Program-made: the position numbers and the translations under genes
The notes under the pieces: model-generated
What the model saw: the letters and a program-made list of their open reading frames with translations, nothing else
Told to the model about the DNA's origin: nothing
Database searches by the model: none
Shown: in pieces, positions 1 through 64,000 of the stretch
How positions within the stretch are numbered: the stretch's first letter is position 1
Layout of the letters: every line of letters begins with the position of its first letter
From: Kroppenstedtia eburnea
GTDB lineage: Bacteria; Bacillota; Bacilli; Thermoactinomycetales; DSM-45169
NCBI RefSeq assembly: GCF_013282215.1
Contig: NZ_CP048103.1
Coordinates: 2,232,001 to 2,296,000, forward strand
Length of the DNA: 64,000 nucleotides
Direction: 5' to 3'

Positions 1-9
1 CCTTATGAT

Positions 10-591
10 TTATGGATTCATCTGAAGATCCAGATTCCAAAGATCCCCTCCGCTGACCGAGACGGCGCTGGCACCGTTTTGCAGGGCCTGGACCACATCC
101 CCGGCCTGCCGCAGCAACCCTCCGGCCACGATGGGAAGTTCCCGTTTTCGACGGAGTTCATCGTAGACCCAGGCAGGGACAATCCCCGGCATCACTTCCA
201 CCGCATCGGCTTTGGATTGCTTCAGTAGATGTTTTCCCGTTTCCACCGACATCGTATCCGGAATAAAGAGACGTTGGATCACGAACAATCCCTCTTCTCT
301 GGCGTTGCGGACCAGATGGGTCCGAGTGGAGACCACCCCGTCCGGCCCGATTTCCCTGTGAATAAATTTCAGGGCAGCCCGGTCGTTGCTGAACCCTTGC
401 GCCAGATCGAGATGGAGGTAGACTTGCTTGCCCATCCTCCGCACCTGATCCACCATGGAAGGCAGCGTGTTGATATCGCCAAACAGGAGGAAACAGATTT
501 GCGGCCTGGAATTCTCCAACCGCTTCAATTCCTTTTCATTCCGGACGGCGGCGATCACCGGATGCCGTCGTATCCCCTCTTTAAATTCCAT
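10..591 (-). CDS. glpP: Glycerol uptake operon antiterminator GlpP
   Basis: Predicted RNA-binding antiterminator that, with glycerol-3-phosphate, lets RNA polymerase read through leader terminators of glp genes. The 193-residue product has the GlpP layout: an N-terminal HPVIAAVRN segment, a central LHLDLAQGFSND stretch, VVSTRTHLV, AVEVMPGIVP and a C-terminal IVAGGLL and NGASAVSVS phosphate-binding-like end of a TIM-barrel fold. I chose the ATG at 591 because family members begin close to this segment and an AGGGAGG lies just upstream; an in-frame start at 651 is possible but would sit inside a hairpin. It lies downstream of glpFK, separated by a terminator-like stem (624-667) that may be its own target. 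Family call is secure; autoregulation is inferred. Confidence 0.9.
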   Translation of the reverse strand: MEFKEGIRRHPVIAAVRNEKELKRLENSRPQICFLLFGDINTLPSMVDQVRRMGKQVYLHLDLAQGFSNDRAALKFIHREIGPDGVVSTRTHLVRNAREEGLFVIQRLFIPDTMSVETGKHLLKQSKADAVEVMPGIVPAWVYDELRRKRELPIVAGGLLRQAGDVVQALQNGASAVSVSGGDLWNLDLQMNP

Positions 592-623
592 CGTCCCTGG
601 CTCCCTCCCTGAAAAATGCAAAA

Positions 624-667
624 AGAGTCCCCACCGACGGCAAACGTTCACCCTGGCGAGGGACTCT
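624..667 (-). promoter_or_regulatory. Terminator/antiterminator hairpin in the glpP leader
   Basis: On the minus strand AGAGTCCC pairs with GGGACTCT, followed directly by a T5 run, 33 nt before the glpP ATG. It can be the intrinsic terminator of glpFK. It also resembles the glpF leader hairpin (both share GTGAACG in the loop and end in CTCTTTT), so it may be a GlpP-controlled attenuator. Confidence 0.6.
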
Positions 668-756
668 CCTATGGTCTCCGGTCCCGAATCTCAGATGTTC
701 AACTGTATGATCTGTCCATTATTCAGTTTACCCTATTTGGGAGGCGATGAAAACCC

Positions 757-2313
<1,557 letters not shown>

Positions 2314-2329
2314 TTATCACGAATCACTT

Positions 2330-3151
2330 TCAAGCATCCACATCCTCCCCGGTTCGCGCCGGGAGCTCCTCCCTCCTTTGCAGGTAACGGCGGACCATGA
2401 AATCGTAGACCAGAGCTCCCGCCAATCCCCCCAGGATCGGGCCCAGGATGGGAACCCAGAAATATCCCGCCGGTGCGGGCAGAGCCACGGAGTCCCACCC
2501 GGCCAGCCAGGCAAACAGCTTGGGGCCGAAGTCCCGTGCCGGGTTGAGGGCAAAGCCGGTCAAACTCCCGAAGGAACCTCCGATCACGGCCACGGTCAGC
2601 CCGATGACGAGGGGACCCAGATTGTGCAAAGCGGGCAGGAGCGGATTTCGGTCATCCACCACGGCCAGGATCACGATCAACAAGATGGCGGTGATGGAGA
2701 ACTCCACCAGAAAAGCGTCGAAGTTGGAAAGAAATGAGGCCGGATAGGTGGAAAAAACACCGGCGGTTTCCACACTTTCCGCTGAACCCCGCACCACTTG
2801 TTCCGTCTTCTCCCATTGGGTGAAGGCTCCCCTGTACAGGCCGTAGACCGCGGCTGCTCCCGCAAAGGCCCCTGCCACCTGGGAGACGATGTAAGGGATG
2901 ACACTCTTCCAGGGAAACCCGCGAAAGACAGCATTGGTGATCGTCACCGCCGGATTGATGTGAGTGCCGGAGACGGCTCCGGTCACATAGATGGCCAGGG
3001 TAACCGCCAGACCCCAGAGCAAAGAGACTTCCCACTGCCCCAGTTCCACCTCGTTCAGAGTCAGCCCGGCCACGGTTCCGCAACCGAGAAAGATCAGGAT
3101 AAAGGTACCGACAAATTCAGAAAGACATTCTCCCCTGAGCTTTCTGTCCAA
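2330..3151 (-). CDS. glpF: Glycerol uptake facilitator (aquaglyceroporin)
   Basis: Membrane channel for glycerol diffusion, MIP family, 273 residues with six predicted membrane helices and the two half-helix NPA motifs: HINPAVT near residue 65 and ALNPARDFGP near 205. The Asp after the second NPA (NPARD) marks the glycerol-conducting rather than strict water-channel branch. First gene of glpFK. It has a sigma-A-like promoter at 3312-3340 and a leader hairpin at 3209-3272 typical of GlpP control. A long stretch of about 30 residues between helices 3 and 4 (KTEQVVRGSAESVETAG) is the extracellular loop seen in Bacillus GlpF. Confident call. Confidence 0.95.
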   Translation of the reverse strand: MDRKLRGECLSEFVGTFILIFLGCGTVAGLTLNEVELGQWEVSLLWGLAVTLAIYVTGAVSGTHINPAVTITNAVFRGFPWKSVIPYIVSQVAGAFAGAAAVYGLYRGAFTQWEKTEQVVRGSAESVETAGVFSTYPASFLSNFDAFLVEFSITAILLIVILAVVDDRNPLLPALHNLGPLVIGLTVAVIGGSFGSLTGFALNPARDFGPKLFAWLAGWDSVALPAPAGYFWVPILGPILGGLAGALVYDFMVRRYLQRREELPARTGEDVDA

Positions 3152-3208
3152 GGCGCTTCCTCCTTTTTCATTTTTGATCGCCGGAGAGCATCCGCTTGAA
3201 AAAGCAAA

Positions 3209-3272
3209 AGAGGTCGCACCTCACCCGTTCACAAGCCTCTCCATGGGCTCGTTTGCTGGTGTGGCACGACCT
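3209..3272 (-). promoter_or_regulatory. GlpP-responsive leader terminator upstream of glpF
   Basis: Minus-strand AGAGGTCG pairs with CGACCTCT across a loop of about 48 nt, with partial extra pairing inside; TTTTGCTTTTT follows. Position between the glpF promoter and gene matches the GlpP antitermination target of B. subtilis glpFK. The loop shares GTGAACG with the hairpin ahead of glpP. Confidence 0.65.
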
Positions 3273-3311
3273 CTCCCGTGTCTCCGGTCGCATGACAGCG
3301 TTTTCAACCCT

Positions 3312-3340
3312 ATTATAAGGGGATGAAGCCCAAGGAGCAA
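3312..3340 (-). promoter_or_regulatory. Sigma-A promoter of glpFK
   Basis: Minus strand: -35 TTGCTC (3335-3340), 17 bp, -10 TATAAT (3312-3317). It lies just upstream of the leader hairpin and just downstream of the stop of the preceding ABC permease gene, so glpFK is a separate unit from the sugar operon. Confidence 0.65.
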
Positions 3341-3366
3341 CCCCTGTAAGAAACCTATCCCAAAAC

Positions 3367-4185
3367 TTATCCTTTCAAAGAGCCCGCCAACAGTCCCCGG
3401 ATAAAGTAACGGCCCAGCAATACATAGATGAGCAGGGTGGGCAGCGCCGCCAGCAGGGCTCCCGCCATCTGGATGTTCCACTGGACAATCTGGCTGCCGG
3501 ACAGATTTTGCAAGGCCACCATCACCGGATGCTGGGCAGTGCTCGTCAGGGTGACGGCAAACAGGAACTCATTCCAGACTTGGGTGAACTGCCAGATGCC
3601 CACCACCACAAAACCGGGAATCGACAGGGGCAGAATGATTCGCCGGTAAATGCCCAGGATGCCGTTTCCGTCGATTTGCGCCGCCTCCAGGATCTCATCG
3701 GGAATCCCGGCGTAAAAATTGCGGAAGATCAGGGTGGTGATCGGAATCCCGTAGATCACATGGACGAAGATCAAGCCCGGAATCGAATTATACAGCTGAA
3801 TCTCCTGCAGAAAACGAATCATCGGAATCAGGATACTCTGATAGGGGATGAACATACCGAACAAGATCAGGGTGAACAGGAGATCCGACCCTCTGAACCG
3901 CCATTTGGACAGGACATACCCGTTGATGGAACCCAACAGGGCGGAGAAGAGGGTGGCGGGAATCGCCAAGTAGAGACTGTTCATCAGATGGGGCGACAGC
4001 TTCTCCCAGGCGATGGCGTAACTCTCCCAATTCAGGGAGGAAGGCAACTCCCACATCCGATCCAGAGTGGCCTCCTCCAGTCCCTTGAAACTGGTCGCCA
4101 CCATCACATACACCGGAGTCAGAAAGAAGGCGGCTGCCAGGATGAGCAAAAGATAGGTGACGATTCGGCCCGGTTTGAACTTCAT
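3367..4185 (-). CDS. Sugar ABC transporter permease, MalG-like
   Basis: Inner-membrane permease half of a CUT1 family carbohydrate importer, 272 residues with about six membrane helices. The cytoplasmic EAA loop that docks the ATPase reads [12 protein letters not shown] followed by ILPLSIPG. It is the last gene of the run SBP-MalF-like-MalG-like and its start overlaps the stop of the partner permease (TGATG), which indicates translational coupling. No ATPase gene is present; in Bacillus such importers share the MsmX ATPase encoded elsewhere, and that is my inference here. Substrate is probably galactose, a galactoside or another hexose, judged only from the upstream gal genes. Confidence 0.88.
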
Positions 4186-5162
4186 CAGTCCGCCTCCTTT
4201 CTCATGGAGGAGACCAGATACGGGATGATCAGGACCGACACCATGAGCAACATCAGGATCGCAATGGCCGCCCCCTGGGCATAGTGGTTGCCCCGGAAGG
4301 TGGTCTCAAACATGTAGACCCCGGGAACATCGGTTACAAAGTTGGCCCCCGGACCGGTCATCGCCACCACCAGGTCAAAGATTTTCAGCGAAATATGACC
4401 CTGGATGATCATCACACTGAGCGTGATCGGCCGCAGGAGAGGGAGAATCACCTTTCTGAACACCTGCCATTCCCCGGCTCCGTCCACCCGGGCCGCTTCC
4501 CGGATCTCGTCGGGAATCGCCCGCAATCCGGCGAGATACATCGCCATCGTAAACCCGGACATCTGCCAGATCGCCGCGATCACCACCGCAATCAGGGCCA
4601 GGGGGATGCCGAATTGGATCTGTCCCCACTCCACTCCGGGAATGATCCGGGTATCCACATACCAGACCGGCGGCTCTTCAAAGCCCAGCTTGTTCAAAAA
4701 GAGATTCACCCCTGTGGAAGGGTTGAAGATCCATTGCCAAACCACCCCGGTAACAATGAAGGAGAGAGCCATCGGGAAGATGAAAATGTTGCGGAAGAGA
4801 TGTTCCCCCTTCAGTTTTCGATCCAGCAGGACAGCGAGGGTCAGCCCTGTCACCAGACAGGCTGCAATGAAGAAGAGGGTGAACACCAAGGTGTTTCTCA
4901 GATCGGACTGAAACCGAAAATCCTGGAACAGCGCCCGATAGTTTTCCAGGCCGACCCAGTTCATGCGGGGGAGCAGCGAATTCCAGTCGGATAAGGAAAC
5001 ATAACCCGTCCACCCGATGAACCCGTATACAAACACAGCGATCGCCAAGAGGGATGGAAGAAGCAAAAAGAAACCCACCCATTTATCATTGATCCCTGTT
5101 CGTGTCCGGACGGAAGTGACCGGACGGTCGTCAGTTTTTTGCGCCGATCGGAGCGGCTCCAC
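4185..5162 (-). CDS. Sugar ABC transporter permease, MalF-like
   Basis: Partner permease of the CUT1 importer, 325 residues. A 30-residue charged N-terminal tail precedes about six membrane helices, and the EAA loop reads [14 protein letters not shown] with ILPLLRP. The overall layout, including the extra cytoplasmic tail and long loop after helix 3 (NPSTGVNLF to WYVDTRI), resembles glucose/aldose type permeases (GtsB-like) more than maltose MalF; this is an impression from sequence, not an alignment. Separated from the binding-protein gene by a GC-rich hairpin (5186-5205), a common way to keep binding protein transcripts more abundant than permease transcripts. Confidence 0.88.
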
Positions 5163-5185
5163 TCATCGATCCCTCCTTTGAAGAA

Positions 5186-5205
5186 AGGCGGCGTGCCCGC
5201 CGCCT
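5186..5205 (-). other. Intercistronic hairpin between binding protein and permease genes
   Basis: AGGCGGC and GCCGCCT form a 7-bp GC stem with a 6-nt loop and no T run, directly after the binding-protein stop. This fits an mRNA-stabilising or partial-termination element; function inferred from position. Confidence 0.45.
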
Positions 5206-5217
5206 GGGATGGGGATG

Positions 5218-6498
5218 TTACTGAATCGCCTGTTCCAGTTTCTCTTTCAACGTCTGGGCCAGTCGGTCCACATTCCCTTGGGTGACAAAGGTGTTGACCG
5301 CCTGATCCGCCTCGGTCACAAATCCTTCCGGAGCGGCGGAGCCATGGGCCAGACTGGGTGTCAATTTTGCATCTCTGAACTGCTCGATCGTCTCTTTCCC
5401 GTATTCGTCATATTTGTTCACATCGGCATCCACCCGGGCCGGAATCGATCCCTTCAAGGGATTGAAAACATCCTGTCCTTCCGCCGAACCCAACACCCGG
5501 AGCCACTCTTGTGTCGCTTTCGGATTTTTGGCCCCTTTGGGAAGGCCGAAGGTATCGGTGATCACCATGAAGCTGCCTTCGGTGCCCGGTGTCGCGGTCC
5601 AACCGAAGTCCTTCCCGGGCTTCAATTTGAGATCGGTGGTGAAATATCCCTTGGCCCAGTCGCCCATCACATGCATTGCGGCCTCCCCTTTAGCCACCAT
5701 CTGGGCGGCATCCTGCCAGTTCCGGGCAGCGTGGTCCTTATTGGTGTAGGTCAGCATCTTCTTGTAGGTTTTCAGTGCCTCCTTCACCTTCGGATCTTCG
5801 AAGGAGAGCTTCCCTGTCCACAATTTTCCGTAATCCTCCGGTCCCAGCTTCCCGAGCAGAACCGTCTCCAGCAGATGGGTGGCTCCCCAGGGTTCCTTGT
5901 CACCGAGGGCGAGGGGGGTGATTCCTTTCTTTTTCAGTTTCTCAGCCGCCTTGAAAAAATCATCAAAGCTTGCGGGCGGTTCAATCCCGTTTTCATCAAA
6001 AATCTTTGCGTTGTACCAGAGAACATTCCCCCGGTGGATATTGACCGGAACCGAGTAGATCTTCCCATCCTTGCTGACCATGTCGATCAGCTCTTTCGGG
6101 AACTTATCCATCCATCCCTGTTCCTTGTAGAGATCGTTCAGCGGTTCCATCTTCCCCGCCGCCACCCAGCTGTCGTTCAGTTCCGAACCTCCGTGAACCT
6201 GAAAGGTGTCCGGCGGATCATCCCCCTGCATGCGGGTGGCCAAGGTCGCCTTGGCATTGGTGCCTGCACCGCCGGCCACCGCCGCATTTTTGACTTGAAT
6301 GTTTGAGTTCTTCTCTTCAAACAACTTGATCAGCGCGTTCAGACCGGCTTCTTCACCGGCACCCGTCCACCAGCTGAAAATCTCCACCTGCTTGTTGTCC
6401 CCGGCTTCTTGTCCATCGGACTGCCCACCGCAGGCCGCTGTCATCCAAACCAGTGCCAGGCAACTCAACAGGATCATCCCACGGAATGATTTCCTCAC
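5218..6498 (-). CDS. Sugar ABC transporter substrate-binding lipoprotein
   Basis: Extracytoplasmic sugar-binding component, 426 residues, family 1 solute-binding fold. The GTG at 6498 follows AGAGGAGGAG at good spacing and gives a clean lipoprotein signal: positively charged VRKSFRG, a hydrophobic core and a Cys at about residue 24 (TAACGG). The -3 residue is Thr, so the lipobox is slightly atypical. The mature start EIFSWWTGAGEEAGLNAL and later QVHGGSELNDSW and MGDWAKGYF resemble glucose/mannose-type binding proteins. A GCGACG/CGTCGC hairpin (6517-6532) lies just before the ribosome site. Fourth product of the gal-linked operon. Confidence 0.9.
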   Translation of the reverse strand: MRKSFRGMILLSCLALVWMTAACGGQSDGQEAGDNKQVEIFSWWTGAGEEAGLNALIKLFEEKNSNIQVKNAAVAGGAGTNAKATLATRMQGDDPPDTFQVHGGSELNDSWVAAGKMEPLNDLYKEQGWMDKFPKELIDMVSKDGKIYSVPVNIHRGNVLWYNAKIFDENGIEPPASFDDFFKAAEKLKKKGITPLALGDKEPWGATHLLETVLLGKLGPEDYGKLWTGKLSFEDPKVKEALKTYKKMLTYTNKDHAARNWQDAAQMVAKGEAAMHVMGDWAKGYFTTDLKLKPGKDFGWTATPGTEGSFMVITDTFGLPKGAKNPKATQEWLRVLGSAEGQDVFNPLKGSIPARVDADVNKYDEYGKETIEQFRDAKLTPSLAHGSAAPEGFVTEADQAVNTFVTQGNVDRLAQTLKEKLEQAIQ

Positions 6499-6617
6499 GA
6501 TGATCTCCTCCTCTTGGCGACGAAACCGTCGCTGATAGATAAAACGGGAACAGACATCAGAATGATGGCCTGCCTCCATCACGGGATCCAAGGGAGCTTC
6601 ATTACCGGATTTGCCCG

Positions 6618-7838
6618 TTATTCCTGTTGGGGTTCAAACCATTTTTGCAGGACGAGGGTGAAAGCCCCGATCACCCCCGCCCGCTCCCCCAGCTCGGAGA
6701 CAACAATGGAGACTTCCTTGGCAGGTGTGGACAAAACCCTCTCCTCCACCGTCCTCCGCAGCGGGTTCAGGACAAAGGCGCCGGCGGCAATCATTCCTCC
6801 GCTCAGGATAATTTTTCGCGGATTCAGAAGATTGATCAGATTGGCCAGGGCAATGCCCAAACAGCGTCCGGTTTCGGCCAGCTCTTCCACAGCCAACCGA
6901 TCCCCTTCCGCCGCCGCCGCAGTCAGATCCGGACCGGAGAGTTGCTCTCCATCGGCTCCCACCCGGCTCCGCAACAGGGAGGGTTCCCCCGCCGCCAGAC
7001 GCCTACGGGCTCTCTCCAGGGTGGCCGGACCGGAAACGAAAGCCTCCAAACAGCCCCGGTTTCCGCACCCACACACCGGTCCGGCCGGATCGATCACCGT
7101 ATGCCCCAACTCTCCGGCGGTGAAGCTGGGACCGTGCAACAGGCGACCTTCATACATCATCCCGGCCCCCACCCCGGTCCCCACATGAACACAGATGAAG
7201 GGATCCGCCCCCCGGCCGTGTCCAAACCAGCTCTCCCCCACCGCCCGGGCACGGACATCATTTTCCACTTCCACGGAAACATTGAATTTCTCCTCCAGAA
7301 TGGAACGAAGGGGAAGGTCAGTGAAAGCGAGATTGGGCGCAAAGCGGGAGACACCTTCCCGGGGATCCACCAGCCCGTGCATTCCCACTCCAATCCCCAA
7401 CAGGGGAATCCCTTTCCCCCGGATCCGGTCAACCACGGAGCCGACCGCTCCAGTCAACAGATCCGTATATGTTTTTACAGTCGGACGGGAGGGAACCGCC
7501 AGCAACTGTTCATCCCCGGTGTTCCCCGCCAGATCCGCCGACAACACCCGGATGATCTTCACCCCCGCATACACCCCGACCACGTTGAAGGCCCCGTGGT
7601 TAATGTTCAGCAGGATGGGTTTACGACCGCCGGTGGACTCCCCCAGTTCACACTCCACCACCCACCCGTCCCGCAACAGCTCACCCACAATATTGGTCAC
7701 CGTGGGCGGGGTCAGCCGTGTCACTTTGGCGATCTCCGCCCGGGAAACCGGACCTTGAAGGCGGATCACATTCAGGATCGTCGATTTATTGATCGATTTC
7801 ATCCAGCGGAAACTCCCGGTCTGGATCGTCTGTGACAT
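6618..7838 (-). CDS. ROK family transcriptional regulator
   Basis: Sugar-responsive repressor of the NagC/XylR type, 406 residues. An N-terminal winged helix-turn-helix (about residues 12-70, with VSRAEIAKVTRLTPPTVTNI) is followed by a ROK sugar-kinase-like domain. The zinc-binding signature GHTVIDPAG...CGCGNRGCLEAF lies near residue 250. The ATG at 7838 is 8 nt after AAAGGAGG; a GTG three codons earlier is too close to that site. It lies between galE and the ABC importer in the same orientation, so it probably controls the whole galactose unit, with galactose or a derivative as inducer (inference). The gap to galE holds no obvious gene. Confidence 0.9.
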   Translation of the reverse strand: MSQTIQTGSFRWMKSINKSTILNVIRLQGPVSRAEIAKVTRLTPPTVTNIVGELLRDGWVVECELGESTGGRKPILLNINHGAFNVVGVYAGVKIIRVLSADLAGNTGDEQLLAVPSRPTVKTYTDLLTGAVGSVVDRIRGKGIPLLGIGVGMHGLVDPREGVSRFAPNLAFTDLPLRSILEEKFNVSVEVENDVRARAVGESWFGHGRGADPFICVHVGTGVGAGMMYEGRLLHGPSFTAGELGHTVIDPAGPVCGCGNRGCLEAFVSGPATLERARRRLAAGEPSLLRSRVGADGEQLSGPDLTAAAAEGDRLAVEELAETGRCLGIALANLINLLNPRKIILSGGMIAAGAFVLNPLRRTVEERVLSTPAKEVSIVVSELGERAGVIGAFTLVLQKWFEPQQE

Positions 7839-8004
7839 GGCGGACACCTCCTTTCCAAGGATGGATGACCCACTCCCGGCACAGGACCCGGATCCGATCT
7901 GCCACGGCAGACACCCTCCCGTTGGGCCCCACCTCCTTTTTATACGTCAAAAGTCCTGGGTGATCCTCCTTTTCCCTAAATTCCGAATGCTCGTTTCAGG
8001 CACG

Positions 8005-8991
8005 CTAACCTTCATAACCCCGGGGATGACCTTGCACCCACTTCCAGGCGCTGGCAACGATCTCATCCAGATCCCGATGACGGGGATTCCAGCCCAGTTC
8101 CGCCCGGGCTTTCTCCGCAGATGCCACCAGGACGGCGGGATCTCCCGGGCGGCGGGGGGCTGTCTGAACTTGAAGCCGGCGGCCGGTGATCCGCTCTGCC
8201 GCCCGGATCACTTCCCGCACGGAAAAACCTTTTCCATTTCCCAGATTGTACACGGCACCGGGCCGGCCTTGCCTGAGACGTTCCAATGCGAGGCCGTGAG
8301 CCTCTGCCAGATCCATCACATGAACATAGTCCCGGATGCAGGTGCCATCCGGGGTGGGATAATCGTCTCCAAAGACTTGAACCGATTCCCGCCGCCCCAG
8401 AGCCGCTTGTAACACGATCGGGATCAAGTGTGTCTCCGGATCATGATCTTCCCCCACATCGGCTGCAGGATGGGCTCCCGCCGCATTGAAATAACGAAGT
8501 GAGATGGATTTCATCCCATAAGCCCGATCGCACCAGGCCAACATCCCTTCGATCACCCTTTTGGTCTCCCCATAGGGATTGGTGGGCTGAAGGGGAGCCG
8601 TCTCAGGAATCGGAACCGTCTCCGGTTCTCCGTAGACGGCGGCGGTGGAGGAGAAGACCAGCCGCTTCACTCCATGAGCCACCATGGCCGACAGCAAACA
8701 GCGGGTCCCCGATACATTGTTGTCGTAATAGGTGAGGGGATCCTCCCCGCTGGCCCCCACCAAGGAGAGGGCGGCAAAATGGATCACCGACTCGATCCGG
8801 CGCTCCTGAAAGACCCGGTTTAAGAGCGTCTCATCCCTCAGATCCCCCTGATAAAAAACCGGGGCTTTCACCGCTGCCCGATGACCTGTCCCCAGATGGT
8901 CGAGGACCACCACCTCTTCTCCCTGTTCCAGCAGGTGAAGCACCGTATGACTCCCGATGTAACCGGCTCCCCCGGTCACCAGCACTGCCAT
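8005..8991 (-). CDS. galE: UDP-glucose 4-epimerase
   Basis: Interconverts UDP-galactose and UDP-glucose in the Leloir pathway. Extended short-chain dehydrogenase of 328 residues with NAD-binding GGAGYIGSH at residues 7-15, catalytic YxxxK as PYGETK near residue 145 and the conserved LRYFNAAGAHP. Start codon follows GGGAGGAGG and overlaps the galK 3' end by 16 nt, so the genes are translationally linked. Normal length for the family. Last of the three Leloir genes. Confidence 0.95.
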   Translation of the reverse strand: MAVLVTGGAGYIGSHTVLHLLEQGEEVVVLDHLGTGHRAAVKAPVFYQGDLRDETLLNRVFQERRIESVIHFAALSLVGASGEDPLTYYDNNVSGTRCLLSAMVAHGVKRLVFSSTAAVYGEPETVPIPETAPLQPTNPYGETKRVIEGMLAWCDRAYGMKSISLRYFNAAGAHPAADVGEDHDPETHLIPIVLQAALGRRESVQVFGDDYPTPDGTCIRDYVHVMDLAEAHGLALERLRQGRPGAVYNLGNGKGFSVREVIRAAERITGRRLQVQTAPRRPGDPAVLVASAEKARAELGWNPRHRDLDEIVASAWKWVQGHPRGYEG

Positions 8992-10166
8992 GCCTGTTCC
9001 TCCTCCCCGATTTCCCGGGCACCGTCCCCGATCGCAGTCTCATGGAACACTGGCTCACGCCCTGTTTCGGCAATATATTGCTCTCCCACCCGCCGTCGGA
9101 ATGTTTCCAGCGCCTCCCGATGGACCAGGTTTACCGTACAACCGCCGAACCCCGCCCCGGTCATGCGGGCACCGATACATCCCGGCACCTGGATCGCCGC
9201 TTCAAACAGGGTATCCAACTCCCGGCCGGTCACTTCATAATTTTCTCTCAGGGAGCGGTGTGATTCTTTCATCAGCTCTCCAAACCGGTGCAGATCCCCT
9301 GCAACCAAAGCCTGCTCCGACCGGAGGACGCGGGCGTTCTCCGTGACTACGTGGGCAAGCCTCCGTCTGAGGAGCGGGGACTCCACCGCCTCCCGTGCTT
9401 CCAGCCACGCCTCTTCCCCGACACTCCCCAGATCTGTCGCTTCCGGGAGTCGCTGTCTCAGTTGGCGAAACCCTTCCTCACACTCCCGGCGTCGTTGGTT
9501 GTAGCGGGATTCGGCCAACTCCCGCACCTTGTTGGTGTGAATGATCATCAACCGGTAATCCCCCAGCTTCAAGGGAACATGACGATAATCCAACCGACGG
9601 CAATGGAGCAGAATGGCGTGACCCGCTTTGCCCATCCCGGAGGCGAAGGGATCCATGATCCCACACTGAACCCCGATATACCGGTTTTCCGACCGCCGGA
9701 CCATCTGAATCAGATCCAACATCCTCCATCTTCGGTCCTCCAAAGCGGCGAGAGCCACCCCCGTCACCAGCCCGATGGAGGCCGAAGATGACAGACCGGC
9801 TCCCGGCGGCAGGTCCCCGTGATACAAAATATCCGCTCCCGGCAGTCCCGCCCCGGAATCGGCCAACTCCCGAATCATTCCCTTCGGGAAATTGGTCCAC
9901 CCCTCTTCCCGGCGCTCGCGCACTTCATCTGCCCTGAATTCCGCCCGTTCCGCAAACCGGGTGGATGCCAGCCGAAAAACCCCGTCTTTCCGTGGCCGAA
10001 GGGCCGCCCAGGTACCCAAGGTGAGTGCGGCGGGGAACACGTACCCTCCCGTGTAATCGGTATGCTCCCCGATCAGGTTCACCCGGCCCGGGGCGAAAAA
10101 CAGCCGGACCTCCCCCGGACCGTAGACTCCTTTGAAGGCCTCCCGCGCCGCTTCACCCCCCCTCAC
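8976..10166 (-). CDS. galK: Galactokinase
   Basis: Phosphorylates galactose to galactose-1-phosphate. GHMP kinase of 396 residues with the galactokinase signature GRVNLIGEHTDYTGG near residue 25, the ATP motif PPGAGLSSSAS near 115 and a C-terminal GARMTGAGFGG. The GTG at 10166 overlaps the galT stop (GTGA), with a purine-rich site upstream; longer in-frame starts would run deep into galT and lack family similarity. In operon galT-galK-galE. Confidence 0.93.
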   Translation of the reverse strand: MRGGEAAREAFKGVYGPGEVRLFFAPGRVNLIGEHTDYTGGYVFPAALTLGTWAALRPRKDGVFRLASTRFAERAEFRADEVRERREEGWTNFPKGMIRELADSGAGLPGADILYHGDLPPGAGLSSSASIGLVTGVALAALEDRRWRMLDLIQMVRRSENRYIGVQCGIMDPFASGMGKAGHAILLHCRRLDYRHVPLKLGDYRLMIIHTNKVRELAESRYNQRRRECEEGFRQLRQRLPEATDLGSVGEEAWLEAREAVESPLLRRRLAHVVTENARVLRSEQALVAGDLHRFGELMKESHRSLRENYEVTGRELDTLFEAAIQVPGCIGARMTGAGFGGCTVNLVHREALETFRRRVGEQYIAETGREPVFHETAIGDGAREIGEEEQAWQCW

Positions 10167-11146
10167 CGCAACCCGCCCCCTTCTTGCTCCAGAAACCGCC
10201 GATGAGCTTCCCGAAGCTCCGCTGCCGTCTCTTCCACGGAACTGGGGTTGCAAGCGGCCCAGGCACCCATCTCCGACGAAGCGTAATACTTGATCTTGTC
10301 CCGTTCCCTGAGGGGGGTGTAAAACTCGATATGGAAATGGTAATACTTCTCCACGTCTTCGCCGTTGACGGGGCGTTGATGGAGCACCATCATATACGGA
10401 AAGGGACGGTTGAACAGGCTGTCCATCGCCCCGGTCATCTCCTTGAGAATCCCGGCCAGAGACCGTTTTTGGCTGCGGCTGAAATCGGTGAGTGCCGTCA
10501 GATGTTGCTTGCTGACGATGAACAATCCGTAAGGGTAATCGGTGAAGAAGGGCAGGTATGCGAGGAAATGATCATTTTCGGCAATCACCCTCCCCTGGAA
10601 CTTCACTTCCTCCCGGTTCATCTCACAGATCAGGCAACGGCCGGTCCGTTCATGGTGTGCCTTGCAGCTGGACAGCTCCCTTTGAATCTTCAGCGGCATC
10701 CGGGAATAGGCATAGATTTGTCCATGGGGATGCGGCATGGTCACCCCCACCTCTTCCCCCCGGTTTTCAAAAATCAGCACGTATTGGTGCCGGGGATCCT
10801 TTTCCAGCTCCGCAAACCGTTCCGTCCACAGATCCACCAACTTTTCAATATGGGGCACCGGCAACTCCGGCAGTGTCACCTGATGTTCCGGTGAATACAG
10901 AATCACTTCGCACTTGCCGTGGGCTTTCTCCGTTCGATAAAAAGCGGACCCCACCGGATCCGGGGCGGGTGGATCCGGCATCAGCGCCGGAAAGTCATTG
11001 TCATATTTCAATACCTCGTAACTGTCAGGCACCTTTCCCGAACCCGGACAGAACGGACAGTCCGTTCGGGGCAGGGTCGGCCTGTCTTTCCGGTTGGAGG
11101 CCACCATGGTCCAATCATCCAACAACGGATTGTAGCGCAACTCCAC
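10163..11146 (-). CDS. galT: Galactose-1-phosphate uridylyltransferase, class I
   Basis: Transfers UMP from UDP-glucose to galactose-1-phosphate. 327 residues of the HIT superfamily with the catalytic MPHPHGQIY near residue 145 and zinc-ligand candidates CPFC at about 31 and the HFHIEFY segment near 280. Class I type, unlike the class II GalT of B. subtilis. First gene of the operon, preceded by a 130-nt AT-rich region that probably holds the promoter. Confidence 0.94.
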   Translation of the reverse strand: MELRYNPLLDDWTMVASNRKDRPTLPRTDCPFCPGSGKVPDSYEVLKYDNDFPALMPDPPAPDPVGSAFYRTEKAHGKCEVILYSPEHQVTLPELPVPHIEKLVDLWTERFAELEKDPRHQYVLIFENRGEEVGVTMPHPHGQIYAYSRMPLKIQRELSSCKAHHERTGRCLICEMNREEVKFQGRVIAENDHFLAYLPFFTDYPYGLFIVSKQHLTALTDFSRSQKRSLAGILKEMTGAMDSLFNRPFPYMMVLHQRPVNGEDVEKYYHFHIEFYTPLRERDKIKYYASSEMGAWAACNPSSVEETAAELREAHRRFLEQEGGGLR

Positions 11147-11159
11147 TCCTGGTCCCCTC

Positions 11160-11290
11160 CGATATTTAAATTATTTAATTATCTACTGATTATGTTATAG
11201 TCCAAATTAACAAAATGCAAGGTAATATTGAAAAAATAAAAAGGATCAATTCCACCGCGGAAGGAAGGATTTCCCTCCCATCCATATGTT
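11160..11290 (-). promoter_or_regulatory. AT-rich region upstream of galT, probable gal promoter/operator
   Basis: Strikingly AT-rich compared with its surroundings. The minus strand contains TATAAC (11194-11199) preceded at 15 bp by TTGCAT, a sub-optimal spacing, and outer TTAATT/AATTAA repeats around it. A plausible target for the ROK regulator; no consensus operator could be proven. Confidence 0.35.
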
Positions 11291-11364
11291 AAAATACTTT
11301 CTGGATGTGGGCGGCCGGTTCCCCTTTAACCGTAATAGGACCCAATGGGTCTTTTTCCAAACCG

Positions 11365-11393
11365 AAAGGGCGCCCTCCCTTCAGCGCCCTTTT
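11365..11393. terminator. Bidirectional-looking terminator stem after the GerPF-like gene
   Basis: AAAGGGCGC and GCGCCCTTT form a 9-bp stem with an 11-nt loop, 5 nt past the stop of the GerPF-like gene. The T run is short on both strands. Confidence 0.5.
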
Positions 11394-11397
11394 GAGT

Positions 11398-11598
11398 CTA
11401 GCTTTGATCCGCGGAATCGGGATCCACCTGTTGATTCCGCATTCCATAGGATGTTCCTGTGCAATCTCCGATGACAAATCCTCTGCCCACCAGGTAAAAT
11501 TTCACCTGGGAACGGACATTGACCGTATCCCCCAAATTCACCCTGCCGGAACTGGAGATGATGTTAAATTTCAGATGATGTAGTTTATTCTCAACCAA
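11398..11598 (-). CDS. GerPF-like spore germination protein
   Basis: 66-residue protein resembling GerPF/GerPA-type coat proteins that help germinants cross the spore coat. The typical pattern is present: a short N terminus, SGRVNLGDTVNV, a GRGFVIGDCTG turn and a C-terminal VDPDSADQS, matching the NxGD...GxGxxxxGD...DPDxxDQ layout. The start is a TTG at 11598, 9 nt after GGGAGG. It is a single gene here rather than part of a gerPABCDEF operon. Likely expressed late in the mother cell (family knowledge), but I did not identify a sigma-K site. Too short for a firm ortholog name. Confidence 0.68.
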   Translation of the reverse strand: MVENKLHHLKFNIISSSGRVNLGDTVNVRSQVKFYLVGRGFVIGDCTGTSYGMRNQQVDPDSADQS

Positions 11599-11699
11599 TA
11601 TAACACACCTCCCGGTAGTTCGCTTCTTCACCTTATGCAGAGCAGGGCAGAAGGAAACTTGGCCGCCCGGAGCAAACCCACGGGAAAGGAGGGACTCCG

Positions 11700-11975
11700 A
11701 TGAAAAAAACCGAGAAAGTGAAAGAAACCAAGAAAGTGAAAGAAACCAAGAAAGCGAAAACATCCACTGATGGCAAGAGCAAGAAAGGGGCCAAACAGAC
11801 GACCCCAAAGGGTAAGCAGACAAAGAAAAGCCCCCCGAAAAAAAAGGTCAACATAAAGAAAGAGGCCAGACGGAAAAAGAAACAGGCCGAACTGGGAGTT
11901 GAACTGCTCTACGTCTTTTGCGGTTTCATCCTGGCCGGGGCGATCCTGTTCATTTCATCCTTGGTCAGGGGATGA
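11700..11975 (+). CDS. Lys-rich small membrane protein, unknown function
   Basis: 91 residues. The first 60 are extremely basic and low complexity with a tandem EKVKETKKVKETKK motif, and residues 66-88 form one hydrophobic membrane helix (ELLYVFCGFILAGAILFIS). AAAGGAGG lies 7 nt before the ATG, so it is likely a real gene. It is transcribed divergently from the GerPF-like gene. Topology would be a cytosolic or spore-core basic tail with a C-terminal anchor. The tail could bind nucleic acid or acidic polymer; this is speculation. I do not recognise the family. Confidence 0.65.
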   Translation: MKKTEKVKETKKVKETKKAKTSTDGKSKKGAKQTTPKGKQTKKSPPKKKVNIKKEARRKKKQAELGVELLYVFCGFILAGAILFISSLVRG

Positions 11976-12037
11976 GGGTTCATCAGACGGATGCCATCAT
12001 CTTTCTTTATCTTTCAAAACCCTGTCCCCCTCAGCTG

Positions 12038-12056
12038 GCGGCCCATAGCGGCCGCT
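12038..12056 (+). terminator. Possible terminator of the Lys-rich membrane protein gene
   Basis: GCGGCC and GGCCGC stem with a 6-nt loop followed by TTCTTTCTG; modest T content. Confidence 0.35.
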
Positions 12057-12072
12057 TCTTTCTGTTCAGAGG

Positions 12073-12105
12073 AAAAACCCCTGCCCCAGATCCGGGGCAG
12101 GGGTT
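12073..12105 (-). terminator. Intrinsic terminator of pgi
   Basis: Minus strand AACCCCTGCCCC pairs with GGGGCAGGGGTT around a 6-nt loop and is followed by T residues, just past the pgi stop. Confidence 0.85.
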
Positions 12106-12112
12106 GAAGTGC

Positions 12113-13468
12113 TCAGGGGTTGAGCCGTCTGTTCAATTTTTCTCCTTCTCCTTCAAATCCGGGCTTACCCAACAGGGCGAACATATTCCTTTTGTATGCT
12201 TCCACCCCCGGTTGATCGAAGGGGTTGACACCCATCAGATAGCCGCTGATCCCACAGGCTTTCTCAAAAAAGTAGACCATCTCCCCAAAGTTGAAGGGAC
12301 TGATCTCCGGGATGCGGAGGCGAAGATTGGGCACACCGCCATCGGTGTGGGCCAGCATCGTGGCCTCAAGAGCCTTGCGATTCACTTCATCCATGGTGCG
12401 TCCCGCCAGATAATTGAGACCATCCAGATTGTCGGGGTCTTTTCCGATCGTGAGGCTCTCTGACGGCTGTTCCACTTGGATCACCGTCTCAAAGAGATTC
12501 CGGTGTCCTTCCTGGATATACTGTCCCATGGAATGCAGATCCGTGGTGAATTGGACCGACGCCGGAAAAATTCCTTTCCCGTCCTTGCCTTCGCTTTCAC
12601 CGAAAAGTTGTTTCCACCACTCGGAAAAATATTGAAGAGCCGGCTCATAGTGAACCAAAAGCTCCACATGCTTGCCTTTGCGATACAAAATATTGCGGAT
12701 GGCCGCATACTGGTAGGCGTCATTTTCCATCAAATCAGGGGCGCCAAAGGCAACCCCCGCCTCCCGGGCTCCCGCCATCATCTGATCGAGGTCGATCCCC
12801 GCCGCGGCTATGGGCAACAACCCCACTGCTGTCAACACTGAATAACGGCCGCCCACGTCATCGGGAATGACAAAGGTTTCATACCCTTCCGTCTCGGCCA
12901 GTTGCTTGAGAGCGCCCCGTTTGCGGTCGGTGGTGGCGTAAATCCGCTTTCTTGCCCCTTCTCTTCCATACTGCTGTTCCATCCACTCTTTCAGGATGCG
13001 GAAGGCGATCGCCGGTTCTGTCGTCGTTCCCGATTTGGAGATGACATTGAGACTCACCCGCTTCCCCTTCAAATGTTGCAGCAGGTGAACCAAGCCGGTG
13101 GAGCTGAGATGGTTGCCGGCGAAATGGATCTCCGGTCCGCGACGCTCCCCTGGCGGCTGTTCATTGTAATAGGTGTGAGTCAGCATCTCGAGAGCGGCCC
13201 GGGCTCCCAGGTAGGATCCGCCGATCCCGATCACCACCAGTGCGTCTGAGTCCGAACGGATCTTGTCCGCCGCAATCCGGATCCGCTTAAACTCCTCCCG
13301 GTCATAGGTCTCGGGCAGATCGATCCAACCGAGAACCTCCCGTCCCGCACCGGACCTCCCGTGCAACTGATCGTGGGCCATTTGAACAGCGGGCGCCATC
13401 TGTTCCAATTCGTGTGGACCGAAAAAAGCGAGCGCACTGGAATAATCAAATCTGAGGCCTTTTCCCAT
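12113..13468 (-). CDS. pgi: Glucose-6-phosphate isomerase
   Basis: Interconverts glucose-6-phosphate and fructose-6-phosphate. 451 residues, the length of the Bacillus-type enzyme. Recognisable blocks are [15 protein letters not shown] near residue 80, the sugar-phosphate loop [12 protein letters not shown] near 150, and the C-terminal [14 protein letters not shown] with the catalytic Lys. ATG preceded by AGGAGGG. Stands alone between its terminator and a divergent mtnN, and connects the galactose products with glycolysis. Confidence 0.95.
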
Positions 13469-13718
13469 TTTCGCACCCTCCTGTCGATTCCTGTATCCAT
13501 GTGATCCACTTCGGATGTCAAGGCAATTTTACTGGAAGGTCCATGGAATTGGAAGGGAATTCACCGACCATTGTAACAGAGAGATTCGTCATCCGGGCCG
13601 ATCTTTGGTATCATGAGCCGTGGAATGTGCGACCTGTGGAGTTGAAGCGGACCGGGGCCTGGCCGTCGATCCCTTCCGTCCAAACCGATGCACACCCGAT
13701 AAAGGAGGAGATACCACA

Positions 13719-14435
13719 GTGACCCAAACCATCGCCATCATCTCCGCGATGCCGGAAGAGGTGGAACCCCTGAGACAGCAGCTGGGGATCGGCGAACCGG
13801 AACAAGTGGGCGGCCTCGAACTCTCCATGACAGAGTGGAACGGCCTTCAGGTCATCACCGCCGTCTCCGGGATCGGAAAGGCCCAGGCCGGGGCCTGTAT
13901 GCAATACCTGATCACCCGTCACCATCCCACGGAGGTGGTGAACATCGGTGCCGCAGGAGCTTTGAGTGATCGGCTCCGCATCGGCGATCTCGTCTTGGTG
14001 GAGGAATCGATCTACCACGATGTGGACTGCACCGGAGTGGGACAACCCCCCCACACCTTCCCCGGAGTGCCCCGGGTGATCCCCTCCGATCCCGCGCTGG
14101 TCCGGACCCTGTCCCACGTGGCGGCGAATCTCGGCATCCCCTGCCATTCCGGACGGGTGGCCACCGGGGATGCTTTCGTTTCCGACAAGGAACAGCGACT
14201 CTCCATCCGGCGTGAAACGGAAGCTGTCCTGGTGGAGATGGAGACCGCCGCCTTTGCCCAGATCGCCCATCTCAACGGAGTTCCCTTCGTCTCCGTCCGC
14301 TCCGTCTCCGACAATGCCGACGGAGGTGCCGAAGTCTCCTTTCAAACCTTTCTGACGGAGGTTTCGAAACGAAACGCCACTCTGTTGGAAGCGTATCTGA
14401 GAGCAAAGGCTGAACAGGAATCATCCCGTCACTGA
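13719..14435 (+). CDS. mtnN: 5'-methylthioadenosine/S-adenosylhomocysteine nucleosidase
   Basis: Hydrolyses MTA and SAH in methionine salvage and methyl-donor recycling. 238 residues, PNP/UDP phosphorylase fold: TIAIISAMPEEVEPL at the N terminus (Glu of the AMPEE motif), GIGKAQAG near 52, NIGAAGAL, VATGDAF and VEMETAAFAQIA with SVSDNADGG at the end, containing the catalytic Asp. GTG at 13719 is placed 8 nt after AAAGGAGG. Divergent from pgi. A terminator stem follows at 14651. Confidence 0.93.
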   Translation: MTQTIAIISAMPEEVEPLRQQLGIGEPEQVGGLELSMTEWNGLQVITAVSGIGKAQAGACMQYLITRHHPTEVVNIGAAGALSDRLRIGDLVLVEESIYHDVDCTGVGQPPHTFPGVPRVIPSDPALVRTLSHVAANLGIPCHSGRVATGDAFVSDKEQRLSIRRETEAVLVEMETAAFAQIAHLNGVPFVSVRSVSDNADGGAEVSFQTFLTEVSKRNATLLEAYLRAKAEQESSRH

Positions 14436-14650
14436 ATTCCATTCCCCTGGAACTTCAAAACAAAGGCATCTTCCCCAAATCGATTCATTCTTGTCGAAGT
14501 GATCGATTTCGGTTCATGCCCAATTCAAAGCGTTTTCCGTTCAAACAGGTCCGTTATACTTCCAATCTACATCTTTCGGATCCGGTACCCAAAATGACCC
14601 GATGATATTCGAAATCTGTCCGTCAGATGGGGCCACCTAAATTCAAAAAC

Positions 14651-14676
14651 AAAAACCCGGCTTTATGCCGGGTTTT
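14651..14676 (+). terminator. Intrinsic terminator downstream of mtnN
   Basis: AACCCGGC-TTTAT-GCCGGGTT stem followed by TTTT, 216 nt after the mtnN stop; the intervening sequence shows no gene. Confidence 0.75.
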
Positions 14677-14730
14677 CCAGACTGTCGAGAAAATCCCGAC
14701 AGCCTGCGGATCGCCAAATGGGCGATCCCT

Positions 14731-14981
14731 TTAGGGTGTGTCTGGCAAATCCATATCTGGGGCCGGGCCGGTCGGGATTGGGTTTCACATTCCATTCCGT
14801 TGTTCTTACGAGCCAAAATCACTCCATGTGAAACCCAACCCTCCCATAGCGAGACCGGGAACGGGAGTGACCTTGGCGAGACTTGTGCCCTGTGGGTATG
14901 ACGATGTTTTCACCACGCTTCCGGGACGGATCTGGTGGTACCGTCTTCCTTAGACAACTTGAATGATCAGACATGCCCTAA
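14731..14981. repeat. Dispersed intergenic repeat, variant with TTAGGG ends
   Basis: About 251 bp bounded by an inverted pair: TTAGGGTGTGTCTG at the left and the complement of TTAGGGCATGTCTG at the right. The inside shares the core of the other intergenic repeats of this window: GGGTTTCACAT, then ATGTGAAACCC, then GCGAGACCGGGAACGG and GGCGAGACTTGTGCCC. The rest of 14436-15077 holds only a small GGATCGCC/GGGCGATCC hairpin (14708-14728) and no gene. Confidence 0.6.
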
Positions 14982-15077
14982 TCCCTCTCTGAAATGGATT
15001 TTAATATTTTTTCATTTTGCGTACCTCCAAGCATGGCGGCGGGGCACTTGAATAAACCGGGACCCTCCACAGAAAAA

Positions 15078-15104
15078 GACCGTTGACAACATGTGTCAAC
15101 GGTC
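15078..15104 (-). terminator. Intrinsic terminator of the cold-shock gene
   Basis: Minus strand GACCGTTGACA pairs with TGTCAACGGTC around a 5-nt loop and is followed by TTTTTC. Confidence 0.85.
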
Positions 15105-15136
15105 GATGGATCAAAGTGATGATCCGGTTTTTTGAT

Positions 15137-15337
15137 TCAGAGCTTCACCACGTTGGCAGCTTGGTCACCACGGTTTCCCTGAACGATTTCAAAGCTCACT
15201 TTGTCGCCTTCATCGAGGGATTTAAATCCTTCACTCTGGATCGCGGAAAAATGAACAAACACGTCATCTCTGCCTTCCACTTCGATGAATCCAAACCCTT
15301 TGTCTGCGTTAAACCACTTCACCGTACCTTCAATCAT
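15137..15337 (-). CDS. Cold-shock protein (CspA family)
   Basis: 66-residue single-domain OB-fold RNA chaperone. Both RNA-binding motifs are present: RNP1 as KGFGFIEV at about residues 13-20 and RNP2 as VFVHFSAI at about 26-33; the protein ends in QAANVVKL as in Bacillus CspB/CspC. The ATG at 15337 follows GGAGGT at 6 nt; an upstream in-frame ATG would add an unrelated 11-residue leader. It is monocistronic with a promoter at 15473-15501, an untranslated leader of about 130 nt that holds a 20-bp stem (15384-15443), and its own terminator. Which csp paralogue it is cannot be decided. Confidence 0.95.
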
Positions 15338-15383
15338 GTAAGTACCTCCAAAAAAAGTAATTGTTGACATTTTAACGGCAAAA

Positions 15384-15443
15384 ATTCACATGTTATACGG
15401 GAATACAAATTGAGATTTTATAATTCCCGTATAACATGTGAAT
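15384..15443 (-). promoter_or_regulatory. Perfect 20-bp stem-loop with T run in the csp leader
   Basis: Arms 15384-15403 and 15424-15443 are exact inverted complements (ATTCACATGTTATACGGGAA and its complement) with a 20-nt AT-rich loop. On the minus strand the second arm is followed by TTTTTGCC. It sits in the leader between promoter and csp, so it can work as an attenuator, a temperature-sensitive RNA structure or a processing site. None of these is shown. Confidence 0.7.
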
Positions 15444-15472
15444 TATATACCTCAAATATTCAACTGAAGAAC

Positions 15473-15501
15473 AGTATACCACACACCATCCATTTTTCCA
15501 A
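15473..15501 (-). promoter_or_regulatory. Sigma-A promoter of csp
   Basis: Minus strand: -35 TTGGAA (15496-15501), 17 bp, -10 TATACT (15473-15478). Start of transcription would be near 15466. Confidence 0.6.
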
Positions 15502-15639
15502 CCACCTGAACAGGCAATTTTTTTATTATATATTCTTGACGAATAGTCTTTAGTCATGGTATCATTTTTTATTTTGTTTGATTTTCCCACTGAAGTGTGC
15601 TATCCTTAAATAAGGAATTCTTGTACGGAGGTGGGCAGA

Positions 15640-16119
15640 TTGTTCCAGGTTGGTGACAAAATCGTTTACCCTCTCCATGGTGCCGGTGTGATTGACGCTG
15701 TAGAAGAAAAAGAGATCCTCGGAAAGAAACAACGTTACTACATCATTCACATGTCCCTGGGAAACGTGCAAATCATGATTCCCGCAGATCGGATCGACGA
15801 CATGGGATTACGTCATATCGTCGACCCTGACACAATGGAGAACGTTTTTCTCCTGTTCAACGACGATCCTTCCGCTTCATCCGGCTCTTGGAACCAACGG
15901 TTCCGCATGAACATGGATAAGATGAAAACCGGTGATATCTTTAAAACGACCGAAGTGATCCGGGATCTGGCCCAGATCAACAAAGAGAAATCCCTCGGCA
16001 CCGGCGAGAAAAAACTGCTGGACAATGCCAAACAGATTCTGATCAGCGAACTGGTGCTGGTAAAGGAGATTGAAGAGGAACAGGCCATCCAGCTGTTGGA
16101 TGAAGCCGCCCATTGTTAA
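15640..16119 (+). CDS. CarD family RNA polymerase-binding regulator
   Basis: 159 residues with an N-terminal CarD/CdnL/TRCF interaction domain (FQVGDKIVYPLHGAGVIDAV, residues about 2-21, then IPADRIDDMGLR) expected to contact the RNA polymerase beta subunit, and a helical C-terminal DNA-binding part (DIFKTTEVIRDLAQINKEKSLG, LLDNAKQILISELVLV). Similar to B. subtilis YdeB-type and mycobacterial CarD proteins. The start is the TTG at 15640, 8 nt after ACGGAGG; a GTG at 15631 abuts the ribosome site. Followed by a strong terminator. Divergent from csp. Confidence 0.9.
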   Translation: MFQVGDKIVYPLHGAGVIDAVEEKEILGKKQRYYIIHMSLGNVQIMIPADRIDDMGLRHIVDPDTMENVFLLFNDDPSASSGSWNQRFRMNMDKMKTGDIFKTTEVIRDLAQINKEKSLGTGEKKLLDNAKQILISELVLVKEIEEEQAIQLLDEAAHC

Positions 16120-16120
16120 C

Positions 16121-16155
16121 GGAAAACCCGGAAAATCCGGATTTTCCGTTTTTTT
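16121..16155 (+). terminator. Intrinsic terminator of the carD-like gene
   Basis: CGGAAAATCCGGATTTTCCG self-complementary stem followed by T7. Confidence 0.88.
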
Positions 16156-16324
16156 ATTTTGTTTCGGCGGGTTTTCGGTTATACAAAGTCCATTTTAATA
16201 AAACAGAAAAAAGCGAGTCAGACCCGTTGACCCACTCCGCTCCAAATAGGCATTCGTCTTACACTCCTGACGAAGCACGCGCTTCCACCGGTGAATAAGA
16301 TATATGGGACGGGGTGGTGATCAC

Positions 16325-16792
16325 TTGAGAAAAAAACGGATGAATCTCCGGGCCAGAAAGACGGTCCACAGTCTATATCAGGATATGAACCTGATCACTG
16401 CCGCCTTATTGTTGACGGGACAACTCACCATTGGCGGGCTGTTCGTCAATCCCGCGGGAGGCTTTGCCATCCCTCTCACCGGACCCATCACAGGCGGCAC
16501 CCGCACTGAGGGCAAATCGGGCTCCCGGGCGGCCACCTTGATGATCGATGTCATCGACATCATCATTGTGATCCTGCTGCTCATCGATCAGATCAGTGTG
16601 CGAAGCACCTTTGTTACATCAGGGGGAACCTTCGCCGTGGTGGTGAGTGGGCCCATCTTCGGACTCCCGAAAATTGAGGCGGATCTGCCCACCCGGAAAC
16701 GGTTTTTTGCACATTTCGGAGAGCATCTCACTCCCCCTGACCACCCATCTGTACCAAAGAGAAGGAAAAGGAGGGGCCATGCATGGCTTTAA
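16325..16792 (+). CDS. Unknown membrane protein with an internal duplication
   Basis: 155 residues from a TTG at 16325 placed 7 nt after a near-perfect GGTGGTGATC ribosome site. Two hydrophobic units have the same plan: AALLLTGQLTIGGLFVN followed by GGFAIPLTGPITG (about residues 25-60), and VILLLIDQISVRSTFV followed by GGTFAVVVSGPIFG (about 80-115). A duplicated module of helix, hydrophobic beta-like stretch and Gly-Pro turn is therefore likely. The C terminus is basic (PKRRKRRGH). It overlaps a 47-residue hydrophobic ORF at its 3' end. I do not recognise the family; a membrane or spore-surface structural role is only a guess. Confidence 0.62.
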   Translation: MRKKRMNLRARKTVHSLYQDMNLITAALLLTGQLTIGGLFVNPAGGFAIPLTGPITGGTRTEGKSGSRAATLMIDVIDIIIVILLLIDQISVRSTFVTSGGTFAVVVSGPIFGLPKIEADLPTRKRFFAHFGEHLTPPDHPSVPKRRKRRGHAWL

Positions 16793-16926
16793 CGGACCTG
16801 CCCGCCATCAAACCCTCAAAAGGGGTCAACTTCCTGTTCACAGCCTTTCTGGTGGTATTCATCTTCTTCTTCACCCAACCCAAATCCACCGATGTCTCTC
16901 CCGGTTCCAACGGGAATCTCGTATAG
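16783..16926 (+). CDS. Small single-span membrane protein, unknown
   Basis: 47-residue ORF starting at an ATG 8 nt after AAAGGAGG and overlapping the preceding gene by 10 nt. Layout: a polar N terminus (MALTDLPAIKPSKG), one strongly hydrophobic helix (VNFLFTAFLVVFIFFF), then a Pro/Ser-rich tail. The overlap suggests translational coupling with the duplicated membrane protein and perhaps a joint complex. A GC-rich stem follows at 16951. Short ORF, so moderate confidence. Confidence 0.55.
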   Translation: MALTDLPAIKPSKGVNFLFTAFLVVFIFFFTQPKSTDVSPGSNGNLV

Positions 16927-16950
16927 AAAGGCTCCCCTGCAAACGAAAAC

Positions 16951-16978
16951 AATCCCCCGCCGAAATCGGCGGGGGATT
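16951..16978 (+). terminator. Terminator stem after the small membrane protein
   Basis: AATCCCCCGCCGA and TCGGCGGGGGATT-type arms form an 11 to 12-bp stem; the T run after it is poor (GTTAG). Confidence 0.5.
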
Positions 16979-17287
16979 GTTAGATTATGAGGCGGGATGT
17001 TCGGATTCTTTGTAGGCGATGTAAACGTGGGAGGGAGGCAGCAGTCACCCGGAAAGACGTTTCAATTCCTTATAGGTAAGCTTCAAGAATATGGAATCGG
17101 CAAAACGTGGGGCATCGTGGGGTTTCAATTCCTCATAGGTACGTTCTAAACACGCTGAAACTGGCTGCTGAAAGGTTGCTGGAGGAACAGTTTCAATTCC
17201 TTATAGGTACGTTATAAACAAGCCCTCCGATACTATACCAATCGAGAATTGGAGGAAGTTTCAATTCCTTATAGGTACGTTATAAAC

Positions 17288-17583
17288 CCATTTTACCCTC
17301 ATGGTTATCGGCTTTTCAAGACTCGATCCCAGATCCGATCTCCGCTAAATCCTCGATGCCGATCGCTTGAACCCTTGATAGATCAACCTCAATCGCCACA
17401 TAACAAAGTCGTCGATCCCCAGGGATTTTTGCACGACCGGGGGTCGACGACTTTTTGTTGGGTGATTCCGGCAGATCCCCCCGATTCCGGGATCAGATCA
17501 ACAGGTTCAACAGGTAGGGATCCTTGTTGATTTCGATGTAGTGGAAGCCTTTTCGCTTTATCCAATCAATCAGGATGCAAGGC
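17288..17583 (-). repeat. Internal leader/ilvA-tail module 1
   Basis: 296 bp inside the array: a copy of the leader adjoining a repeat (CCATTTTACCCTCATGG), the GTCGTCGA.../TCGACGAC hairpin and a mutated copy of the last ~25 codons of ilvA, ending in GCAAGGC before a repeat that lacks one T. Nearly identical to the module at 18493-18788. Confidence 0.88.
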
Positions 17584-18076
17584 GTTCAATTCCTCATAGG
17601 TACGTTCAAAACCGTGGTGGTCATGTTTGAGCCGAGCAAATACTGCTTGTTTCAATTCCTCATAGGTACGTTCTAAACGGCCTCCGCCCAAATCTGATAC
17701 ACTTCATCGCCGGTGTTTCAATCCCTTATAGGTACGTACTAAACAGCCAGCATCCTTTTCGTATCTGTGGGGCATTCGCAGTTTCAATTCCTTATAGGTA
17801 CGTTATAAACTTTCAATCGGGTTGGAAATGGGATGGGGTGAACCAGAGTTTCAATTCCTTATAGGTACGTTATAAACTAGATGGTACTCTTCATCTAGTC
17901 CGGGGAGGTCGAGTTTCAATTCCTTATAGGTACGTTATAAACATCTTGTGGGATATGAAGAGATTCCGATGGATGGACGTTTCAATTCCTTATAGGTACG
18001 TTATAAACGCTGGAAACTACCACCGGAGGGGAGAAGTACCTGGCTGGTTTCAATTCCTTATAGGTACGTTATAAAC

Positions 18077-18373
18077 CCACTTTACCCTCATGGTTATCGG
18101 CTTTTCAAGACTCGATCCCAGATCCGATTTCCCGTGGATCCTCGATGCCGATCGTCTGAACCTTTGATAGATCAATCTCAATCGCCACATAACAAATGTC
18201 GTCGATCCCCCGGGGTTTTTACATTACCGGGGGTCGACGACTTTTTGTTGGATGATTCTGGTATACCCCCGCCATTCCGGGATCAGATCAGCAGGTTGAA
18301 CAGGTGGGGATCTTTGTTAATTTCGATGTAGTGGAAGCCTTTATGGTTCATGCGGTCGATCAGGAAACAAGGC
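18077..18373 (-). repeat. Internal leader/ilvA-tail module 2
   Basis: 297 bp. Its ilvA part is the most faithful of the four (keeps the segment equivalent to ilvA up to about 20546, ending GATCAGG), then AAACAAGGC and a repeat with the same missing T. Confidence 0.88.
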
Positions 18374-18492
18374 GTTCAATTCCTTATAGGTACGTTCTAA
18401 ACGGTACTCCACGATTCAAGACAACACGCCCGCACTGTCCTGCCAAGACTTTTCAAAATAGTGTTTCAATTCCTCATAGGTACGTTCTAAAC

Positions 18493-18788
18493 CCATTTTA
18501 CCCTCATGGTTATCGGCTTTTCAAGACTCGATCCCAGATCCGATCTCCGCTAAATCCTCGATGCCGATCGCTTGAACCCTTGATAGATCAACCTCAATCG
18601 CCACATAACAAAGTCGTCGATCCCCAGGGATTTTTGCACGACCGGGGGTCGACGACTTTTTGTTGGGTGATTCCGGCAGATCCCCCCGATTCCGGGATCA
18701 GATCAACAGGTTCAACAGGCAGGGATCCTTGTTGATTTCGATGTAGTGGAAGCCTTTTCGCTTTATCCAATCAATCAGGATGCAAGGC
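18493..18788 (-). repeat. Internal leader/ilvA-tail module 3
   Basis: 296 bp, almost identical to module 1, including the altered ilvA segment (TTCGCTTTATCC). It is followed by the same repeat variant ending TTCAAAAC, so modules 1 and 3 come from a recent duplication. Confidence 0.88.
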
Positions 18789-19303
18789 GTTCAATTCCTC
18801 ATAGGTACGTTCAAAACCAGCGGTCCATGTTTGATCACATTTCCAACTATGTCTAGTTTCAATCCTCATAGGTACGTTCTAAACCTTTCTGGGAGGAGCC
18901 TGGGCTAATCATCACAAAGAGGTTTCAATTCCTTATAGGTACGTTCTAAACGGCCTCCGCCCAAATCTGATACACTTCATCGCCGGTGTTTCAATCCCTT
19001 ATAGGTACGTACTAAACAGCCAGCATCCTTTTCGTATCTGTGGGGCATTCGCAGTTTCAATTCCTTATAGGTACGTTATAAACGAAATACGTCGAGGTTC
19101 AGAGGACGATCACCAGCGAGTTTCAATTCCTTATAGGTACGTTATAAACATGAAGTACGCCGAAGGCTCGAAGACTGGGATGGACAAATGTTTCAATTCC
19201 TCATAGGTACACTCTAAACTTGGATGGTCTTGGCGTTCACCCACCGGACCATGGCGTTGCTCGGCGTATTGTAGTTTCAATTCCTCATAGGTACGCTCTA
19301 AAC

Positions 19304-19562
19304 CCATTTTACCCACACGGTTATCGGCTTTTCAAGACCTGATCCCGATCCGATTTCCGCTGGATCCTTGATGCCGATCGCTGAACCCTTGATAGATCAA
19401 ACCCAATCGCCACATAACAAATGTCGTCGATCCCCCAGGGTTTCTACATTACCGGGGGTCGACGACTTTTTGTTGGATGATTCCGGCAGATCTCCCCCGA
19501 TTCCGGGATCGGATCAGTAAGTTGAACAGGTGGGGATTAATTGATCTGATGTAGTGAAAGCC
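19304..19562 (-). repeat. Internal leader/ilvA-tail module 4 (shorter, diverged)
   Basis: 259 bp; the ilvA part is shortened and mutated and the next repeat (19563-19591) is degenerate but has the same missing T. This looks like an older copy. Confidence 0.85.
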
Positions 19563-20262
19563 GTTCAATTCCTTATAAGTAAGCCCTAAACGCAGACGCG
19601 GCGGTCGGGATTGTGACTCAGCATGTAGTGTTTCAATTCCTTATAGGTACGTTATAAACCTGGGAAAGGTCTGTTGGAGGCATTGGCAAAGGGGAGTTTC
19701 AATTCCTTATAGGTACGTTCTAAACTTGTAAGGGGGTTTTCCGTTTGGAAGAAGGTTGGATGTTTCAATTCCTTATAGGTACGTTCTAAACCGATTTTGT
19801 TTTTCGGGAAGTTCTTGTCAACAACGATAGTTTCAATTCCTTATAGGTACGTTCTAAACCCGACCCAAGCCCACTGATCCCTCTGTTCCGTTTTGCGGTT
19901 TCAATTCCTTATAGGTACGTTCTAAACGGTGGTGTCTTTGACGTTGGCCCCGGTGTATTCGGGTTTCAATTCCTCATAGGTACGTTCTAAACGGCTTTAG
20001 AGTCTGTCACGATTTTCCTGGGTACGGTTGTTTCAATTCCTCATAGGTACGTTCTAAACCAGGATGTGTACCTGTGCGAGATTCAAGTGGATGGGAGTTT
20101 CAATTCCTCATAGGTACGTTCTAAACGGTTCAATTGCTCTTATAAGTCGTTCTTCTTTTAAGTTTCAATTCCTCATAGGTACGTTCTAAACGCTGCTCAT
20201 CATCTCCGAGGGACTACTTGCCTTCCGAAATGGTTTCAATTCCTCATAGGTACGTTCTAAAC

Positions 20263-20382
20263 CCATTTTACCCACATGGTTATCGGCTTTTCAAGACCCG
20301 ATCCCAGATCCGATCTCCGCTAAATCCTCGATGCCGATCGCCTGAACCCTTGATAGATCAACCCTGATCCCAAATAACAAAT
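20263..20382 (-). other. CRISPR leader (array-proximal copy)
   Basis: About 120 bp between the ilvA-side hairpin and the first perfect repeat. Assigned as leader because it adjoins the end with the least decayed, uniform repeats and because the minus-strand repeat orientation needs a promoter here. Four diverged copies occur inside the array. No clear -10/-35 could be picked. Confidence 0.6.
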
Positions 20383-20426
20383 GTCGTCGATCCCCCGGGG
20401 TTTTTGCATGATCGGGGGTCGACGAC
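20383..20426. terminator. Hairpin between ilvA and the CRISPR leader
   Basis: GTCGTCGATCCCCC pairs with GGGGGTCGACGAC across a loop of about 17 nt. T residues follow on the plus side (TTTTG), while the minus side has only ATTTGTT, so it is a better barrier to plus-strand transcription; it may still end ilvA mRNA. Copies sit in all internal modules. Confidence 0.6.
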
Positions 20427-20464
20427 TTTTGTTGGACTCCGGCAAATTTCCCCCGATTCCGGAA

Positions 20465-21760
20465 TCAGATCAGCAGGTTGAACAGGTGGGGATCCTTGTT
20501 GATTTCGATGTAGTGGAAGCCTTTGCGGTTCATGCGGTCGATCAGGGGGGCGTAGTCCTCTTTTCGTTTCAATTCGATTCCGACGAGGGCGGGGCCGTTT
20601 TCTTTGCTGTTTTTCTTGGTGTATTCAAAGCGGGTGATGTCGTCATCGGGGCCGAGCACTTCATCGAGGAATTCCCGGAGGGCGCCGGCCCGTTGGGGGA
20701 AGTTAACGGAGAAGTAATGCTTCAATCCCTCGTGAATCAGGGAGCGCTCCTTGATCTCCTGCATGCGGTCGATGTCGTTGTTGCCCCCGCTCACCACGCA
20801 AACCACCGTCTTGCCGCGGATCTGTTCCCGGAAGCCGTCGAGGGCGGCGATGGACAGGGCGCCGGCGGGTTCGGCCACAATGGCGTTTTCGTTGTACAGG
20901 TTCAGGATGGTGGTGCAAACCTTGCCCTCCGGTACCAGGGTGAACTCATCCACCGTCTCCCGGCAGATGGCATGGGTGAGCTCTCCCACCTGGCGCACCG
21001 CCGCGCCGTCGACAAATTTTTCTATTTCATTCAATTCGATGACCCGACCCGCCTCCACAGAGCTTTTCATGGAGGGGGCCCCCGCCGGTTCCACCCCGAT
21101 CACCCGGGTGTCGGGGCTGAGACTTTTCACGTAGGAGGCCACCCCTGCTGCCAGTCCTCCTCCCCCGATACCGACGAACAGGTAATCCACCGGCTCCTGC
21201 AGGTCGTTCAGGATCTCCAGCCCCACTGTTCCCTGGCCGGCGATGGTAAGGGGATTCTCAAAGGGATGGATAAACTCCATCCCTTTCTCTTCCCCGTAAC
21301 GCAGTGCCTCTGCCAGGGAGTCATCAAAAGTGTCCCCGGTGAGCACCACTTCCACAAAGGAGCCGCCAAACCTTTTCACTTGGGAAACCTTTTGTTTGGG
21401 TGTGGTGCTGGGCATAAAGATCCGGCCGGGTATTTGCAGGCTTTGGCAGGAAAAGGCGACACCCTGGGCATGATTGCCGGCACTGGCGCAGACGACTCCC
21501 CGCTCCAACTTTTGTGGATCGAGATGGCGGATCACATTGTACGCTCCGCGGATTTTGAAAGAACGAACCACCTGCAGATCTTCCCGTTTCAGGTACAGAT
21601 CGCAGTCGTATTTGGCTGACAGTACCGGATCCCGCTGCAGAGGGGTATGGATAATCACATCCTTGAGGATGTGATTGGCGACGATGATCTCTTCCACAGA
21701 CATCCGGGAGAATGTTTCCCCATTTTTCACACTTGTCGGTGTTGGTGTTGACGGTTCCAT
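20465..21760 (-). CDS. ilvA: Threonine dehydratase (biosynthetic)
   Basis: Deaminates threonine to 2-oxobutyrate, the first step of isoleucine synthesis. 431 residues, the length of the Bacillus type with one C-terminal ACT-like regulatory domain. The PLP Lys is in RSFKIRGAY near residue 68; the PLP phosphate loop is VGIGGGGLAAG near 198; the regulatory region spans about 345-431 (LKHYFSVNFPQRAGALREFL to HYIEINKDPHLFNLL). The last ~25 codons are the parent sequence of fragments found in the CRISPR array. Isolated gene, so branched-chain genes are elsewhere. Confidence 0.95.
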   Translation of the reverse strand: MEPSTPTPTSVKNGETFSRMSVEEIIVANHILKDVIIHTPLQRDPVLSAKYDCDLYLKREDLQVVRSFKIRGAYNVIRHLDPQKLERGVVCASAGNHAQGVAFSCQSLQIPGRIFMPSTTPKQKVSQVKRFGGSFVEVVLTGDTFDDSLAEALRYGEEKGMEFIHPFENPLTIAGQGTVGLEILNDLQEPVDYLFVGIGGGGLAAGVASYVKSLSPDTRVIGVEPAGAPSMKSSVEAGRVIELNEIEKFVDGAAVRQVGELTHAICRETVDEFTLVPEGKVCTTILNLYNENAIVAEPAGALSIAALDGFREQIRGKTVVCVVSGGNNDIDRMQEIKERSLIHEGLKHYFSVNFPQRAGALREFLDEVLGPDDDITRFEYTKKNSKENGPALVGIELKRKEDYAPLIDRMNRKGFHYIEINKDPHLFNLLI

Positions 21761-21861
21761 GAGTACCCCCCGATCCGATTTTCAGACCATTATACAACGG
21801 ACCCCCCTTCCCGATGCAATGCTTTTCCGTAAAAAAGTGCAAAGAGTGAGAGGAGTCGTGT

Positions 21862-21919
21862 TATATCCGGGGCCGGGCCGGTCGGGTTGGGGTTTCACAT
21901 TCCTTCGGACACACCCTAA
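21862..21919. repeat. Partial copy of the TTAGGG-ended intergenic repeat
   Basis: Shares GGGGCCGGGCCGGTCGGG and GGTTTCACATTCC with the element at 14731-14981, then jumps to GGACACACCCTAA, the complement of a TTAGGGTGTGTCC end. Left end missing. Lies between the ilvA start and the LysR gene stop. Confidence 0.5.
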
Positions 21920-21923
21920 TCAA

Positions 21924-22832
21924 TCATTGCCGGGGGTCGTCGGTGGAGAAAAGCGTCTCCAACCGGCGCATTTCGTCTATAAAAACTTCCAGCGCCTTCG
22001 TCTGAAAAGGGGTGTCCTGGGTGATCCAGGTGAATTTCCGGGGAATCGGGGTTCCGTCCATTTTCAACAGGTGGATGGTACCCAGAGACTCTTCCTTCCG
22101 CACCGCCCAGTTGGACAAAAAGCTGATCCCCAAGCCCGCCTCCACGGATTCTTTGATCAGTTGGGTACTGCCGAATTCCATCAGATGATCCGGTGTGAAA
22201 CCCAGCTTTTTAAACATCTTCTCCGTTGCCTCCCGGGTGCCGGAACCCTTCTCCCGCACAATCCAGTTCTCCTTTTTCAGATCGGGGACGGTAACCTCTT
22301 TTTGTCGGGTCAAAGGATGATCCGCCGGGACGATGATCACCATCCAATCTTTCGCAAAGGATTCGGTATTCAACCGCTCATGGTTGAATTCCCCCTCCAC
22401 AATTCCCACATCCAGGCGGCGATCGGCAACCGATTCTGCGATCTCTGTCGTGTTCCCGATGGTGACCGTCGGTTGGATCAGGGGATACCGCCCGTGGAGC
22501 CGGGCGATCACATGGGGCAATATATATTCTCCAAATGTGTAACTGGCCCCGATCGACAGGTTCCCGCTCGCCACCTGCATGAGATCATCCACCAGCGACT
22601 GCATGTGTGTGTACAGACCCATGATCTCCTTCGCGTGATGATAAACAATGTCACCCGCCTTGGTCAGACAGACAAACTTGTTGTTCCGCTCGATCAGCTT
22701 GGCACCCACCGTCCGTTCCAATGCTTGAATGTATTGACTGACGGCGGGCTGGGTCATGTGCAGCTCTTCTGCCGTCCGTGAGAAGTTTTTCTTTTCCGCC
22801 ACTGTGACAAAAACGCGTAAATGTGAATCCAT
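21924..22832 (-). CDS. LysR family transcriptional regulator
   Basis: 302 residues with an N-terminal winged helix-turn-helix (MDSHLRVFVTVAEKKNFSRTAEELHMTQPAVSQYIQALE, the usual LysR start) and a periplasmic-binding-protein-like effector domain from about residue 90 (SIGASYTFGEYILP, RLDVGIVEGE, KESVEAGLGISFLSNWA). The ATG at 22832 follows GGAAGGAG at 7 nt. Divergent from the YeiH-family gene, an arrangement seen with YeiE/CysL-type regulators, so it probably controls that exporter. The inducer is unknown. Confidence 0.9.
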   Translation of the reverse strand: MDSHLRVFVTVAEKKNFSRTAEELHMTQPAVSQYIQALERTVGAKLIERNNKFVCLTKAGDIVYHHAKEIMGLYTHMQSLVDDLMQVASGNLSIGASYTFGEYILPHVIARLHGRYPLIQPTVTIGNTTEIAESVADRRLDVGIVEGEFNHERLNTESFAKDWMVIIVPADHPLTRQKEVTVPDLKKENWIVREKGSGTREATEKMFKKLGFTPDHLMEFGSTQLIKESVEAGLGISFLSNWAVRKEESLGTIHLLKMDGTPIPRKFTWITQDTPFQTKALEVFIDEMRRLETLFSTDDPRQ

Positions 22833-22954
22833 GTCGCATCTCCTTCCCGACAGATCGCTTGATACAATTTTACTTATCACCTATATTGACATAATTTATT
22901 TCACTTATAAATGATCATCCCTTACGCTGATTACAGAGTGAGAGGAGGGGTCAC
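22833..22954. promoter_or_regulatory. Divergent promoter/operator region, LysR gene and yeiH-like gene
   Basis: AT-rich 122 bp. The plus strand holds TTGACA with a TATAAA or TAAATG 14 to 16 bp downstream, and the dyad ATTTAT-N7-ATAAAT, a shape typical of LysR binding sites. Exact promoter uncertain. Confidence 0.4.
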
Positions 22955-24001
22955 ATGTCAGAACAAGCTCTGGAAAATGTGCAACATCAGGATATGGAGA
23001 CCAAGCCCTCCGGCACGAATCGCCGTAAAGGCTGGATCGGCGGCATCATCTTCACCTTTGTCATTGCCGTGTTGGGTTACGGTTTATCCCATTTGCCCGG
23101 ATTTGACCGGATCGGGCCCTTGGCCTCCGCGATCGTGATTGCGGTCGCTTTCCGCCAATTTTCAGGTTACCCGGAGTCGATCCGTCCCGGGATCCAATTT
23201 TCCTCCAAAAAATTGTTGCGCTTTGCGATTATCCTGTATGGGCTGCGGTTAAACATCGAAGTTGTGCTCCATGATGGGTTGCCCCTGTTGGTGCGGGGGG
23301 CGGGGACGATCCTGTTCGCCATCGGGCTGACCCTGTTGTTGGCCCGCTGGTTGAAGGCGAACACCGCCATCTCCCTTCTCCTCGGAGTGGGGACGGGGGT
23401 GTGCGGCGCCGCCGCCATTGCCGCCGTCTCCCCCATTTTGAAGAACAAGGATGAGGATACGGCGATCAGCGTTGGCATCATCGCCCTGGTCGGCACTTGT
23501 TTCGCGATCGGCTACACGCTGATCAAGCCTTTTGTGCCCCTGGACAGCATCCAGTACGGAATCTGGTCCGGAATCAGCCTGCATGAGATCGCCCATGTGG
23601 CATTGGCTGCCGCCCCCGCCGGTCAGGATGCACTGGCCATCGCGCTGTTGGCCAAATTGGGCCGCGTCTTTCTTCTTGTTCCCCTGTGTTTCATCTTCAT
23701 GTACTGGATGAAACGGAAAAACAACGGGGAAGCGGATGCCCACATCGAGTTTCCATGGTTCCTCGTCGGATTTATCCTGATGAGTTTCGTCGGGACCTAT
23801 CTCCTCGGCAAAGCGATTCCGGTATCGGAGAGTGTGATGGACGGTCTGTCCCAAACGGCCACCTTGATCCTGACCATGGCCATGGTCGGTCTCGGTCTCA
23901 ATGTCAACCTTCGGGATTTGCGCAGCAAAGCCCTCCGTCCCCTCATCGCCATGGTGATCACTTCGGTTCTGCTCTCCGTTGTCACCTTCTTTGTCAGTTG
24001 A
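22955..24001 (+). CDS. YeiH/UPF0324 family putative sulfate exporter
   Basis: 348-residue membrane protein with about ten hydrophobic helices. Family landmarks: the RPGIQFSSKKLLRFAIILYGLRL segment near residue 75, GVGTGVCGAAAIAA near 145, the GISLHEIAHVALAA stretch near 208 and the C-terminal MAMVGLGLNVNLRDLRSKALRPL. UPF0324 proteins are annotated as putative sulfate exporters; direct evidence is thin. Paired with a divergent LysR regulator. ATG preceded by GAGGAGGGG. Confidence 0.85.
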   Translation: MSEQALENVQHQDMETKPSGTNRRKGWIGGIIFTFVIAVLGYGLSHLPGFDRIGPLASAIVIAVAFRQFSGYPESIRPGIQFSSKKLLRFAIILYGLRLNIEVVLHDGLPLLVRGAGTILFAIGLTLLLARWLKANTAISLLLGVGTGVCGAAAIAAVSPILKNKDEDTAISVGIIALVGTCFAIGYTLIKPFVPLDSIQYGIWSGISLHEIAHVALAAAPAGQDALAIALLAKLGRVFLLVPLCFIFMYWMKRKNNGEADAHIEFPWFLVGFILMSFVGTYLLGKAIPVSESVMDGLSQTATLILTMAMVGLGLNVNLRDLRSKALRPLIAMVITSVLLSVVTFFVS

Positions 24002-24047
24002 TTTTCCATCTCCGTTTCAACCACTCATCGGGAATGGCCGGAAAAGA

Positions 24048-24085
24048 AAAAACTTGTTTGATCTCCCGATCAAACAAGTTTTTTG
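24048..24085. terminator. Bidirectional terminator between yeiH-like gene and dapF
   Basis: AAAAAACTTGTTTGATC and its exact complement with a 4-nt loop; A and T runs on both sides serve the two convergent genes. Confidence 0.92.
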
Positions 24086-24099
24086 CTTTCAAACCGGAT

Positions 24100-24942
24100 T
24101 CATCCGGATCCTTCGTTCCATTCCCCTTCAAAGACCGTCCGGGCGGGGCCGGTCATGTAGACCCGGTCGTCCCCTTCTCGCCATTCAATTTCCAGATCGC
24201 CGCCCTTGAGGCGGACCCGTGCCCGGCGATCGGCAGTCCCGTTCAGGACCGCCGCCACGAGGGAGGCACAGGCCCCGGTGCCGCAGGCGAGGGTGGGACC
24301 GACACCCCGTTCCCAAACCCGCATCTCCAGTTCCCGGGGAGAGTGAACCGTCACAAATTCCACGTTGGTTTTGTTGGGAAAAAGAGGATGGGTCTCCAGT
24401 CGGGGACCCCAGGTCTCCACCGGAAAGGCGGCGGCATCATCCACAAAGATCACCGCATGGGGATTGCCCATGGAGACCGCAGTGAACCGGAAGCTCTCTT
24501 CCCCGATCTTGACGGGATGAGCCACCACCCGCTCCCCTTCCAAGGCCACCGGGACCCGGTCCGCCTCCAGGATCGGCCGCCCCATATCGACGCAGATACT
24601 TTCCACCTGACTCCCGTCGGTTTCCAGCCGGACCGATTGCAGACCGGCTCCCGTCTCCACGATGATCTCCTTCTTCGCCCCGGAAATCCGCTCATAATAA
24701 TACTTGGCCACACAACGGACAGCGTTGCCGCACTGTTCCGCCTCGCTTCCGTCGGCATTCAGAATCCGCATCCGGACATCCCCCGCCCGGGACGGGAGAA
24801 GGAAGACCAGCCCGTCAGCCCCCACACCGAAGCGTCGGTCACACAGACGACGGGCCAGCTCCGGGGCCTCCTGTGGCCAAGTGTCTGCTGTGACCACGAT
24901 AAAATCGTTGCCCAATCCGTGCATTTTTGTAAATCGCATCAT
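24100..24942 (-). CDS. dapF: Diaminopimelate epimerase
   Basis: Converts LL- to meso-diaminopimelate for lysine and peptidoglycan. 280 residues. Both catalytic Cys motifs are present: AEQCGNAVRCVAKY near residue 78 and LACGTGACAS near 225; the N terminus has KMHGLGNDFIVV. The ATG pair at 24942/24939 is the family-consistent start, but its ribosome site is weak, and a more distant AGAGGAGG suggests that a longer start (up to 24987) is possible. Convergent with the YeiH-family gene. Confidence 0.93.
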   Translation of the reverse strand: MMRFTKMHGLGNDFIVVTADTWPQEAPELARRLCDRRFGVGADGLVFLLPSRAGDVRMRILNADGSEAEQCGNAVRCVAKYYYERISGAKKEIIVETGAGLQSVRLETDGSQVESICVDMGRPILEADRVPVALEGERVVAHPVKIGEESFRFTAVSMGNPHAVIFVDDAAAFPVETWGPRLETHPLFPNKTNVEFVTVHSPRELEMRVWERGVGPTLACGTGACASLVAAVLNGTADRRARVRLKGGDLEIEWREGDDRVYMTGPARTVFEGEWNEGSG

Positions 24943-24992
24943 TGACGGCGTCCCCGCAGAACGCCTCCTCTTCCTTTCCGGGATCAAGAAGA

Positions 24993-25021
24993 ATCCGATG
25001 GCAACCCATGCACCATCGGAT
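24993..25021 (-). terminator. Probable terminator of the Ca2+-ATPase gene
   Basis: Minus strand ATCCGATGG pairs with CCATCGGAT across 11 nt, then TTCTTCTTG. Placed between the ATPase stop and dapF. Confidence 0.5.
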
Positions 25022-25092
25022 CCCTCCCGTTTCCATAGGATATGCTTTGAGCATACCCCAGGGACACACTTTTTTCAACGGGTCAGATATGG

Positions 25093-27828
25093 TCAGCTGT
25101 GAGCGGGCCGCCGAATGGGCCGCACGAGATCGATCAGTCCCGCCAGCAGGGTGGGTAACGTCGATGCCGCAACCACCAGAGCCCATTCCCGGAAACCCAG
25201 GGCCACTGTATGGAAAACCGGCTGCAACGGGGGATAGTACATCACCACCAGCAACAACAGAGCCGAGGATACGACGGCCAACACCAGCGGAAGGTTGTTC
25301 AAGGGGTTGCGATGGAACACCGACTGGCTGCTGCGGCAGTCGAAAACATAAACCAGCTGGGCCAGCACCAGGGTGGCAAAAGCGATGGTCTGGGCCCGCA
25401 ACAGATCATCCGGCGTCTCATGATACGCCACCCAGAAAGAAGCCAGAGTGAAGGTGCCGATCAGCAGACCGCGGGAGACGATTTTCCACCCGACCCCTCT
25501 GGCAAAAATACTCTCCCGGCTGTTGCGGGGCGGCCGGTCCATCGTGTCCTCTTCCCCGGGATCGACTCCCAGGGCCATCGCCGGGAGCCCATCGGTGACC
25601 AGATTGACCCAGAGAATCTGGATCGGGACCAAGGGCAGGGGCATCCCGGCCAGCATCGCCAGAAACATGACCAGGATCTCCCCCACATTGCTGGCCAACA
25701 GGTAGCTGATAAATTTGCGGATATTGTCGTAAATGCTGCGCCCTTCCTCGATCGCCGAGACGATGGTGGCAAAATTGTCATCGGACAGGATCAGGGAGGA
25801 GGCCTCCTTGGACACATCCGTCCCGGTGATCCCCATGGCAATCCCGATATCCGCCGCCTTGATCGCCGGCGCATCATTCACCCCGTCTCCGGTCATGGCC
25901 ACCACATCCCCGTCCTTCTGCAAGGCTTTCACAATCTTCAGTTTGTGTTCGGGGGACACCCGGGCATAGACCTGGATGTGTTTCGCTTTCTGTTCAAACT
26001 CCCGGTCACTCATCCGCTGCAGTTCATTTCCGTTGACCGTGAGTCCTCCCTCGGTCAAGATCCCCAACTGCCGGGCGATGGCCACGGCCGTGGTCTGGTG
26101 ATCCCCGGTGATCATCACGGTTCGGATCCCGGCCCGGCGACAGGTGCGGATCGCCTTTTTCACCTCTTCCCGGGGAGGATCGATCATCCCGGCCAAACCG
26201 ACGAACACCAGCTCCCGCTCCGCTTCGGACTCCCGGCCGGGCTCGGCCCCCTTCCACTCGCGGCAAGCGAAGGCCAGGTTGCGGAGGGCCATCGCCGCCA
26301 GCTGATCATTATGGGACAGGATCTTCTCCCGCATCGCCTCAGTGAGCGGAACCGGGCGCCCACCCTGCAGGAGATGGGTACAGCGGTTCAGCAGCACATC
26401 GGGAGCACCTTTGGTCATCAAGATGCGCTCTCCTTTTCCCTTTTCCACGAGGACCGACATCATCTTCCGCTCTGAATCAAAGGGAAACTCCCGCACCCGC
26501 TTCCACTCTTTCTCCAGGCTTTCCCCGGTGTGCCCCCCCTTCGCTCCGACCACCATCAGCGCCCCTTCCGTGGGGTCCCCGTCGATCCGCCAGCTCTCCT
26601 GTTTCCGTCGCAGCATGCCTTCCCGGTTGCTTTCCCGGATCAGTCTCGCATTGTTGCAGAGGACCGCCACCTCCAACAGACGCTTCAATCCGGGGTCTCT
26701 GCCGGGGTTCACCTTCCGTCCGTCAAAGGTGAACTCCCCTTCAGGCTCATAACCGGATCCCGACACTTCCAACCGGCGCCCGTCCACCCACAAATGAGTG
26801 ACGGTCATCTTGTTCTGGGTCAATGTCCCGGTCTTATCCGAACAGATCACCGAGGCACACCCCAAGGTCTCCACAGACGGAAGCTTGCGGACAATGGCCC
26901 GCCGCCGGATCATCCGTTGCACCCCGAGGGCGAGAGCGATGGTGACAATCGCCGGCAATCCCTCGGGAATCGCGGCCACCGCCAGACTGACACCGGCGAG
27001 GAACATTTTGTAGGCATCATGCCCGTGAATGATCCCGGTCAACACCACCACCGCCGTCAGGAACAGGGAAACGACGATCAGCACTTTTCCCAGCTGTTCC
27101 AGCCGGTTCTGCAGAGGGGTTTGCATGGACTCCGTGGTTTGGATCAGGTGGGCGATCTTGCCCATCTCCGTCTTCATCCCGGTGAACACCACCAACCCGA
27201 TCCCGGTGCCCCGGACAGCCATCGTCCCCAGGAAGGCCATGTTTTTCCGGTCTCCCAGGGGAACCTCCTCTCCCCCGCGGATGACACTGCCGGTCTTGCT
27301 CACCGGCACCGACTCCCCTGTGAGGGCCGACTCTTCGATGTACAGATTCTCCGCGTGAATCAAGCGCAGATCGGCGGGAATCCGGTCCCCGCTCTCCAGG
27401 GAGACGATATCTCCCGGCACCAGCTCCGCCGCCGGGATCCGCTTCCAGGAACCGTTCCGTTTCACCCGGGCCATGGGGGCGGACAGCTCCTTCAACGCCG
27501 TCAAGGATTTCTCCGCCCGGAATTCCTGGATGAACCCGAGGACGGCGTTCAACAGGACGATGGCGATGATGGCGATCGCATCGGTATATTCCCCCAGAAG
27601 TCCGGATATCAGTGTGGCCGCCAGCAACACCAGCACCATGAAGTCCTTGAATTGGTTTAACAACAGGGCCAGCGGGGACAACCTCTTCCCCTCGGCCAGC
27701 TGGTTGGGCCCCACTTTCTCCTTTCGTTTCTCCGCTTCCGTATCTTCCAGCCCTTCAGCCGGATCCACATCAAAGTGGGCGGTCAACTTCTCCATGTCCC
27801 AGTCCAGATAACGGCTGCCTTCCGACAC
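25093..27828 (-). CDS. Calcium-transporting P-type ATPase (YloB-like)
   Basis: P2A-type ion pump of 911 residues. Order: N-terminal cation ATPase domain, membrane helices 1-2, actuator with LTGES near residue 180, helix 4 with [13 protein letters not shown], phosphorylation loop [13 protein letters not shown], nucleotide domain with MTKGAPD, hinge [13 protein letters not shown], and helix 6 with [13 protein letters not shown] carrying SERCA-like Ca2+ ligands Asn and Asp. The GTG at 27828 follows GGGGGAGGG. Divergent from rqcH, the same pairing as yloA-yloB in B. subtilis, where YloB is a Ca2+-ATPase linked to spores. Ca2+ specificity is inferred from motifs. Confidence 0.92.
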
Positions 27829-28080
27829 GTTCCCTCCCCCTTTGTCCCAAAAACATCTCATGCTAACCATATTCAGACAGGCTGTGAATCATGCCCGGGG
27901 AACCTGAACTTGGCAGACTTGAAGATGATGCTTTTTCAACCGGGAGTTGGGAATTTGTAACCCTGAACATGATCTGTCCTCTCCTCGCCGGATCTTTCGC
28001 GATGAGTCACAGAAGATAATCTTTCGTGCTATACTGATAGATAGATTTTTTGCCCGCTGCCAATGAGAGGTGAATAACCG

Positions 28081-29787
28081 ATGTCTATAGATGGAATCGC
28101 GATCCGGGCTGTGGTGCATGAGTTGGAGGAGTTGCTGATCGGAGGCCGGGTGACCAAGATTTATCAGCCGGGGGAAGCGGATCTGATCTTGCATATCCGT
28201 AACCGAGGCAGGAACCGGCGGCTGCTCCTGTCGGCCCACCCCGCCTATCCCCGCCTTCACCTGACAGAACAGGCGACGGAGAACCCCCTGACCCCGCCGA
28301 TGTTTTGCATGCTGTTGCGGAAGCACTGCGAGGGGGGCGTGATTGAGGGGATCCGCCAGGTGGGAATGGAACGGATCATCCACATGGATCTTCGCTGCCG
28401 GGATGAGCTGGGGGACGAAGTGATCCGCCGCCTGGTGGTGGAGGTGATGGGACGGCACAGCAACATCATCTTGATCGATCCGGCCTCAGGGAAAATCCTG
28501 GACGGCATCCGCCGGGTCACCCCGGACATCAGCCGTCACCGCCAAGTCCTGCCGGGCCTCCTCTACCAAGCCCCTCCGGAGCAGGACAAAAAAGATCCCT
28601 TGGTTGCCGAACGGGAAGACTTTCTCCGCTCCCTCCATTTCAATGAGGGAAAACTGGATCGACAGATCGTGGCCCGGTTCGCCGGGATCGGCCCCCAGAC
28701 CGCCCGGGAGATTCTTCACCGGGGCGGTCTGGGAGATCGGGAACAGCTTTGGTCCGCTTTTCACACCTTGATGAATGAGATCCGGGACCACCTGTACCAG
28801 CCCCAGATCGTGTATGATCGCAAACCGGCTTTCTCCGTCATTCCTCTCACCCATCTCCGGGGGGAACGGGAGACCTTCGACTCCGTCGGCCGTTGCCTGG
28901 AAGCCTTTTACCACGGGAAAGCCGAACGGGACCGGGCCCGGCAACAAAACCATGATCTGATCCGCAATCTGAAAAACATCCTCGACAAAAATGAGACCAA
29001 GATTGAGAAACTGACACAGGAATGGACCGACACCGAAAAAGCGGAGACCCACCGGATCTATGGGGAACTCCTCACCTCCTTTATGCACCAGGTGAAGCGG
29101 GGGGATCAGGTATTAAAGGCCGTCAACTACTACGACCCCGAATCACCGGAGGTGACCATCCCCCTCGACCCCCGGCTCACCCCGTCGGAAAACGCCCAGC
29201 GTTACTTCCGGCTGTACAACAAGGCCAAATCCGCCCGCAAATGGAACCGGGAGCAGATCGAAAAAACCCGCCGGGAAAATGAGTACCTGGAATCCGTCCT
29301 GGTCCAGTTGCAGAATGCCGGTCCCCGGGAAGCGGAAGAGATCAAGGAGGAGCTTCAGGAGGAAGGCTGGCTCAAGGCCAAACCGCAAAAAAAACGTAAA
29401 AAACAGACCCGTAAACCGGAACCGGACACCTACTTTTCATCGGAAGGGATTCCGATTCTGGTGGGGCGGAACAACAAGCAGAACGACTTCCTCACCCACC
29501 GGATCGCCGCCCCCACCGACACCTGGCTTCATACCAAAGAGATCCCGGGCTCCCATGTGGTCATCCGGGGAAAGAGCTTCGGGGAGGCGACTCTTCATGA
29601 GGCGGCGATGCTGGCCGCCTGGCACAGCAAAGCCCGGGAATCCAGTCAGGTCCCGGTGGATCACACCTTGATCAAGCATGTGAAGAAACCTTCCGGCACC
29701 CCTCCCGGCTTCGTCATCTACGAAGAGCAGAAAACGCTCTACGTCACGCCGGAGGAAAGTGAGATCCGCAAATTGAAGCGGGAATGA
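28081..29787 (+). CDS. rqcH: Ribosome quality control protein RqcH (NFACT family)
   Basis: Binds stalled 50S-peptidyl-tRNA complexes and recruits tRNA-Ala to add poly-Ala tails (family knowledge). 568 residues: NFACT-N domain from the start (AIRAVVHELEELLIGGRVTKI), EVMGRHSNIILID near residue 120, a helix-hairpin-helix region around 200, a long coiled coil about 275-345 and 380-425, and the C-terminal NFACT-R domain (PILVGRNNKQNDFLTHRIA, TWLHTKEIPGSHVVIR). Often misnamed fibronectin-binding protein. Its RQC partner-type gene ylmH is also in this window. Confidence 0.93.
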   Translation: MSIDGIAIRAVVHELEELLIGGRVTKIYQPGEADLILHIRNRGRNRRLLLSAHPAYPRLHLTEQATENPLTPPMFCMLLRKHCEGGVIEGIRQVGMERIIHMDLRCRDELGDEVIRRLVVEVMGRHSNIILIDPASGKILDGIRRVTPDISRHRQVLPGLLYQAPPEQDKKDPLVAEREDFLRSLHFNEGKLDRQIVARFAGIGPQTAREILHRGGLGDREQLWSAFHTLMNEIRDHLYQPQIVYDRKPAFSVIPLTHLRGERETFDSVGRCLEAFYHGKAERDRARQQNHDLIRNLKNILDKNETKIEKLTQEWTDTEKAETHRIYGELLTSFMHQVKRGDQVLKAVNYYDPESPEVTIPLDPRLTPSENAQRYFRLYNKAKSARKWNREQIEKTRRENEYLESVLVQLQNAGPREAEEIKEELQEEGWLKAKPQKKRKKQTRKPEPDTYFSSEGIPILVGRNNKQNDFLTHRIAAPTDTWLHTKEIPGSHVVIRGKSFGEATLHEAAMLAAWHSKARESSQVPVDHTLIKHVKKPSGTPPGFVIYEEQKTLYVTPEESEIRKLKRE

Positions 29788-29843
29788 CCCGCAACGGAGG
29801 CCGCCGGCCTTCATTTTTTATACTGCAGCCAGAGTTGAACAAA

Positions 29844-29868
29844 CCCCGTCACAAATGACGGGGTCTTT
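29844..29868 (+). terminator. Intrinsic terminator of rqcH
   Basis: CCCCGTCA-CAAA-TGACGGGG stem followed by TCTTTCATT. Confidence 0.8.
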
Positions 29869-29885
29869 CATTGCGGAATGTTCTT

Positions 29886-30113
29886 TTAGATGAAAAATCC
29901 TGCACCGAAGGGGCCGAAAAAGGCGAAGGGCGGTGGGAAGAAAAACGGTGGGCAGAAAAACAGCACCTCCTCCGTCTTCGGATTCGGTTTCCCTTTTCCC
30001 AGAGCGACTTGAGTCTGTACCGGGATGCGGGTGCCGGCAGCAGTCTTCACCACCGGAACGGACGTTCTGCGGCGTGCGGGAACGGGGCGGTATTTCCTCT
30101 GATTTTTTTTCAC
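29886..30113 (-). CDS. Small basic protein with Phe/Pro-rich tail, unknown
   Basis: 75 residues from a GTG at 30113 placed 8 nt after GGGAAGGAGG. The first 50 residues are basic (KKNQRKYRPVPARRR), while residues 51-75 are built of Phe, Pro and Gly (CPPFFFPPPFAFFGPFGAGFF). Such aromatic low-complexity tails occur in small spore coat or crust proteins, which would suit this organism, but I recognise no family. Stands alone between rqcH and the exporter gene. Convergent with rqcH. Confidence 0.6.
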   Translation of the reverse strand: MKKNQRKYRPVPARRRTSVPVVKTAAGTRIPVQTQVALGKGKPNPKTEEVLFFCPPFFFPPPFAFFGPFGAGFFI

Positions 30114-30218
30114 GGTGGATGACCTCCTTCCCATCTGCTTTTCTGTATACCTTATGACAGCGATGCGATAAGCGTATGGTTGGTCATCCCGTCGGATCTC
30201 CCCCAACCGGAAATTGTG

Positions 30219-30254
30219 ACAGAATCCCAGAATGAGTTCTGATTCTGTTATATT
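30219..30254 (+). promoter_or_regulatory. Dyad and -10-like box upstream of the SMR exporter
   Basis: ACAGAAT...ATTCTGT and inner CAGAA-TGAG-TTCTG form a two-part dyad (30219-30248), directly followed by TATATT (30249-30254). This looks like an operator overlapping a promoter; no good -35 was found. Further down is a CTGATC/GATCAG hairpin. Confidence 0.4.
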
Positions 30255-30340
30255 ATCATCCGGAGGTCTCTCCAGCCCTAACTGATCTGCTTTTCGATCA
30301 GCGACCCCAACCCGTTCCTTCTCATCCGGAGGATCAACCT

Positions 30341-30439
30341 ATGCCGTATTGCCATGGTCGATCCGTTCATATAACATCTACATGTGGCTCCTGCTCTCCC
30401 AGACTCGGCCATCCATCCCGGAGACAGCAAAGGACGTGA
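30341..30439 (+). CDS. Possible leader peptide ahead of the SMR exporter
   Basis: 32-codon ORF with an ATG exactly 8 nt after CCGGAGG, the best ribosome site in this region. It ends in a TGA 5 nt before the exporter ATG. The product begins MPYCHGRSVH and has four Cys, including CGSC. The exporter itself has only a weak AAAGGA site inside this ORF, so translational coupling or attenuation through this ORF is plausible. It may also be a chance ORF. Confidence 0.4.
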   Translation: MPYCHGRSVHITSTCGSCSPRLGHPSRRQQRT

Positions 30440-30444
30440 AAAAA

Positions 30445-30822
30445 ATGCACTGGGTTTATTTGATCTTTGCCATCCTTTTCGAAGTTGCCGGTACCATGTC
30501 GATGAAGCTCTCCCATGGATTCACCAAATTGTGGCCTTCCCTGGGGATGGTTGTTTTTTACATTCTGGCCTTTGCCGGCCTGACGCTATCCTTGAAGCAA
30601 ATGCCGGTCAGTATCGCATACGCCGTCTGGTCCGGTCTGGGCACGGCTGTCATCGCCGTGCTCGGGTATCTGATTTTCCAGGAATCGATGACTTGGCTCA
30701 AAGCCGGTTCGATTCTGCTCATCGTTCTCGGGGTGATCGGGCTCAATCTGGGTGAAGGATCCGATGCATCGGACTCACCTGAGCCAGATCGGCATCCGGT
30801 GGAAACCGTCGATGCGGAATGA
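30445..30822 (+). CDS. Small multidrug resistance (SMR) family exporter
   Basis: 125 residues: four membrane helices and a polar acidic tail (GEGSDASDSPEPDRHP). The essential membrane Glu is in ILFEVAGTMSMKLS (about residue 13). KLSHGFTKLWPS, SIAYAVWSGLGTA and a helix 4 LIVLGVIGLNL match the EmrE/Qac branch for lipophilic cations rather than the guanidinium exporters. Proton-coupled homodimer (family knowledge). The ATG at 30445 fits the family N terminus; an upstream in-frame start would add a non-family leader. Confidence 0.9.
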   Translation: MHWVYLIFAILFEVAGTMSMKLSHGFTKLWPSLGMVVFYILAFAGLTLSLKQMPVSIAYAVWSGLGTAVIAVLGYLIFQESMTWLKAGSILLIVLGVIGLNLGEGSDASDSPEPDRHPVETVDAE

Positions 30823-30844
30823 GGGCGTCCACCTTTTTTATTAT

Positions 30845-31424
30845 TTACTCCACCCGCGCCCCCAGGGATTGGGCCAGAGCGACTGCCTGAGCCATGTCGA
30901 TCCGCGTTCCCTCCAGGTTGAGCTCCTTCCACGGAATGCCCTCCATGATCGCCTCCCGCAGATCCGCCCCCTTCAGACAGGCTCCGTCCAGGGTGGCGTA
31001 GGAGAGATCCGCCCGCCGCAGATCGGCACCGGTGAATCACACGAAAATGGATGCCGCCCAGTTGAAATCCACTGAGATCCTGATAAACCAGCCGGGTGAG
31101 AGACCAGTCCCCGCCGGAGATCGTCATCCCCTCCATGCGGGCCTCCTCAAACCCGGAACCGGTCATCTTGCAGGAGGCAAACCGGGATACATAGAGATCC
31201 GTTCCCCGGAAGCGGCAGTTGAGAAAGGCCGTCCCTTCATGATGGGATGCATTCAGCTTCGCTCCGGTGAAATCGCAGGCTTCAAAGACAGAGGACCGGG
31301 TCACCCATTCCTTCAACACAGCCTCGCGAAAATTGCAGCGAACAAACCGACACCCTTCCCACTCCGCCTCCTCAAACACCCGATCCTCCCAATCTTCATC
31401 AATAAACTCTTTCTGCTTCCACAC
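30845..31424 (-). pseudogene. Pentapeptide repeat protein gene with a frameshift
   Basis: From a GTG at 31424 the reading gives a pentapeptide-repeat protein (EWEGCRFVRCNF, VFEACDFTGAKL, FLNCRFRGTDL) to about 31040, where GIHFRV leaves the frame. The repeats continue in another frame (FTGADLRRADLSYATLDG, KGADLREAIMEG) to a TAA at 30845. One extra base or two missing bases near 31033-31042 explain it. The intact product would be a ~190-residue right-handed beta-helix. Either a real pseudogene or a sequencing error. No partner gene hints at function. Confidence 0.75.
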
Positions 31425-31510
31425 AAAGAGCGATCACCCTTTCACATAAGGAAAATCGGGGGATTATCCCCCCCCGTTCCACTTCGCCATTCGGAAACCA
31501 AGTCTCCGCC

Positions 31511-31537
31511 AAAAACCCGGCTCCTGGGAGCCGGGTT
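31511..31537 (-). terminator. Intrinsic terminator of the deacetylase gene
   Basis: Minus strand AACCCGGCTCC pairs with GGAGCCGGGTT, followed by TTTGG; just past the stop. Confidence 0.85.
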
Positions 31538-31545
31538 GCTGTGCT

Positions 31546-32502
31546 TCAGTTTATGTAGGCAGGGACATCCAACAGTTGATCCACAGTGACAAACTCATAC
31601 CCTTGTTGTTTCAGATAGCGGATGATCTCCGGCAGAGCCTGGACTGTGGCAGAGCGGTTGCCTCCGCCGGAATGCATCAGGACGATGCTTCCCGGAACCG
31701 TATGCCCTTTCACCGCCGCCAGAATCTGTTGGGAGGTGCGTCCCGGCTTCCAGTCGTTGGTGTCGACGTCCCAGTTGATGATGCGGTGTCCGATGTGGGT
31801 GATCCGTTCTTCTTTCCCTTTGACTGCCCCGTAGGGTGGGCGCATCAGGGACATCTCCTTGCCGGTCGCCTTTTTCACTGCCTGGACGGCGCGGTCCAGT
31901 TCCCCTTCGACCCGTTTGTCGGGCAGATTGGGTAAATACAGGTGACTCCAAGTGTGGTTGGCGATCACATGGCCTTCGGAGACGATCCGTTTGGCCACAT
32001 CGCCGTTTCGGTTCACCTCTTTCCCGACGACAAAAAAGGTGGCCGGCACTTGTTCCCCTTTGAGTATATTCAGCACCTGGGGCGTGTAAGTCCTGTCCGG
32101 ACCGTCATCGAAGGTGAGGGCCACTCGTTTCTTCTCATTCGGTCCTTGGTAAACAACCACCGGGAGATCCGCCTTCTTCTCTGTCTTCTCCCGGGCCGAT
32201 TTCGTCCCCTGGGCGACCTGCTTCTCATCCGGTTGCTTTTGTACCGATTGCTGTTGTTCCGGTTTCTCCTTCGGTTCCTCTTTTTGCGCCTGTTTTTGTG
32301 GTTCGCGCTCTTCTGTCTGCCCTTCCGCTTTCCGGGACTCTGACCTGGCAGGTGCCTTCACCGTCTCCGTGGACTTCTCCTCCGGGGCGGGTTGGAGTCG
32401 TTTCCCTGCTTGGCCCGCATAGGAGGCGTTCCAGGCTGTGGAGAAACCCACCCAGACGGCCATAAACAAAAAGAGCCCCGTGCGCAACAAGGTCCCCTTC
32501 AT
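31546..32502 (-). CDS. Secreted polysaccharide deacetylase (NodB domain)
   Basis: 318 residues. N-terminal signal or membrane anchor (LLRTGLFLFMAVWVGFSTAWNASYAGQ), then about 75 residues of Glu/Lys/Gln-rich linker, then a carbohydrate esterase 4 domain. The domain has the metal/catalytic motif ALTFDDGPD near residue 140, the His pair in ANHTWSHLYLPN near 195, RPPYGA near 235 and INWDVDTNDW near 255. It probably deacetylates peptidoglycan or another N-acetylglucosamine polymer outside the membrane, as PdaA-type enzymes do; the substrate is not decided. ATG at 32502 follows GGGAGAGG. Confidence 0.9.
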   Translation of the reverse strand: MKGTLLRTGLFLFMAVWVGFSTAWNASYAGQAGKRLQPAPEEKSTETVKAPARSESRKAEGQTEEREPQKQAQKEEPKEKPEQQQSVQKQPDEKQVAQGTKSAREKTEKKADLPVVVYQGPNEKKRVALTFDDGPDRTYTPQVLNILKGEQVPATFFVVGKEVNRNGDVAKRIVSEGHVIANHTWSHLYLPNLPDKRVEGELDRAVQAVKKATGKEMSLMRPPYGAVKGKEERITHIGHRIINWDVDTNDWKPGRTSQQILAAVKGHTVPGSIVLMHSGGGNRSATVQALPEIIRYLKQQGYEFVTVDQLLDVPAYIN

Positions 32503-32730
32503 AACTAAGTCCTCTCCCATTCTCTCTCTGTTGATCCAACAACCACTCTGTCAGCTCTGTTCAAAAACGAGAGTTCCTTGTGCCCACAAAAGAATTTAAC
32601 ATTCTTTTATTAAGAGAGTCTCACAGGTTCCAAAACTTTTCAAGAGGAATCTGCCCACCGGACACGAAAAATGCGGGAGCCCCCTCAGATCCGCCTTCCG
32701 CGGAACCGGTCGGACCCTGACATTTACAAC

Positions 32731-33138
32731 TCAGGTGGCCTGTCTCTTCTCCAAGCCGGGGTCCAGTATGAACACAACCCCCGCCATCAGGCCCAGGTTG
32801 AGCCAGGTCAACAGGCTGAACCAAATCCCGTCGGAAGAGAACAAAACCGACAGCGTGTGCCGGATATAAGGGATCACCCCGTGGACATACAGGATACCCA
32901 CTTCATGGGAATGGAGTGAGAGGTCCAGCCCCCACCAGCTCGCTCCCGCCGCCACGACGAGGGGAATCAGGTAGACAGACTGCACCGCCGAAGGGGAGTG
33001 CCATACCCTTTTTCCCGCATAGAGTGCAAAAACCGCACCGGCCGCCACATGAAGCGCCGTCTCCAGCCAGAGTCCGATCAACATCCAAACAAAAATCCCC
33101 GCCCACAAGATGGTCACGGCTCGAACCCAACGGATCAT
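32731..33138 (-). CDS. Hypothetical membrane protein
   Basis: 135 residues with four hydrophobic segments at about 5-28, 30-45, 55-72 and 105-127, joined by short loops (AGKRVWHSPSAVQS, SHEVGILYVHGVIPYIRH). Between pyrE and the deacetylase gene, same strand. It is not a recognised family. The N terminus MIRWVRAVTILWAG lacks a cleavable signal. It may be cotranscribed downstream of the pyr operon, but 127 nt separate it from pyrE. Confidence 0.6.
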   Translation of the reverse strand: MIRWVRAVTILWAGIFVWMLIGLWLETALHVAAGAVFALYAGKRVWHSPSAVQSVYLIPLVVAAGASWWGLDLSLHSHEVGILYVHGVIPYIRHTLSVLFSSDGIWFSLLTWLNLGLMAGVVFILDPGLEKRQAT

Positions 33139-33265
33139 CTCTTCAACTCCCGTTCCGTTACATGTTCATTCTTCAGTATACTGGGGGCGGGATGGCAACA
33201 TGCCGGAGAAATGGACGAAAAAACCGTCCCCGGGGTGAATCTCCGGAGACGGTTGGGATGGGTAT

Positions 33266-33856
33266 CTACACTTTTTCCGTCTGCCGGCTGCCCGGCTTTT
33301 CCACGGGCATGCCTTGTTTACAGAGAGGGCAGTCGGCAGGATCAAAGCTTTCGATGGATTGTTGCATCAGGGAGCGAAAGGGAGCCTGGAAAGGGGCGCG
33401 GCCGCCGCTGCGGTCGACGAGGGAGGCGATGCCCACCACGGTGGCGCCTTCGGCTTGTACCAGGTCAGCCACTTCCCCCACGGAGCCGCCGGTGGTGACC
33501 ACATCCTCCACCAACAGCACCCGCTCACCGGGTTGGAGGGTGAATCCCCTGCGCAGGGTCATCTTTCCTTCCTTCCGTTCGGCGAAGAGGCAGCGCACTC
33601 CGAGGGCACGTGCCGTTTCATGGGCGATAATCACTCCGCCGAGGGCGGGACCGACAACCACATCCACCTCTTCCTCCCGGAACAGCTCCGCCAGGGCCGC
33701 TCCCGCCGCCTCTGCTTCCCCGGGATGTTGGAGCAGTTGGGCACATTGCATATAGCGGGCGCTGTGGCGACCCGAAGAGAGGAAGAAATGTCCCTCCTTC
33801 AGCACCCCCCTCCGTTCCATCGCTTCTTCCAGCCGCCACATTTGGGTTTTATCCAT
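33266..33856 (-). CDS. pyrE: Orotate phosphoribosyltransferase
   Basis: Adds the ribose phosphate of PRPP to orotate. 196 residues with the PRPP loop VLLVEDVVTTGGSV near residue 115 and HFFLSSGRHSARYMQC near residue 20. ATG at 33856 overlaps the pyrF stop, with GGAGAGGGG upstream. Last gene of the pyr operon. The C terminus ends with CPLCKQGMPVEKPG, a tail seen in the Clostridium/Thermoactinomyces type rather than B. subtilis (impression). Confidence 0.94.
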   Translation of the reverse strand: MDKTQMWRLEEAMERRGVLKEGHFFLSSGRHSARYMQCAQLLQHPGEAEAAGAALAELFREEEVDVVVGPALGGVIIAHETARALGVRCLFAERKEGKMTLRRGFTLQPGERVLLVEDVVTTGGSVGEVADLVQAEGATVVGIASLVDRSGGRAPFQAPFRSLMQQSIESFDPADCPLCKQGMPVEKPGSRQTEKV

Positions 33857-34598
33857 GGTGACCCCTCTCCTTCCATTGGATCTGTTCCACAATCGCTTCA
33901 TAGGTGGCCACCGGATCGGCGGACCGGATGATGGGCCGCCCCACCACCAACAGATCGGCTCCACCGCGGACCGCCGCCTCCGGGGTCATCACCCGTTTTT
34001 GATCCCCCCGCTCCTGTCCTTCCAGCCGGATACCGGGGGTGACGGTCAACAGCTCCCCGGAAACCTGTGCCTTGATCCAAGCCGCCTCCTCCCCGGAGCA
34101 GACCACCCCGTCGATCCCGGAACGGCGGGCGAGATGGGCCAGGTTGAGGACGGATTCCCGCACCGGGCCGGAAATGCCCAGCTCTTCATTCATCATCCGT
34201 TGATCGGTACTGGTCAATTGAGTGACCGCCAACAGTCGGAGAGGCTCCGGACCGGAGGCAGCTTCCACCGCCTCCCGGGCCGCTTCCATCATCGCCCGGC
34301 CGCCGGAGGCGTGAAGGGTGAGCAGGCGAACTCCCAGTCGGGTGAGGGAGCTGACGGCTCCGGCCACCGTATGGGGAATGTCATGCAGTTTCAGGTCGAG
34401 AAAAACCGGGTAGCCCGCTTCCACCAGCCCCTTCACCCAGACCGGACCCGCCGCGTAAAAGAGCTGCATCCCCACCTTGACGAAAGGTTTTTCCCTTCCC
34501 CCCCACCGGGCGAGAAAAGGCTCCGCCTCCAAGGGTGAGGGAAAGTCCAAGGCGATGATCGCCCGGGAAGCGGCTTTCCTTTCGCTGGGACCGATCAT
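33849..34598 (-). CDS. pyrF: Orotidine 5'-phosphate decarboxylase
   Basis: Last step of UMP synthesis. 249-residue TIM barrel with [11 protein letters not shown] near residue 15 and the catalytic [14 protein letters not shown] near 68 (Asp-Lys-Asp network), and a C-terminal phosphate site [11 protein letters not shown]. Overlaps carB upstream by 4 nt and pyrE downstream by 8 nt. It directly follows carB: the pyrK-pyrD pair present here in B. subtilis is missing. Confidence 0.95.
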
Positions 34599-37500
34599 AC
34601 TGTCACCTGCTTCCCACGGATTTCTTTCACCGGGTGACCCATCGGCTCCGCTGTCATATAGATGGAGTCCAGGGTGGAAAGGAGAGCCTCCACCGTATCC
34701 AGGGATGTGAGACAGGCGATACCGTGCTCCACCGCCTCCCGCCGAATCCGGAACCCGTCCCGTTCCGGTGTTTTTCCCCGGGTCCAGGTATTGACAACCA
34801 GATCCACCTTTCCCTGCCGGATCCGATCCAGGATGTGGGGTGAGCCATCCCTCAACTTGTTCACCCGCTCCACCGGCAGACCGGCGGCTTCCAGAAGTTC
34901 CGCCGTGCCGCTGGTGGCGATGATCCGGTACCCCAGCCTGTGGAAACGGCGGAAGAGAGGGACCGATTCCTCTTTTTCTTTGTCGCTGATGGTGGCGACC
35001 ACGGTACCAAACCGGGGCAGGGAGATCCCCGCCGCCAACAATCCCTTGTAGACCGCCCGGGCATAATCCCGGTCCCGCCCCATCACTTCACCTGTCGACT
35101 TCATTTCGGGACCCAGGGTGACATCCACCCGGCGCAGTTTGGCAAAGGAGAAGACCGGCACCTTCACCGCCGTCTCTCCCCTCTCCGGCCACAATCCCTC
35201 CGGGTAACCCTGCTCCGCCAGGGATTCTCCCAGCATGATCCGGGTGGCGGCCCGTGCCATCGGGATCCCCGTCACTTTACTGAGGAAAGGGACAGTTCGG
35301 GAGGAGCGGGGGTTGACCTCCAGGACGTAAATCTCCTCGTCATGCAGGACGAACTGAATATTGATCAGCCCCCGGATCTGCAGGGCCCGGGCCAGCTCCG
35401 TCGTCATGCTTACCAATCGCTGTTTCTGTTCCGCTGTGAGCGAAGGGGGCGGATAGACCGCGATGGAATCTCCGGAGTGGACCCCCGCCCGCTCGATGTG
35501 TTCCATGATTCCCGGAATCAGGACCCGATCCCCGTCGGAGATGGCATCCACTTCGATCTCCCTTCCCTGAAGGTAGCGGTCGATCAGGACCGGGTGGCTG
35601 GGATTGAGTTTGACCGCCTCATCCATGTAGTTTTTCAGTTCGCTCTCACTGTAGACGATTTCCATCGCCCGTCCCCCCAACACATAGGAGGGTCGGACCA
35701 GGACGGGAAAGCCCAGCTCCCGGGCCGCCGACAGAGCCGCCTCCCCGGAGGTGACCGCCGTTCCCGGCGGCTGCGGAATCCCCACTTCCCCCAGCAACCG
35801 CTCAAACTTTTTCCGATCCTCGGCCCGGTCAATCGCCTCCAGATCGGTTCCCAAGAGCGGTACCCCGTGCTCTTTCAAATCCCGGGCCAGGTTGAGGGAG
35901 GTCTGCCCGCCGAACTGGACCACCACCCCCAGGGGCCGTTCTTTCTCGATGATGTTGAGGACGTCTTCGGTATACAAAGGTTCAAAGTAGAGACGGTCGG
36001 AAATATTGAAATCCGTGGAAACCGTCTCCGGATTGTTATTGATGATGACGGCCTCCATGCCGGCAGTCCGGATGGCCTGGATGGCGTGGACGGTGGCATA
36101 ATCAAATTCCACCCCCTGTCCGATGCGGATCGGACCTGATCCGAGCACCACCACCCGGGGGCGGTCGGTGGCCGCCACCTCATCCTCCTGCTCATAGGTG
36201 GAGTAATAGTAAGGGGTGGCTGCCTCAAACTCTGCGGCACAAGTATCCACCATTTTGTAGACGGGGTGGAGGCCCGCTTCCTGTCTCCGCCTCCGCACTT
36301 CAGACTCCTCCCGACCGGTCAGCCGGGCGATGGTCGCATCGGTCAGGCCGCTTCGCTTCGCCTGCTTGATCAGGGTCGAATCCCAGGTTTTCATCGCTGA
36401 CAGTGCCTGCTCCAGACGGATGATCCCCTCCATCTTCCCCAGGAAAAAGGGATCGATCCGGGTCAAGGCGTGAGCCTCTTCCATGGAGCCGCCCCGGCGG
36501 AACCATTCCGCCACCAGATACAGCCGCTCATCATCGGGGACGGCCAGGCGTTTTTGCAACTCTTCCACCGGGATCTCCACCGCCTCCGGAGGTTGCAAGT
36601 GATCCAGTCCGATCTCCAGGGAGCGGACCGCCTTCAACAGGGACTCTTCCAGGGTCCGCCCGATGGCCATCACTTCTCCCGTGGCCTTCATCTGCGTCCC
36701 CAGTTTCCGGTTGGCCCCCGCAAACTTGTCAAAGGGCCAGCGGGGAATCTTGGTGACCACGTAATCCAGTGCCGGTTCAAAAAGGGCCCGGGTTTGTTCC
36801 GTCACCGGGTTGGGAATCTCGTCCAAGTGGTAGCCCATGGCGATTTTGGTGGAGATCCGGGCGATGGGAACCCCTGTCGCCTTGGAGGCCAGGGCGCTGG
36901 AACGGCTCACCCGGGGATTGACTTCAATCACATAATACTGAAAGCTGTCCGGATCGAGGGCAAACTGCACATTGCACCCGCCGCGAATATCCAGGGCGCG
37001 GATCATCTTCAGGGCGGAGTTGCGGAGCATCTGGTGCTCCCGGTCGGACAGGGTTTGACTGGGGGCAAAAACGATGCTGTCCCCTGTATGCACCCCGACG
37101 GGATCGAAATTCTCCATATTGCAAACCACGATGGCATGGTCCGCCGCATCCCGCATCACCTCGTACTCCACTTCCTTGAACCCGGCGATGCTCTGCTCGA
37201 TCAGACATTGTCCGATGGGACTGTGGTGGATTCCGTTGTCCACCGTTTCCCGGAGCTCCGCTTCCGTCTCCGCGATTCCGCCGCCGGTGCCGCCCAGTGT
37301 ATAGGCGGGGCGAACGATCACCGGGTAGCCGGTCCTCTCGGCAAACCGGACCGCCTCCTCCACGGAATGGACAATCTCACTCTCCGGAACCGGTTCCCCG
37401 ATCTCCCGCATCAGGCTGCGAAACTGCTCCCGGTCCTCGGCGCAGGTGATGGCACGCAGGTCGGTTCCCAACAGGCGCACCCCTTCCCGCTCCAGGACAC

Positions 37501-37816
37501 CGGCCTCTGCCAGTTCCACCGCCAGATTGAGACCCGTCTGGCCACCCAGGGTGGGTAACAGACCGTCGGGACGTTCCTTGCGGATCACTTGGGTGAGGAA
37601 CTCGGGAGTCATCGGTTCGATATAGACCTTGTCCGCCACATCGGTGTCCGTCATGATCGTGGCCGGATTGCTGTTGACCAGGACCACCTCCACTCCCTCT
37701 TCTCTCAGGGATTGGCAAGCCTGGGTTCCGGCATAGTCAAATTCCGCCGCCTGACCGATCACGATCGGTCCGGAGCCGATCACCATAATTTTTTTCAGCG
37801 ACTGATCTTTAGGCAT
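34595..37816 (-). CDS. carB: Carbamoyl phosphate synthase large subunit
   Basis: Makes carbamoyl phosphate from bicarbonate, ammonia and two ATP. 1073 residues with the duplicated ATP-grasp architecture: first half from [22 protein letters not shown], second half from [21 protein letters not shown] near residue 560, and a C-terminal MGS-like allosteric domain (about 940-1073). ATG at 37816 follows GGAGGGG and overlaps the carA stop. It receives ammonia through a tunnel from CarA in other bacteria; here CarA lacks its catalytic Cys, so ammonia supply is an open question. This is the pyrimidine-operon copy (pyrAB). Confidence 0.96.
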
Positions 37817-38897
37817 GTGCCGTCCCCTCCTGGTTCCGATGTAACGATGCCAAAAACCGGTCAAAAAGTTCCCCGGAATCGTGGGGTCCCGGTGCGGCTT
37901 CCGGATGGTACTGGACCGAGAAGGCCGGAAGGTGCGGATGGGCCAGACCCTCACAGGTGCCATCGTTCAGTGCGATGTGGGTCACGGTGAGGTCCGTCTG
38001 AGCCAGAGAGTCGATACGCACCGTATACCCGTGGTTCTGGGAGGTGATCCAGGTCCGTCCTGTCGTGAGGTCTTTGACGGGATGGTTGGAACCCCGGTGC
38101 CCAAACTTCATCTTCTCCGTGTCCGCGCCGGCGGCCAGGGCGAACAGCTGATGGCCCAGGCCGATTCCAAACAAGGGGTGGCGATGCAACAAGCAGCCCA
38201 CGGTGGCGATCGCCTCCGGAATATCCTTGGGATTGCCGGGTCCGTTGGAAAGGAGAATCCCGTCGGGACCGAGACGGTCCATCTCCTCCGCCGGGGTGTC
38301 CCAGGGCACCACCACCACATCGCAACCCCGGCGGATCAGCTCCCGCTGGATCCCGTATTTGGCCCCGAAGTCCATCAGAACCACCCGGGGGCCGGATCCC
38401 GGTGAGGAATGGATGGTCCCGGTGCTGACCCGGGCCACCTGGTCCCGCAACAGGGAGCCGGCTTCCAGCTTTTCGGCCAGGGCATCCCAGGGGGCTCCCG
38501 TCGTGGACAGGATCCCTTTCATCGTACCGACGGCCCGGATTTTCCGGGTCAGCATCCGGGTATCCACGCCGGCGATCCCGGGAATGCCGCACTCTTTCAG
38601 CCAACGGTCGAGGCTCCCTTCACTCTGCCGGTGGTTGGGGGATGTGGCATGCTCCCGTACCACCAGTCCATGGATGAAGGACTGCCGGGCTTCGAGATCG
38701 TGCCGGTTGATGCCGCTGTTTCCGATCAAGGGATAGGTCATGGTGACGATTTGTCCGTAACCGGAGGCATCTGTCAACACTTCCTGATACCCGGTCATCC
38801 CCGTGCTGAACACCACTTCTCCCAGCTTCGAACTCTCCGCTCCGAAGGCTTCCCCCTCCAGGCGCGTGCCATCCTCCAACAACAATCTGGCCTCCAT
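37809..38897 (-). CDS. carA: Carbamoyl phosphate synthase small subunit with Cys-to-Gly at the nucleophile
   Basis: 362 residues. N-terminal CPSase domain ([32 protein letters not shown]) and a C-terminal class I glutamine amidotransferase domain from about residue 170 with [11 protein letters not shown] and [13 protein letters not shown], which carries the His-Glu of the triad. The nucleophile elbow, GICLGHQ in the family, reads GIGLGHQ: residue 246 is Gly, codon GGC at 38160-38162, one base from TGC. Glutaminase activity should therefore be lost unless the base is an error. The rest looks intact. ATG at 38897 follows GGGGAGGGAG. Confidence 0.93.
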
Positions 38898-38926
38898 GGC
38901 TCTCCCTCCCCCGATCTCTTTCTCCT

Positions 38927-40231
38927 TCAATTCAGATGCCCCAACTTGGTATCTTCGTGGATGATCCGCCCCGCCACCAAGGTCAGCACCGGCCACCCCT
39001 TCGCCTTCCATCCGGTGAAGGGGGTGTTTTTCCCCTTGGAAGCAAACTCTTGCGGGTCGATGACACGCTCCGCCGCCAGATCCATCACCGTCAGATCGGC
39101 GATGCCCCCTTCTTCCAACACACCCCAGGGGAGGCCGAAGGCACGGGCCGGGAAGCGGGTCATCCGCTCCACCAGCTGAGCCAGGGTCAGCTCACCGGTC
39201 AGCACCAGGTGGGTGTACAGCAGGGGAAAAGCGGTCTCCAGACCCACGATCCCAAAGGGGGCCTCCCGGATCTCTCTCCTTTTCTCCTCCGCCGTATGGG
39301 GGGCATGGTCGGTGGCGATAAAATCGATGGTCCCGTCCTTCAAGCCTTCGATCAAGGCTTCCCGGTCCCGGGGGGAACGGAGCGGCGGATTCATCTTGAA
39401 CAGCGGATCCGGCCCCGGAATGTCTTCCTCGCACAACAGCAGATGGTGAGGCGTCACTTCGGCGGTCACCCGCTGTCCCCGGGCTTTGGCTTCCCGCACC
39501 AGCCGGAGGGAAGACTCCGCACTGATATGACAGACGTGGTAATGAACCCCGGTATCTTCCGCCAGCAGGAGATCCCGGCCCACATGGATCGATTCCGCCT
39601 CCCCCGGAATCCCGGGCAGATCGTGGCGGCGGGCGAAGGCCCCGTCATGGACACAAGCCCCGGGTACCAGCAAATCTTCCTCTTCACAGTGGGCCACCAC
39701 CGGAAGATCGAGGGCGGCGGCACGGCGCATCGCCACCTTCATCATCCGCGGGCTCTGCACCCCCACACCATCGTCGGAGACCGCCAGCGCCCCCGCTTCC
39801 TTCAGCCCGGCCATATCGGTCAACTCCTCCCCGGCGGAGGTTTTGGTGATGGCGGCGATGGGCAACACGCGCACCCCGCACCCCTCCCGCTCATTGATCT
39901 CCAGAATCTGCCGGACTCCAGCGGGAGTGTCCGTCACCGGGCGGGTGTTGGGCATGCAGGCGACAGCGGTGTATCCTCCCCGTGCCGCCGCCCGGGTACC
40001 GGTGGCGATCGTCTCTTTTTCCTCAAAGCCGGGCTCCCGCAGATGAATATGCAGATCGATCAGACCCGGGATCACCAGCTTGCCTGCCAGATCCAGCACC
40101 TGATCGGCTTCCCCGGGAAGATCCCGTCCGATTCGGTCCACCTTTCCGTCCCGGATACTCACATCGGCGGTTAACATGTCGCCGGTGTCAAAGTCCAGCA
40201 GCTGACCGTTTTTCAAAAGCAGAGTTTTCAT
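38927..40231 (-). CDS. pyrC: Dihydroorotase
   Basis: Cyclises carbamoyl aspartate to dihydroorotate. 434-residue class I amidohydrolase with the metal motif DLHIHLREPGFE near residue 58, a carboxylated-Lys-type region around 150, further His ligands in PVVAHCEEEDL and YHVCHISAESS, and catalytic IATDHAPHT near 305. The ATG follows GGGAGGATT and is 2 nt from the pyrB stop. Confidence 0.95.
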   Translation of the reverse strand: MKTLLLKNGQLLDFDTGDMLTADVSIRDGKVDRIGRDLPGEADQVLDLAGKLVIPGLIDLHIHLREPGFEEKETIATGTRAAARGGYTAVACMPNTRPVTDTPAGVRQILEINEREGCGVRVLPIAAITKTSAGEELTDMAGLKEAGALAVSDDGVGVQSPRMMKVAMRRAAALDLPVVAHCEEEDLLVPGACVHDGAFARRHDLPGIPGEAESIHVGRDLLLAEDTGVHYHVCHISAESSLRLVREAKARGQRVTAEVTPHHLLLCEEDIPGPDPLFKMNPPLRSPRDREALIEGLKDGTIDFIATDHAPHTAEEKRREIREAPFGIVGLETAFPLLYTHLVLTGELTLAQLVERMTRFPARAFGLPWGVLEEGGIADLTVMDLAAERVIDPQEFASKGKNTPFTGWKAKGWPVLTLVAGRIIHEDTKLGHLN

Positions 40232-40232
40232 T

Positions 40233-41153
40233 TTACAATCCTCCCTCGATAGCCCGTTCCAATACCGCCATCCGGATCCAGACACCGTTTTCCATCTGCT
40301 CAAAAATCTTGGACCTAGGATGCTCCACCAGTTCCCCGTCGATTTCCACGCCCCGGTTGACGGGACCGGGGTGGAGGATCACTCCGTGAGCGGGCATCCT
40401 CTCCAACCGTTCCGGGGTGAGGCCGAATTGTCTGCGGTAATCCGCCGGTGAGGTGATCAGTTTTTCCCGGTGCCGCTCCAGCTGAATCCGCAGCATCATC
40501 ACCGCATCGGCTTGCCGGAGCGCCTCATCCATCGGCAGATAAGGGAAATCCTTCTCCAACGCCGGATCCCGCATCGGCTCCGGACCGCTCAACACCGGCC
40601 GGGCGCCAAACTCCTGCAGCGCCTGCAGGTTGGACCGGGCCACCCGGCTGTGGCGCAAATCCCCCACGATCGCCACTCGCAGACCGGACAACGTTCCAAA
40701 GTGCCGGTGGAGGGTGAACAGATCCAGGAGCGCCTGGGTGGGATGGCCACCCTCCCCTTCCCCTCCATTCACCAGGGCGATCCCCGGGGAGCGGCCCGCC
40801 ATCTCCGCCAGCAATCCCCCGCCGGTGTGACGGATGACCGCCACCTCCACCCCGACAGAGGACAAGGTGCGAAGGGTGTCATAGAAAGATTCCCCTTTGA
40901 CTGAACTGGAGCTGCCTTCATCCAGGCGCAACACCTCCATCCCCAGCTTCCGCTCCGCCACTTCAAAGGAGAGGCGTGTCCGCGTGCTGGGCTCGAAAAA
41001 GAGGTTGGCGGCAAACCGCCCCTCATAGCGCCCCCTGTGGGAATCGGGAGACCGGCGGATGGCGCCCGCCCGTTCAAACAACGCCTCCATCTCCTCCCGG
41101 GACAGTTGGTCGGTGTCGATCAGGTGGCCGGTTCGGGTACGGGTTTCAATCAT
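40233..41153 (-). CDS. pyrB: Aspartate carbamoyltransferase catalytic subunit
   Basis: Condenses carbamoyl phosphate with aspartate. 306 residues with the carbamoyl-phosphate site FFEPSTRTRLSFE near residue 50, GGEGEGGHPTQALLD near 125 and the C-terminal VILHPGPVNRGVEI near 260. No pyrI regulatory gene, as in Bacillus. ATG at 41153 follows GAAGGAGGGG. A PyrR attenuator precedes it. Confidence 0.95.
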   Translation of the reverse strand: MIETRTRTGHLIDTDQLSREEMEALFERAGAIRRSPDSHRGRYEGRFAANLFFEPSTRTRLSFEVAERKLGMEVLRLDEGSSSSVKGESFYDTLRTLSSVGVEVAVIRHTGGGLLAEMAGRSPGIALVNGGEGEGGHPTQALLDLFTLHRHFGTLSGLRVAIVGDLRHSRVARSNLQALQEFGARPVLSGPEPMRDPALEKDFPYLPMDEALRQADAVMMLRIQLERHREKLITSPADYRRQFGLTPERLERMPAHGVILHPGPVNRGVEIDGELVEHPRSKIFEQMENGVWIRMAVLERAIEGGL

Positions 41154-41181
41154 GGATAACCCCTCCTTCAGTGATAAAAAA

Positions 41182-41296
41182 GACTCCTTCCATGGGAAGG
41201 AGTCGGGGATGCGGGCATGCTTCGCCCGGTCGGGCTGTGGCCCGACCGTACATCCAAACACTTCCTTCCACGGCCTCACGGGGCCGGATTTAAAGG
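41182..41296 (-). promoter_or_regulatory. PyrR-regulated attenuator between pyrP and pyrB
   Basis: Minus strand: PyrR-binding hairpin CCTTTAAATCCGG...CCCGTGAGGCC (41264-41296), then a terminator stem GACTCCTTCCCATGGAAGGAGTC with T6 (41182-41204). This is the standard pyr attenuation layout. Confidence 0.88.
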
Positions 41297-41316
41297 TTGT
41301 GCTTTGTATTCAGTGA

Positions 41317-42681
41317 TCAGGCAGCCGGAGTGGCCGCCTCCGGTTTCCCTGTGTCTTCGATGGAACGGGGCAGGATCAGGTTGAGCAAAATCCCGGTGAG
41401 GGTGGCCAGGGCCATCCCCTCCACCTCAAAGTTGAGACCGGCAAACTTGAGGGCCGCCCCGCCGACACCGATGACGAGGACCACCGAGGCGATCACCAGA
41501 TTTCGTTTATCATCGAAGTCCGTCCGGTTTTCCACCAGCATCCGCAGACCGGCAGAGGCGATGATGCCGAAGAGGAGGATGGAGACACCGCCCATCACCG
41601 GGGTGGGAATGGTGGAGATCAGGGCGGACAATTTTCCGATGAAGGAGAAGCTGATGGCGATCACCGCCGCCCCCCCGATCACCCAGACACTGAAGATGCG
41701 GGTGATGGCCATCACCCCGATATTCTCCCCGTAGGTGGTGTTGGGCGGCCCGCCGAACAGAGAGGCGATGGAGGTGGCCACGCCGTCGCCCAGCAAGGAG
41801 CGGTGCAATCCCGGATCTTTGGTCAAATCCCGGTCCATGATGCCGCTGGTGACCATCAGGTGACCGATGTGTTCCGCCAGGGTCACCAAAGCGACAGGGA
41901 GGATCACCAGGGCTGCCGTCCAGGAGACTTCCGGTGTCGTAAATTGCGGCAAGGCGAACCAGGATGCTTCCCGGACAGGGGTGAGATCCACCAACCCGGC
42001 GGCCAGGGCGGTGAGATAACCTCCAACAACCCCCAGCAGAACCGGGATCAGATTGAGAAATCCCCGCAAGAACAGATTGGCGATCACCGCAATCGCCAGG
42101 GTGACCAGTGCCACACCGAAGTGTTGCAGAGAGTATACTTTCAGTGTGACGGTGCCCGCCTGTTCATCGATGCTCTCCACCTTGCCGGGAAGGGCTTGGA
42201 ACTCCTTGACGCTGTCCGGCAACGGTTGGGTGATCTGATGGGTGCTGGCCATATCGACGGCGGTTCCCGCCAGAGACAAGCCGATCACAATCACCACCGA
42301 ACCGATCACCACCGGCGGCAACATCTGATGCAACCAGCCGGATCCGAAACGGGTGATGATCAGGGCCACCACTCCGTAGACAATCCCGGCCAGGAAACAT
42401 CCGAAGAGGGCGGCTCCCATCCCCTCGGTTTTTGAAACACTGATGATCGGAACGATAAAGGCGAAGGATGAGCCCAGGTAGGCCGGGATTTTCCCCCGGG
42501 TGATGATCAGGTAGGCGATGGTCCCCACTCCGCTGGACAACAGGGCCACTGCCGGCTCCAGTCCGGTCAGCAGCGGGACCAGGATCGTCGAACCGAACAT
42601 GGCGAACAGGTGCTGGAGGCTGAGGGCGATCCATTTCCATGCTTTTGGTTTTTCGTGTACATCGAGAACCATGTTTTTCAT
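41317..42681 (-). CDS. pyrP: Uracil permease
   Basis: Uracil:proton symporter of the NCS2/UraA family, 454 residues, about 14 membrane segments. Landmarks are LQHLFAMFGSTILVPLLTGL near residue 20, a Glu of the substrate site in LVTLAEHIGHL near 265, and GGPPNTTYGENIGVMAITR near 300. ATG at 42681 follows AAAAGGAGG. It is flanked by two PyrR attenuators, so uptake falls when UMP is high (family knowledge). Confidence 0.94.
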   Translation of the reverse strand: MKNMVLDVHEKPKAWKWIALSLQHLFAMFGSTILVPLLTGLEPAVALLSSGVGTIAYLIITRGKIPAYLGSSFAFIVPIISVSKTEGMGAALFGCFLAGIVYGVVALIITRFGSGWLHQMLPPVVIGSVVIVIGLSLAGTAVDMASTHQITQPLPDSVKEFQALPGKVESIDEQAGTVTLKVYSLQHFGVALVTLAIAVIANLFLRGFLNLIPVLLGVVGGYLTALAAGLVDLTPVREASWFALPQFTTPEVSWTAALVILPVALVTLAEHIGHLMVTSGIMDRDLTKDPGLHRSLLGDGVATSIASLFGGPPNTTYGENIGVMAITRIFSVWVIGGAAVIAISFSFIGKLSALISTIPTPVMGGVSILLFGIIASAGLRMLVENRTDFDDKRNLVIASVVLVIGVGGAALKFAGLNFEVEGMALATLTGILLNLILPRSIEDTGKPEAATPAA

Positions 42682-42709
42682 GGTGTTTCCTCCTTTTTTC
42701 TCATCAAAA

Positions 42710-42813
42710 AACCTCTCCGTCCACCGACAGAGAGGTTCCTCCCGGTGCGTGTTGAAAAACACACCAGGGTACCGCCGCCTCCCTTGTCGGTCTCACGGGA
42801 CCGCCTTAAAGGG
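42710..42813 (-). promoter_or_regulatory. PyrR-regulated attenuator between pyrR and pyrP
   Basis: Minus strand: binding hairpin CCCTTTAAGGCGGTCCCGTG with GAGACCG (42781-42813), then the terminator AACCTCTCTGTC...GGAGAGGTT with T6 (42710-42737). Confidence 0.88.
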
Positions 42814-42824
42814 CGAACTCCTTT

Positions 42825-44450
<1,626 letters not shown>

Positions 44451-44454
<4 letters not shown>

Positions 44455-44981
44455 CGGAGGTCCTCCACTCCTTTGGTGAGGTGGTCATCTTTTTCCCGGG
44501 GTTGACGCAGGGTGTAAAGGAGCATGATGCCGACACCGATCACAATCGCTGAATCCGCCACATTGAAAATCGGGTAATGAATCCATCGGAAGTCAAGGAA
44601 ATCCACCACTTCACCCAATCGGATCCGATCCAGCAGATTTCCCAAAGCTCCCCCCAGAATCAGAGCGAGCGACCAGGACATGAGGGGCTGACTCTCTTTC
44701 AACCGGGCGAGATAAACCAGGATCCCCACCACCACCAGCACGGTGACCACGATAAACAGCCATTGTTGATTTTCCAGAATCCCGAAAGCCGCCCCGCGGT
44801 TCCGGTGGGAGGTGATATGAAAGACACCTTCCCACAAGGGGATGGTCTGGTAAAGGTCCATTTTGTGAACGACCAGCCATTTGGTCCATTGATCCAAGAC
44901 CAGAATGACAAGTGCGACAAAAATGTATCTGAATATGGTTGGCTCCCCCTTCACCGGTATCCGGATACCGTCTTCTTCCAA
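44451..44981 (-). CDS. lspA: Lipoprotein signal peptidase
   Basis: Aspartic membrane protease that removes signal peptides of lipoproteins after lipidation, such as the sugar-binding protein in this window. 176 residues, four membrane helices. The catalytic Asp pair is in GNLLDRIRLGEVVDFLD near residue 118 and FNVADSAIVIG near 140; HRNRGAAFGIL and VLDQWTKW are family blocks. Slightly long at the N terminus (MEEDGIRIPVKGEP). Overlaps the rluD-like gene. Confidence 0.96.
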
Positions 44982-45032
44982 GACCTCATTGTAGCACAGT
45001 CCTCAGGGGCACACAACTGAAGGGGATGGAGC

Positions 45033-45193
45033 AGTGGCAGCGTTGTGATATTGCGCTTTCTCAGTCGGTCGGGAGAGGGGTTCATATTCCGCTTCCAGTT
45101 GTGCTGAGTAAACCCACGAGACCGGGAACGGAGTAACCTAGGCGAGACTTGTGTCCTGTGGGTATGACGGCTTTTTCACAACGTTTTGGTCTA
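45033..45193. repeat. Degenerate copy of the intergenic TIR repeat
   Basis: Left end like CAGCGTTGTGA, right end TTCACAACG..GGTCTAG; inside are GAGACCGGGAACGGAGT and GCGAGACTTGTGTCCTG. The hairpin core is eroded. It abuts the next copy at CTAG (45191), so the two are tandem. Confidence 0.6.
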
Positions 45194-45367
45194 GAAGTGT
45201 TGTGAATGAGTGCTGGCCAGGTCGGTCGGGGTTGGGTTTCACATGTCGTTTTCGTTGTTCTTACGATCCAAAATCACTCCATGTGAAACCCAACCCTCCC
45301 TGCGTAGCGAGACCAGGAACGGAGTGACCTTGGCGAGACTTGTGCCCTGTGGGCACAACGCTTCTAG
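45191..45367. repeat. Intergenic TIR repeat (MITE-like), intact copy
   Basis: 177 bp with ends CTAGAAGTGTTGTG and the complement of CTAGAAGCGTTGTG. A 17-bp perfect internal stem: 45229-45245 GGGTTGGGTTTCACATG with 45280-45296. The TAG at 45364-45366 inside the right end is the stop codon of the neighbouring minus-strand gene. Confidence 0.78.
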
Positions 45368-46059
45368 GAAGGTCGTTGATCCTCCTCTTCTTCTTTGCGC
45401 CGGGTGGCATCGTTGTGAGTGATTTCCGCCGGGTTGTCCACCGGACGTCCGTCCATCCCCGCCAGGGCGATCGCCTCCACATCCTCCACATAACCTCTCC
45501 GCTCATCGTGGTCGATGTTCACTTCGTTATAATTGCGCCCTTCCCGGAAATAGTCCGGCGGGTTGGAGGTGCCATATTGGGCCACCTCTTGCCAGGCATC
45601 CTCCGCATCGTAGAAATTGGCATCCGTCTGATCGTGAAAATGATCACCGTAGGGTGGGTGGATAATCTTCTCCTCCGCCGGACGCCGGTTGGACAGATCC
45701 CGATCCCGTTTGTGCTCCATGCAATAGGGGGTCTCCGGAACCGCCTCCAGCCGTTCAAAGGGAATCTCCTTTCCGCAGACGACACAGGTTCCGTAATGAC
45801 CGGCTTCCATGCGGAGAAGGGCCAGCTCCACCTCCTCCAGATGCTCTTCGTCCTGTTCATTGAGGGCGACGTCTTTCCCCCGTTCAAAGAGCTCCGTCCC
45901 GAGATCCGCCGGGTGGTTGTCATACCCCGCCAGCTCCCCGACAGAATCATTCATCCCCTCTTCCATCCCGTAGTGGGCATTTTGCTGGAGCTTTTTGGTC
46001 AGGCGGGCTTTCTCCTCCTCCAGCTGTTTTTTCAATTGTGCCAGTTGTTGATCCGTCAC
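45364..46059 (-). CDS. DksA/TraR-type zinc finger protein, YteA/YlyA-like
   Basis: 231 residues. An N-terminal coiled coil (QLAQLKKQLEEEKARLTKKLQQ) and a C4-like zinc finger CVVCGKEIPFERLEAVPETPYC near residues 100-121 mark the YteA family, with an acidic tail (RRKEEEEDQRPS). The position between ileS and lspA matches ylyA of B. subtilis, a DksA-like gene linked to sporulation. It may bind RNA polymerase; function inferred. GTG at 46059 follows GAGAGGATGGGG. Its stop codon lies inside the end of an intergenic repeat, so the C terminus may have been altered by that insertion. Confidence 0.85.
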   Translation of the reverse strand: MTDQQLAQLKKQLEEEKARLTKKLQQNAHYGMEEGMNDSVGELAGYDNHPADLGTELFERGKDVALNEQDEEHLEEVELALLRMEAGHYGTCVVCGKEIPFERLEAVPETPYCMEHKRDRDLSNRRPAEEKIIHPPYGDHFHDQTDANFYDAEDAWQEVAQYGTSNPPDYFREGRNYNEVNIDHDERRGYVEDVEAIALAGMDGRPVDNPAEITHNDATRRKEEEEDQRPS

Positions 46060-46076
46060 CTGATATCCCCATCCTC

Positions 46077-46403
46077 TCAATATTTCCTCCCGTCCAGTTC
46101 CAATTGGGCCTGAACGATGCGCACGATCTGCGCAATATAGTCTCCCACCACTGGCAGATTTAACGCTCCGAGCTTTTGCAACAGATAAACGATGGTCGCA
46201 GTGAAGATGGTAACCCCGATGGCGATCCCCACTCCCCGGGCGATTCCGGTCACGATGTTGAGCAGAATCAACCGTCTGGGGGAATTCAGCAGTTGAACAT
46301 ATTCGGCAATCTCCCCCATCTCCATCCTGCGCCCGATCTCCATCAACCGATGATCCACACTTTGCAGCCATTCCCGGGTCTCTTCGGAATCCCGTCCGCT
46401 CAT
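46077..46403 (-). CDS. DUF5665-like small membrane protein
   Basis: 108 residues. The N-terminal half is amphipathic (REWLQSVDHRLMEIGRRMEMGEIAEYVQLLNSP), then comes one hydrophobic helix with Gly zipper (GIARGVGIAIGVTIFTATIVYLLQKLG, about 55-82), then a short helix (VVGDYIAQIVRIVQAQLE). This matches the common Bacilli DUF5665 layout. Function unknown. Ends 17 nt before the YlyA-like gene, likely cotranscribed. An ATG pair at 46406/46403 follows GGGGGG; I use the second. Confidence 0.75.
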   Translation of the reverse strand: MSGRDSEETREWLQSVDHRLMEIGRRMEMGEIAEYVQLLNSPRRLILLNIVTGIARGVGIAIGVTIFTATIVYLLQKLGALNLPVVGDYIAQIVRIVQAQLELDGRKY

Positions 46404-46602
46404 CATTCGTCCCCCCGCTGTCACTCCTCTTTTCAATGTGCCCCGACCACTGATTTTTCTTTCGAAAAAGGCTCTTCCGCTCCCGACATTTTCTGCTTTA
46501 CAACCGATCCAAGGGGCGTCATCAGATGACACCCCCGGCTCGGTTGTCGGGATTGGGAATGGCTGGTGATAGTGGACGGCCATCAGTTTTCCGCTTGGCG
46601 GT

Positions 46603-46793
46603 TTAGAAGTGTTGTGATTTAGTGCATTCTTGGACGGTCGGGATGGGGTTTCACATTGCGTTCTGTTGTTCTTGCGAGCCAAAGTCACTTCATGTGAAAC
46701 CCAACCCTCCCTACATAGCGAGACCGGGTGCGAAAGCACCCTGGTGAGACTTGTGCCCTATGGGTATGAATGGCTTTTTCACAATGCTTCTAA
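46603..46793. repeat. Intergenic TIR repeat (MITE-like)
   Basis: 191 bp with ends TTAGAAGTGTTGTGA and the complement of TTAGAAGCATTGTGA (13 of 15 match). Core stem GGGTTTCACAT/ATGTGAAACCC. The right end supplies the TAG stop (46790-46792) of the SASP gene. Confidence 0.75.
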
Positions 46794-47023
46794 TCCCAGT
46801 CGATGGGCTGTTCGGAGAGGTTGGCCTCGGCCAGACCCACCATTCGTTTGGTCATCTCTCCGCCGATGGACCCATTGGCCCGGGCAGTGGCCTCCGGGCC
46901 GGGAATCACTCCAAATTCACTGGCGATTCGCTCTTTCCATGCGTTCCACCAAGCTTGGGCATCCTCTGTTTCATGATCCAAAAACCTTGCTCCCGGTCGC
47001 TCTCTTCCCGGTTCAGTTGGCAA
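46790..47023 (-). CDS. Alpha/beta-type small acid-soluble spore protein
   Basis: 77-residue DNA-protecting spore protein. The family signature is clear: [20 protein letters not shown] and [16 protein letters not shown] in residues about 32-65. The E-F pair in ASEFG fits the GPR protease site region. Unusual is the N-terminal half with [12 protein letters not shown] and three Trp. The start is a TTG at 47023, 8 nt after AAAGGAGG; an earlier TTG at 47050 would put that site inside the gene. Stop codon lies in a repeat end. A sigma-G-like promoter is at 47076-47104. Confidence 0.88.
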
Positions 47024-47075
47024 TCGGAATCCCTCCTTTTTCCTCTTCAAGGACAGGATTTGCTCCTGCCCCCCC

Positions 47076-47104
47076 TTTTATGCCAAGATCTGGACGTCAC
47101 ATAA
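47076..47104 (-). promoter_or_regulatory. Possible sigma-G promoter of the SASP gene
   Basis: Minus strand TTATG (47100-47104), 17 bp, CATAAAA (47076-47082), close to the sigma-G pattern GHATR / CATWMTA. One mismatch in each box. The remainder of 47105-47326 holds only the terminator at 47108. Confidence 0.4.
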
Positions 47105-47107
47105 CAA

Positions 47108-47143
47108 AACCAGCCCTGGAATCTTCACTTCCACGGCTGGTTT
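47108..47143. terminator. Terminator between the AHSA1 gene and the SASP gene
   Basis: AACCAGCC and GGCTGGTT arms with extra inner pairing (TGGAA/TTCCA), T-rich on both sides (TTTATTTTT plus, TTTTGTT minus). It can end the minus-strand AHSA1 operon. Confidence 0.65.
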
Positions 47144-47326
47144 ATTTTTGCAATATACAGCATCAAGGATCGACCGATAGGAGCACACCCATTCACGGAA
47201 TGTTTTGAACAGGGTTGCCGATTCGTCCCCACATGGACAGTGACGAAGAGTGTAAGCGTCCGCGTCTTTAAGGGAATGCGTTACGGAAAAATCGGCCAAC
47301 GCGGCCTTTTCTGTTCCCGGCGTATA

Positions 47327-47851
47327 TCATTTGCTTTGAAACTCCGCCAAAAAGTCGGCCAGTTGGTCCCAGGTTTGGGTGATGCCCTGAATCACGCCCA
47401 TATCCAGCACCGACTTGACAGCTTCTTCCGTCGCGTATTGCGTACGGCTGATCAACTTCGTCTTGCCGTCCTGTTCGACGAAGTCCAATGTGATCCGCGC
47501 CTCCGGCATATTCTCATTAATGTTGCCTTCCGCATCGGAGAACGCATCGGTGTACACGATCCGCTCCGGTTCCACGATTTCATTAAAAACCGCCCTGCCC
47601 CACGATTCTTGACCAAAATGTTCCTGGCTTTCGTCATCGCATTTCATGCAATAATGCCATACTCCACCCGGACGAAAATCGATGTTGCAAACCGTAAGCG
47701 GCCAACCTTCTGTACCAAACCAACGCATTAAATGTTCGGCCTTTGCAAAAGCTTCGAACACCAAATCCCGCGGCGCGTCAAACACGCGTTCCAGTACCAG
47801 CTCACGACCTTCCACCTTCGATAGCAATTTGTTCGTTGCACGATTCGCCAT
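47327..47851 (-). CDS. AHSA1/SRPBCC domain protein
   Basis: 174-residue START-like ligand-binding fold of the activator-of-Hsp90 type used by bacteria next to ArsR regulators. Landmarks: LVLERVFDAPRDLVFEAF near residue 17, HLMRWFGTEGWPL, GGVWHYCMKC and the C-terminal GITQTWDQLADFL. Last gene of an ArsR-DoxX-AHSA1 unit. Biochemical role unknown; such proteins may bind hydrophobic ligands. Confidence 0.88.
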   Translation of the reverse strand: MANRATNKLLSKVEGRELVLERVFDAPRDLVFEAFAKAEHLMRWFGTEGWPLTVCNIDFRPGGVWHYCMKCDDESQEHFGQESWGRAVFNEIVEPERIVYTDAFSDAEGNINENMPEARITLDFVEQDGKTKLISRTQYATEEAVKSVLDMGVIQGITQTWDQLADFLAEFQSK

Positions 47852-47881
47852 TTCAAAAATCTCCCTTGATATAGTATTTAG

Positions 47882-48346
47882 TCAAGCAACCCTCCAAGAA
47901 TGATTGAGAGACCGCTTAAACTCCGGATTCATTATTGTGTTGATACTTCTCCATTCCTCAATCCATTCCTTCTTGTCCTTTTTAATTTTTCTGAGGTTTT
48001 GGTAGCCCACATAGGAACCTGCAATCACCAGGAACCCAAGGCTCATTACCGGTTGTGTGACCCGATGGCGATGAAAGAATAGGTGGCACCTGCGAGGTCA
48101 AAGGTAAGACCGGCATATGCCCATTCCTTGGCTGGGAAACCCGGGTACGAGTATCGCAATCACGCCCATCAGCTTCGCCACCCCAAGAAAGGGGAGGAGA
48201 TAGACAGGATAACCAAGCTGTTGAAAAAGGGCAACAGAATCCGCCCAGGAGAGAATGTTGGGTATGGATCCCACACCCATCAGCAGGGCTACAAATCCGG
48301 TGCAAATCCAGTGGATAATCGTGAGTTTACGATCGCTGGTCTTCAC
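47882..48346 (-). pseudogene. DoxX-like membrane protein gene with two compensating frameshifts
   Basis: GTG at 48346 after AAAGGAGG. The protein begins VKTSDRKLTIIHWICTGFVALLMG and continues through GYPVYLLPFLGVAKLMGVIAILVPGFP. At about 48129-48136 the frame changes (PAKEWAYAGLTFDLAGATYSF follows in another frame), and near 48050-48056 it returns to the first frame (VTQPVMSLGFLVIAG) up to a TGA at 47882. The result without shifts would be about 154 residues with four helices. Two indels in 85 bp suggest decay, though poor sequence quality is possible. Confidence 0.72.
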
Positions 48347-48668
48347 CGGTACTCCTCCTTTTTTGCAGTTCCTGCAAATAATCGTCCAAGCGGTCAAATT
48401 TCTCGTCCCAGACGCGACGGAAAGAGTCCAGCCAAACGTCCATCTCTTGGAACGCCTGATGCCGCAACTTGTAAATTCGCCGATTTGCGACCGCATGCAC
48501 TTCGACGATCCCGGCATCACTAAGTACACGAAGATGTTTGGAAGCTTGCGGTTGGCGAAGCCCCAACCGTTTGGTGATTTCCCCCACTGAGAGAGGGCCG
48601 CTGCGCAAGAGCTCGACAATCTGTAATCGGTTAGGTTCGGCAAGCGCGCTCCACATGGTTGTTTTCAT
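48327..48668 (-). CDS. ArsR family transcriptional repressor
   Basis: 113 residues with a winged helix-turn-helix (MWSALAEPNRLQIVELL, LSVGEITKRLGLRQPQASKHLRVL, residues about 5-55). No CxC-type metal site is seen (ELRSGPL in place of ELCVCDL), so it is not a classical metal sensor; it belongs to the group that partners AHSA1/DoxX genes. A strong dyad overlapping its promoter (48756-48793) points to autorepression. Overlaps the DoxX start by 20 nt. Confidence 0.9.
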   Translation of the reverse strand: MKTTMWSALAEPNRLQIVELLRSGPLSVGEITKRLGLRQPQASKHLRVLSDAGIVEVHAVANRRIYKLRHQAFQEMDVWLDSFRRVWDEKFDRLDDYLQELQKRRSTGEDQRS

Positions 48669-48755
48669 GTCTTCCGCTCCCTCCCGACCCGGTAAACACG
48701 GCTCAATTGGCTTGACTCATCGTCCACCCCCCCAAATGGTTATTATTCACTTTCC

Positions 48756-48793
48756 TTGACAGGAATATACCACGATGGGAATATTCATGTCAA
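48756..48793 (-). promoter_or_regulatory. Promoter with overlapping dyad operator for the ArsR operon
   Basis: Minus strand -35 TTGACA (48788-48793), 18 bp, -10 TATATT (48764-48769). The whole stretch is an inverted repeat: TTGACATGAATATTCC against TTGACAGGAATATACC from the other strand, 14 of 16 matching. Probable ArsR binding site. Confidence 0.68.
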
Positions 48794-49197
48794 GAAATTT
48801 TCGGAAAATTTTTCATGTGTGCCTGGCTTGCATACAAAAAAACCGATCCGGAACGATCGGATGGGCAAATCCTGTATGGAATATTAGCGCTTGGAGTATG
48901 GAATGGACGTTTATATCCCGGAGTTGGTTTGGCGTAAGTGAAGTGCAGGGGTATGGCCGCAATGGCTGTACTGCCGGGCGACACCGCCCGAATGACGGCC
49001 TTGCTTTGGTAGCCCGGTATCGTCGAAAATGAGCAAGCCCGACCCACGCATATTCGCGGGGACTTTCCGGGTTTGCTGATTGAGATAAGTCTCAATATTG
49101 GGCCGCCGCTTCCCGATATCCATGACAGCATAAATTCTTCGATCTTTCTTTTATCCGTCAATGGGATCACCCAGACATCACTTAACTCCCCTGCCAA
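48790..49197 (-). pseudogene. Remnant of an IS701-like transposase
   Basis: Pieces of a DDE transposase in different frames: DKRKIEEFML, then KRRPNIETYLNQQTRKVPANM, GLLIFDDTGLPKQGRHSGGVARQYS (the DDTG-LPK-HS-GVARQYS block with the first catalytic Asp is typical of IS701), then IPLHFTYAKPTPGYKRPFHT. Frameshifts near 49120 and 48980 and loss of the rest of the gene show decay. It sits between the ArsR operator and ileS; its low end coincides with the ArsR promoter. Confidence 0.68.
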
Positions 49198-49262
49198 TGT
49201 CTGTTACTGCCTTTGCCGCCCGGACGTTCATACAATAAAACACGCCCCATGCCGGGCACACC

Positions 49263-49292
49263 AAAAAAACGCCGATCCCACAGGATCGGCGG
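49263..49292 (-). terminator. Intrinsic terminator of ileS
   Basis: Minus strand GCCGATCC-TGTG-GGATCGGC followed by G and T7. Confidence 0.9.
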
Positions 49293-49307
49293 TTCATTTT
49301 ATGATGC

Positions 49308-52085
49308 TTATTCCGTTTCCGGGTAATGCTTCTCCACAATCTCCCCACAGCGGTGGCAGAGGTCGGGGTGGTGTTCATTTTGGCCGACAGTGGGGGTGAT
49401 CATCCAGCAGCGTTGGCACTTCTCCCCCTGTGCCGGATTCACCTTCACCTGCAGGCTGGTGCCGTCCACGGTGTTGCCCTCGGGTCGCTCCCCGGGTTGG
49501 AACAGCCGGACCTGGGAGACGATGAACAACTCTTCCAGATCAACCCCGCTGTCTAACAAGCGGAAGTTTTCCTCGGAGGGGTACAGCTCCAGCTGAGCCC
49601 CGAGGGAGTTGCCGATCACCTTTTCATTTCTCGCCTCTTCCAAAGCCTTCAGCGCCACATCCCGCAACTCCACCAGCGCATCCCACTTGCTTTCCAGGCT
49701 TGGGTCCAGGATGTCCGTTTCCACCTGTGGGAAATCGGTCAACAGGACGCTCTCCTCCCGGACTCCGGGGATAAACTTCCACACTTCTTCCGTGGTGTGG
49801 GGGAGGATCGGGTGGACCATCCGGACCAACCCCAGCAGGATTTCGTACATCACCGTCTGGGAGGAACGCCGCTTTTCGTCCCCTTGCGGGAGGATGTAGA
49901 GGCGATCTTTCAACACATCCAGATAGAACTGGCTGAGGAAGACGGTGCAGAAATGGTGGATGTGGGTGTAGACGGAATGGAACTCATAGTTCTCAAAGCC
50001 TTTGACCACCTGCTCCACCAGCCGTTGCAGCTTCACCAGGGCGTAACGATCCAACTCATCCAACCGGCTCGGCTCCACCCGGTCGGTTTCCGGCTGGAAA
50101 TCGGACAGGTTGCCGAGGAGGAAGCGGAAGGTGTTTCTGATCTTGCGGTACACCTCGGCGATCTGCTTCAGGATCTTCTCGGAGACCCGGACGTCCGCCT
50201 GATAATCGACAGAAGCCACCCACAGACGGAGAATATCGGCCCCGTAGGTCTTCATCACCTGAAGAGGATCAATCGTGTTGCCCAGGGATTTGGACATCTT
50301 GCGCCCTTCCCCGTCCAATGTGAATCCGTGGGAGAGCACCTGCCGGTAGGGAGCGGTCCCTTTGGTGGCCACGGCGGTGGACAGGGAAGAGTTGAACCAA
50401 CCCCGGTATTGATCGGAACCCTCCAGATAGAGATCGGCCGGCCACCCGGCCTCCTCCCGTTGCTCCAGCACGGCGGCATGGCTGCTGCCGGAATCAAACC
50501 AGACATCCATCGTGTCTGTCTCTTTGCGGAAGGTGTCGTGTCCACATTCAGAACAGACCGCCCCTGCCGGGAGCAGCTCCTCCGCCTCTTTGGCATACCA
50601 GGCGTTGGAACCCTCTTCGGCAAAGATGTTGGCGATGTGGTCGATGGACTCATCGGTGACATAGGGATGGTTGCAGGAGCGGCAGTAGAAGATGGGAAGC
50701 GGCACACCCCACACCCGTTGCCGGGAGATGCACCAGTCCCCCCGATCCTTCACCATATTGGCCAGTCGCACTTCACCCCAGGCAGGTGTCCATTTCACCT
50801 TCTGAATCTCTTCCAGCAACTTGTCACGGAAACCGTCGATGGAGACAAACCACTGTTCCGTCGCCCGGAAAATAACCGGCTTCTTCGTACGCCAGTCATG
50901 GGGATACTGGTGGGTGATAAAGGAGAGCTTCAACAGATCCCCTTGCTTCTCCAGCTTTTCCGTGACCACCTTGTTGGCGTCGTCGTAAAACATTCCTTCA
51001 AACCCGGGGGCCTCCGCGGTGAAACGCCCTTTTTCATCCACGGGGCAAAGAACGCCCAGATTATACTTCTTGCCGAGTTCAAAGTCTTCCGCCCCGTGAC
51101 CCGGTGCCGTGTGCACACAACCGGTCCCGGCGTCCAGCGTCACATGATCGCCACAGATGAGCGGGCTTTCCCGATCATAGAAGGGATGCCGGCAAACCAC
51201 CCCCTCCAACTCCGCCCCCTTGAAAGTGGCGACGGTTTCAAATGATGTAATCCCCGCCACCTTCATCACATCTTCCACCAATTCCTCTGCCAACAGGAGA
51301 TGACGCTCCCCTGTTTTGACCAGTGCATAGGTGAAGTCGGCATTCACAGCGATTCCGAGGTTGGCGGGAATTGTCCAGGGGGTGGTGGTCCAGATCACCA
51401 CATAAGCGTTTTCCACCGGGAAGAGGCCGCGACTCTCTTTGACCGGGAAGGTGACATAGATGGAGGGGGAACGTTTTTCTTTATATTCCACCTCTGCATC
51501 GGCCAATGCCGATTCCGAAGAAGGGGACCAATAAATGGAGCGATATCCCTGATAAACATAGCCCTTTTTCACCATTTCACCGAAAATGCGAATCTGCTTC
51601 GCCTCGTACCGGGGTGCCAACGTCACATATGGATGCTCCCAGTCCCCGAGAATTCCCAACCTTTTAAACTGGTCTCTCTGCCGGTTCACAAACGAGAGCG
51701 CGTACTCTCTGCACTCTTCCCTCAACTTTACGGGATCCAACTCCCTGCGGTTCAGTTTTTTCTTTGTGATGACCGCATGCTCAATCGGCATCCCATGTGT
51801 ATCGTATCCGGGAATATAGGGGGTATCAAAGCCTTGCAAGGATTTAAACCGGATGATCATATCCTTCAGCACCCGGTTCATGGCATGCCCGATATGAATG
51901 TTTCCGTTGGAATAGATGGGCCCGTCATGCAAAACAAATTTCGGCTTTCCCTTGCGCCTTTCCAGAACCTGATGATAGATGTTTTTTTCGTCCCACTCGG
52001 CTTGCATCTCCGGCTCCCGGTTGGGCAGGTTGCCCCGCATCGGAAACCGGGTCTGCGGAAGGTTCAACGTCTGTTTATAATCCAT
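49308..52085 (-). CDS. ileS: Isoleucyl-tRNA synthetase
   Basis: Charges tRNA-Ile. 925 residues, class Ia: the HIGH motif in [12 protein letters not shown] near residue 60, an editing (CP1) domain with [11 protein letters not shown] near 235, KMSKS as [10 protein letters not shown] near 600, an anticodon-binding domain and a C-terminal zinc finger (CQRCW...CHRCG, about 885-910). The PPYANG block before HIGH reads PIYSNG. ATG at 52085 follows GGAAGGAG. Expression is controlled by a T-box with an ATC specifier. Bacillus-like position between divIVA and ylyA. Confidence 0.96.
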
Positions 52086-52110
52086 TTCCCTCACTCCTTC
52101 CAAAATAAAA

Positions 52111-52400
52111 AAACTCCTCAATCCCGGTAGGGACGAGAAGTTACCCGCGGTACCACCCTAATAAGCCCTTCGATCGGAACGGAAGGACCCGCTTGATGAT
52201 CCGTAACGGGGATCGGGCGGCCTCCCCTACTTCTGTTTCAGGGGGCAGCTCCCGGGTGATCTTCGACAGAGGTATCGTGTTAGGCTTTCACCCTCCCTAA
52301 CTCGCTGAACCGAAACCCTGCTGCCTACTCTCCCGTTCTTCGCCTGTACAGCGAAACCCCGTGTCACTTACACAGGGTTTGCCATGGTTTTCAGGGCCGG
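52111..52400 (-). ncRNA. T-box leader (Ile) of ileS
   Basis: Minus strand: Stem I with AGTA bulge and a specifier-loop ATC (52258-52260, in GAAGATCACC), the T-box sequence AGGGTGGTACCGCGGG (52144-52159), and the terminator AACTTCTCGTCCC/GGGATTGAGGAGTT with T run (52111-52142). Uncharged tRNA-Ile should stabilise the antiterminator. Confidence 0.93.
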
Positions 52401-52465
52401 GTGATCTCGCCCCAACCCGTCATCAACGCGCCACAGTTTGGCGAACTCACCCTCAAATTCGGTAT

Positions 52466-52494
52466 ATAATACCAAATTCAGCTGGAAATGTCAA
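52466..52494 (-). promoter_or_regulatory. Sigma-A promoter of ileS
   Basis: Minus strand -35 TTGACA (52489-52494), 17 bp, -10 TATTAT (52466-52471), upstream of the T-box. Confidence 0.8.
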
Positions 52495-52503
52495 GACAGA
52501 AAA

Positions 52504-53358
52504 TCAAAACATCGCTTTCCGCTTCATTTTTCGGGATGTTCGACGCAAATCGCGATGGGGCTCCTCTTCCTCTCCCATATATGCTCTCTGGTCGTAGGGA
52601 GGGTTCGTATCCTCCAAGGGAGAGTGGGAGACAAAGGTATCCTGACCGTAATCCTGGGCTTGTCCATAGTCATCCGCAGGTTGTTGCAACATCATGTTTT
52701 CGTTCCGGTCTTCCGCATATTGGTCCAGTTGCTTGCCCGCCTCTTCCAGACCTTCTTCCAGTTCCTCAAGAGACTCCCAGTCGGTGTTGTCGAGAATATC
52801 CAGGTGAGACTGCACCAACGTGCGGAAGCGGGCCCGGTACACCGTCGCCTTTTGTTTCAGATCCATCAATTCGGTATGGACATCCCGGGCTTTTTGCAAG
52901 GCTTCGTTGATGATCCGATCCGCGTTTTTCTCCGCTTCCTGAACGATCAGTTCCGCTTCTTTCTTGGCGTTCAGGCGCACCTCTTCAGCCACTTCCTGAG
53001 CCACACGGATCGACTTGTGGATGCTTTGCTCCATGGAAGAGAGCGAAGCGGCGGAAGGCTGTTGTTGTATCGGTGCCGGCGGTTCCGCATGTTGCGGATA
53101 GCGGGGTTGCGGCGGTTGAGGTTGCGGTGGTGCCGGGGGAGACGTGTGTTGAGCGGGAGCGGACAACTGCTCGTCCATCACTTGTTCCAGCTCTTGTTGC
53201 AATTCCTCCACCTGTTGTTCCAACTGCTGTTTCTCACGGATGAGAAACTCGAAATCTTTGATAATCTGATCGAGGAAGTCGTTGACCTCGTCTACGTCAT
53301 AGCCGCGAAAGGAGCGTTTAAACTCTTTATTGTGTATATCCAAAGGACTGAGCGGCAT
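52504..53358 (-). CDS. divIVA: Cell-division initiation protein DivIVA
   Basis: Membrane-curvature-sensing coiled-coil protein that marks division sites and poles. 284 residues: N-terminal lipid-binding domain (LSPLDIHNKEFKRSFRGYDVDEVNDFLDQIIKDF, residues 3-37), a coiled coil to about 68, a Pro/Gln-rich linker (about 68-110, PPAPPQPQPPQP) and a second coiled coil about 115-215. The acidic/polar tail is long. The linker makes it longer than the B. subtilis protein (about 164). Downstream of the ylm genes. Confidence 0.95.
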   Translation of the reverse strand: MPLSPLDIHNKEFKRSFRGYDVDEVNDFLDQIIKDFEFLIREKQQLEQQVEELQQELEQVMDEQLSAPAQHTSPPAPPQPQPPQPRYPQHAEPPAPIQQQPSAASLSSMEQSIHKSIRVAQEVAEEVRLNAKKEAELIVQEAEKNADRIINEALQKARDVHTELMDLKQKATVYRARFRTLVQSHLDILDNTDWESLEELEEGLEEAGKQLDQYAEDRNENMMLQQPADDYGQAQDYGQDTFVSHSPLEDTNPPYDQRAYMGEEEEPHRDLRRTSRKMKRKAMF

Positions 53359-53483
53359 GCTGACACCTCCTCAGGAATTGGCCTCGCCTTTTTCTATTCT
53401 ACAATGTTAGCAGAATTCCTTCCAATTGGCTACACCAACTTGTCCCAGTTCATCAGTTTTCCAGACAAGTGGTCTCCCTTTTG

Positions 53484-54263
53484 TCAAAGGAACCGGATGA
53501 GCTGAATTCTGTGGCGACCTTTCTTCGTCTCACCCAAAATCTCCCCGACACGAACCCGTCCCTGTCCGCGCAGGGAGATCATGTCTCCCTCGCGGACCGG
53601 TTCCGCAGGGTTCTCCGTCGTTTTCCAATTGATATGGCATCTTCCGTTCTTGATCAACGGAGTCGCTTTCGCTCTCGACAGACGGAAGGCCTCCGCAACC
53701 AGAGCATCCACCCGGAGCGAGGCGACGGATACCGTCACAACCTCCGTCTCCTGTTGCGGCGGTCGGATCTCTTCCCGTTTGATTTCCGTCATCCGAACGG
53801 GAATCCTGCCGACCCGATTCAGTTGCATCCGGATATAGTCCAAAATTTCCCCGGCAATGATCACCTGACAATGGGTCTCCCGGGGCAGAAGATCCCCGAT
53901 CACTTCCCGCTTCACTCCCAAGCCCAGCAGTGAACCCAGCACATCCGGGTGCTTCAAGGGGCTGGAACGGTCCACCGATTCCAGCTCCAGAAATGACAAA
54001 CCGTTGTCCCCTTCCTCTTGCCAAGGCGGAAAAATGCGCGCCCGCTTCCGCTCGGCATCGAAAAAGCCCCCGTCGAAGGTGACACCGAGTTCGGGGGCCC
54101 TTTTCACCAGCATATCGGTGATGGTTTGTTCCCTCGGATTGAGAAAAGGGGTCAACACAGGGCGGGAGCGTCTTTCCACCTGCTCCGTCCAATCCAGCAC
54201 CCGCTCCACAAAAGGACGCTCGTCCGAGCGAAAATGACGGAACAAATCTTCCTTGCGCACCAT
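53484..54263 (-). CDS. ylmH: YlmH, S4-domain RNA-binding protein
   Basis: 259 residues with an N-terminal YlmH domain (FLNPREQTITDML near residue 40, GGFFDAERKRARIFP) and a C-terminal S4 domain (LRVDALVAEAFRLSRAKATPLIKNGRCHINWK, about 182-215). YlmH-type proteins bind 50S subunits in ribosome quality control, which links it with RqcH in this window (family knowledge). Overlaps ylmG by one nt. Confidence 0.92.
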   Translation of the reverse strand: MVRKEDLFRHFRSDERPFVERVLDWTEQVERRSRPVLTPFLNPREQTITDMLVKRAPELGVTFDGGFFDAERKRARIFPPWQEEGDNGLSFLELESVDRSSPLKHPDVLGSLLGLGVKREVIGDLLPRETHCQVIIAGEILDYIRMQLNRVGRIPVRMTEIKREEIRPPQQETEVVTVSVASLRVDALVAEAFRLSRAKATPLIKNGRCHINWKTTENPAEPVREGDMISLRGQGRVRVGEILGETKKGRHRIQLIRFL

Positions 54264-54529
54264 TAAAAAGCACCCAGGATCAGCTGAAGGATAAAAAAGA
54301 CACCTTGTTCCACAAATCTCAACGCGATCAAAGCGATGATCGGAGAGATATCGATCATGCCCAGGGGCGGGATAAAGCTGCGGAAAATGGACAGATAGGG
54401 TTCCACCAGCCTGGCGAGAAAGAGAGCGATGGGCGATTCCCTCCCATTGGGGAACCAGGACAGAAGGATATAACCGAAGATCATAAATTGATATATCGTG
54501 AACAATGTGTTAACGATTTGGAAGATCAT
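54263..54529 (-). CDS. ylmG: YggT family membrane protein (YlmG)
   Basis: 88 residues with two hydrophobic helices at about 3-25 and 62-85, linked by the conserved ILLSWFPNGRESPIALFLARLVEPYLSIFRSFIPPLGMIDISPIIALI segment typical of the family (WFP, EPYL, FRSFIPP). Cell-division cluster gene of unclear role. Starts 4 nt after sepF. Confidence 0.93.
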   Translation of the reverse strand: MIFQIVNTLFTIYQFMIFGYILLSWFPNGRESPIALFLARLVEPYLSIFRSFIPPLGMIDISPIIALIALRFVEQGVFFILQLILGAF

Positions 54530-54533
54530 GAGG

Positions 54534-54956
54534 TCACCTCAACAAGTCATTGGCATCATCGGGAATCAGTTCGCTGATGGATCCCTGGATATCCACATTG
54601 GGCGGGCTCACAATGATGGTTTCCGGGCTCAGTTTGCTGATGCTTCCGTTTAAAGCGTAAACTGTTCCGCTCAAAAAATCAATCACCCGGAAGGCCTCAT
54701 CCTTGGGAAGCCGTTGCAGGCTGACCACCGTGGTGCGGTTGTTTTTCAGATAATCGGCGATATTCTGCACCTCATCAAAAGAGCGTGGTTCCGCCAGCAT
54801 CACCCGCACTTGTTTTTGTGCAGTATGCAAGGAGACCACATTTCCCCTGCCCCGGACGCCCGACGGTTGCTCTTCGTCGGACTCTGTGACAAATCGGGCT
54901 TGTCCCTCCTCTTCGTTGATTCCAAAGAACATCATCACACGCTCCATGAAATTCAA
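54534..54956 (-). CDS. sepF: Cell-division protein SepF
   Basis: FtsZ-bundling membrane anchor of the division ring. 140 residues: N-terminal amphipathic helix (MNFMERVMMFFG), a variable linker to about 45, and the SepF core (VRVMLAEPRSFDEVQNIADYLKNNRTTVVSLQRL...AFRVIDFLSGTVYALNGSISKL, about 50-125). The start is the TTG at 54956, 8 nt after GAGGAGG; this puts the amphipathic helix at the very N terminus as expected. Confidence 0.94.
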   Translation of the reverse strand: MNFMERVMMFFGINEEEGQARFVTESDEEQPSGVRGRGNVVSLHTAQKQVRVMLAEPRSFDEVQNIADYLKNNRTTVVSLQRLPKDEAFRVIDFLSGTVYALNGSISKLSPETIIVSPPNVDIQGSISELIPDDANDLLR

Positions 54957-54969
54957 CGGAACCGCCTCC

Positions 54970-55668
54970 TCACCGCCGCCCGGGAGGTCCACCCACCAAA
55001 ACGGAACCCAGGCGGACAAAGGTTGCACCTTCCTCGACGGCCACCGTATAATCCCGCGACATCCCCATGGACAGGTGGGGGAGGTTCAGGCGGGAATCCC
55101 CGAGCTTCCTGATCTCTTGCTGAAGGCCCCTCAACTGTCGAAAAACGGGACGCACTTCTTCCGGATCTTCCGTAAACGGAGCCATCGTCATCAATCCCGC
55201 CAACTGAAGCCAAGGAAGCTCTGCCGCTTCACGGGCAAAATCGATCACTTCTTCCGGCTTCAGCCCTCGCTTCGACTCTTCCCCCGCCACATTCACCTGA
55301 ATGAAACAGCGCGTCGGCTGCCCCAAGGCTTCCGAACGGTTGTTCAATTCCCGGGCGAGAGAATAGCGATCCAGGGAGTGAACATATGTAAAGCGCCCCA
55401 CCACGGCTTTCACTTTGTTGCGCTGGAGATGGCCGATAAAATGCCAGGCGCCCCGCTCCCCCAACTCTTCCCACTTGGGGACAGCTTCTTGGGCACGGCT
55501 TTCCCCGATGTCGGTCAGTCCGACATCCAACACCCGGCGGGTGGTCTCCACATCGACATACTTGGTGACGGCGATCACATTCACCTCTGCAGGATTTCGT
55601 CCGGCACGTCCGCATGCTTTCTGGATGTTTTCCCTCACCTGATCCAACCGCTCTTTGATCTCATCCAT
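54970..55668 (-). CDS. ylmE: YggS family PLP homeostasis protein (YlmE)
   Basis: 232-residue alanine-racemase-like PLP carrier. The PLP Lys is in NVIAVTKYVDVE near residue 37; GESRAQEAVPKWEEL, WHFIGHLQRNKVK and a C-terminal HLSMGMSRDYTVAVEEGATFVRLGS are family blocks. ATG at 55668 is 9 nt after GAAAGG; an ATG three codons earlier directly abuts that site. In the ylmC-ylmH run. Confidence 0.93.
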   Translation of the reverse strand: MDEIKERLDQVRENIQKACGRAGRNPAEVNVIAVTKYVDVETTRRVLDVGLTDIGESRAQEAVPKWEELGERGAWHFIGHLQRNKVKAVVGRFTYVHSLDRYSLARELNNRSEALGQPTRCFIQVNVAGEESKRGLKPEEVIDFAREAAELPWLQLAGLMTMAPFTEDPEEVRPVFRQLRGLQQEIRKLGDSRLNLPHLSMGMSRDYTVAVEEGATFVRLGSVLVGGPPGRR

Positions 55669-55673
55669 GCTCG

Positions 55674-56498
55674 TCATCCTTTCCCCATTCCAATAAAAGA
55701 AACCATTCGCCCGGTTCGGCCCCTGTCCCGGCGATGGGAATGGAAGAGTTCCGGATGGCAGCTGGTGCACCAGCCCGTAACCAGGACATGGTGCTCTTTC
55801 AAGCCTTCCTTCAGCAACAGACGGCGGTTCGCCTCCCTGAGATCCAGCTTCCATTTACCCTCTCCCGCCGGATTCAAGATTTCCGGACCGGGATCAGGCA
55901 ACAGCCGGGCAACAGGTGTCGCCACCTGTTCGTCCACCTCATAGCAACAACCGCCGATCGACGGTGCGATGGCCGCCCGGATCTCCTCCCTCACCGCGCC
56001 GCGGCGAACCAGTTCACGGATCATCCGCGGTCCGATTCCGCCCACGGTGCCCCGCCATCCGGCGTGGGCCACCCCGACGATCCCCGCGTCGGGACTGTAA
56101 AAGAACAGGGGGACGCAATCCGCGTAAAAAGAGGTCAGAAGAATGCCCCTCTCCCGGGTGAACAAGCCGTCGGTTCCGGAGATGGCGGTTTCCATGCTTT
56201 TGCCGCCCCTGCCGCATTGGTCAGCGGTCACTTCATGGATGTTCACCCCGTGCACCTGTTCCCCGCAAGTCCATGCAGAGAAGGGGACACCCAATTGTGC
56301 CAACAGCCGTTTCCGGTTTTGGATCACACGTTCTGCAGGGGCGCCGGTGTGCAATGCATAATTGGTACGGTCTGGGTCTTCTATGGATTCTCCATCTCTT
56401 GCGCTCATTCCTGCCAAAAGCTCCGGAAAATCCCTTTTCCATGGAACGAGAGCAAAAGTTGGAACCCCCATACCCCTTTGCAGCTGAAACGGTTCCAT
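55674..56498 (-). CDS. ylmD: Peptidoglycan editing factor family protein (YlmD/PgeF)
   Basis: Multicopper-oxidase-like laccase-domain protein, 274 residues. The zinc and active-site residues are in CGEQVHGVNIHEV near residue 78, FYADCVPLFFY near 125, GVAHAGWRGTVGG near 140 and IGGCCYEV near 180. Homologues act on purine nucleosides or on UDP-MurNAc precursors; I cannot decide which applies. ATG at 56498 follows GGGGGAGGG. Confidence 0.92.
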   Translation of the reverse strand: MEPFQLQRGMGVPTFALVPWKRDFPELLAGMSARDGESIEDPDRTNYALHTGAPAERVIQNRKRLLAQLGVPFSAWTCGEQVHGVNIHEVTADQCGRGGKSMETAISGTDGLFTRERGILLTSFYADCVPLFFYSPDAGIVGVAHAGWRGTVGGIGPRMIRELVRRGAVREEIRAAIAPSIGGCCYEVDEQVATPVARLLPDPGPEILNPAGEGKWKLDLREANRRLLLKEGLKEHHVLVTGWCTSCHPELFHSHRRDRGRTGRMVSFIGMGKG

Positions 56499-56559
56499 CG
56501 GGCTTCCCTCCCCCACCATATTACCACAGCCCCGGAAGGAGACAAAGCGGTTGCCCGAG

Positions 56560-56865
56560 TCATCCCTTTTCGGAATCCAGGTTGGTGGACAGAAGGGGAC
56601 GCGGCTCGGGCACTTCTTCATATTCCCGCCGGGGTTCCAAACGGACCAGGATCACGTCTGCTCCGATCCGTACAATCTGACTCCAGGGAATCACCCATTC
56701 CTTCCCGCCGGTGAACAGTCCGAACAGACGGGATTCCCCGGGAATGATAAGGGACTTCACCTTTCCCAACCTGAGATCGATCTCCAGATCGTAGATCTGT
56801 CCCAGTTTCCGCCCGTCGCTGACATTGACCACATCTTTGGCCTGCAGTTCGGATATCTTGATCAT
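56560..56865 (-). CDS. ylmC: PRC-barrel protein YlmC/YmxH
   Basis: 101 residues, a PRC-barrel fold: MIKISELQAKDVVNVSDGRKLGQIYDLEID, LGKVKSLIIPG, FGLFTGGKEWVIPWSQIVRIGADVILV. A similar sporulation-linked gene stands between sigG and ylmD in B. subtilis. The tail beyond residue 80 is acidic. ATG at 56865 follows GGGTGGGGG. Function unclear. Confidence 0.88.
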   Translation of the reverse strand: MIKISELQAKDVVNVSDGRKLGQIYDLEIDLRLGKVKSLIIPGESRLFGLFTGGKEWVIPWSQIVRIGADVILVRLEPRREYEEVPEPRPLLSTNLDSEKG

Positions 56866-57000
56866 GGCCCCCACCCTGTCATTTCAGTCGTTTACTTTCC
56901 ATTATATGAGACAGGACCGGGATATACCCTCGGCCGGTTCAAAAGAAAACCGCACCCCTGTGCGGTTAAGACGTGTGGTAATTAAAGTTTTCGAGGAATG

Positions 57001-57132
57001 GGAGTACGTTGTGACAGCAACAAGGGAGGGCTGGGTTTCACATGGAGTGATTTTGGATCGTCAGAACAACGAAAACGACATGTGAAACCCAATCCCGACC
57101 GGCCATGAACGCATAAATCACAACGCTTCTAG
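57001..57132. repeat. Short copy of the intergenic TIR repeat, inverted
   Basis: 132 bp in the opposite orientation to the other copies, with a CTAGAAGCGTTGTGA end at 57132 and a weaker GTACGTTGTGA end. The stem GGGTTTCACATG...CATGTGAAACCC is kept, but the GAGACCGGGAACGG segment is absent. The CTAG supplies the sigG stop. Confidence 0.7.
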
Positions 57133-57908
57133 AGGATATATTTATTCATCTGCTGAATCGCCGCTTTCTCCAGCCGGGAGACCTGGGCCTGGGAAATGCC
57201 GATCTCTTCCGCCACCTCCATCTGTGTCTTTCCTTCAAAGAAACGCATGGATAAAATCATTTTCTCCCGATCGTTCAATCGGCCCATCGCTTCCCGGAGG
57301 GCAATCTCTTCAACCCAATGCAGGTCCTTGTTCTCGTCATCTGCAAGTTGGTCCATCACATAGATGGGATCGCCTCCATCCTGGTAGATGGGTTCGAAAA
57401 GAGAGACCGGGTCCTGAATCGCATCCAGGGCGAACACCACTTCTTCCTTGGATACATTCAGCTCTTCGGAGATTTCTTGGATCGTCGGTTCCCTGGAATG
57501 GCGGTAAGTCAACGAATCCCTCACCTGAAGCGCTTTGTAGGCGATATCCCTCAGAGAGCGGGAGACGCGGATCGGGTTGTTGTCCCGAAGATACCGGCGG
57601 ATCTCCCCGATGATCATCGGGACCGCATAAGTGGAGAACTTGACATTTTGGCTCAGGTCGAAGTTGTCGATCGCTTTCATCAATCCGATGCAACCCACCT
57701 GAAACAGGTCGTCCACATTTTCCCCACGGTTATTGAAGCGCTGAATCACACTCAGGACCAGCCGGAGGTTGCCGTTGACCAGTTTCTCCCGGGCCGAGCG
57801 GTCTCCCTCCTCCTGCAGGGAACGAAAAAGGGCGCGCATCTCTTCGTTCTTGAGCACAGGTAACTTTGAAGTATCAACTCCGCATATTTCCACTTTGTTT
57901 CGCGCCAT
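57129..57908 (-). CDS. sigG: RNA polymerase sigma-G factor
   Basis: Late forespore sigma factor. 259 residues. The N terminus MARNKVEICGVDTSKLPVLKN is the SigG signature; region 2 has DLFQVGCIGLMKAIDNFD near residue 75 and YAVPMIIGEIRRYLRD; region 4 has TQMEVAEEIGISQAQVSRLEKAA near 230. The stop TAG (57129-57131) is the outer part of an intergenic repeat end, and the last residues (NKYIL) may reflect that insertion. ATG at 57908 follows GGAGGGG. Downstream of sigE as in Bacillus. Confidence 0.96.
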   Translation of the reverse strand: MARNKVEICGVDTSKLPVLKNEEMRALFRSLQEEGDRSAREKLVNGNLRLVLSVIQRFNNRGENVDDLFQVGCIGLMKAIDNFDLSQNVKFSTYAVPMIIGEIRRYLRDNNPIRVSRSLRDIAYKALQVRDSLTYRHSREPTIQEISEELNVSKEEVVFALDAIQDPVSLFEPIYQDGGDPIYVMDQLADDENKDLHWVEEIALREAMGRLNDREKMILSMRFFEGKTQMEVAEEIGISQAQVSRLEKAAIQQMNKYIL

Positions 57909-58003
57909 GGATTCCCCTCCTACGGACACAATTACTGTTAAGTATCTCCTGAGGAGGAAAAATTATAATGGCGGGTGCAAATCGGATCTGCCGATCCGAA
58001 ATC

Positions 58004-58030
58004 AAAAAAAAGGAGGGGAATCCCCTCCTT
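58004..58030 (-). terminator. Intrinsic terminator of spoIIGA-sigE
   Basis: Minus strand AAGGAGGGGATTCCCCTCCTT with T run, between sigE and sigG. Confidence 0.9.
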
Positions 58031-58049
58031 CAGCCGCATCGCGCCGCGG

Positions 58050-58772
58050 CTACACCATCTTGTTAAATTCTTTGCGAAGCCGTTTGATAATCCGCTTCTC
58101 CAGACGGGAGATGTAAGACTGGGAGATCCCCAACAGATCGGCCACGTCTTTTTGGGTCTTCTCCTCCCCACCGTTGAGGCCGAAGCGGAGCTCCATGATC
58201 TTTCGCTCCCGCTCGGACAGCCGGGACAGAGCTGTGCGCAAAATCTTCCGATCCACCTGCTCTTCGATGTTGCGGTAAATGGTATCATTGTCTGTGCCCA
58301 TCACATCGGAGAGCAACAGCTCATTGCCGTCCCAGTCCATATTGAGAGGTTCGTCAAAGGAAACCTCCGACCGGATTTTGTTGTTACGTCGCAGAAACAT
58401 CAGGATCTCATTTTCGATGCAGCGGGAGGCGTATGTGGCCAGCTTGATCTTCTTTGAAGGGTCAAAGGTGTTGACAGCTTTGATCAGGCCGATGGTGCCG
58501 ATGGATACCAGATCTTCAATGTTGATTCCCGTATTCTCAAACTTGCGGGCGATGTAGACCACCAACCGGAGATTGCGCTCAATCAACATGGCTCGAACCG
58601 CCGCATCCCCGCTGGGCAATCGGATCAACAGATGTTCTTCCTCTTCCCGGGTCAGGGGTGGAGGCAGGGCCTCACTTCCCCCGATATAATATATTTCTTC
58701 TCCTTTCAACCCGATCTGCATAAGGATACGGTACCACAATAATTGGAACGCCAACTTCCACTTCAGGACCAT
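58050..58772 (-). CDS. sigE: RNA polymerase sigma-E factor precursor
   Basis: Early mother-cell sigma factor made as pro-sigma-E. 240 residues. The N-terminal pro-sequence (about 1-27, amphipathic, [16 protein letters not shown]) leads into [13 protein letters not shown], the conserved junction cut by SpoIIGA. Region 2 has [18 protein letters not shown] near residue 88, region 4 [23 protein letters not shown] near 208. Placed 55 nt after spoIIGA, its protease. Confidence 0.97.
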
Positions 58773-58827
58773 ACGACGACCTCCTCCTTCAATCTTTCAA
58801 GACAAGCCCGGGGATTCGACGGGGTTT

Positions 58828-59736
58828 TTATCCTGCAACCGGCATGCAGGCGGGATGCAGGATCGCCTGGTACGTCCCATCCGTGGACAATCGCTTGCTG
58901 TCCAGTCCGATCAGCACCCTCCCCGCCTCGTGCCATCTGCCCTCCTGGAACACTTCCACTCTGTCCGGTTTCAGGGCGAGCAACATGCCACCGTCACTGG
59001 CGGCTCCGCGGAAGGGAACAAACCGGATCCGGGTCATCCACTCTTCCGATAAGTCGGTTCCCAATCTTGCCCAATTCTTCTCCTGTGTCATGGAGACCAA
59101 CGGGGAGGGCAAAAAGGGGGCCAATGGTTCCAATTCCACCATCATGACCGGAATCCGGCTGATCGGATCCCGCAGTTGGTTGCCTGTATCGATCAGGCCG
59201 ACGCATTCCACCTTTTTCCCATTGATCCAGATCGCCACAGGGGCCAGGAACTGATTCACACTGTGACGTTCCTGAATCGTTCCAAAGGATACCCGGGCGT
59301 ACAGCCAAACCAAGGGAAAAGCCAACAAGACGAACACCCAGGATACAGGAGAACCCCACCCGTAGGATTGGGTCAGCAACATCCCATCGGATGCTTGGAC
59401 CCCTCCGGAAAAGAAATAATGGAGTGCAAACATCCCCCCGCCGGTAACAAAGGAGATCAGATAAAAAACTCCCAAGTTTCGCAAAAAGGCGAGCGGTCCG
59501 CGAAAGCCCATGGCCACCCACACCATCAACACGGAAAACAGCATTTTTCCGATAAACGTGTAAGAAAGGAGTAAAGGTTGAAGCAGATGGATCACGGCAT
59601 AGCTGGCACCGAGAAGCGCTGCTGCCAGAATCCGCCGAATGGAAGTCTGCTGGCGACGAATCGCAGATGTCAGCCACAAGAGAAGAAAATCGATGCACAG
59701 GTTGAGGGCGAAAACCATGTCGGCATATACAACCAT
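58828..59736 (-). CDS. spoIIGA: Pro-sigma-E processing aspartic protease SpoIIGA
   Basis: Septum-localised protease that activates sigma-E. 302 residues: five membrane helices in residues 1-155, then a soluble aspartic protease domain with the catalytic motif GLIDTGNQLRDPIS near residue 183 and VLIGLDSKRLSTDGTYQAILHP near the end. The start codon is close to the family N terminus (VVYADMVFALNLCIDFLLLW). A -10-like TATACT (59769-59774) upstream, together with nearby TGTCA-containing boxes, could be a Spo0A-dependent promoter; this is not proven. Confidence 0.94.
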   Translation of the reverse strand: MVVYADMVFALNLCIDFLLLWLTSAIRRQQTSIRRILAAALLGASYAVIHLLQPLLLSYTFIGKMLFSVLMVWVAMGFRGPLAFLRNLGVFYLISFVTGGGMFALHYFFSGGVQASDGMLLTQSYGWGSPVSWVFVLLAFPLVWLYARVSFGTIQERHSVNQFLAPVAIWINGKKVECVGLIDTGNQLRDPISRIPVMMVELEPLAPFLPSPLVSMTQEKNWARLGTDLSEEWMTRIRFVPFRGAASDGGMLLALKPDRVEVFQEGRWHEAGRVLIGLDSKRLSTDGTYQAILHPACMPVAG

Positions 59737-59844
59737 TTTTGGTTCCTTCCCCTGTTCAAGGTGTCATCAGTATATCCCAATCCATTTTCAATGTCTGTCT
59801 AAACTTGCAGACGCCGGGTGACTTTTTTTGTCAGTTCTTGACAC

Positions 59845-59881
59845 AAAAAAGGGTGGCCTCAGCAGATCCTGAGTACCACCC
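59845..59881 (-). terminator. Intrinsic terminator of ftsA-ftsZ
   Basis: Minus strand GGGTGGTACTCAGG pairs with CTGAGGCCACCC, followed by T6. The repeat at 59902-60091 is inserted between it and the ftsZ stop. Confidence 0.85.
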
Positions 59882-59901
59882 CTGTTCATCATCAACGCCC
59901 T

Positions 59902-60091
59902 CTAGAAGCGTTGTGATTTAGTGCATTCTTGGACGGTCGGGATTGGGTTTCACATTTTGTTCCGTTGTTCTTACGAGCCAAAGTCACTCCATGTGAAACC
60001 CACCCCTCCCTGCATAGCGAGACCGGGAACGGAGTGACCTAGGCGAGACTTGTGCCCTATCGTATGAATGGCTTTTTCACAATGCTTCCAG
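59902..60091. repeat. Intergenic TIR repeat (MITE-like)
   Basis: 190 bp with ends CTAGAAGCGTTGTGA and the complement of CTGGAAGCATTGTGA (13 of 15 match); core GGGTTTCACAT...ATGTGAAACCC then GCGAGACCGGGAACGG and GGCGAGACTTGTGCCC. Lies 20 nt past the ftsZ stop. Confidence 0.78.
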
Positions 60092-60110
60092 TCCGTTCCG
60101 GGATCCGGAG

Positions 60111-61220
60111 TCACTTCTTCCGACGGTGCCGCAGGAAGGTGGGGATTTCCAACCCCCCGCCATCCGATTTCGGTTTGACGATATCGATCTGGCTCGGTTT
60201 ATCCGCAGGACGGACGTCCCGATCCAGTCCAAACTGGGGTTTCCCTTTGGCTTGTTCCGGTTCCTTCCGGTGATCAAAGCCTGTGGCAATCACCGTCACC
60301 AGGATCTCATCCTTCAGATCCTCGTTGATCACCGCCCCGAAGATCATGTTCACTTCCGGATCGGAGGCTGAGGCGACAATATCAGCCGCTTCGTTCACTT
60401 CGTACAGACTCAAGTTGGTGCCGCCGGTGATGTTCATCAGCACGCCCCGGGCCCCATCGATGGACGTCTCCAGGAGAGGACTGCAGATCGCTTTCTTGGC
60501 CGCCTCTGTGGCCCTGGACTCGCCGGTGGCCATACCGATCCCCATCAAGGCGGAACCCCGTTCTGTCATAATCGTTTTCACGTCGGCAAAGTCCAGGTTG
60601 ATCAGGCCCGGTACCGCGATCAGATCGGAGATGCCCTGCACCCCCTGGCGGAGGACATTGTCCGCTTCCCGGAAAGCTTCCAGCATGGGCGTGTTTTTAT
60701 CCACGATCTCCAACAACCGGTCATTGGGGATGACGATCAGGGTGTCCACTTTATCCTTGAGCTCGGCAATCCCCTGATCCGCCTGAAGGGAGCGTTTCCT
60801 CCCTTCAAAAGTGAAGGGACGGGTCACCACACCGACGGTGAGCGCTCCCTGTTCCCGGGCCGCTTCGGCGATTTCCGGAGCGGCTCCCGTACCTGTGCCC
60901 CCGCCCATTCCCGCGGTGACAAAAACCATGTCGGCCCCTTTGAGGACATTTTCGATATTTTCCAGGCTTTCCTCGGCGGCTTTCTTTCCCACATTGGGGT
61001 TGGCCCCGGCCCCCAGTCCCCGGGTCAGTTTTTCACCGATCTGGAGTTTGACCGGTGCATGGGAACGGTTGAGTGCCTGGGCATCGGTGTTCACAGCGAT
61101 GAACTCGACCCCCTGCACTCCGCTTTCAATCATGCGGTTGACAGCGTTGCTTCCACCGCCACCCACACCGATCACCTTGATCTGAGCAATTTGTTCAACT
61201 TCCATATCAAACTCCAACAT
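60111..61220 (-). CDS. ftsZ: Cell-division protein FtsZ
   Basis: Tubulin-like GTPase that forms the Z ring. 369 residues: [16 protein letters not shown] near residue 15, the GTP signature [16 protein letters not shown] near 105, [11 protein letters not shown] near 208, and a variable linker leading to the C-terminal peptide [14 protein letters not shown] that binds FtsA and SepF, both encoded in this window. ATG at 61220 follows GGAGGGA. Confidence 0.97.
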
Positions 61221-61260
61221 CGATTGTCCCTCCAATATCTGTCAAATCTCTGTGTCACCC

Positions 61261-62499
61261 TCAAATGAACTGCCCGATGAAATCCCGGATCTTCACCCAG
61301 GTTGAGGGTTTGTTGTTTTTATTTCGCTTGGATGAGTGACTCCGGTTGTCATATTCCGGAAGCCGGTGCAACCAGCGCCGCTGGATATAATGAACCATCC
61401 CCACCCCGCCGGTGAAGGAGGGATCCTCCGCCCCGATATGCTGAGGGGAAATGATCCGGACAGCATGTCCCAGTTGGGCACGGGCCACACCGAGAATATG
61501 AGGGGTGGACATCACGCCGCCGGTCAGGACATACCCTCCGGCAGGTTCTCCGGGAAAGCCGAGGGATTCCACCTGTTCGCGGATCAGCTGGAAGATCTCC
61601 TCCACCCGGGGTTCGATAATCATGGCCAACTCTTCCTGGGAGATGGTTCTCTCCCGGTTGCTTCCAATCGTGGGAACTCCGAAGTTGACCTCCTTGTCCG
61701 CCTCTTCCACGAGGGCCACACCATACTTCCGCTTCAATTTTTCCGCAATCTCCGTCTGGGTTCGCAGTCCGTAGGCGATATCATTGGTGATAAAATCACC
61801 GCCGATGGGAAGTTCCCCGGCGGCGGCCAGGTCCCCTTGGTCAAAGACAGCCAGGGACGTGGCTCCGCCTCCGATATCCGCGAGGACGACCCCCATGTTC
61901 TTTTCGTCGGCAGAAAGACAGATCTCTCCGGCGGCCAGGGGGAGCAAGAGGATTCCATCCACCGCCAGATCCGCCTTTTCCACACAGCGGAGGACATTGT
62001 GAATGATCGTTTTGGAACCGGTCACGATGGTGGCTTCCACTTCCAGCCGAACTCCCACCATTCCGTGAGGGTCCTGGATGTCTCCGAGGCCATCCACCAC
62101 ATATTGCTTGGGCACCACTTCGATGACCGCCCGCTCCGGGGGCAGGGCCACCACCCGGGCTGCTTGCATCACCCGGTCCACGTCCTCCTGGTCGATCTCC
62201 TTATTCTCGCCGGAAACGGCCACCACCCCATGGCTGGGATGCAAAGAGACATGGTTCCCCGCGATTCCCACAAACACGCTGGATATTTCTATACCCACCA
62301 TCCGCTCCGCATGTGTGACAGCTTCACGGATCGATTGAACCGCTTGGTCAATATCTGTGATCGCCCCTTTCTTCGTCCCCTTGGAGGAAGCGGAACCGAC
62401 GCCGACAATCTGGATGTTCTCCCGGGTGACTTCGGCGACGATCACGCGAACTTTGGATGTGCCTATGTCCAGGCTGACTATAAACTCTCCACTGCTCAA
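61261..62499 (-). CDS. ftsA: Cell-division protein FtsA
   Basis: Actin-like membrane anchor of FtsZ. 412 residues: phosphate 1 FIVSLDIGTSKVRVIVAE at residues 5-22, the 1C domain, phosphate 2 LADIGGGATSLAVF near 205, adenosine VLTGGVMSTPHILGVA near 325 and a C-terminal amphipathic helix (WVKIRDFIGQFI) for membrane binding. The start is the TTG at 62499, 9 nt after AAGGAGGT; a GTG at 62535 would add an unusual extension containing that site. Confidence 0.95.
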   Translation of the reverse strand: MSSGEFIVSLDIGTSKVRVIVAEVTRENIQIVGVGSASSKGTKKGAITDIDQAVQSIREAVTHAERMVGIEISSVFVGIAGNHVSLHPSHGVVAVSGENKEIDQEDVDRVMQAARVVALPPERAVIEVVPKQYVVDGLGDIQDPHGMVGVRLEVEATIVTGSKTIIHNVLRCVEKADLAVDGILLLPLAAGEICLSADEKNMGVVLADIGGGATSLAVFDQGDLAAAGELPIGGDFITNDIAYGLRTQTEIAEKLKRKYGVALVEEADKEVNFGVPTIGSNRERTISQEELAMIIEPRVEEIFQLIREQVESLGFPGEPAGGYVLTGGVMSTPHILGVARAQLGHAVRIISPQHIGAEDPSFTGGVGMVHYIQRRWLHRLPEYDNRSHSSKRNKNNKPSTWVKIRDFIGQFI

Positions 62500-62661
62500 A
62501 TCCTGGGCACCTCCTTGCCCGAGAATTTTTGACACGGTGGTGGAAATGGATTTTTTCTCTGAAATAAATGGGGAGAAGCGAAGGGGAGAATTCCGCTTGT
62601 ACCAAAGTAATTCAACGCCAAGGAGTTTTTACCCTTTTTCCCCCCAACTTTTTCTTCCACC

Positions 62662-63396
62662 TCATTTTTCTGCATCGGAGAGTCGATTCCCGGGTACATA
62701 CCATGTGCTCTCCAGCAGATGGAGAGTTCCCGGAGGACGGTCCATGAAATGGGGGTAGTATTTCATCTTTTCGCCAAAATCCCGGGCGCGGACGCGAATC
62801 AAATGATCACGCAGGGTATATACCTTGACCAGATCAGGATATGTATCGTTCCCGCCGGGGCGGATCTCCGAGATCTCAGCAGATACCCGGGGCGGAAGTT
62901 GGGCCAATCCCGCGGCGATCCATTTGCGCTCTTGACTCTGATTCAGCCCTTTCACCAGCGGGCGGTCCACCTCTCCCTTCCATGGGCTCTTCTTCAGGAT
63001 GGAACCGTCGGACAGCAACGGGTAGATCTGACCCCCTTCCGACAGATAGCCCACCCGATTCACCTCCCGCAACCGGATCCGCACCTTTCCCGGAAAGGAT
63101 TTGATCACGGATGCCTCCTTGACTTCCGGCAAATCCCGCAGGCGCTCCTCTGCCCGCTTTGCATCCCAATGGAACCAGGAAGCCCCTTTCATCAGACGGG
63201 CGGTCTCCAACACCTTCCCGTCACTCAGCCACCGGTTTCCTTCTATGCGGATCTCCCTGATTTCACTCAAAGGGGATCTCAGGAACAAAACCAGAGAAAT
63301 CCCCAGGAAAAACAGAAGAATAAACAGGATGGCCGCAACCGAGGGGGGTTTTCGACCCCGGCCCGGGGAACGTAAGGGCGGAACCCGTTGTTCCAT
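62662..63396 (-). CDS. divIB: Cell-division protein DivIB/FtsQ
   Basis: Bitopic divisome protein, 244 residues. Basic cytosolic N terminus (PPLRSPGRGRKPPS), one membrane helix at about 20-41, a POTRA domain (EIREIRIEGNRWLSDGKVLETARL, about 45-115) and a beta domain to about 225 (NRVGYLSEGGQIYPLLSDGSIL, LVKVYTLRDHLIRVRARDFGEKM). Between murA and ftsA. Its start has a plain upstream AGGAG. Confidence 0.93.
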   Translation of the reverse strand: MEQRVPPLRSPGRGRKPPSVAAILFILLFFLGISLVLFLRSPLSEIREIRIEGNRWLSDGKVLETARLMKGASWFHWDAKRAEERLRDLPEVKEASVIKSFPGKVRIRLREVNRVGYLSEGGQIYPLLSDGSILKKSPWKGEVDRPLVKGLNQSQERKWIAAGLAQLPPRVSAEISEIRPGGNDTYPDLVKVYTLRDHLIRVRARDFGEKMKYYPHFMDRPPGTLHLLESTWYVPGNRLSDAEK

Positions 63397-63502
63397 GGAG
63401 ATACAACTCCTTTACCTACCCCGCAGAGGGAAATGCTGATGCAATCTCACCCTATGTTATCACAAAGTACCAGATCTTCGGGACAGGGGTGACAAAATCC
63501 CA

Positions 63503-63530
63503 AAAAAGCAGCGGCACAATTTGTGCTGCT
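63503..63530 (-). terminator. Terminator after murA
   Basis: Minus strand AGCAGCAGCACAA pairs with TTGTGCCGCTGCT (one mismatch), followed by T6. Confidence 0.8.
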
Positions 63531-63535
63531 GCCAG

Positions 63536-64000
63536 TTATAGTGAGGCTACTTTTCCATGATAGCGCTGAATCTGTCCACCCAGAAGCTGAAGGGTGGCAT
63601 CCAGCCGTTCATATCCCCGGTCAATATGGTTGAGTCCATGTACATGAGTGGTTCCACTGGCGGCCAATCCGGCAGTGACCAGAGCCGCCCCTGCCCGCAG
63701 GTCCGTCGCTTCCACGACGGCTCCGCTCAGATGGGGCACTCCCCGGATCTCCACCTGATTGTCACGGGCGGTAAGATCCGCTCCCATCCGTATCAACTCA
63801 TGGACATGTTTCAAACGCCCGTTAAAGATCTTCTCGGATAATTTGCTCTTCCCCTCGGTCAGGGATAACAAAACGACGATCTGGGGCTGCATATCCGTGG
63901 GAAATCCCGGATAAGGCTCCGTCACCACATCGCCCACCGCCTTCAACCGGGCACCCCCACGAACCCACAAAGCATCCCCCTCACTTTTCAGCTGAGCACC
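63536..64000 (-). CDS. murA: UDP-N-acetylglucosamine 1-carboxyvinyltransferase, 3' part
   Basis: First committed enzyme of peptidoglycan synthesis. Only the C-terminal 154 codons are in the window; the frame is open to its edge (starting [16 protein letters not shown]). EPT-family blocks are [50 protein letters not shown] and [18 protein letters not shown]. Assigned to murA rather than aroA from the FPTDMQPQ and DLRAGAALV motifs. Upstream of divIB in the dcw cluster. Confidence 0.92.

Follow-up and report, generated by a model that had tools for sequence, protein, structure and literature searches.

BOX-like modular intergenic repeats in Kroppenstedtia eburnea and a structured cassette carried by repeats with unrelated ends

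The short intergenic repeats in a 64,000-nucleotide stretch of the Kroppenstedtia eburnea chromosome (hereafter the window) are probably BOX-like modular MITEs. Their IS1182-type ends would have been moved in trans, and these enclose a long hairpin (module A) and 0 to 7 copies of a second module (B; 44-nt core, ~52-nt unit) that would be exchanged by recombination. Module B itself is a discrete structured cassette, found in carriers with unrelated ends in four families of the class Bacilli.

The initial annotation listed five copies, near 45033, 45191, 46603, 57001 and 59902. All are present and belong to one family, alpha (Table 1). The copy near 57001, described as inverted and shorter, is indeed on the minus strand and consists of the hairpin only. 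The CTAG adjoining it contains the TAG stop codon of sigG (a sigma factor by Pfam); the sister species also carries a hairpin copy downstream of this gene, at a different point. As described, the copies contain an internal stem, GGGTTTCACATG/CATGTGAAACCC, and the block GCGAGACCGGGAACGG, with the qualification that some copies lack one of them. The proposed folding into long hairpins is borne out by an alpha copy of 191 nt which, folded as RNA, reaches -66.1 kcal/mol (z = -3.7 versus shuffles; one copy). The G+C content of one copy is 0.495, against 0.561 for the window. Two further features, additional to the five, were observed: a lone arm of hairpin A and an element of another family, beta, whose hairpin A and B core are the same as in alpha while its ends differ.

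Table 1. Repeat elements and their parts in the window
Feature	Coordinates	Strand	Details
Alpha, degenerate copy	45038..45186	+	ends CAGCGTTGTGA / TCACAACGTTT; hairpin A divergent; single partial B at 45117-45154
Alpha	45195..45363	+	CTAG flanks on both sides; hairpin A 45224-45299; one B core 45302-45345; shortened right linker
Alpha	46607..46789	+	flanks TTAG / CTAA; hairpin A 46636-46710; B core 46713-46756, tip GGGTGC-GAAA-GCACCC
Alpha without B (hairpin only)	57004..57128	-	one end adjoins CTAG 57129-57132; other end decayed
Alpha, ftsZ-spoIIGA interval	59906..60087	+	flanks CTAG / CCAG; hairpin A 59935-60009
Module B core, 44 nt	60012..60055	+	covariance model R1 and fold; linker after B shortened in this copy
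Beta element	14733..14979	+	ends AGGGTGTGTCTG / CAGACATGCCCT; hairpin A 14770-14844; one B core 14844-14888
Lone left arm of hairpin A, remnant	21880..21900	+

The alpha copies do share their ends, namely the terminal repeat AAGCRTTGTGA...TCACAAYGCTT; the CTAG that had been included in the terminal motif is mostly a 4-bp target duplication. With up to 2 mismatches allowed per end, 101 elements of 129-491 bp with both ends recognised were found on both strands of the Kroppenstedtia-type chromosome. A genome-wide blast search with a 211-nt query gave at least 72 pieces in the host's own genome when 40 of the 411 candidates had been scored, and even this falls short of the full family. Identical 4-bp flanks occur in 59 of the 101 elements. 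When CTAG/CTAG pairs are excluded, 29 of 71 elements still have them, versus a permutation mean of 6.4 and a maximum of 15 in 5000. Chance hairpins are ruled out by this copy number together with the target duplications. Element lengths rise in steps of ~52: 90 of the 101 lie within 129-132, 182-187, 230-238, 284-289, 339-342 or at 491, and 11 fall outside. None of the eight relatives seen at the ftsZ-spoIIGA site, the only one examined, has the copy found there (a ninth relative was not visible at this site). Alpha elements are therefore MITE-like in being short, with terminal inverted repeats and target duplications, A+T-richer and highly base-paired (one copy), in having ends common to an autonomous, if decayed, element, and in having an empty site in relatives (one site).

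This decayed element is a pseudo-IS of IS1182 type (L308) in the sister species K. guangzhouensis. It has both alpha ends, CTAG-AAGCGTTGTGAAATACGG ... ATGAATGACTTTTTCACAATT-CTAG, the right one reading like the alpha right end with some bases lost. At a second decayed locus (L319) a left alpha end, the only end present, precedes an IS1182-type gene. The transposase pieces of the pseudo-ISs, all four of them, best match NF033551 (NCBIfam IS1182; first E 1.5e-44), and all score below the full-length cut-off. We propose from these sequences that the alpha ends stem from the IS1182 family, a link which rests on two decayed ISs, one of them with both ends. It is the best match of the transposase pieces between alpha ends that ties alpha to IS1182; the alpha elements differ from this family in being gene-free. 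According to PMC5678879, some IS1182 members have been described as targeting palindromic sequences. The statement that the window holds no transposase with these ends agrees with a protein search of the whole host genome, in which no relative of the transposase of the alpha-end IS was found at E <= 1e-10. The survey of the host's own transposases covered the DDE_Tnp_1 (two loci) and Y1 families. Neither DDE_Tnp_1 locus has alpha ends: one, best matching IS701, has ends ATGAGCAAAA and CTAG-like flanks, and the other, best matching IS1182, has the inverted repeats GAGCCTTTTGCA.

The initial annotation took the repeats for MITEs. The signals of mobility agree with this, but the term does not describe them fully: the block GCGAGACC... 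forms a module of its own, B, and because it is common to repeats with quite different ends the alpha repeats are better regarded as BOX-like modular elements than as simple MITEs. B is found in alpha, beta and gamma carriers, and its unit boundaries, RCATAG...GGGT, fit unrelated carriers by eye. A pattern search yielded 136 arrays, with 1 to 4 and 7 copies of B. The pattern is permissive, so that at least two of the 136 look spurious, the 'A+both' class arises from the beta end being loosely matched, and of the four 'A+beta/alpha' arrays two (462297, 1064159) look like plain alpha. End modules thus flank one central module in varying copy number, and the same central module lies within different end modules, as in BOX elements. 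Matches to B occur in 9 of 10 genomes of the family, 14 of 42 in the order (two being single weak matches) and 18 of 398 in the class; within one family they range from 0 to at least 150 per genome. Melghirimyces profundicolus, an environmental type strain, is B-rich and has large arrays. At a locus in a distant genome (L326; 16 of 20 distant loci were displayed), adjacent carriers identical over 56 + 44 flanking bases differ by exactly one 52-bp B, and the one clean junction has no target duplication.

The base of B is conserved as CGAG/CGAG, which we read as tandem G.A pairs; the tip varies with compensation. The base is swapped between CGAG/CGAG, CGUG/CACG and CGCG/CGCG. Among the distinct tips (72 of 73 entered the test), 48 of 72 fit one of two folds, compared with 1.5% of shuffles; the other 24 fit neither. 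One base pair is U.G in 60 of 80 distinct units, and the first two are often unpaired. Covariation in the base helix is modest because the base is so conserved: the arms alone show two-sided change at 2 pairs, which 207 of 500 shuffles equal, and 'further pair types' do not exceed shuffles on either alignment (A1, 52 of 64 distinct cores; A4, 37 of 42 distinct arm pairs, 5 being out of register). The fold comparison comprised 92 of 102 matches. The commonest B, folded alone, does no better than shuffles either as RNA (z 0.5) or as single-stranded DNA (z 0.25). Its GGA loop is not conserved, which bears on the idea of a CsrA site.

A known RNA family was considered and rejected, as nothing exceeds the Rfam gathering score for the window elements or for the B units of seven fetched loci. 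At one locus (L335) a mir-551 match below threshold (E 0.62) overlaps B, and a Bacillaceae-1 match at another (L336) adjoins B but lies outside it. Phage or plasmid origin was likewise considered and rejected: one exact B pattern has zero matches in viral contigs, and whole elements have none in phages or plasmids. A literature text search for three B strings returned one of them, in a wheat-gene paper only, which we take as coincidence. Searches on Thermoactinomycetaceae MITEs, Kroppenstedtia genome repeats and structured RNA gave nothing on these repeats among the matches listed.

How B came to lie in such different carriers can be explained in several ways. It might itself be a mobile cassette, with a dedicated enzyme that precisely inserts and excises the 52-bp unit so that it hops independently of its carriers. 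The identical unit boundaries in unrelated carriers, the clean presence or absence of 52 bp within identical flanks, the tandem arrays and the spread over four families would all suit such a cassette. We nevertheless consider it unlikely, since the clean junction lacks a target duplication, no candidate enzyme has emerged, recombination between carriers accounts equally well for the with/without pair, and the phage, plasmid and viral searches were negative. The recombinase search was for Y1 transposases, which are unmatched in two B-rich Kroppenstedtia genomes. The same search bears on REP/BIME-type palindromes, moved as single strands by a RAYT or other Y1 (HUH) transposase. A short structured unit in tandem arrays recalls these, and so does the link between orientation and replication half, which holds at 79 of 108 places (Fisher p 2e-6) and, where the gene context is mixed, at 24 of 33 by crude, ORF-based gene calls. 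However, PF01797, present in 6 of 10 family genomes, has 0 matches in K. eburnea, K. guangzhouensis and a third genome (G003), all of which hold B. Moreover, alpha elements without B have the same orientation bias (11 of 15), and the inverted repeats and target duplications of alpha carriers are of the ordinary kind, which makes this explanation very improbable.

A further possibility is a role for the host. B could be a beneficial RNA element, such as a protein-binding site, an attenuator or a protector of mRNA ends, for which the carriers are kept. This accords with the conserved base, the freely variable but compensated tip and the frequent U.G pair, and, by eye, 7 of the 9 elements displayed from one distant genus come after a terminator-like hairpin in the same orientation. 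Yet a number of matches that differs so widely within one family is more parasite-like than expected of a host regulator, and orientation tracks the replication half even where adjacent genes disagree; on balance we find this doubtful. That the repeats are fixed, immobile ancestral regulatory hairpins would fit the intergenic position and strong folds of the window copies, but is practically untenable in view of the target duplications, the IS with the same ends and the empty orthologous site.

The reading we prefer, that of BOX-like modular MITEs, would work as follows. An IS1182-type transposase, today not found in the host genome, would have moved alpha elements in trans; in these, terminal repeats with 4-bp CTAG-like duplications enclose hairpin A and then the tandem B units. 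Recombination among repeats would change the copy number of B and may pass it between carriers, since there are hybrids that have one end from each family. B would be retained for its fold, most likely an RNA hairpin formed when the carrier is transcribed. Tentatively, and with rather less confidence, B may be a self-standing 52-nt transposon 'passenger', a structured RNA or single-stranded DNA with two tandem-GA motifs. It would be precisely gained and lost, and mobile elements in at least four families of Bacilli would have it in common despite their unrelated ends. Unrelated MITE families would then converge on one hairpin, and a carrier would gain from having that hairpin recognised by a conserved protein or machinery.

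For a simple MITE, descent from a single IS would be expected. Bacterial MITEs in general, according to PMC10969869 and PMC3049150, are short and highly base-paired, with inverted repeats and target duplications, and are thought to be mobilised in trans. Alpha resembles them in all this (mobilisation in trans being our inference), whereas here an internal cassette is common to families with different ends. The BOX repeats of Streptococcus pneumoniae and S. suis are closer. As described by Croucher et al. 2011 (PMC3049150), these are modular intergenic repeats with terminal inverted repeats, target duplications and predicted RNA stem-loops, in which a variable number of central boxB modules lies between end modules; in S. 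suis the same boxB is enclosed by two families whose ends differ. The likeness, in end modules, variable central module count and one central module common to different end types, is one of architecture, and no sequence homology to boxA, boxB or boxC is claimed. The repeats described here differ in host group, in a central module that occurs in four families of Bacilli, in having at least three end types within one genome and in the source IS family proposed for one end type. IStrons (PMC4227781) also carry an RNA structure inside a DNA transposon, although B has only 52 nt.

A BOX-like arrangement is now seen beyond the streptococci as well, and an IS family is proposed as the source of one end type. 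The reason for central modules in BOX-type repeats, and for their occurrence within different end modules, is to our knowledge still unclear. Here the central module can be traced through four families, its fold is defined by about 80 distinct natural variants, and one pair of carriers differs exactly by its presence; its role therefore becomes testable. B has no match in Rfam and would add an RNA family if transcribed. Because it also lies within repeats of distant bacteria whose ends are quite different, what it does can now be asked.

The five repeat copies described in the initial annotation are real, and all are members of one family, here called alpha, whose ends read AAGCRTTGTGA ... TCACAAYGCTT. 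Module A, a hairpin of ~75 nt (GGTCGGGATTGGGTTTCACATG ... CATGTGAAACCCAACCCTCCC), comes first inside an alpha element. It is followed by module B (RCATAGCGAGACC - tip - GGCGAGACTTGTGC and a short linker), which may be absent, single or repeated, and this by the right end CCTATGGGTATGAATGGCTTTTTCACAATGCTT. In the fetched stretches of the host genome, a single contig of 3,564,999 bases, there are 150 A cores, 101 of which belong to alpha elements whose two ends were both identified (at most two mismatches per end). The lengths of 90 of these 101 group at intervals of one B unit: 129-132 (14 elements), 182-187 (33), 230-238 (21), 284-289 (18), 339-342 (3) and 491 (1); the other 11 lie outside the steps. 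By eye, the junction is CCCTCCCT|RTGAATGGC in elements lacking B and CCCTCCCT|RCATAG...GGGT|ATGAATGGC in filled ones.

Features of the window, hybrid carriers in the host genome and B carriers of a distant genus
Feature	Position or locus	Strand or orientation	Remark
Related element, beta	window 14733-14979		sixth element; A and B as in alpha, ends differ (AGGGTGTGTCTG ... CAGACATGCCCT)
CRISPR array	window 17122-20262		Rfam CRISPR-DR2 matched by 25 stretches
Lone left arm of hairpin A	window 21880-21900
PyrR binding site	window 42703-42816	-	Rfam, above gathering score
T-box leader	window 52126-52349	-	Rfam, above gathering score
Alpha without B	window 57004-57128	inverted
Hybrid, beta left/alpha right	2872414 and 3491982
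Hybrid, gamma left/beta right	3547027
Hybrid, alpha left/gamma right	459755 (L105)
Hybrid, alpha left/gamma right	L154		by eye
Carriers behind terminator-like hairpins, genus g48	L324, L325, L327, L330, L332, L333, L334		by eye

The proposal that these repeats are MITEs is supported for the alpha family. The 4-bp flanks are identical in 59/101 elements. CTAG often occurs on either side of an element, and for this reason CTAG/CTAG pairs were left out of the flank test. Of the 71 other elements, 29 have identical flanks; 5000 permutations give 6.4 on average and at most 15. CTAA, TTAG, TTAA, CTAT, CTTG and CTGG are among the further duplicated targets seen. The search for empty sites that had been suggested was carried out between ftsZ and spoIIGA (window copy 59906-60087). 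This interval is visible in 8/9 relatives, and the copy is absent from all eight, which have neither A nor B there; the few weak end-like matches are what an 11-mer allowing two mismatches would be expected to give. The hairpin copy that the sister species K. guangzhouensis has after sigG sits at another point, past the terminator; in the window, the copy directly adjoins the stop codon of sigG. The insertions therefore differ between species. The host sigG stop TAG lies inside the CTAG abutting the repeat (window 57129-57132), and the K. guangzhouensis stop is TGA (by eye).

The DDE_Tnp_1 transposases of ten genomes of the family gave 43 matches, and 30 loci were scanned for alpha ends. The insertion sequence with the same ends, for which the initial annotation had called, exists in decayed form: in K. 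guangzhouensis (L308), a broken IS1182-type gene lies between CTAG-AAGCGTTGTGAAATACGG and ATGAATGACTTTTTCACAATT-CTAG, the right end reading like that of alpha with bases lost. In another genome (L319), a left alpha end precedes a frameshifted IS1182-type gene; no right alpha end was found at this locus. All four transposase pieces match NCBIfam IS1182 (NF033551) best; as is usual for fragments, their scores do not reach the full-length cut-off. A protein search (E <= 1e-10) detects relatives of this transposase in 5/10 family genomes and none in the host. The host's own two DDE_Tnp_1 loci were rejected as the source of alpha, their ends being different. We infer alpha to derive, as a MITE, from an IS1182-family element that is not found in the host genome today, and an IS1182-type transposase probably moved it in trans. 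PMC5678879 mentions descriptions of some IS1182 members that target palindromes, with which the CTAG target of alpha is consistent.

Module B is not confined to alpha. A covariance model of B (R1) matches the host at least 150 times at 108 places (worst E 3.4e-11), and since all 150 candidates scored were matches, the true number is probably higher. A permissive pattern finds 136 arrays with 243 units in the fetched host stretches; of these arrays, 70 hold one unit, 34 two, 26 three, 5 four and one seven, and at least two look spurious. B, and partly A, also occur inside beta and gamma carriers, the latter with ends TGCCCCTTCAGG ... GCTGAGGGGCAC; by the same pattern, eight arrays are beta/beta and four gamma/gamma, and hybrids join the ends of different carriers (table). 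Another conserved stretch, GCGGAGAATC...GGGCGTTT, lies near B at L097, L048, L050, L052, L058 and L319; it resembles the 3' end of IS605-type elements and is possibly a further shared module.

The strand of B tracks the replication half of the chromosome: at 79/108 places it is minus in the first half and plus in the second (Fisher p 2e-6). The bias persists at places flanked by genes that point in different directions (24/33, p 0.014, with crude gene calls). It is likewise seen in A cores (115/150) and in alpha without B (11/15), and therefore belongs to the carrier, not to B.

Beyond the host, R1 matches are present in 9/10 family genomes, with 139 in G008, at least 150 in G009 and none in G005. 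Under stricter filters than in the family search, so that misses are possible, matches occur in 14/42 genomes of the order (in two of them just one weak match), in 18/398 drawn from the class, representing four families, and in the host alone among 398 drawn from the phylum; in the last two sets at most 15 candidates were scored per genome. The carriers of the distant copies have still other ends, as judged by eye, and these copies are often tandemly repeated every 52 to 56 nt. At L326, a pair of neighbouring carrier copies is identical over 56 bases on the left of the junction and 44 on the right; one copy has exactly one 52-nt unit, ACATAG...GGGT, more than the other. One exact B pattern has no match in IMG/VR, and searches of INPHARED phages and PLSDB plasmids with the alpha element and a distant B carrier gave no hit. 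Of nine carriers displayed from the distant genus g48, seven immediately follow a terminator-like hairpin with a T run and share its orientation (by eye). In genus g40, a B unit closely precedes 16S rRNA in L336 (Rfam), where it adjoins a Bacillaceae-1 RNA match, and in L337 (by eye). B would be gained and lost through recombination between carriers, which is the probable route; an enzyme of its own is unlikely.

RNA folding predicts for B a base GCAUAG/CUuGUGC, a symmetric CGAG/CGAG, CC/GG and a tip, for example GG-GA-AC-GGA-GU-GA-CC; the first two base pairs are often unformed. CGAG/CGAG and the GA...GA of the tip are read as putative tandem sheared G.A pairs. Some host copies have CGUG/CACG in place of CGAG/CGAG, and one distant genus has CGCG/CGCG, both Watson-Crick; CC/GG becomes CU/AG in 17/80 distinct units. 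In an alignment of 52 of the 64 distinct cores, six pairs show two-sided changes versus 2.9 in shuffles (reached by 7/500), and the covariation score is above all 500 shuffles, in controls that ignore relatedness. For the arms alone, nine cells have two-sided changes versus 3.0 (0/500); the number of two-sided pairs and the pair types are not above shuffles. A GA-type or fully Watson-Crick hairpin accommodates 48 of the 72 distinct tips, compared with 1.5% of shuffled ones; the other 24 fit neither fold as defined. By folding energy, the commonest B on its own does not surpass shuffles as RNA or DNA; two other variants do so as RNA (z -2.7 and -3.3).

Rfam has no match above threshold for the repeats or B, and open-licence PMC articles yielded nothing on the B motif. 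The alpha family fails the REP/RAYT test, with no Y1 transposase match in the two Kroppenstedtia genomes. The nearest precedent found is in S. suis, where two repeat families with different ends each enclose the same boxB (PMC3049150). The repeats work like the streptococcal BOX element, and the likeness claimed is one of kind, not of family. The chances are about even that B, once transcribed, would act as a folded RNA.
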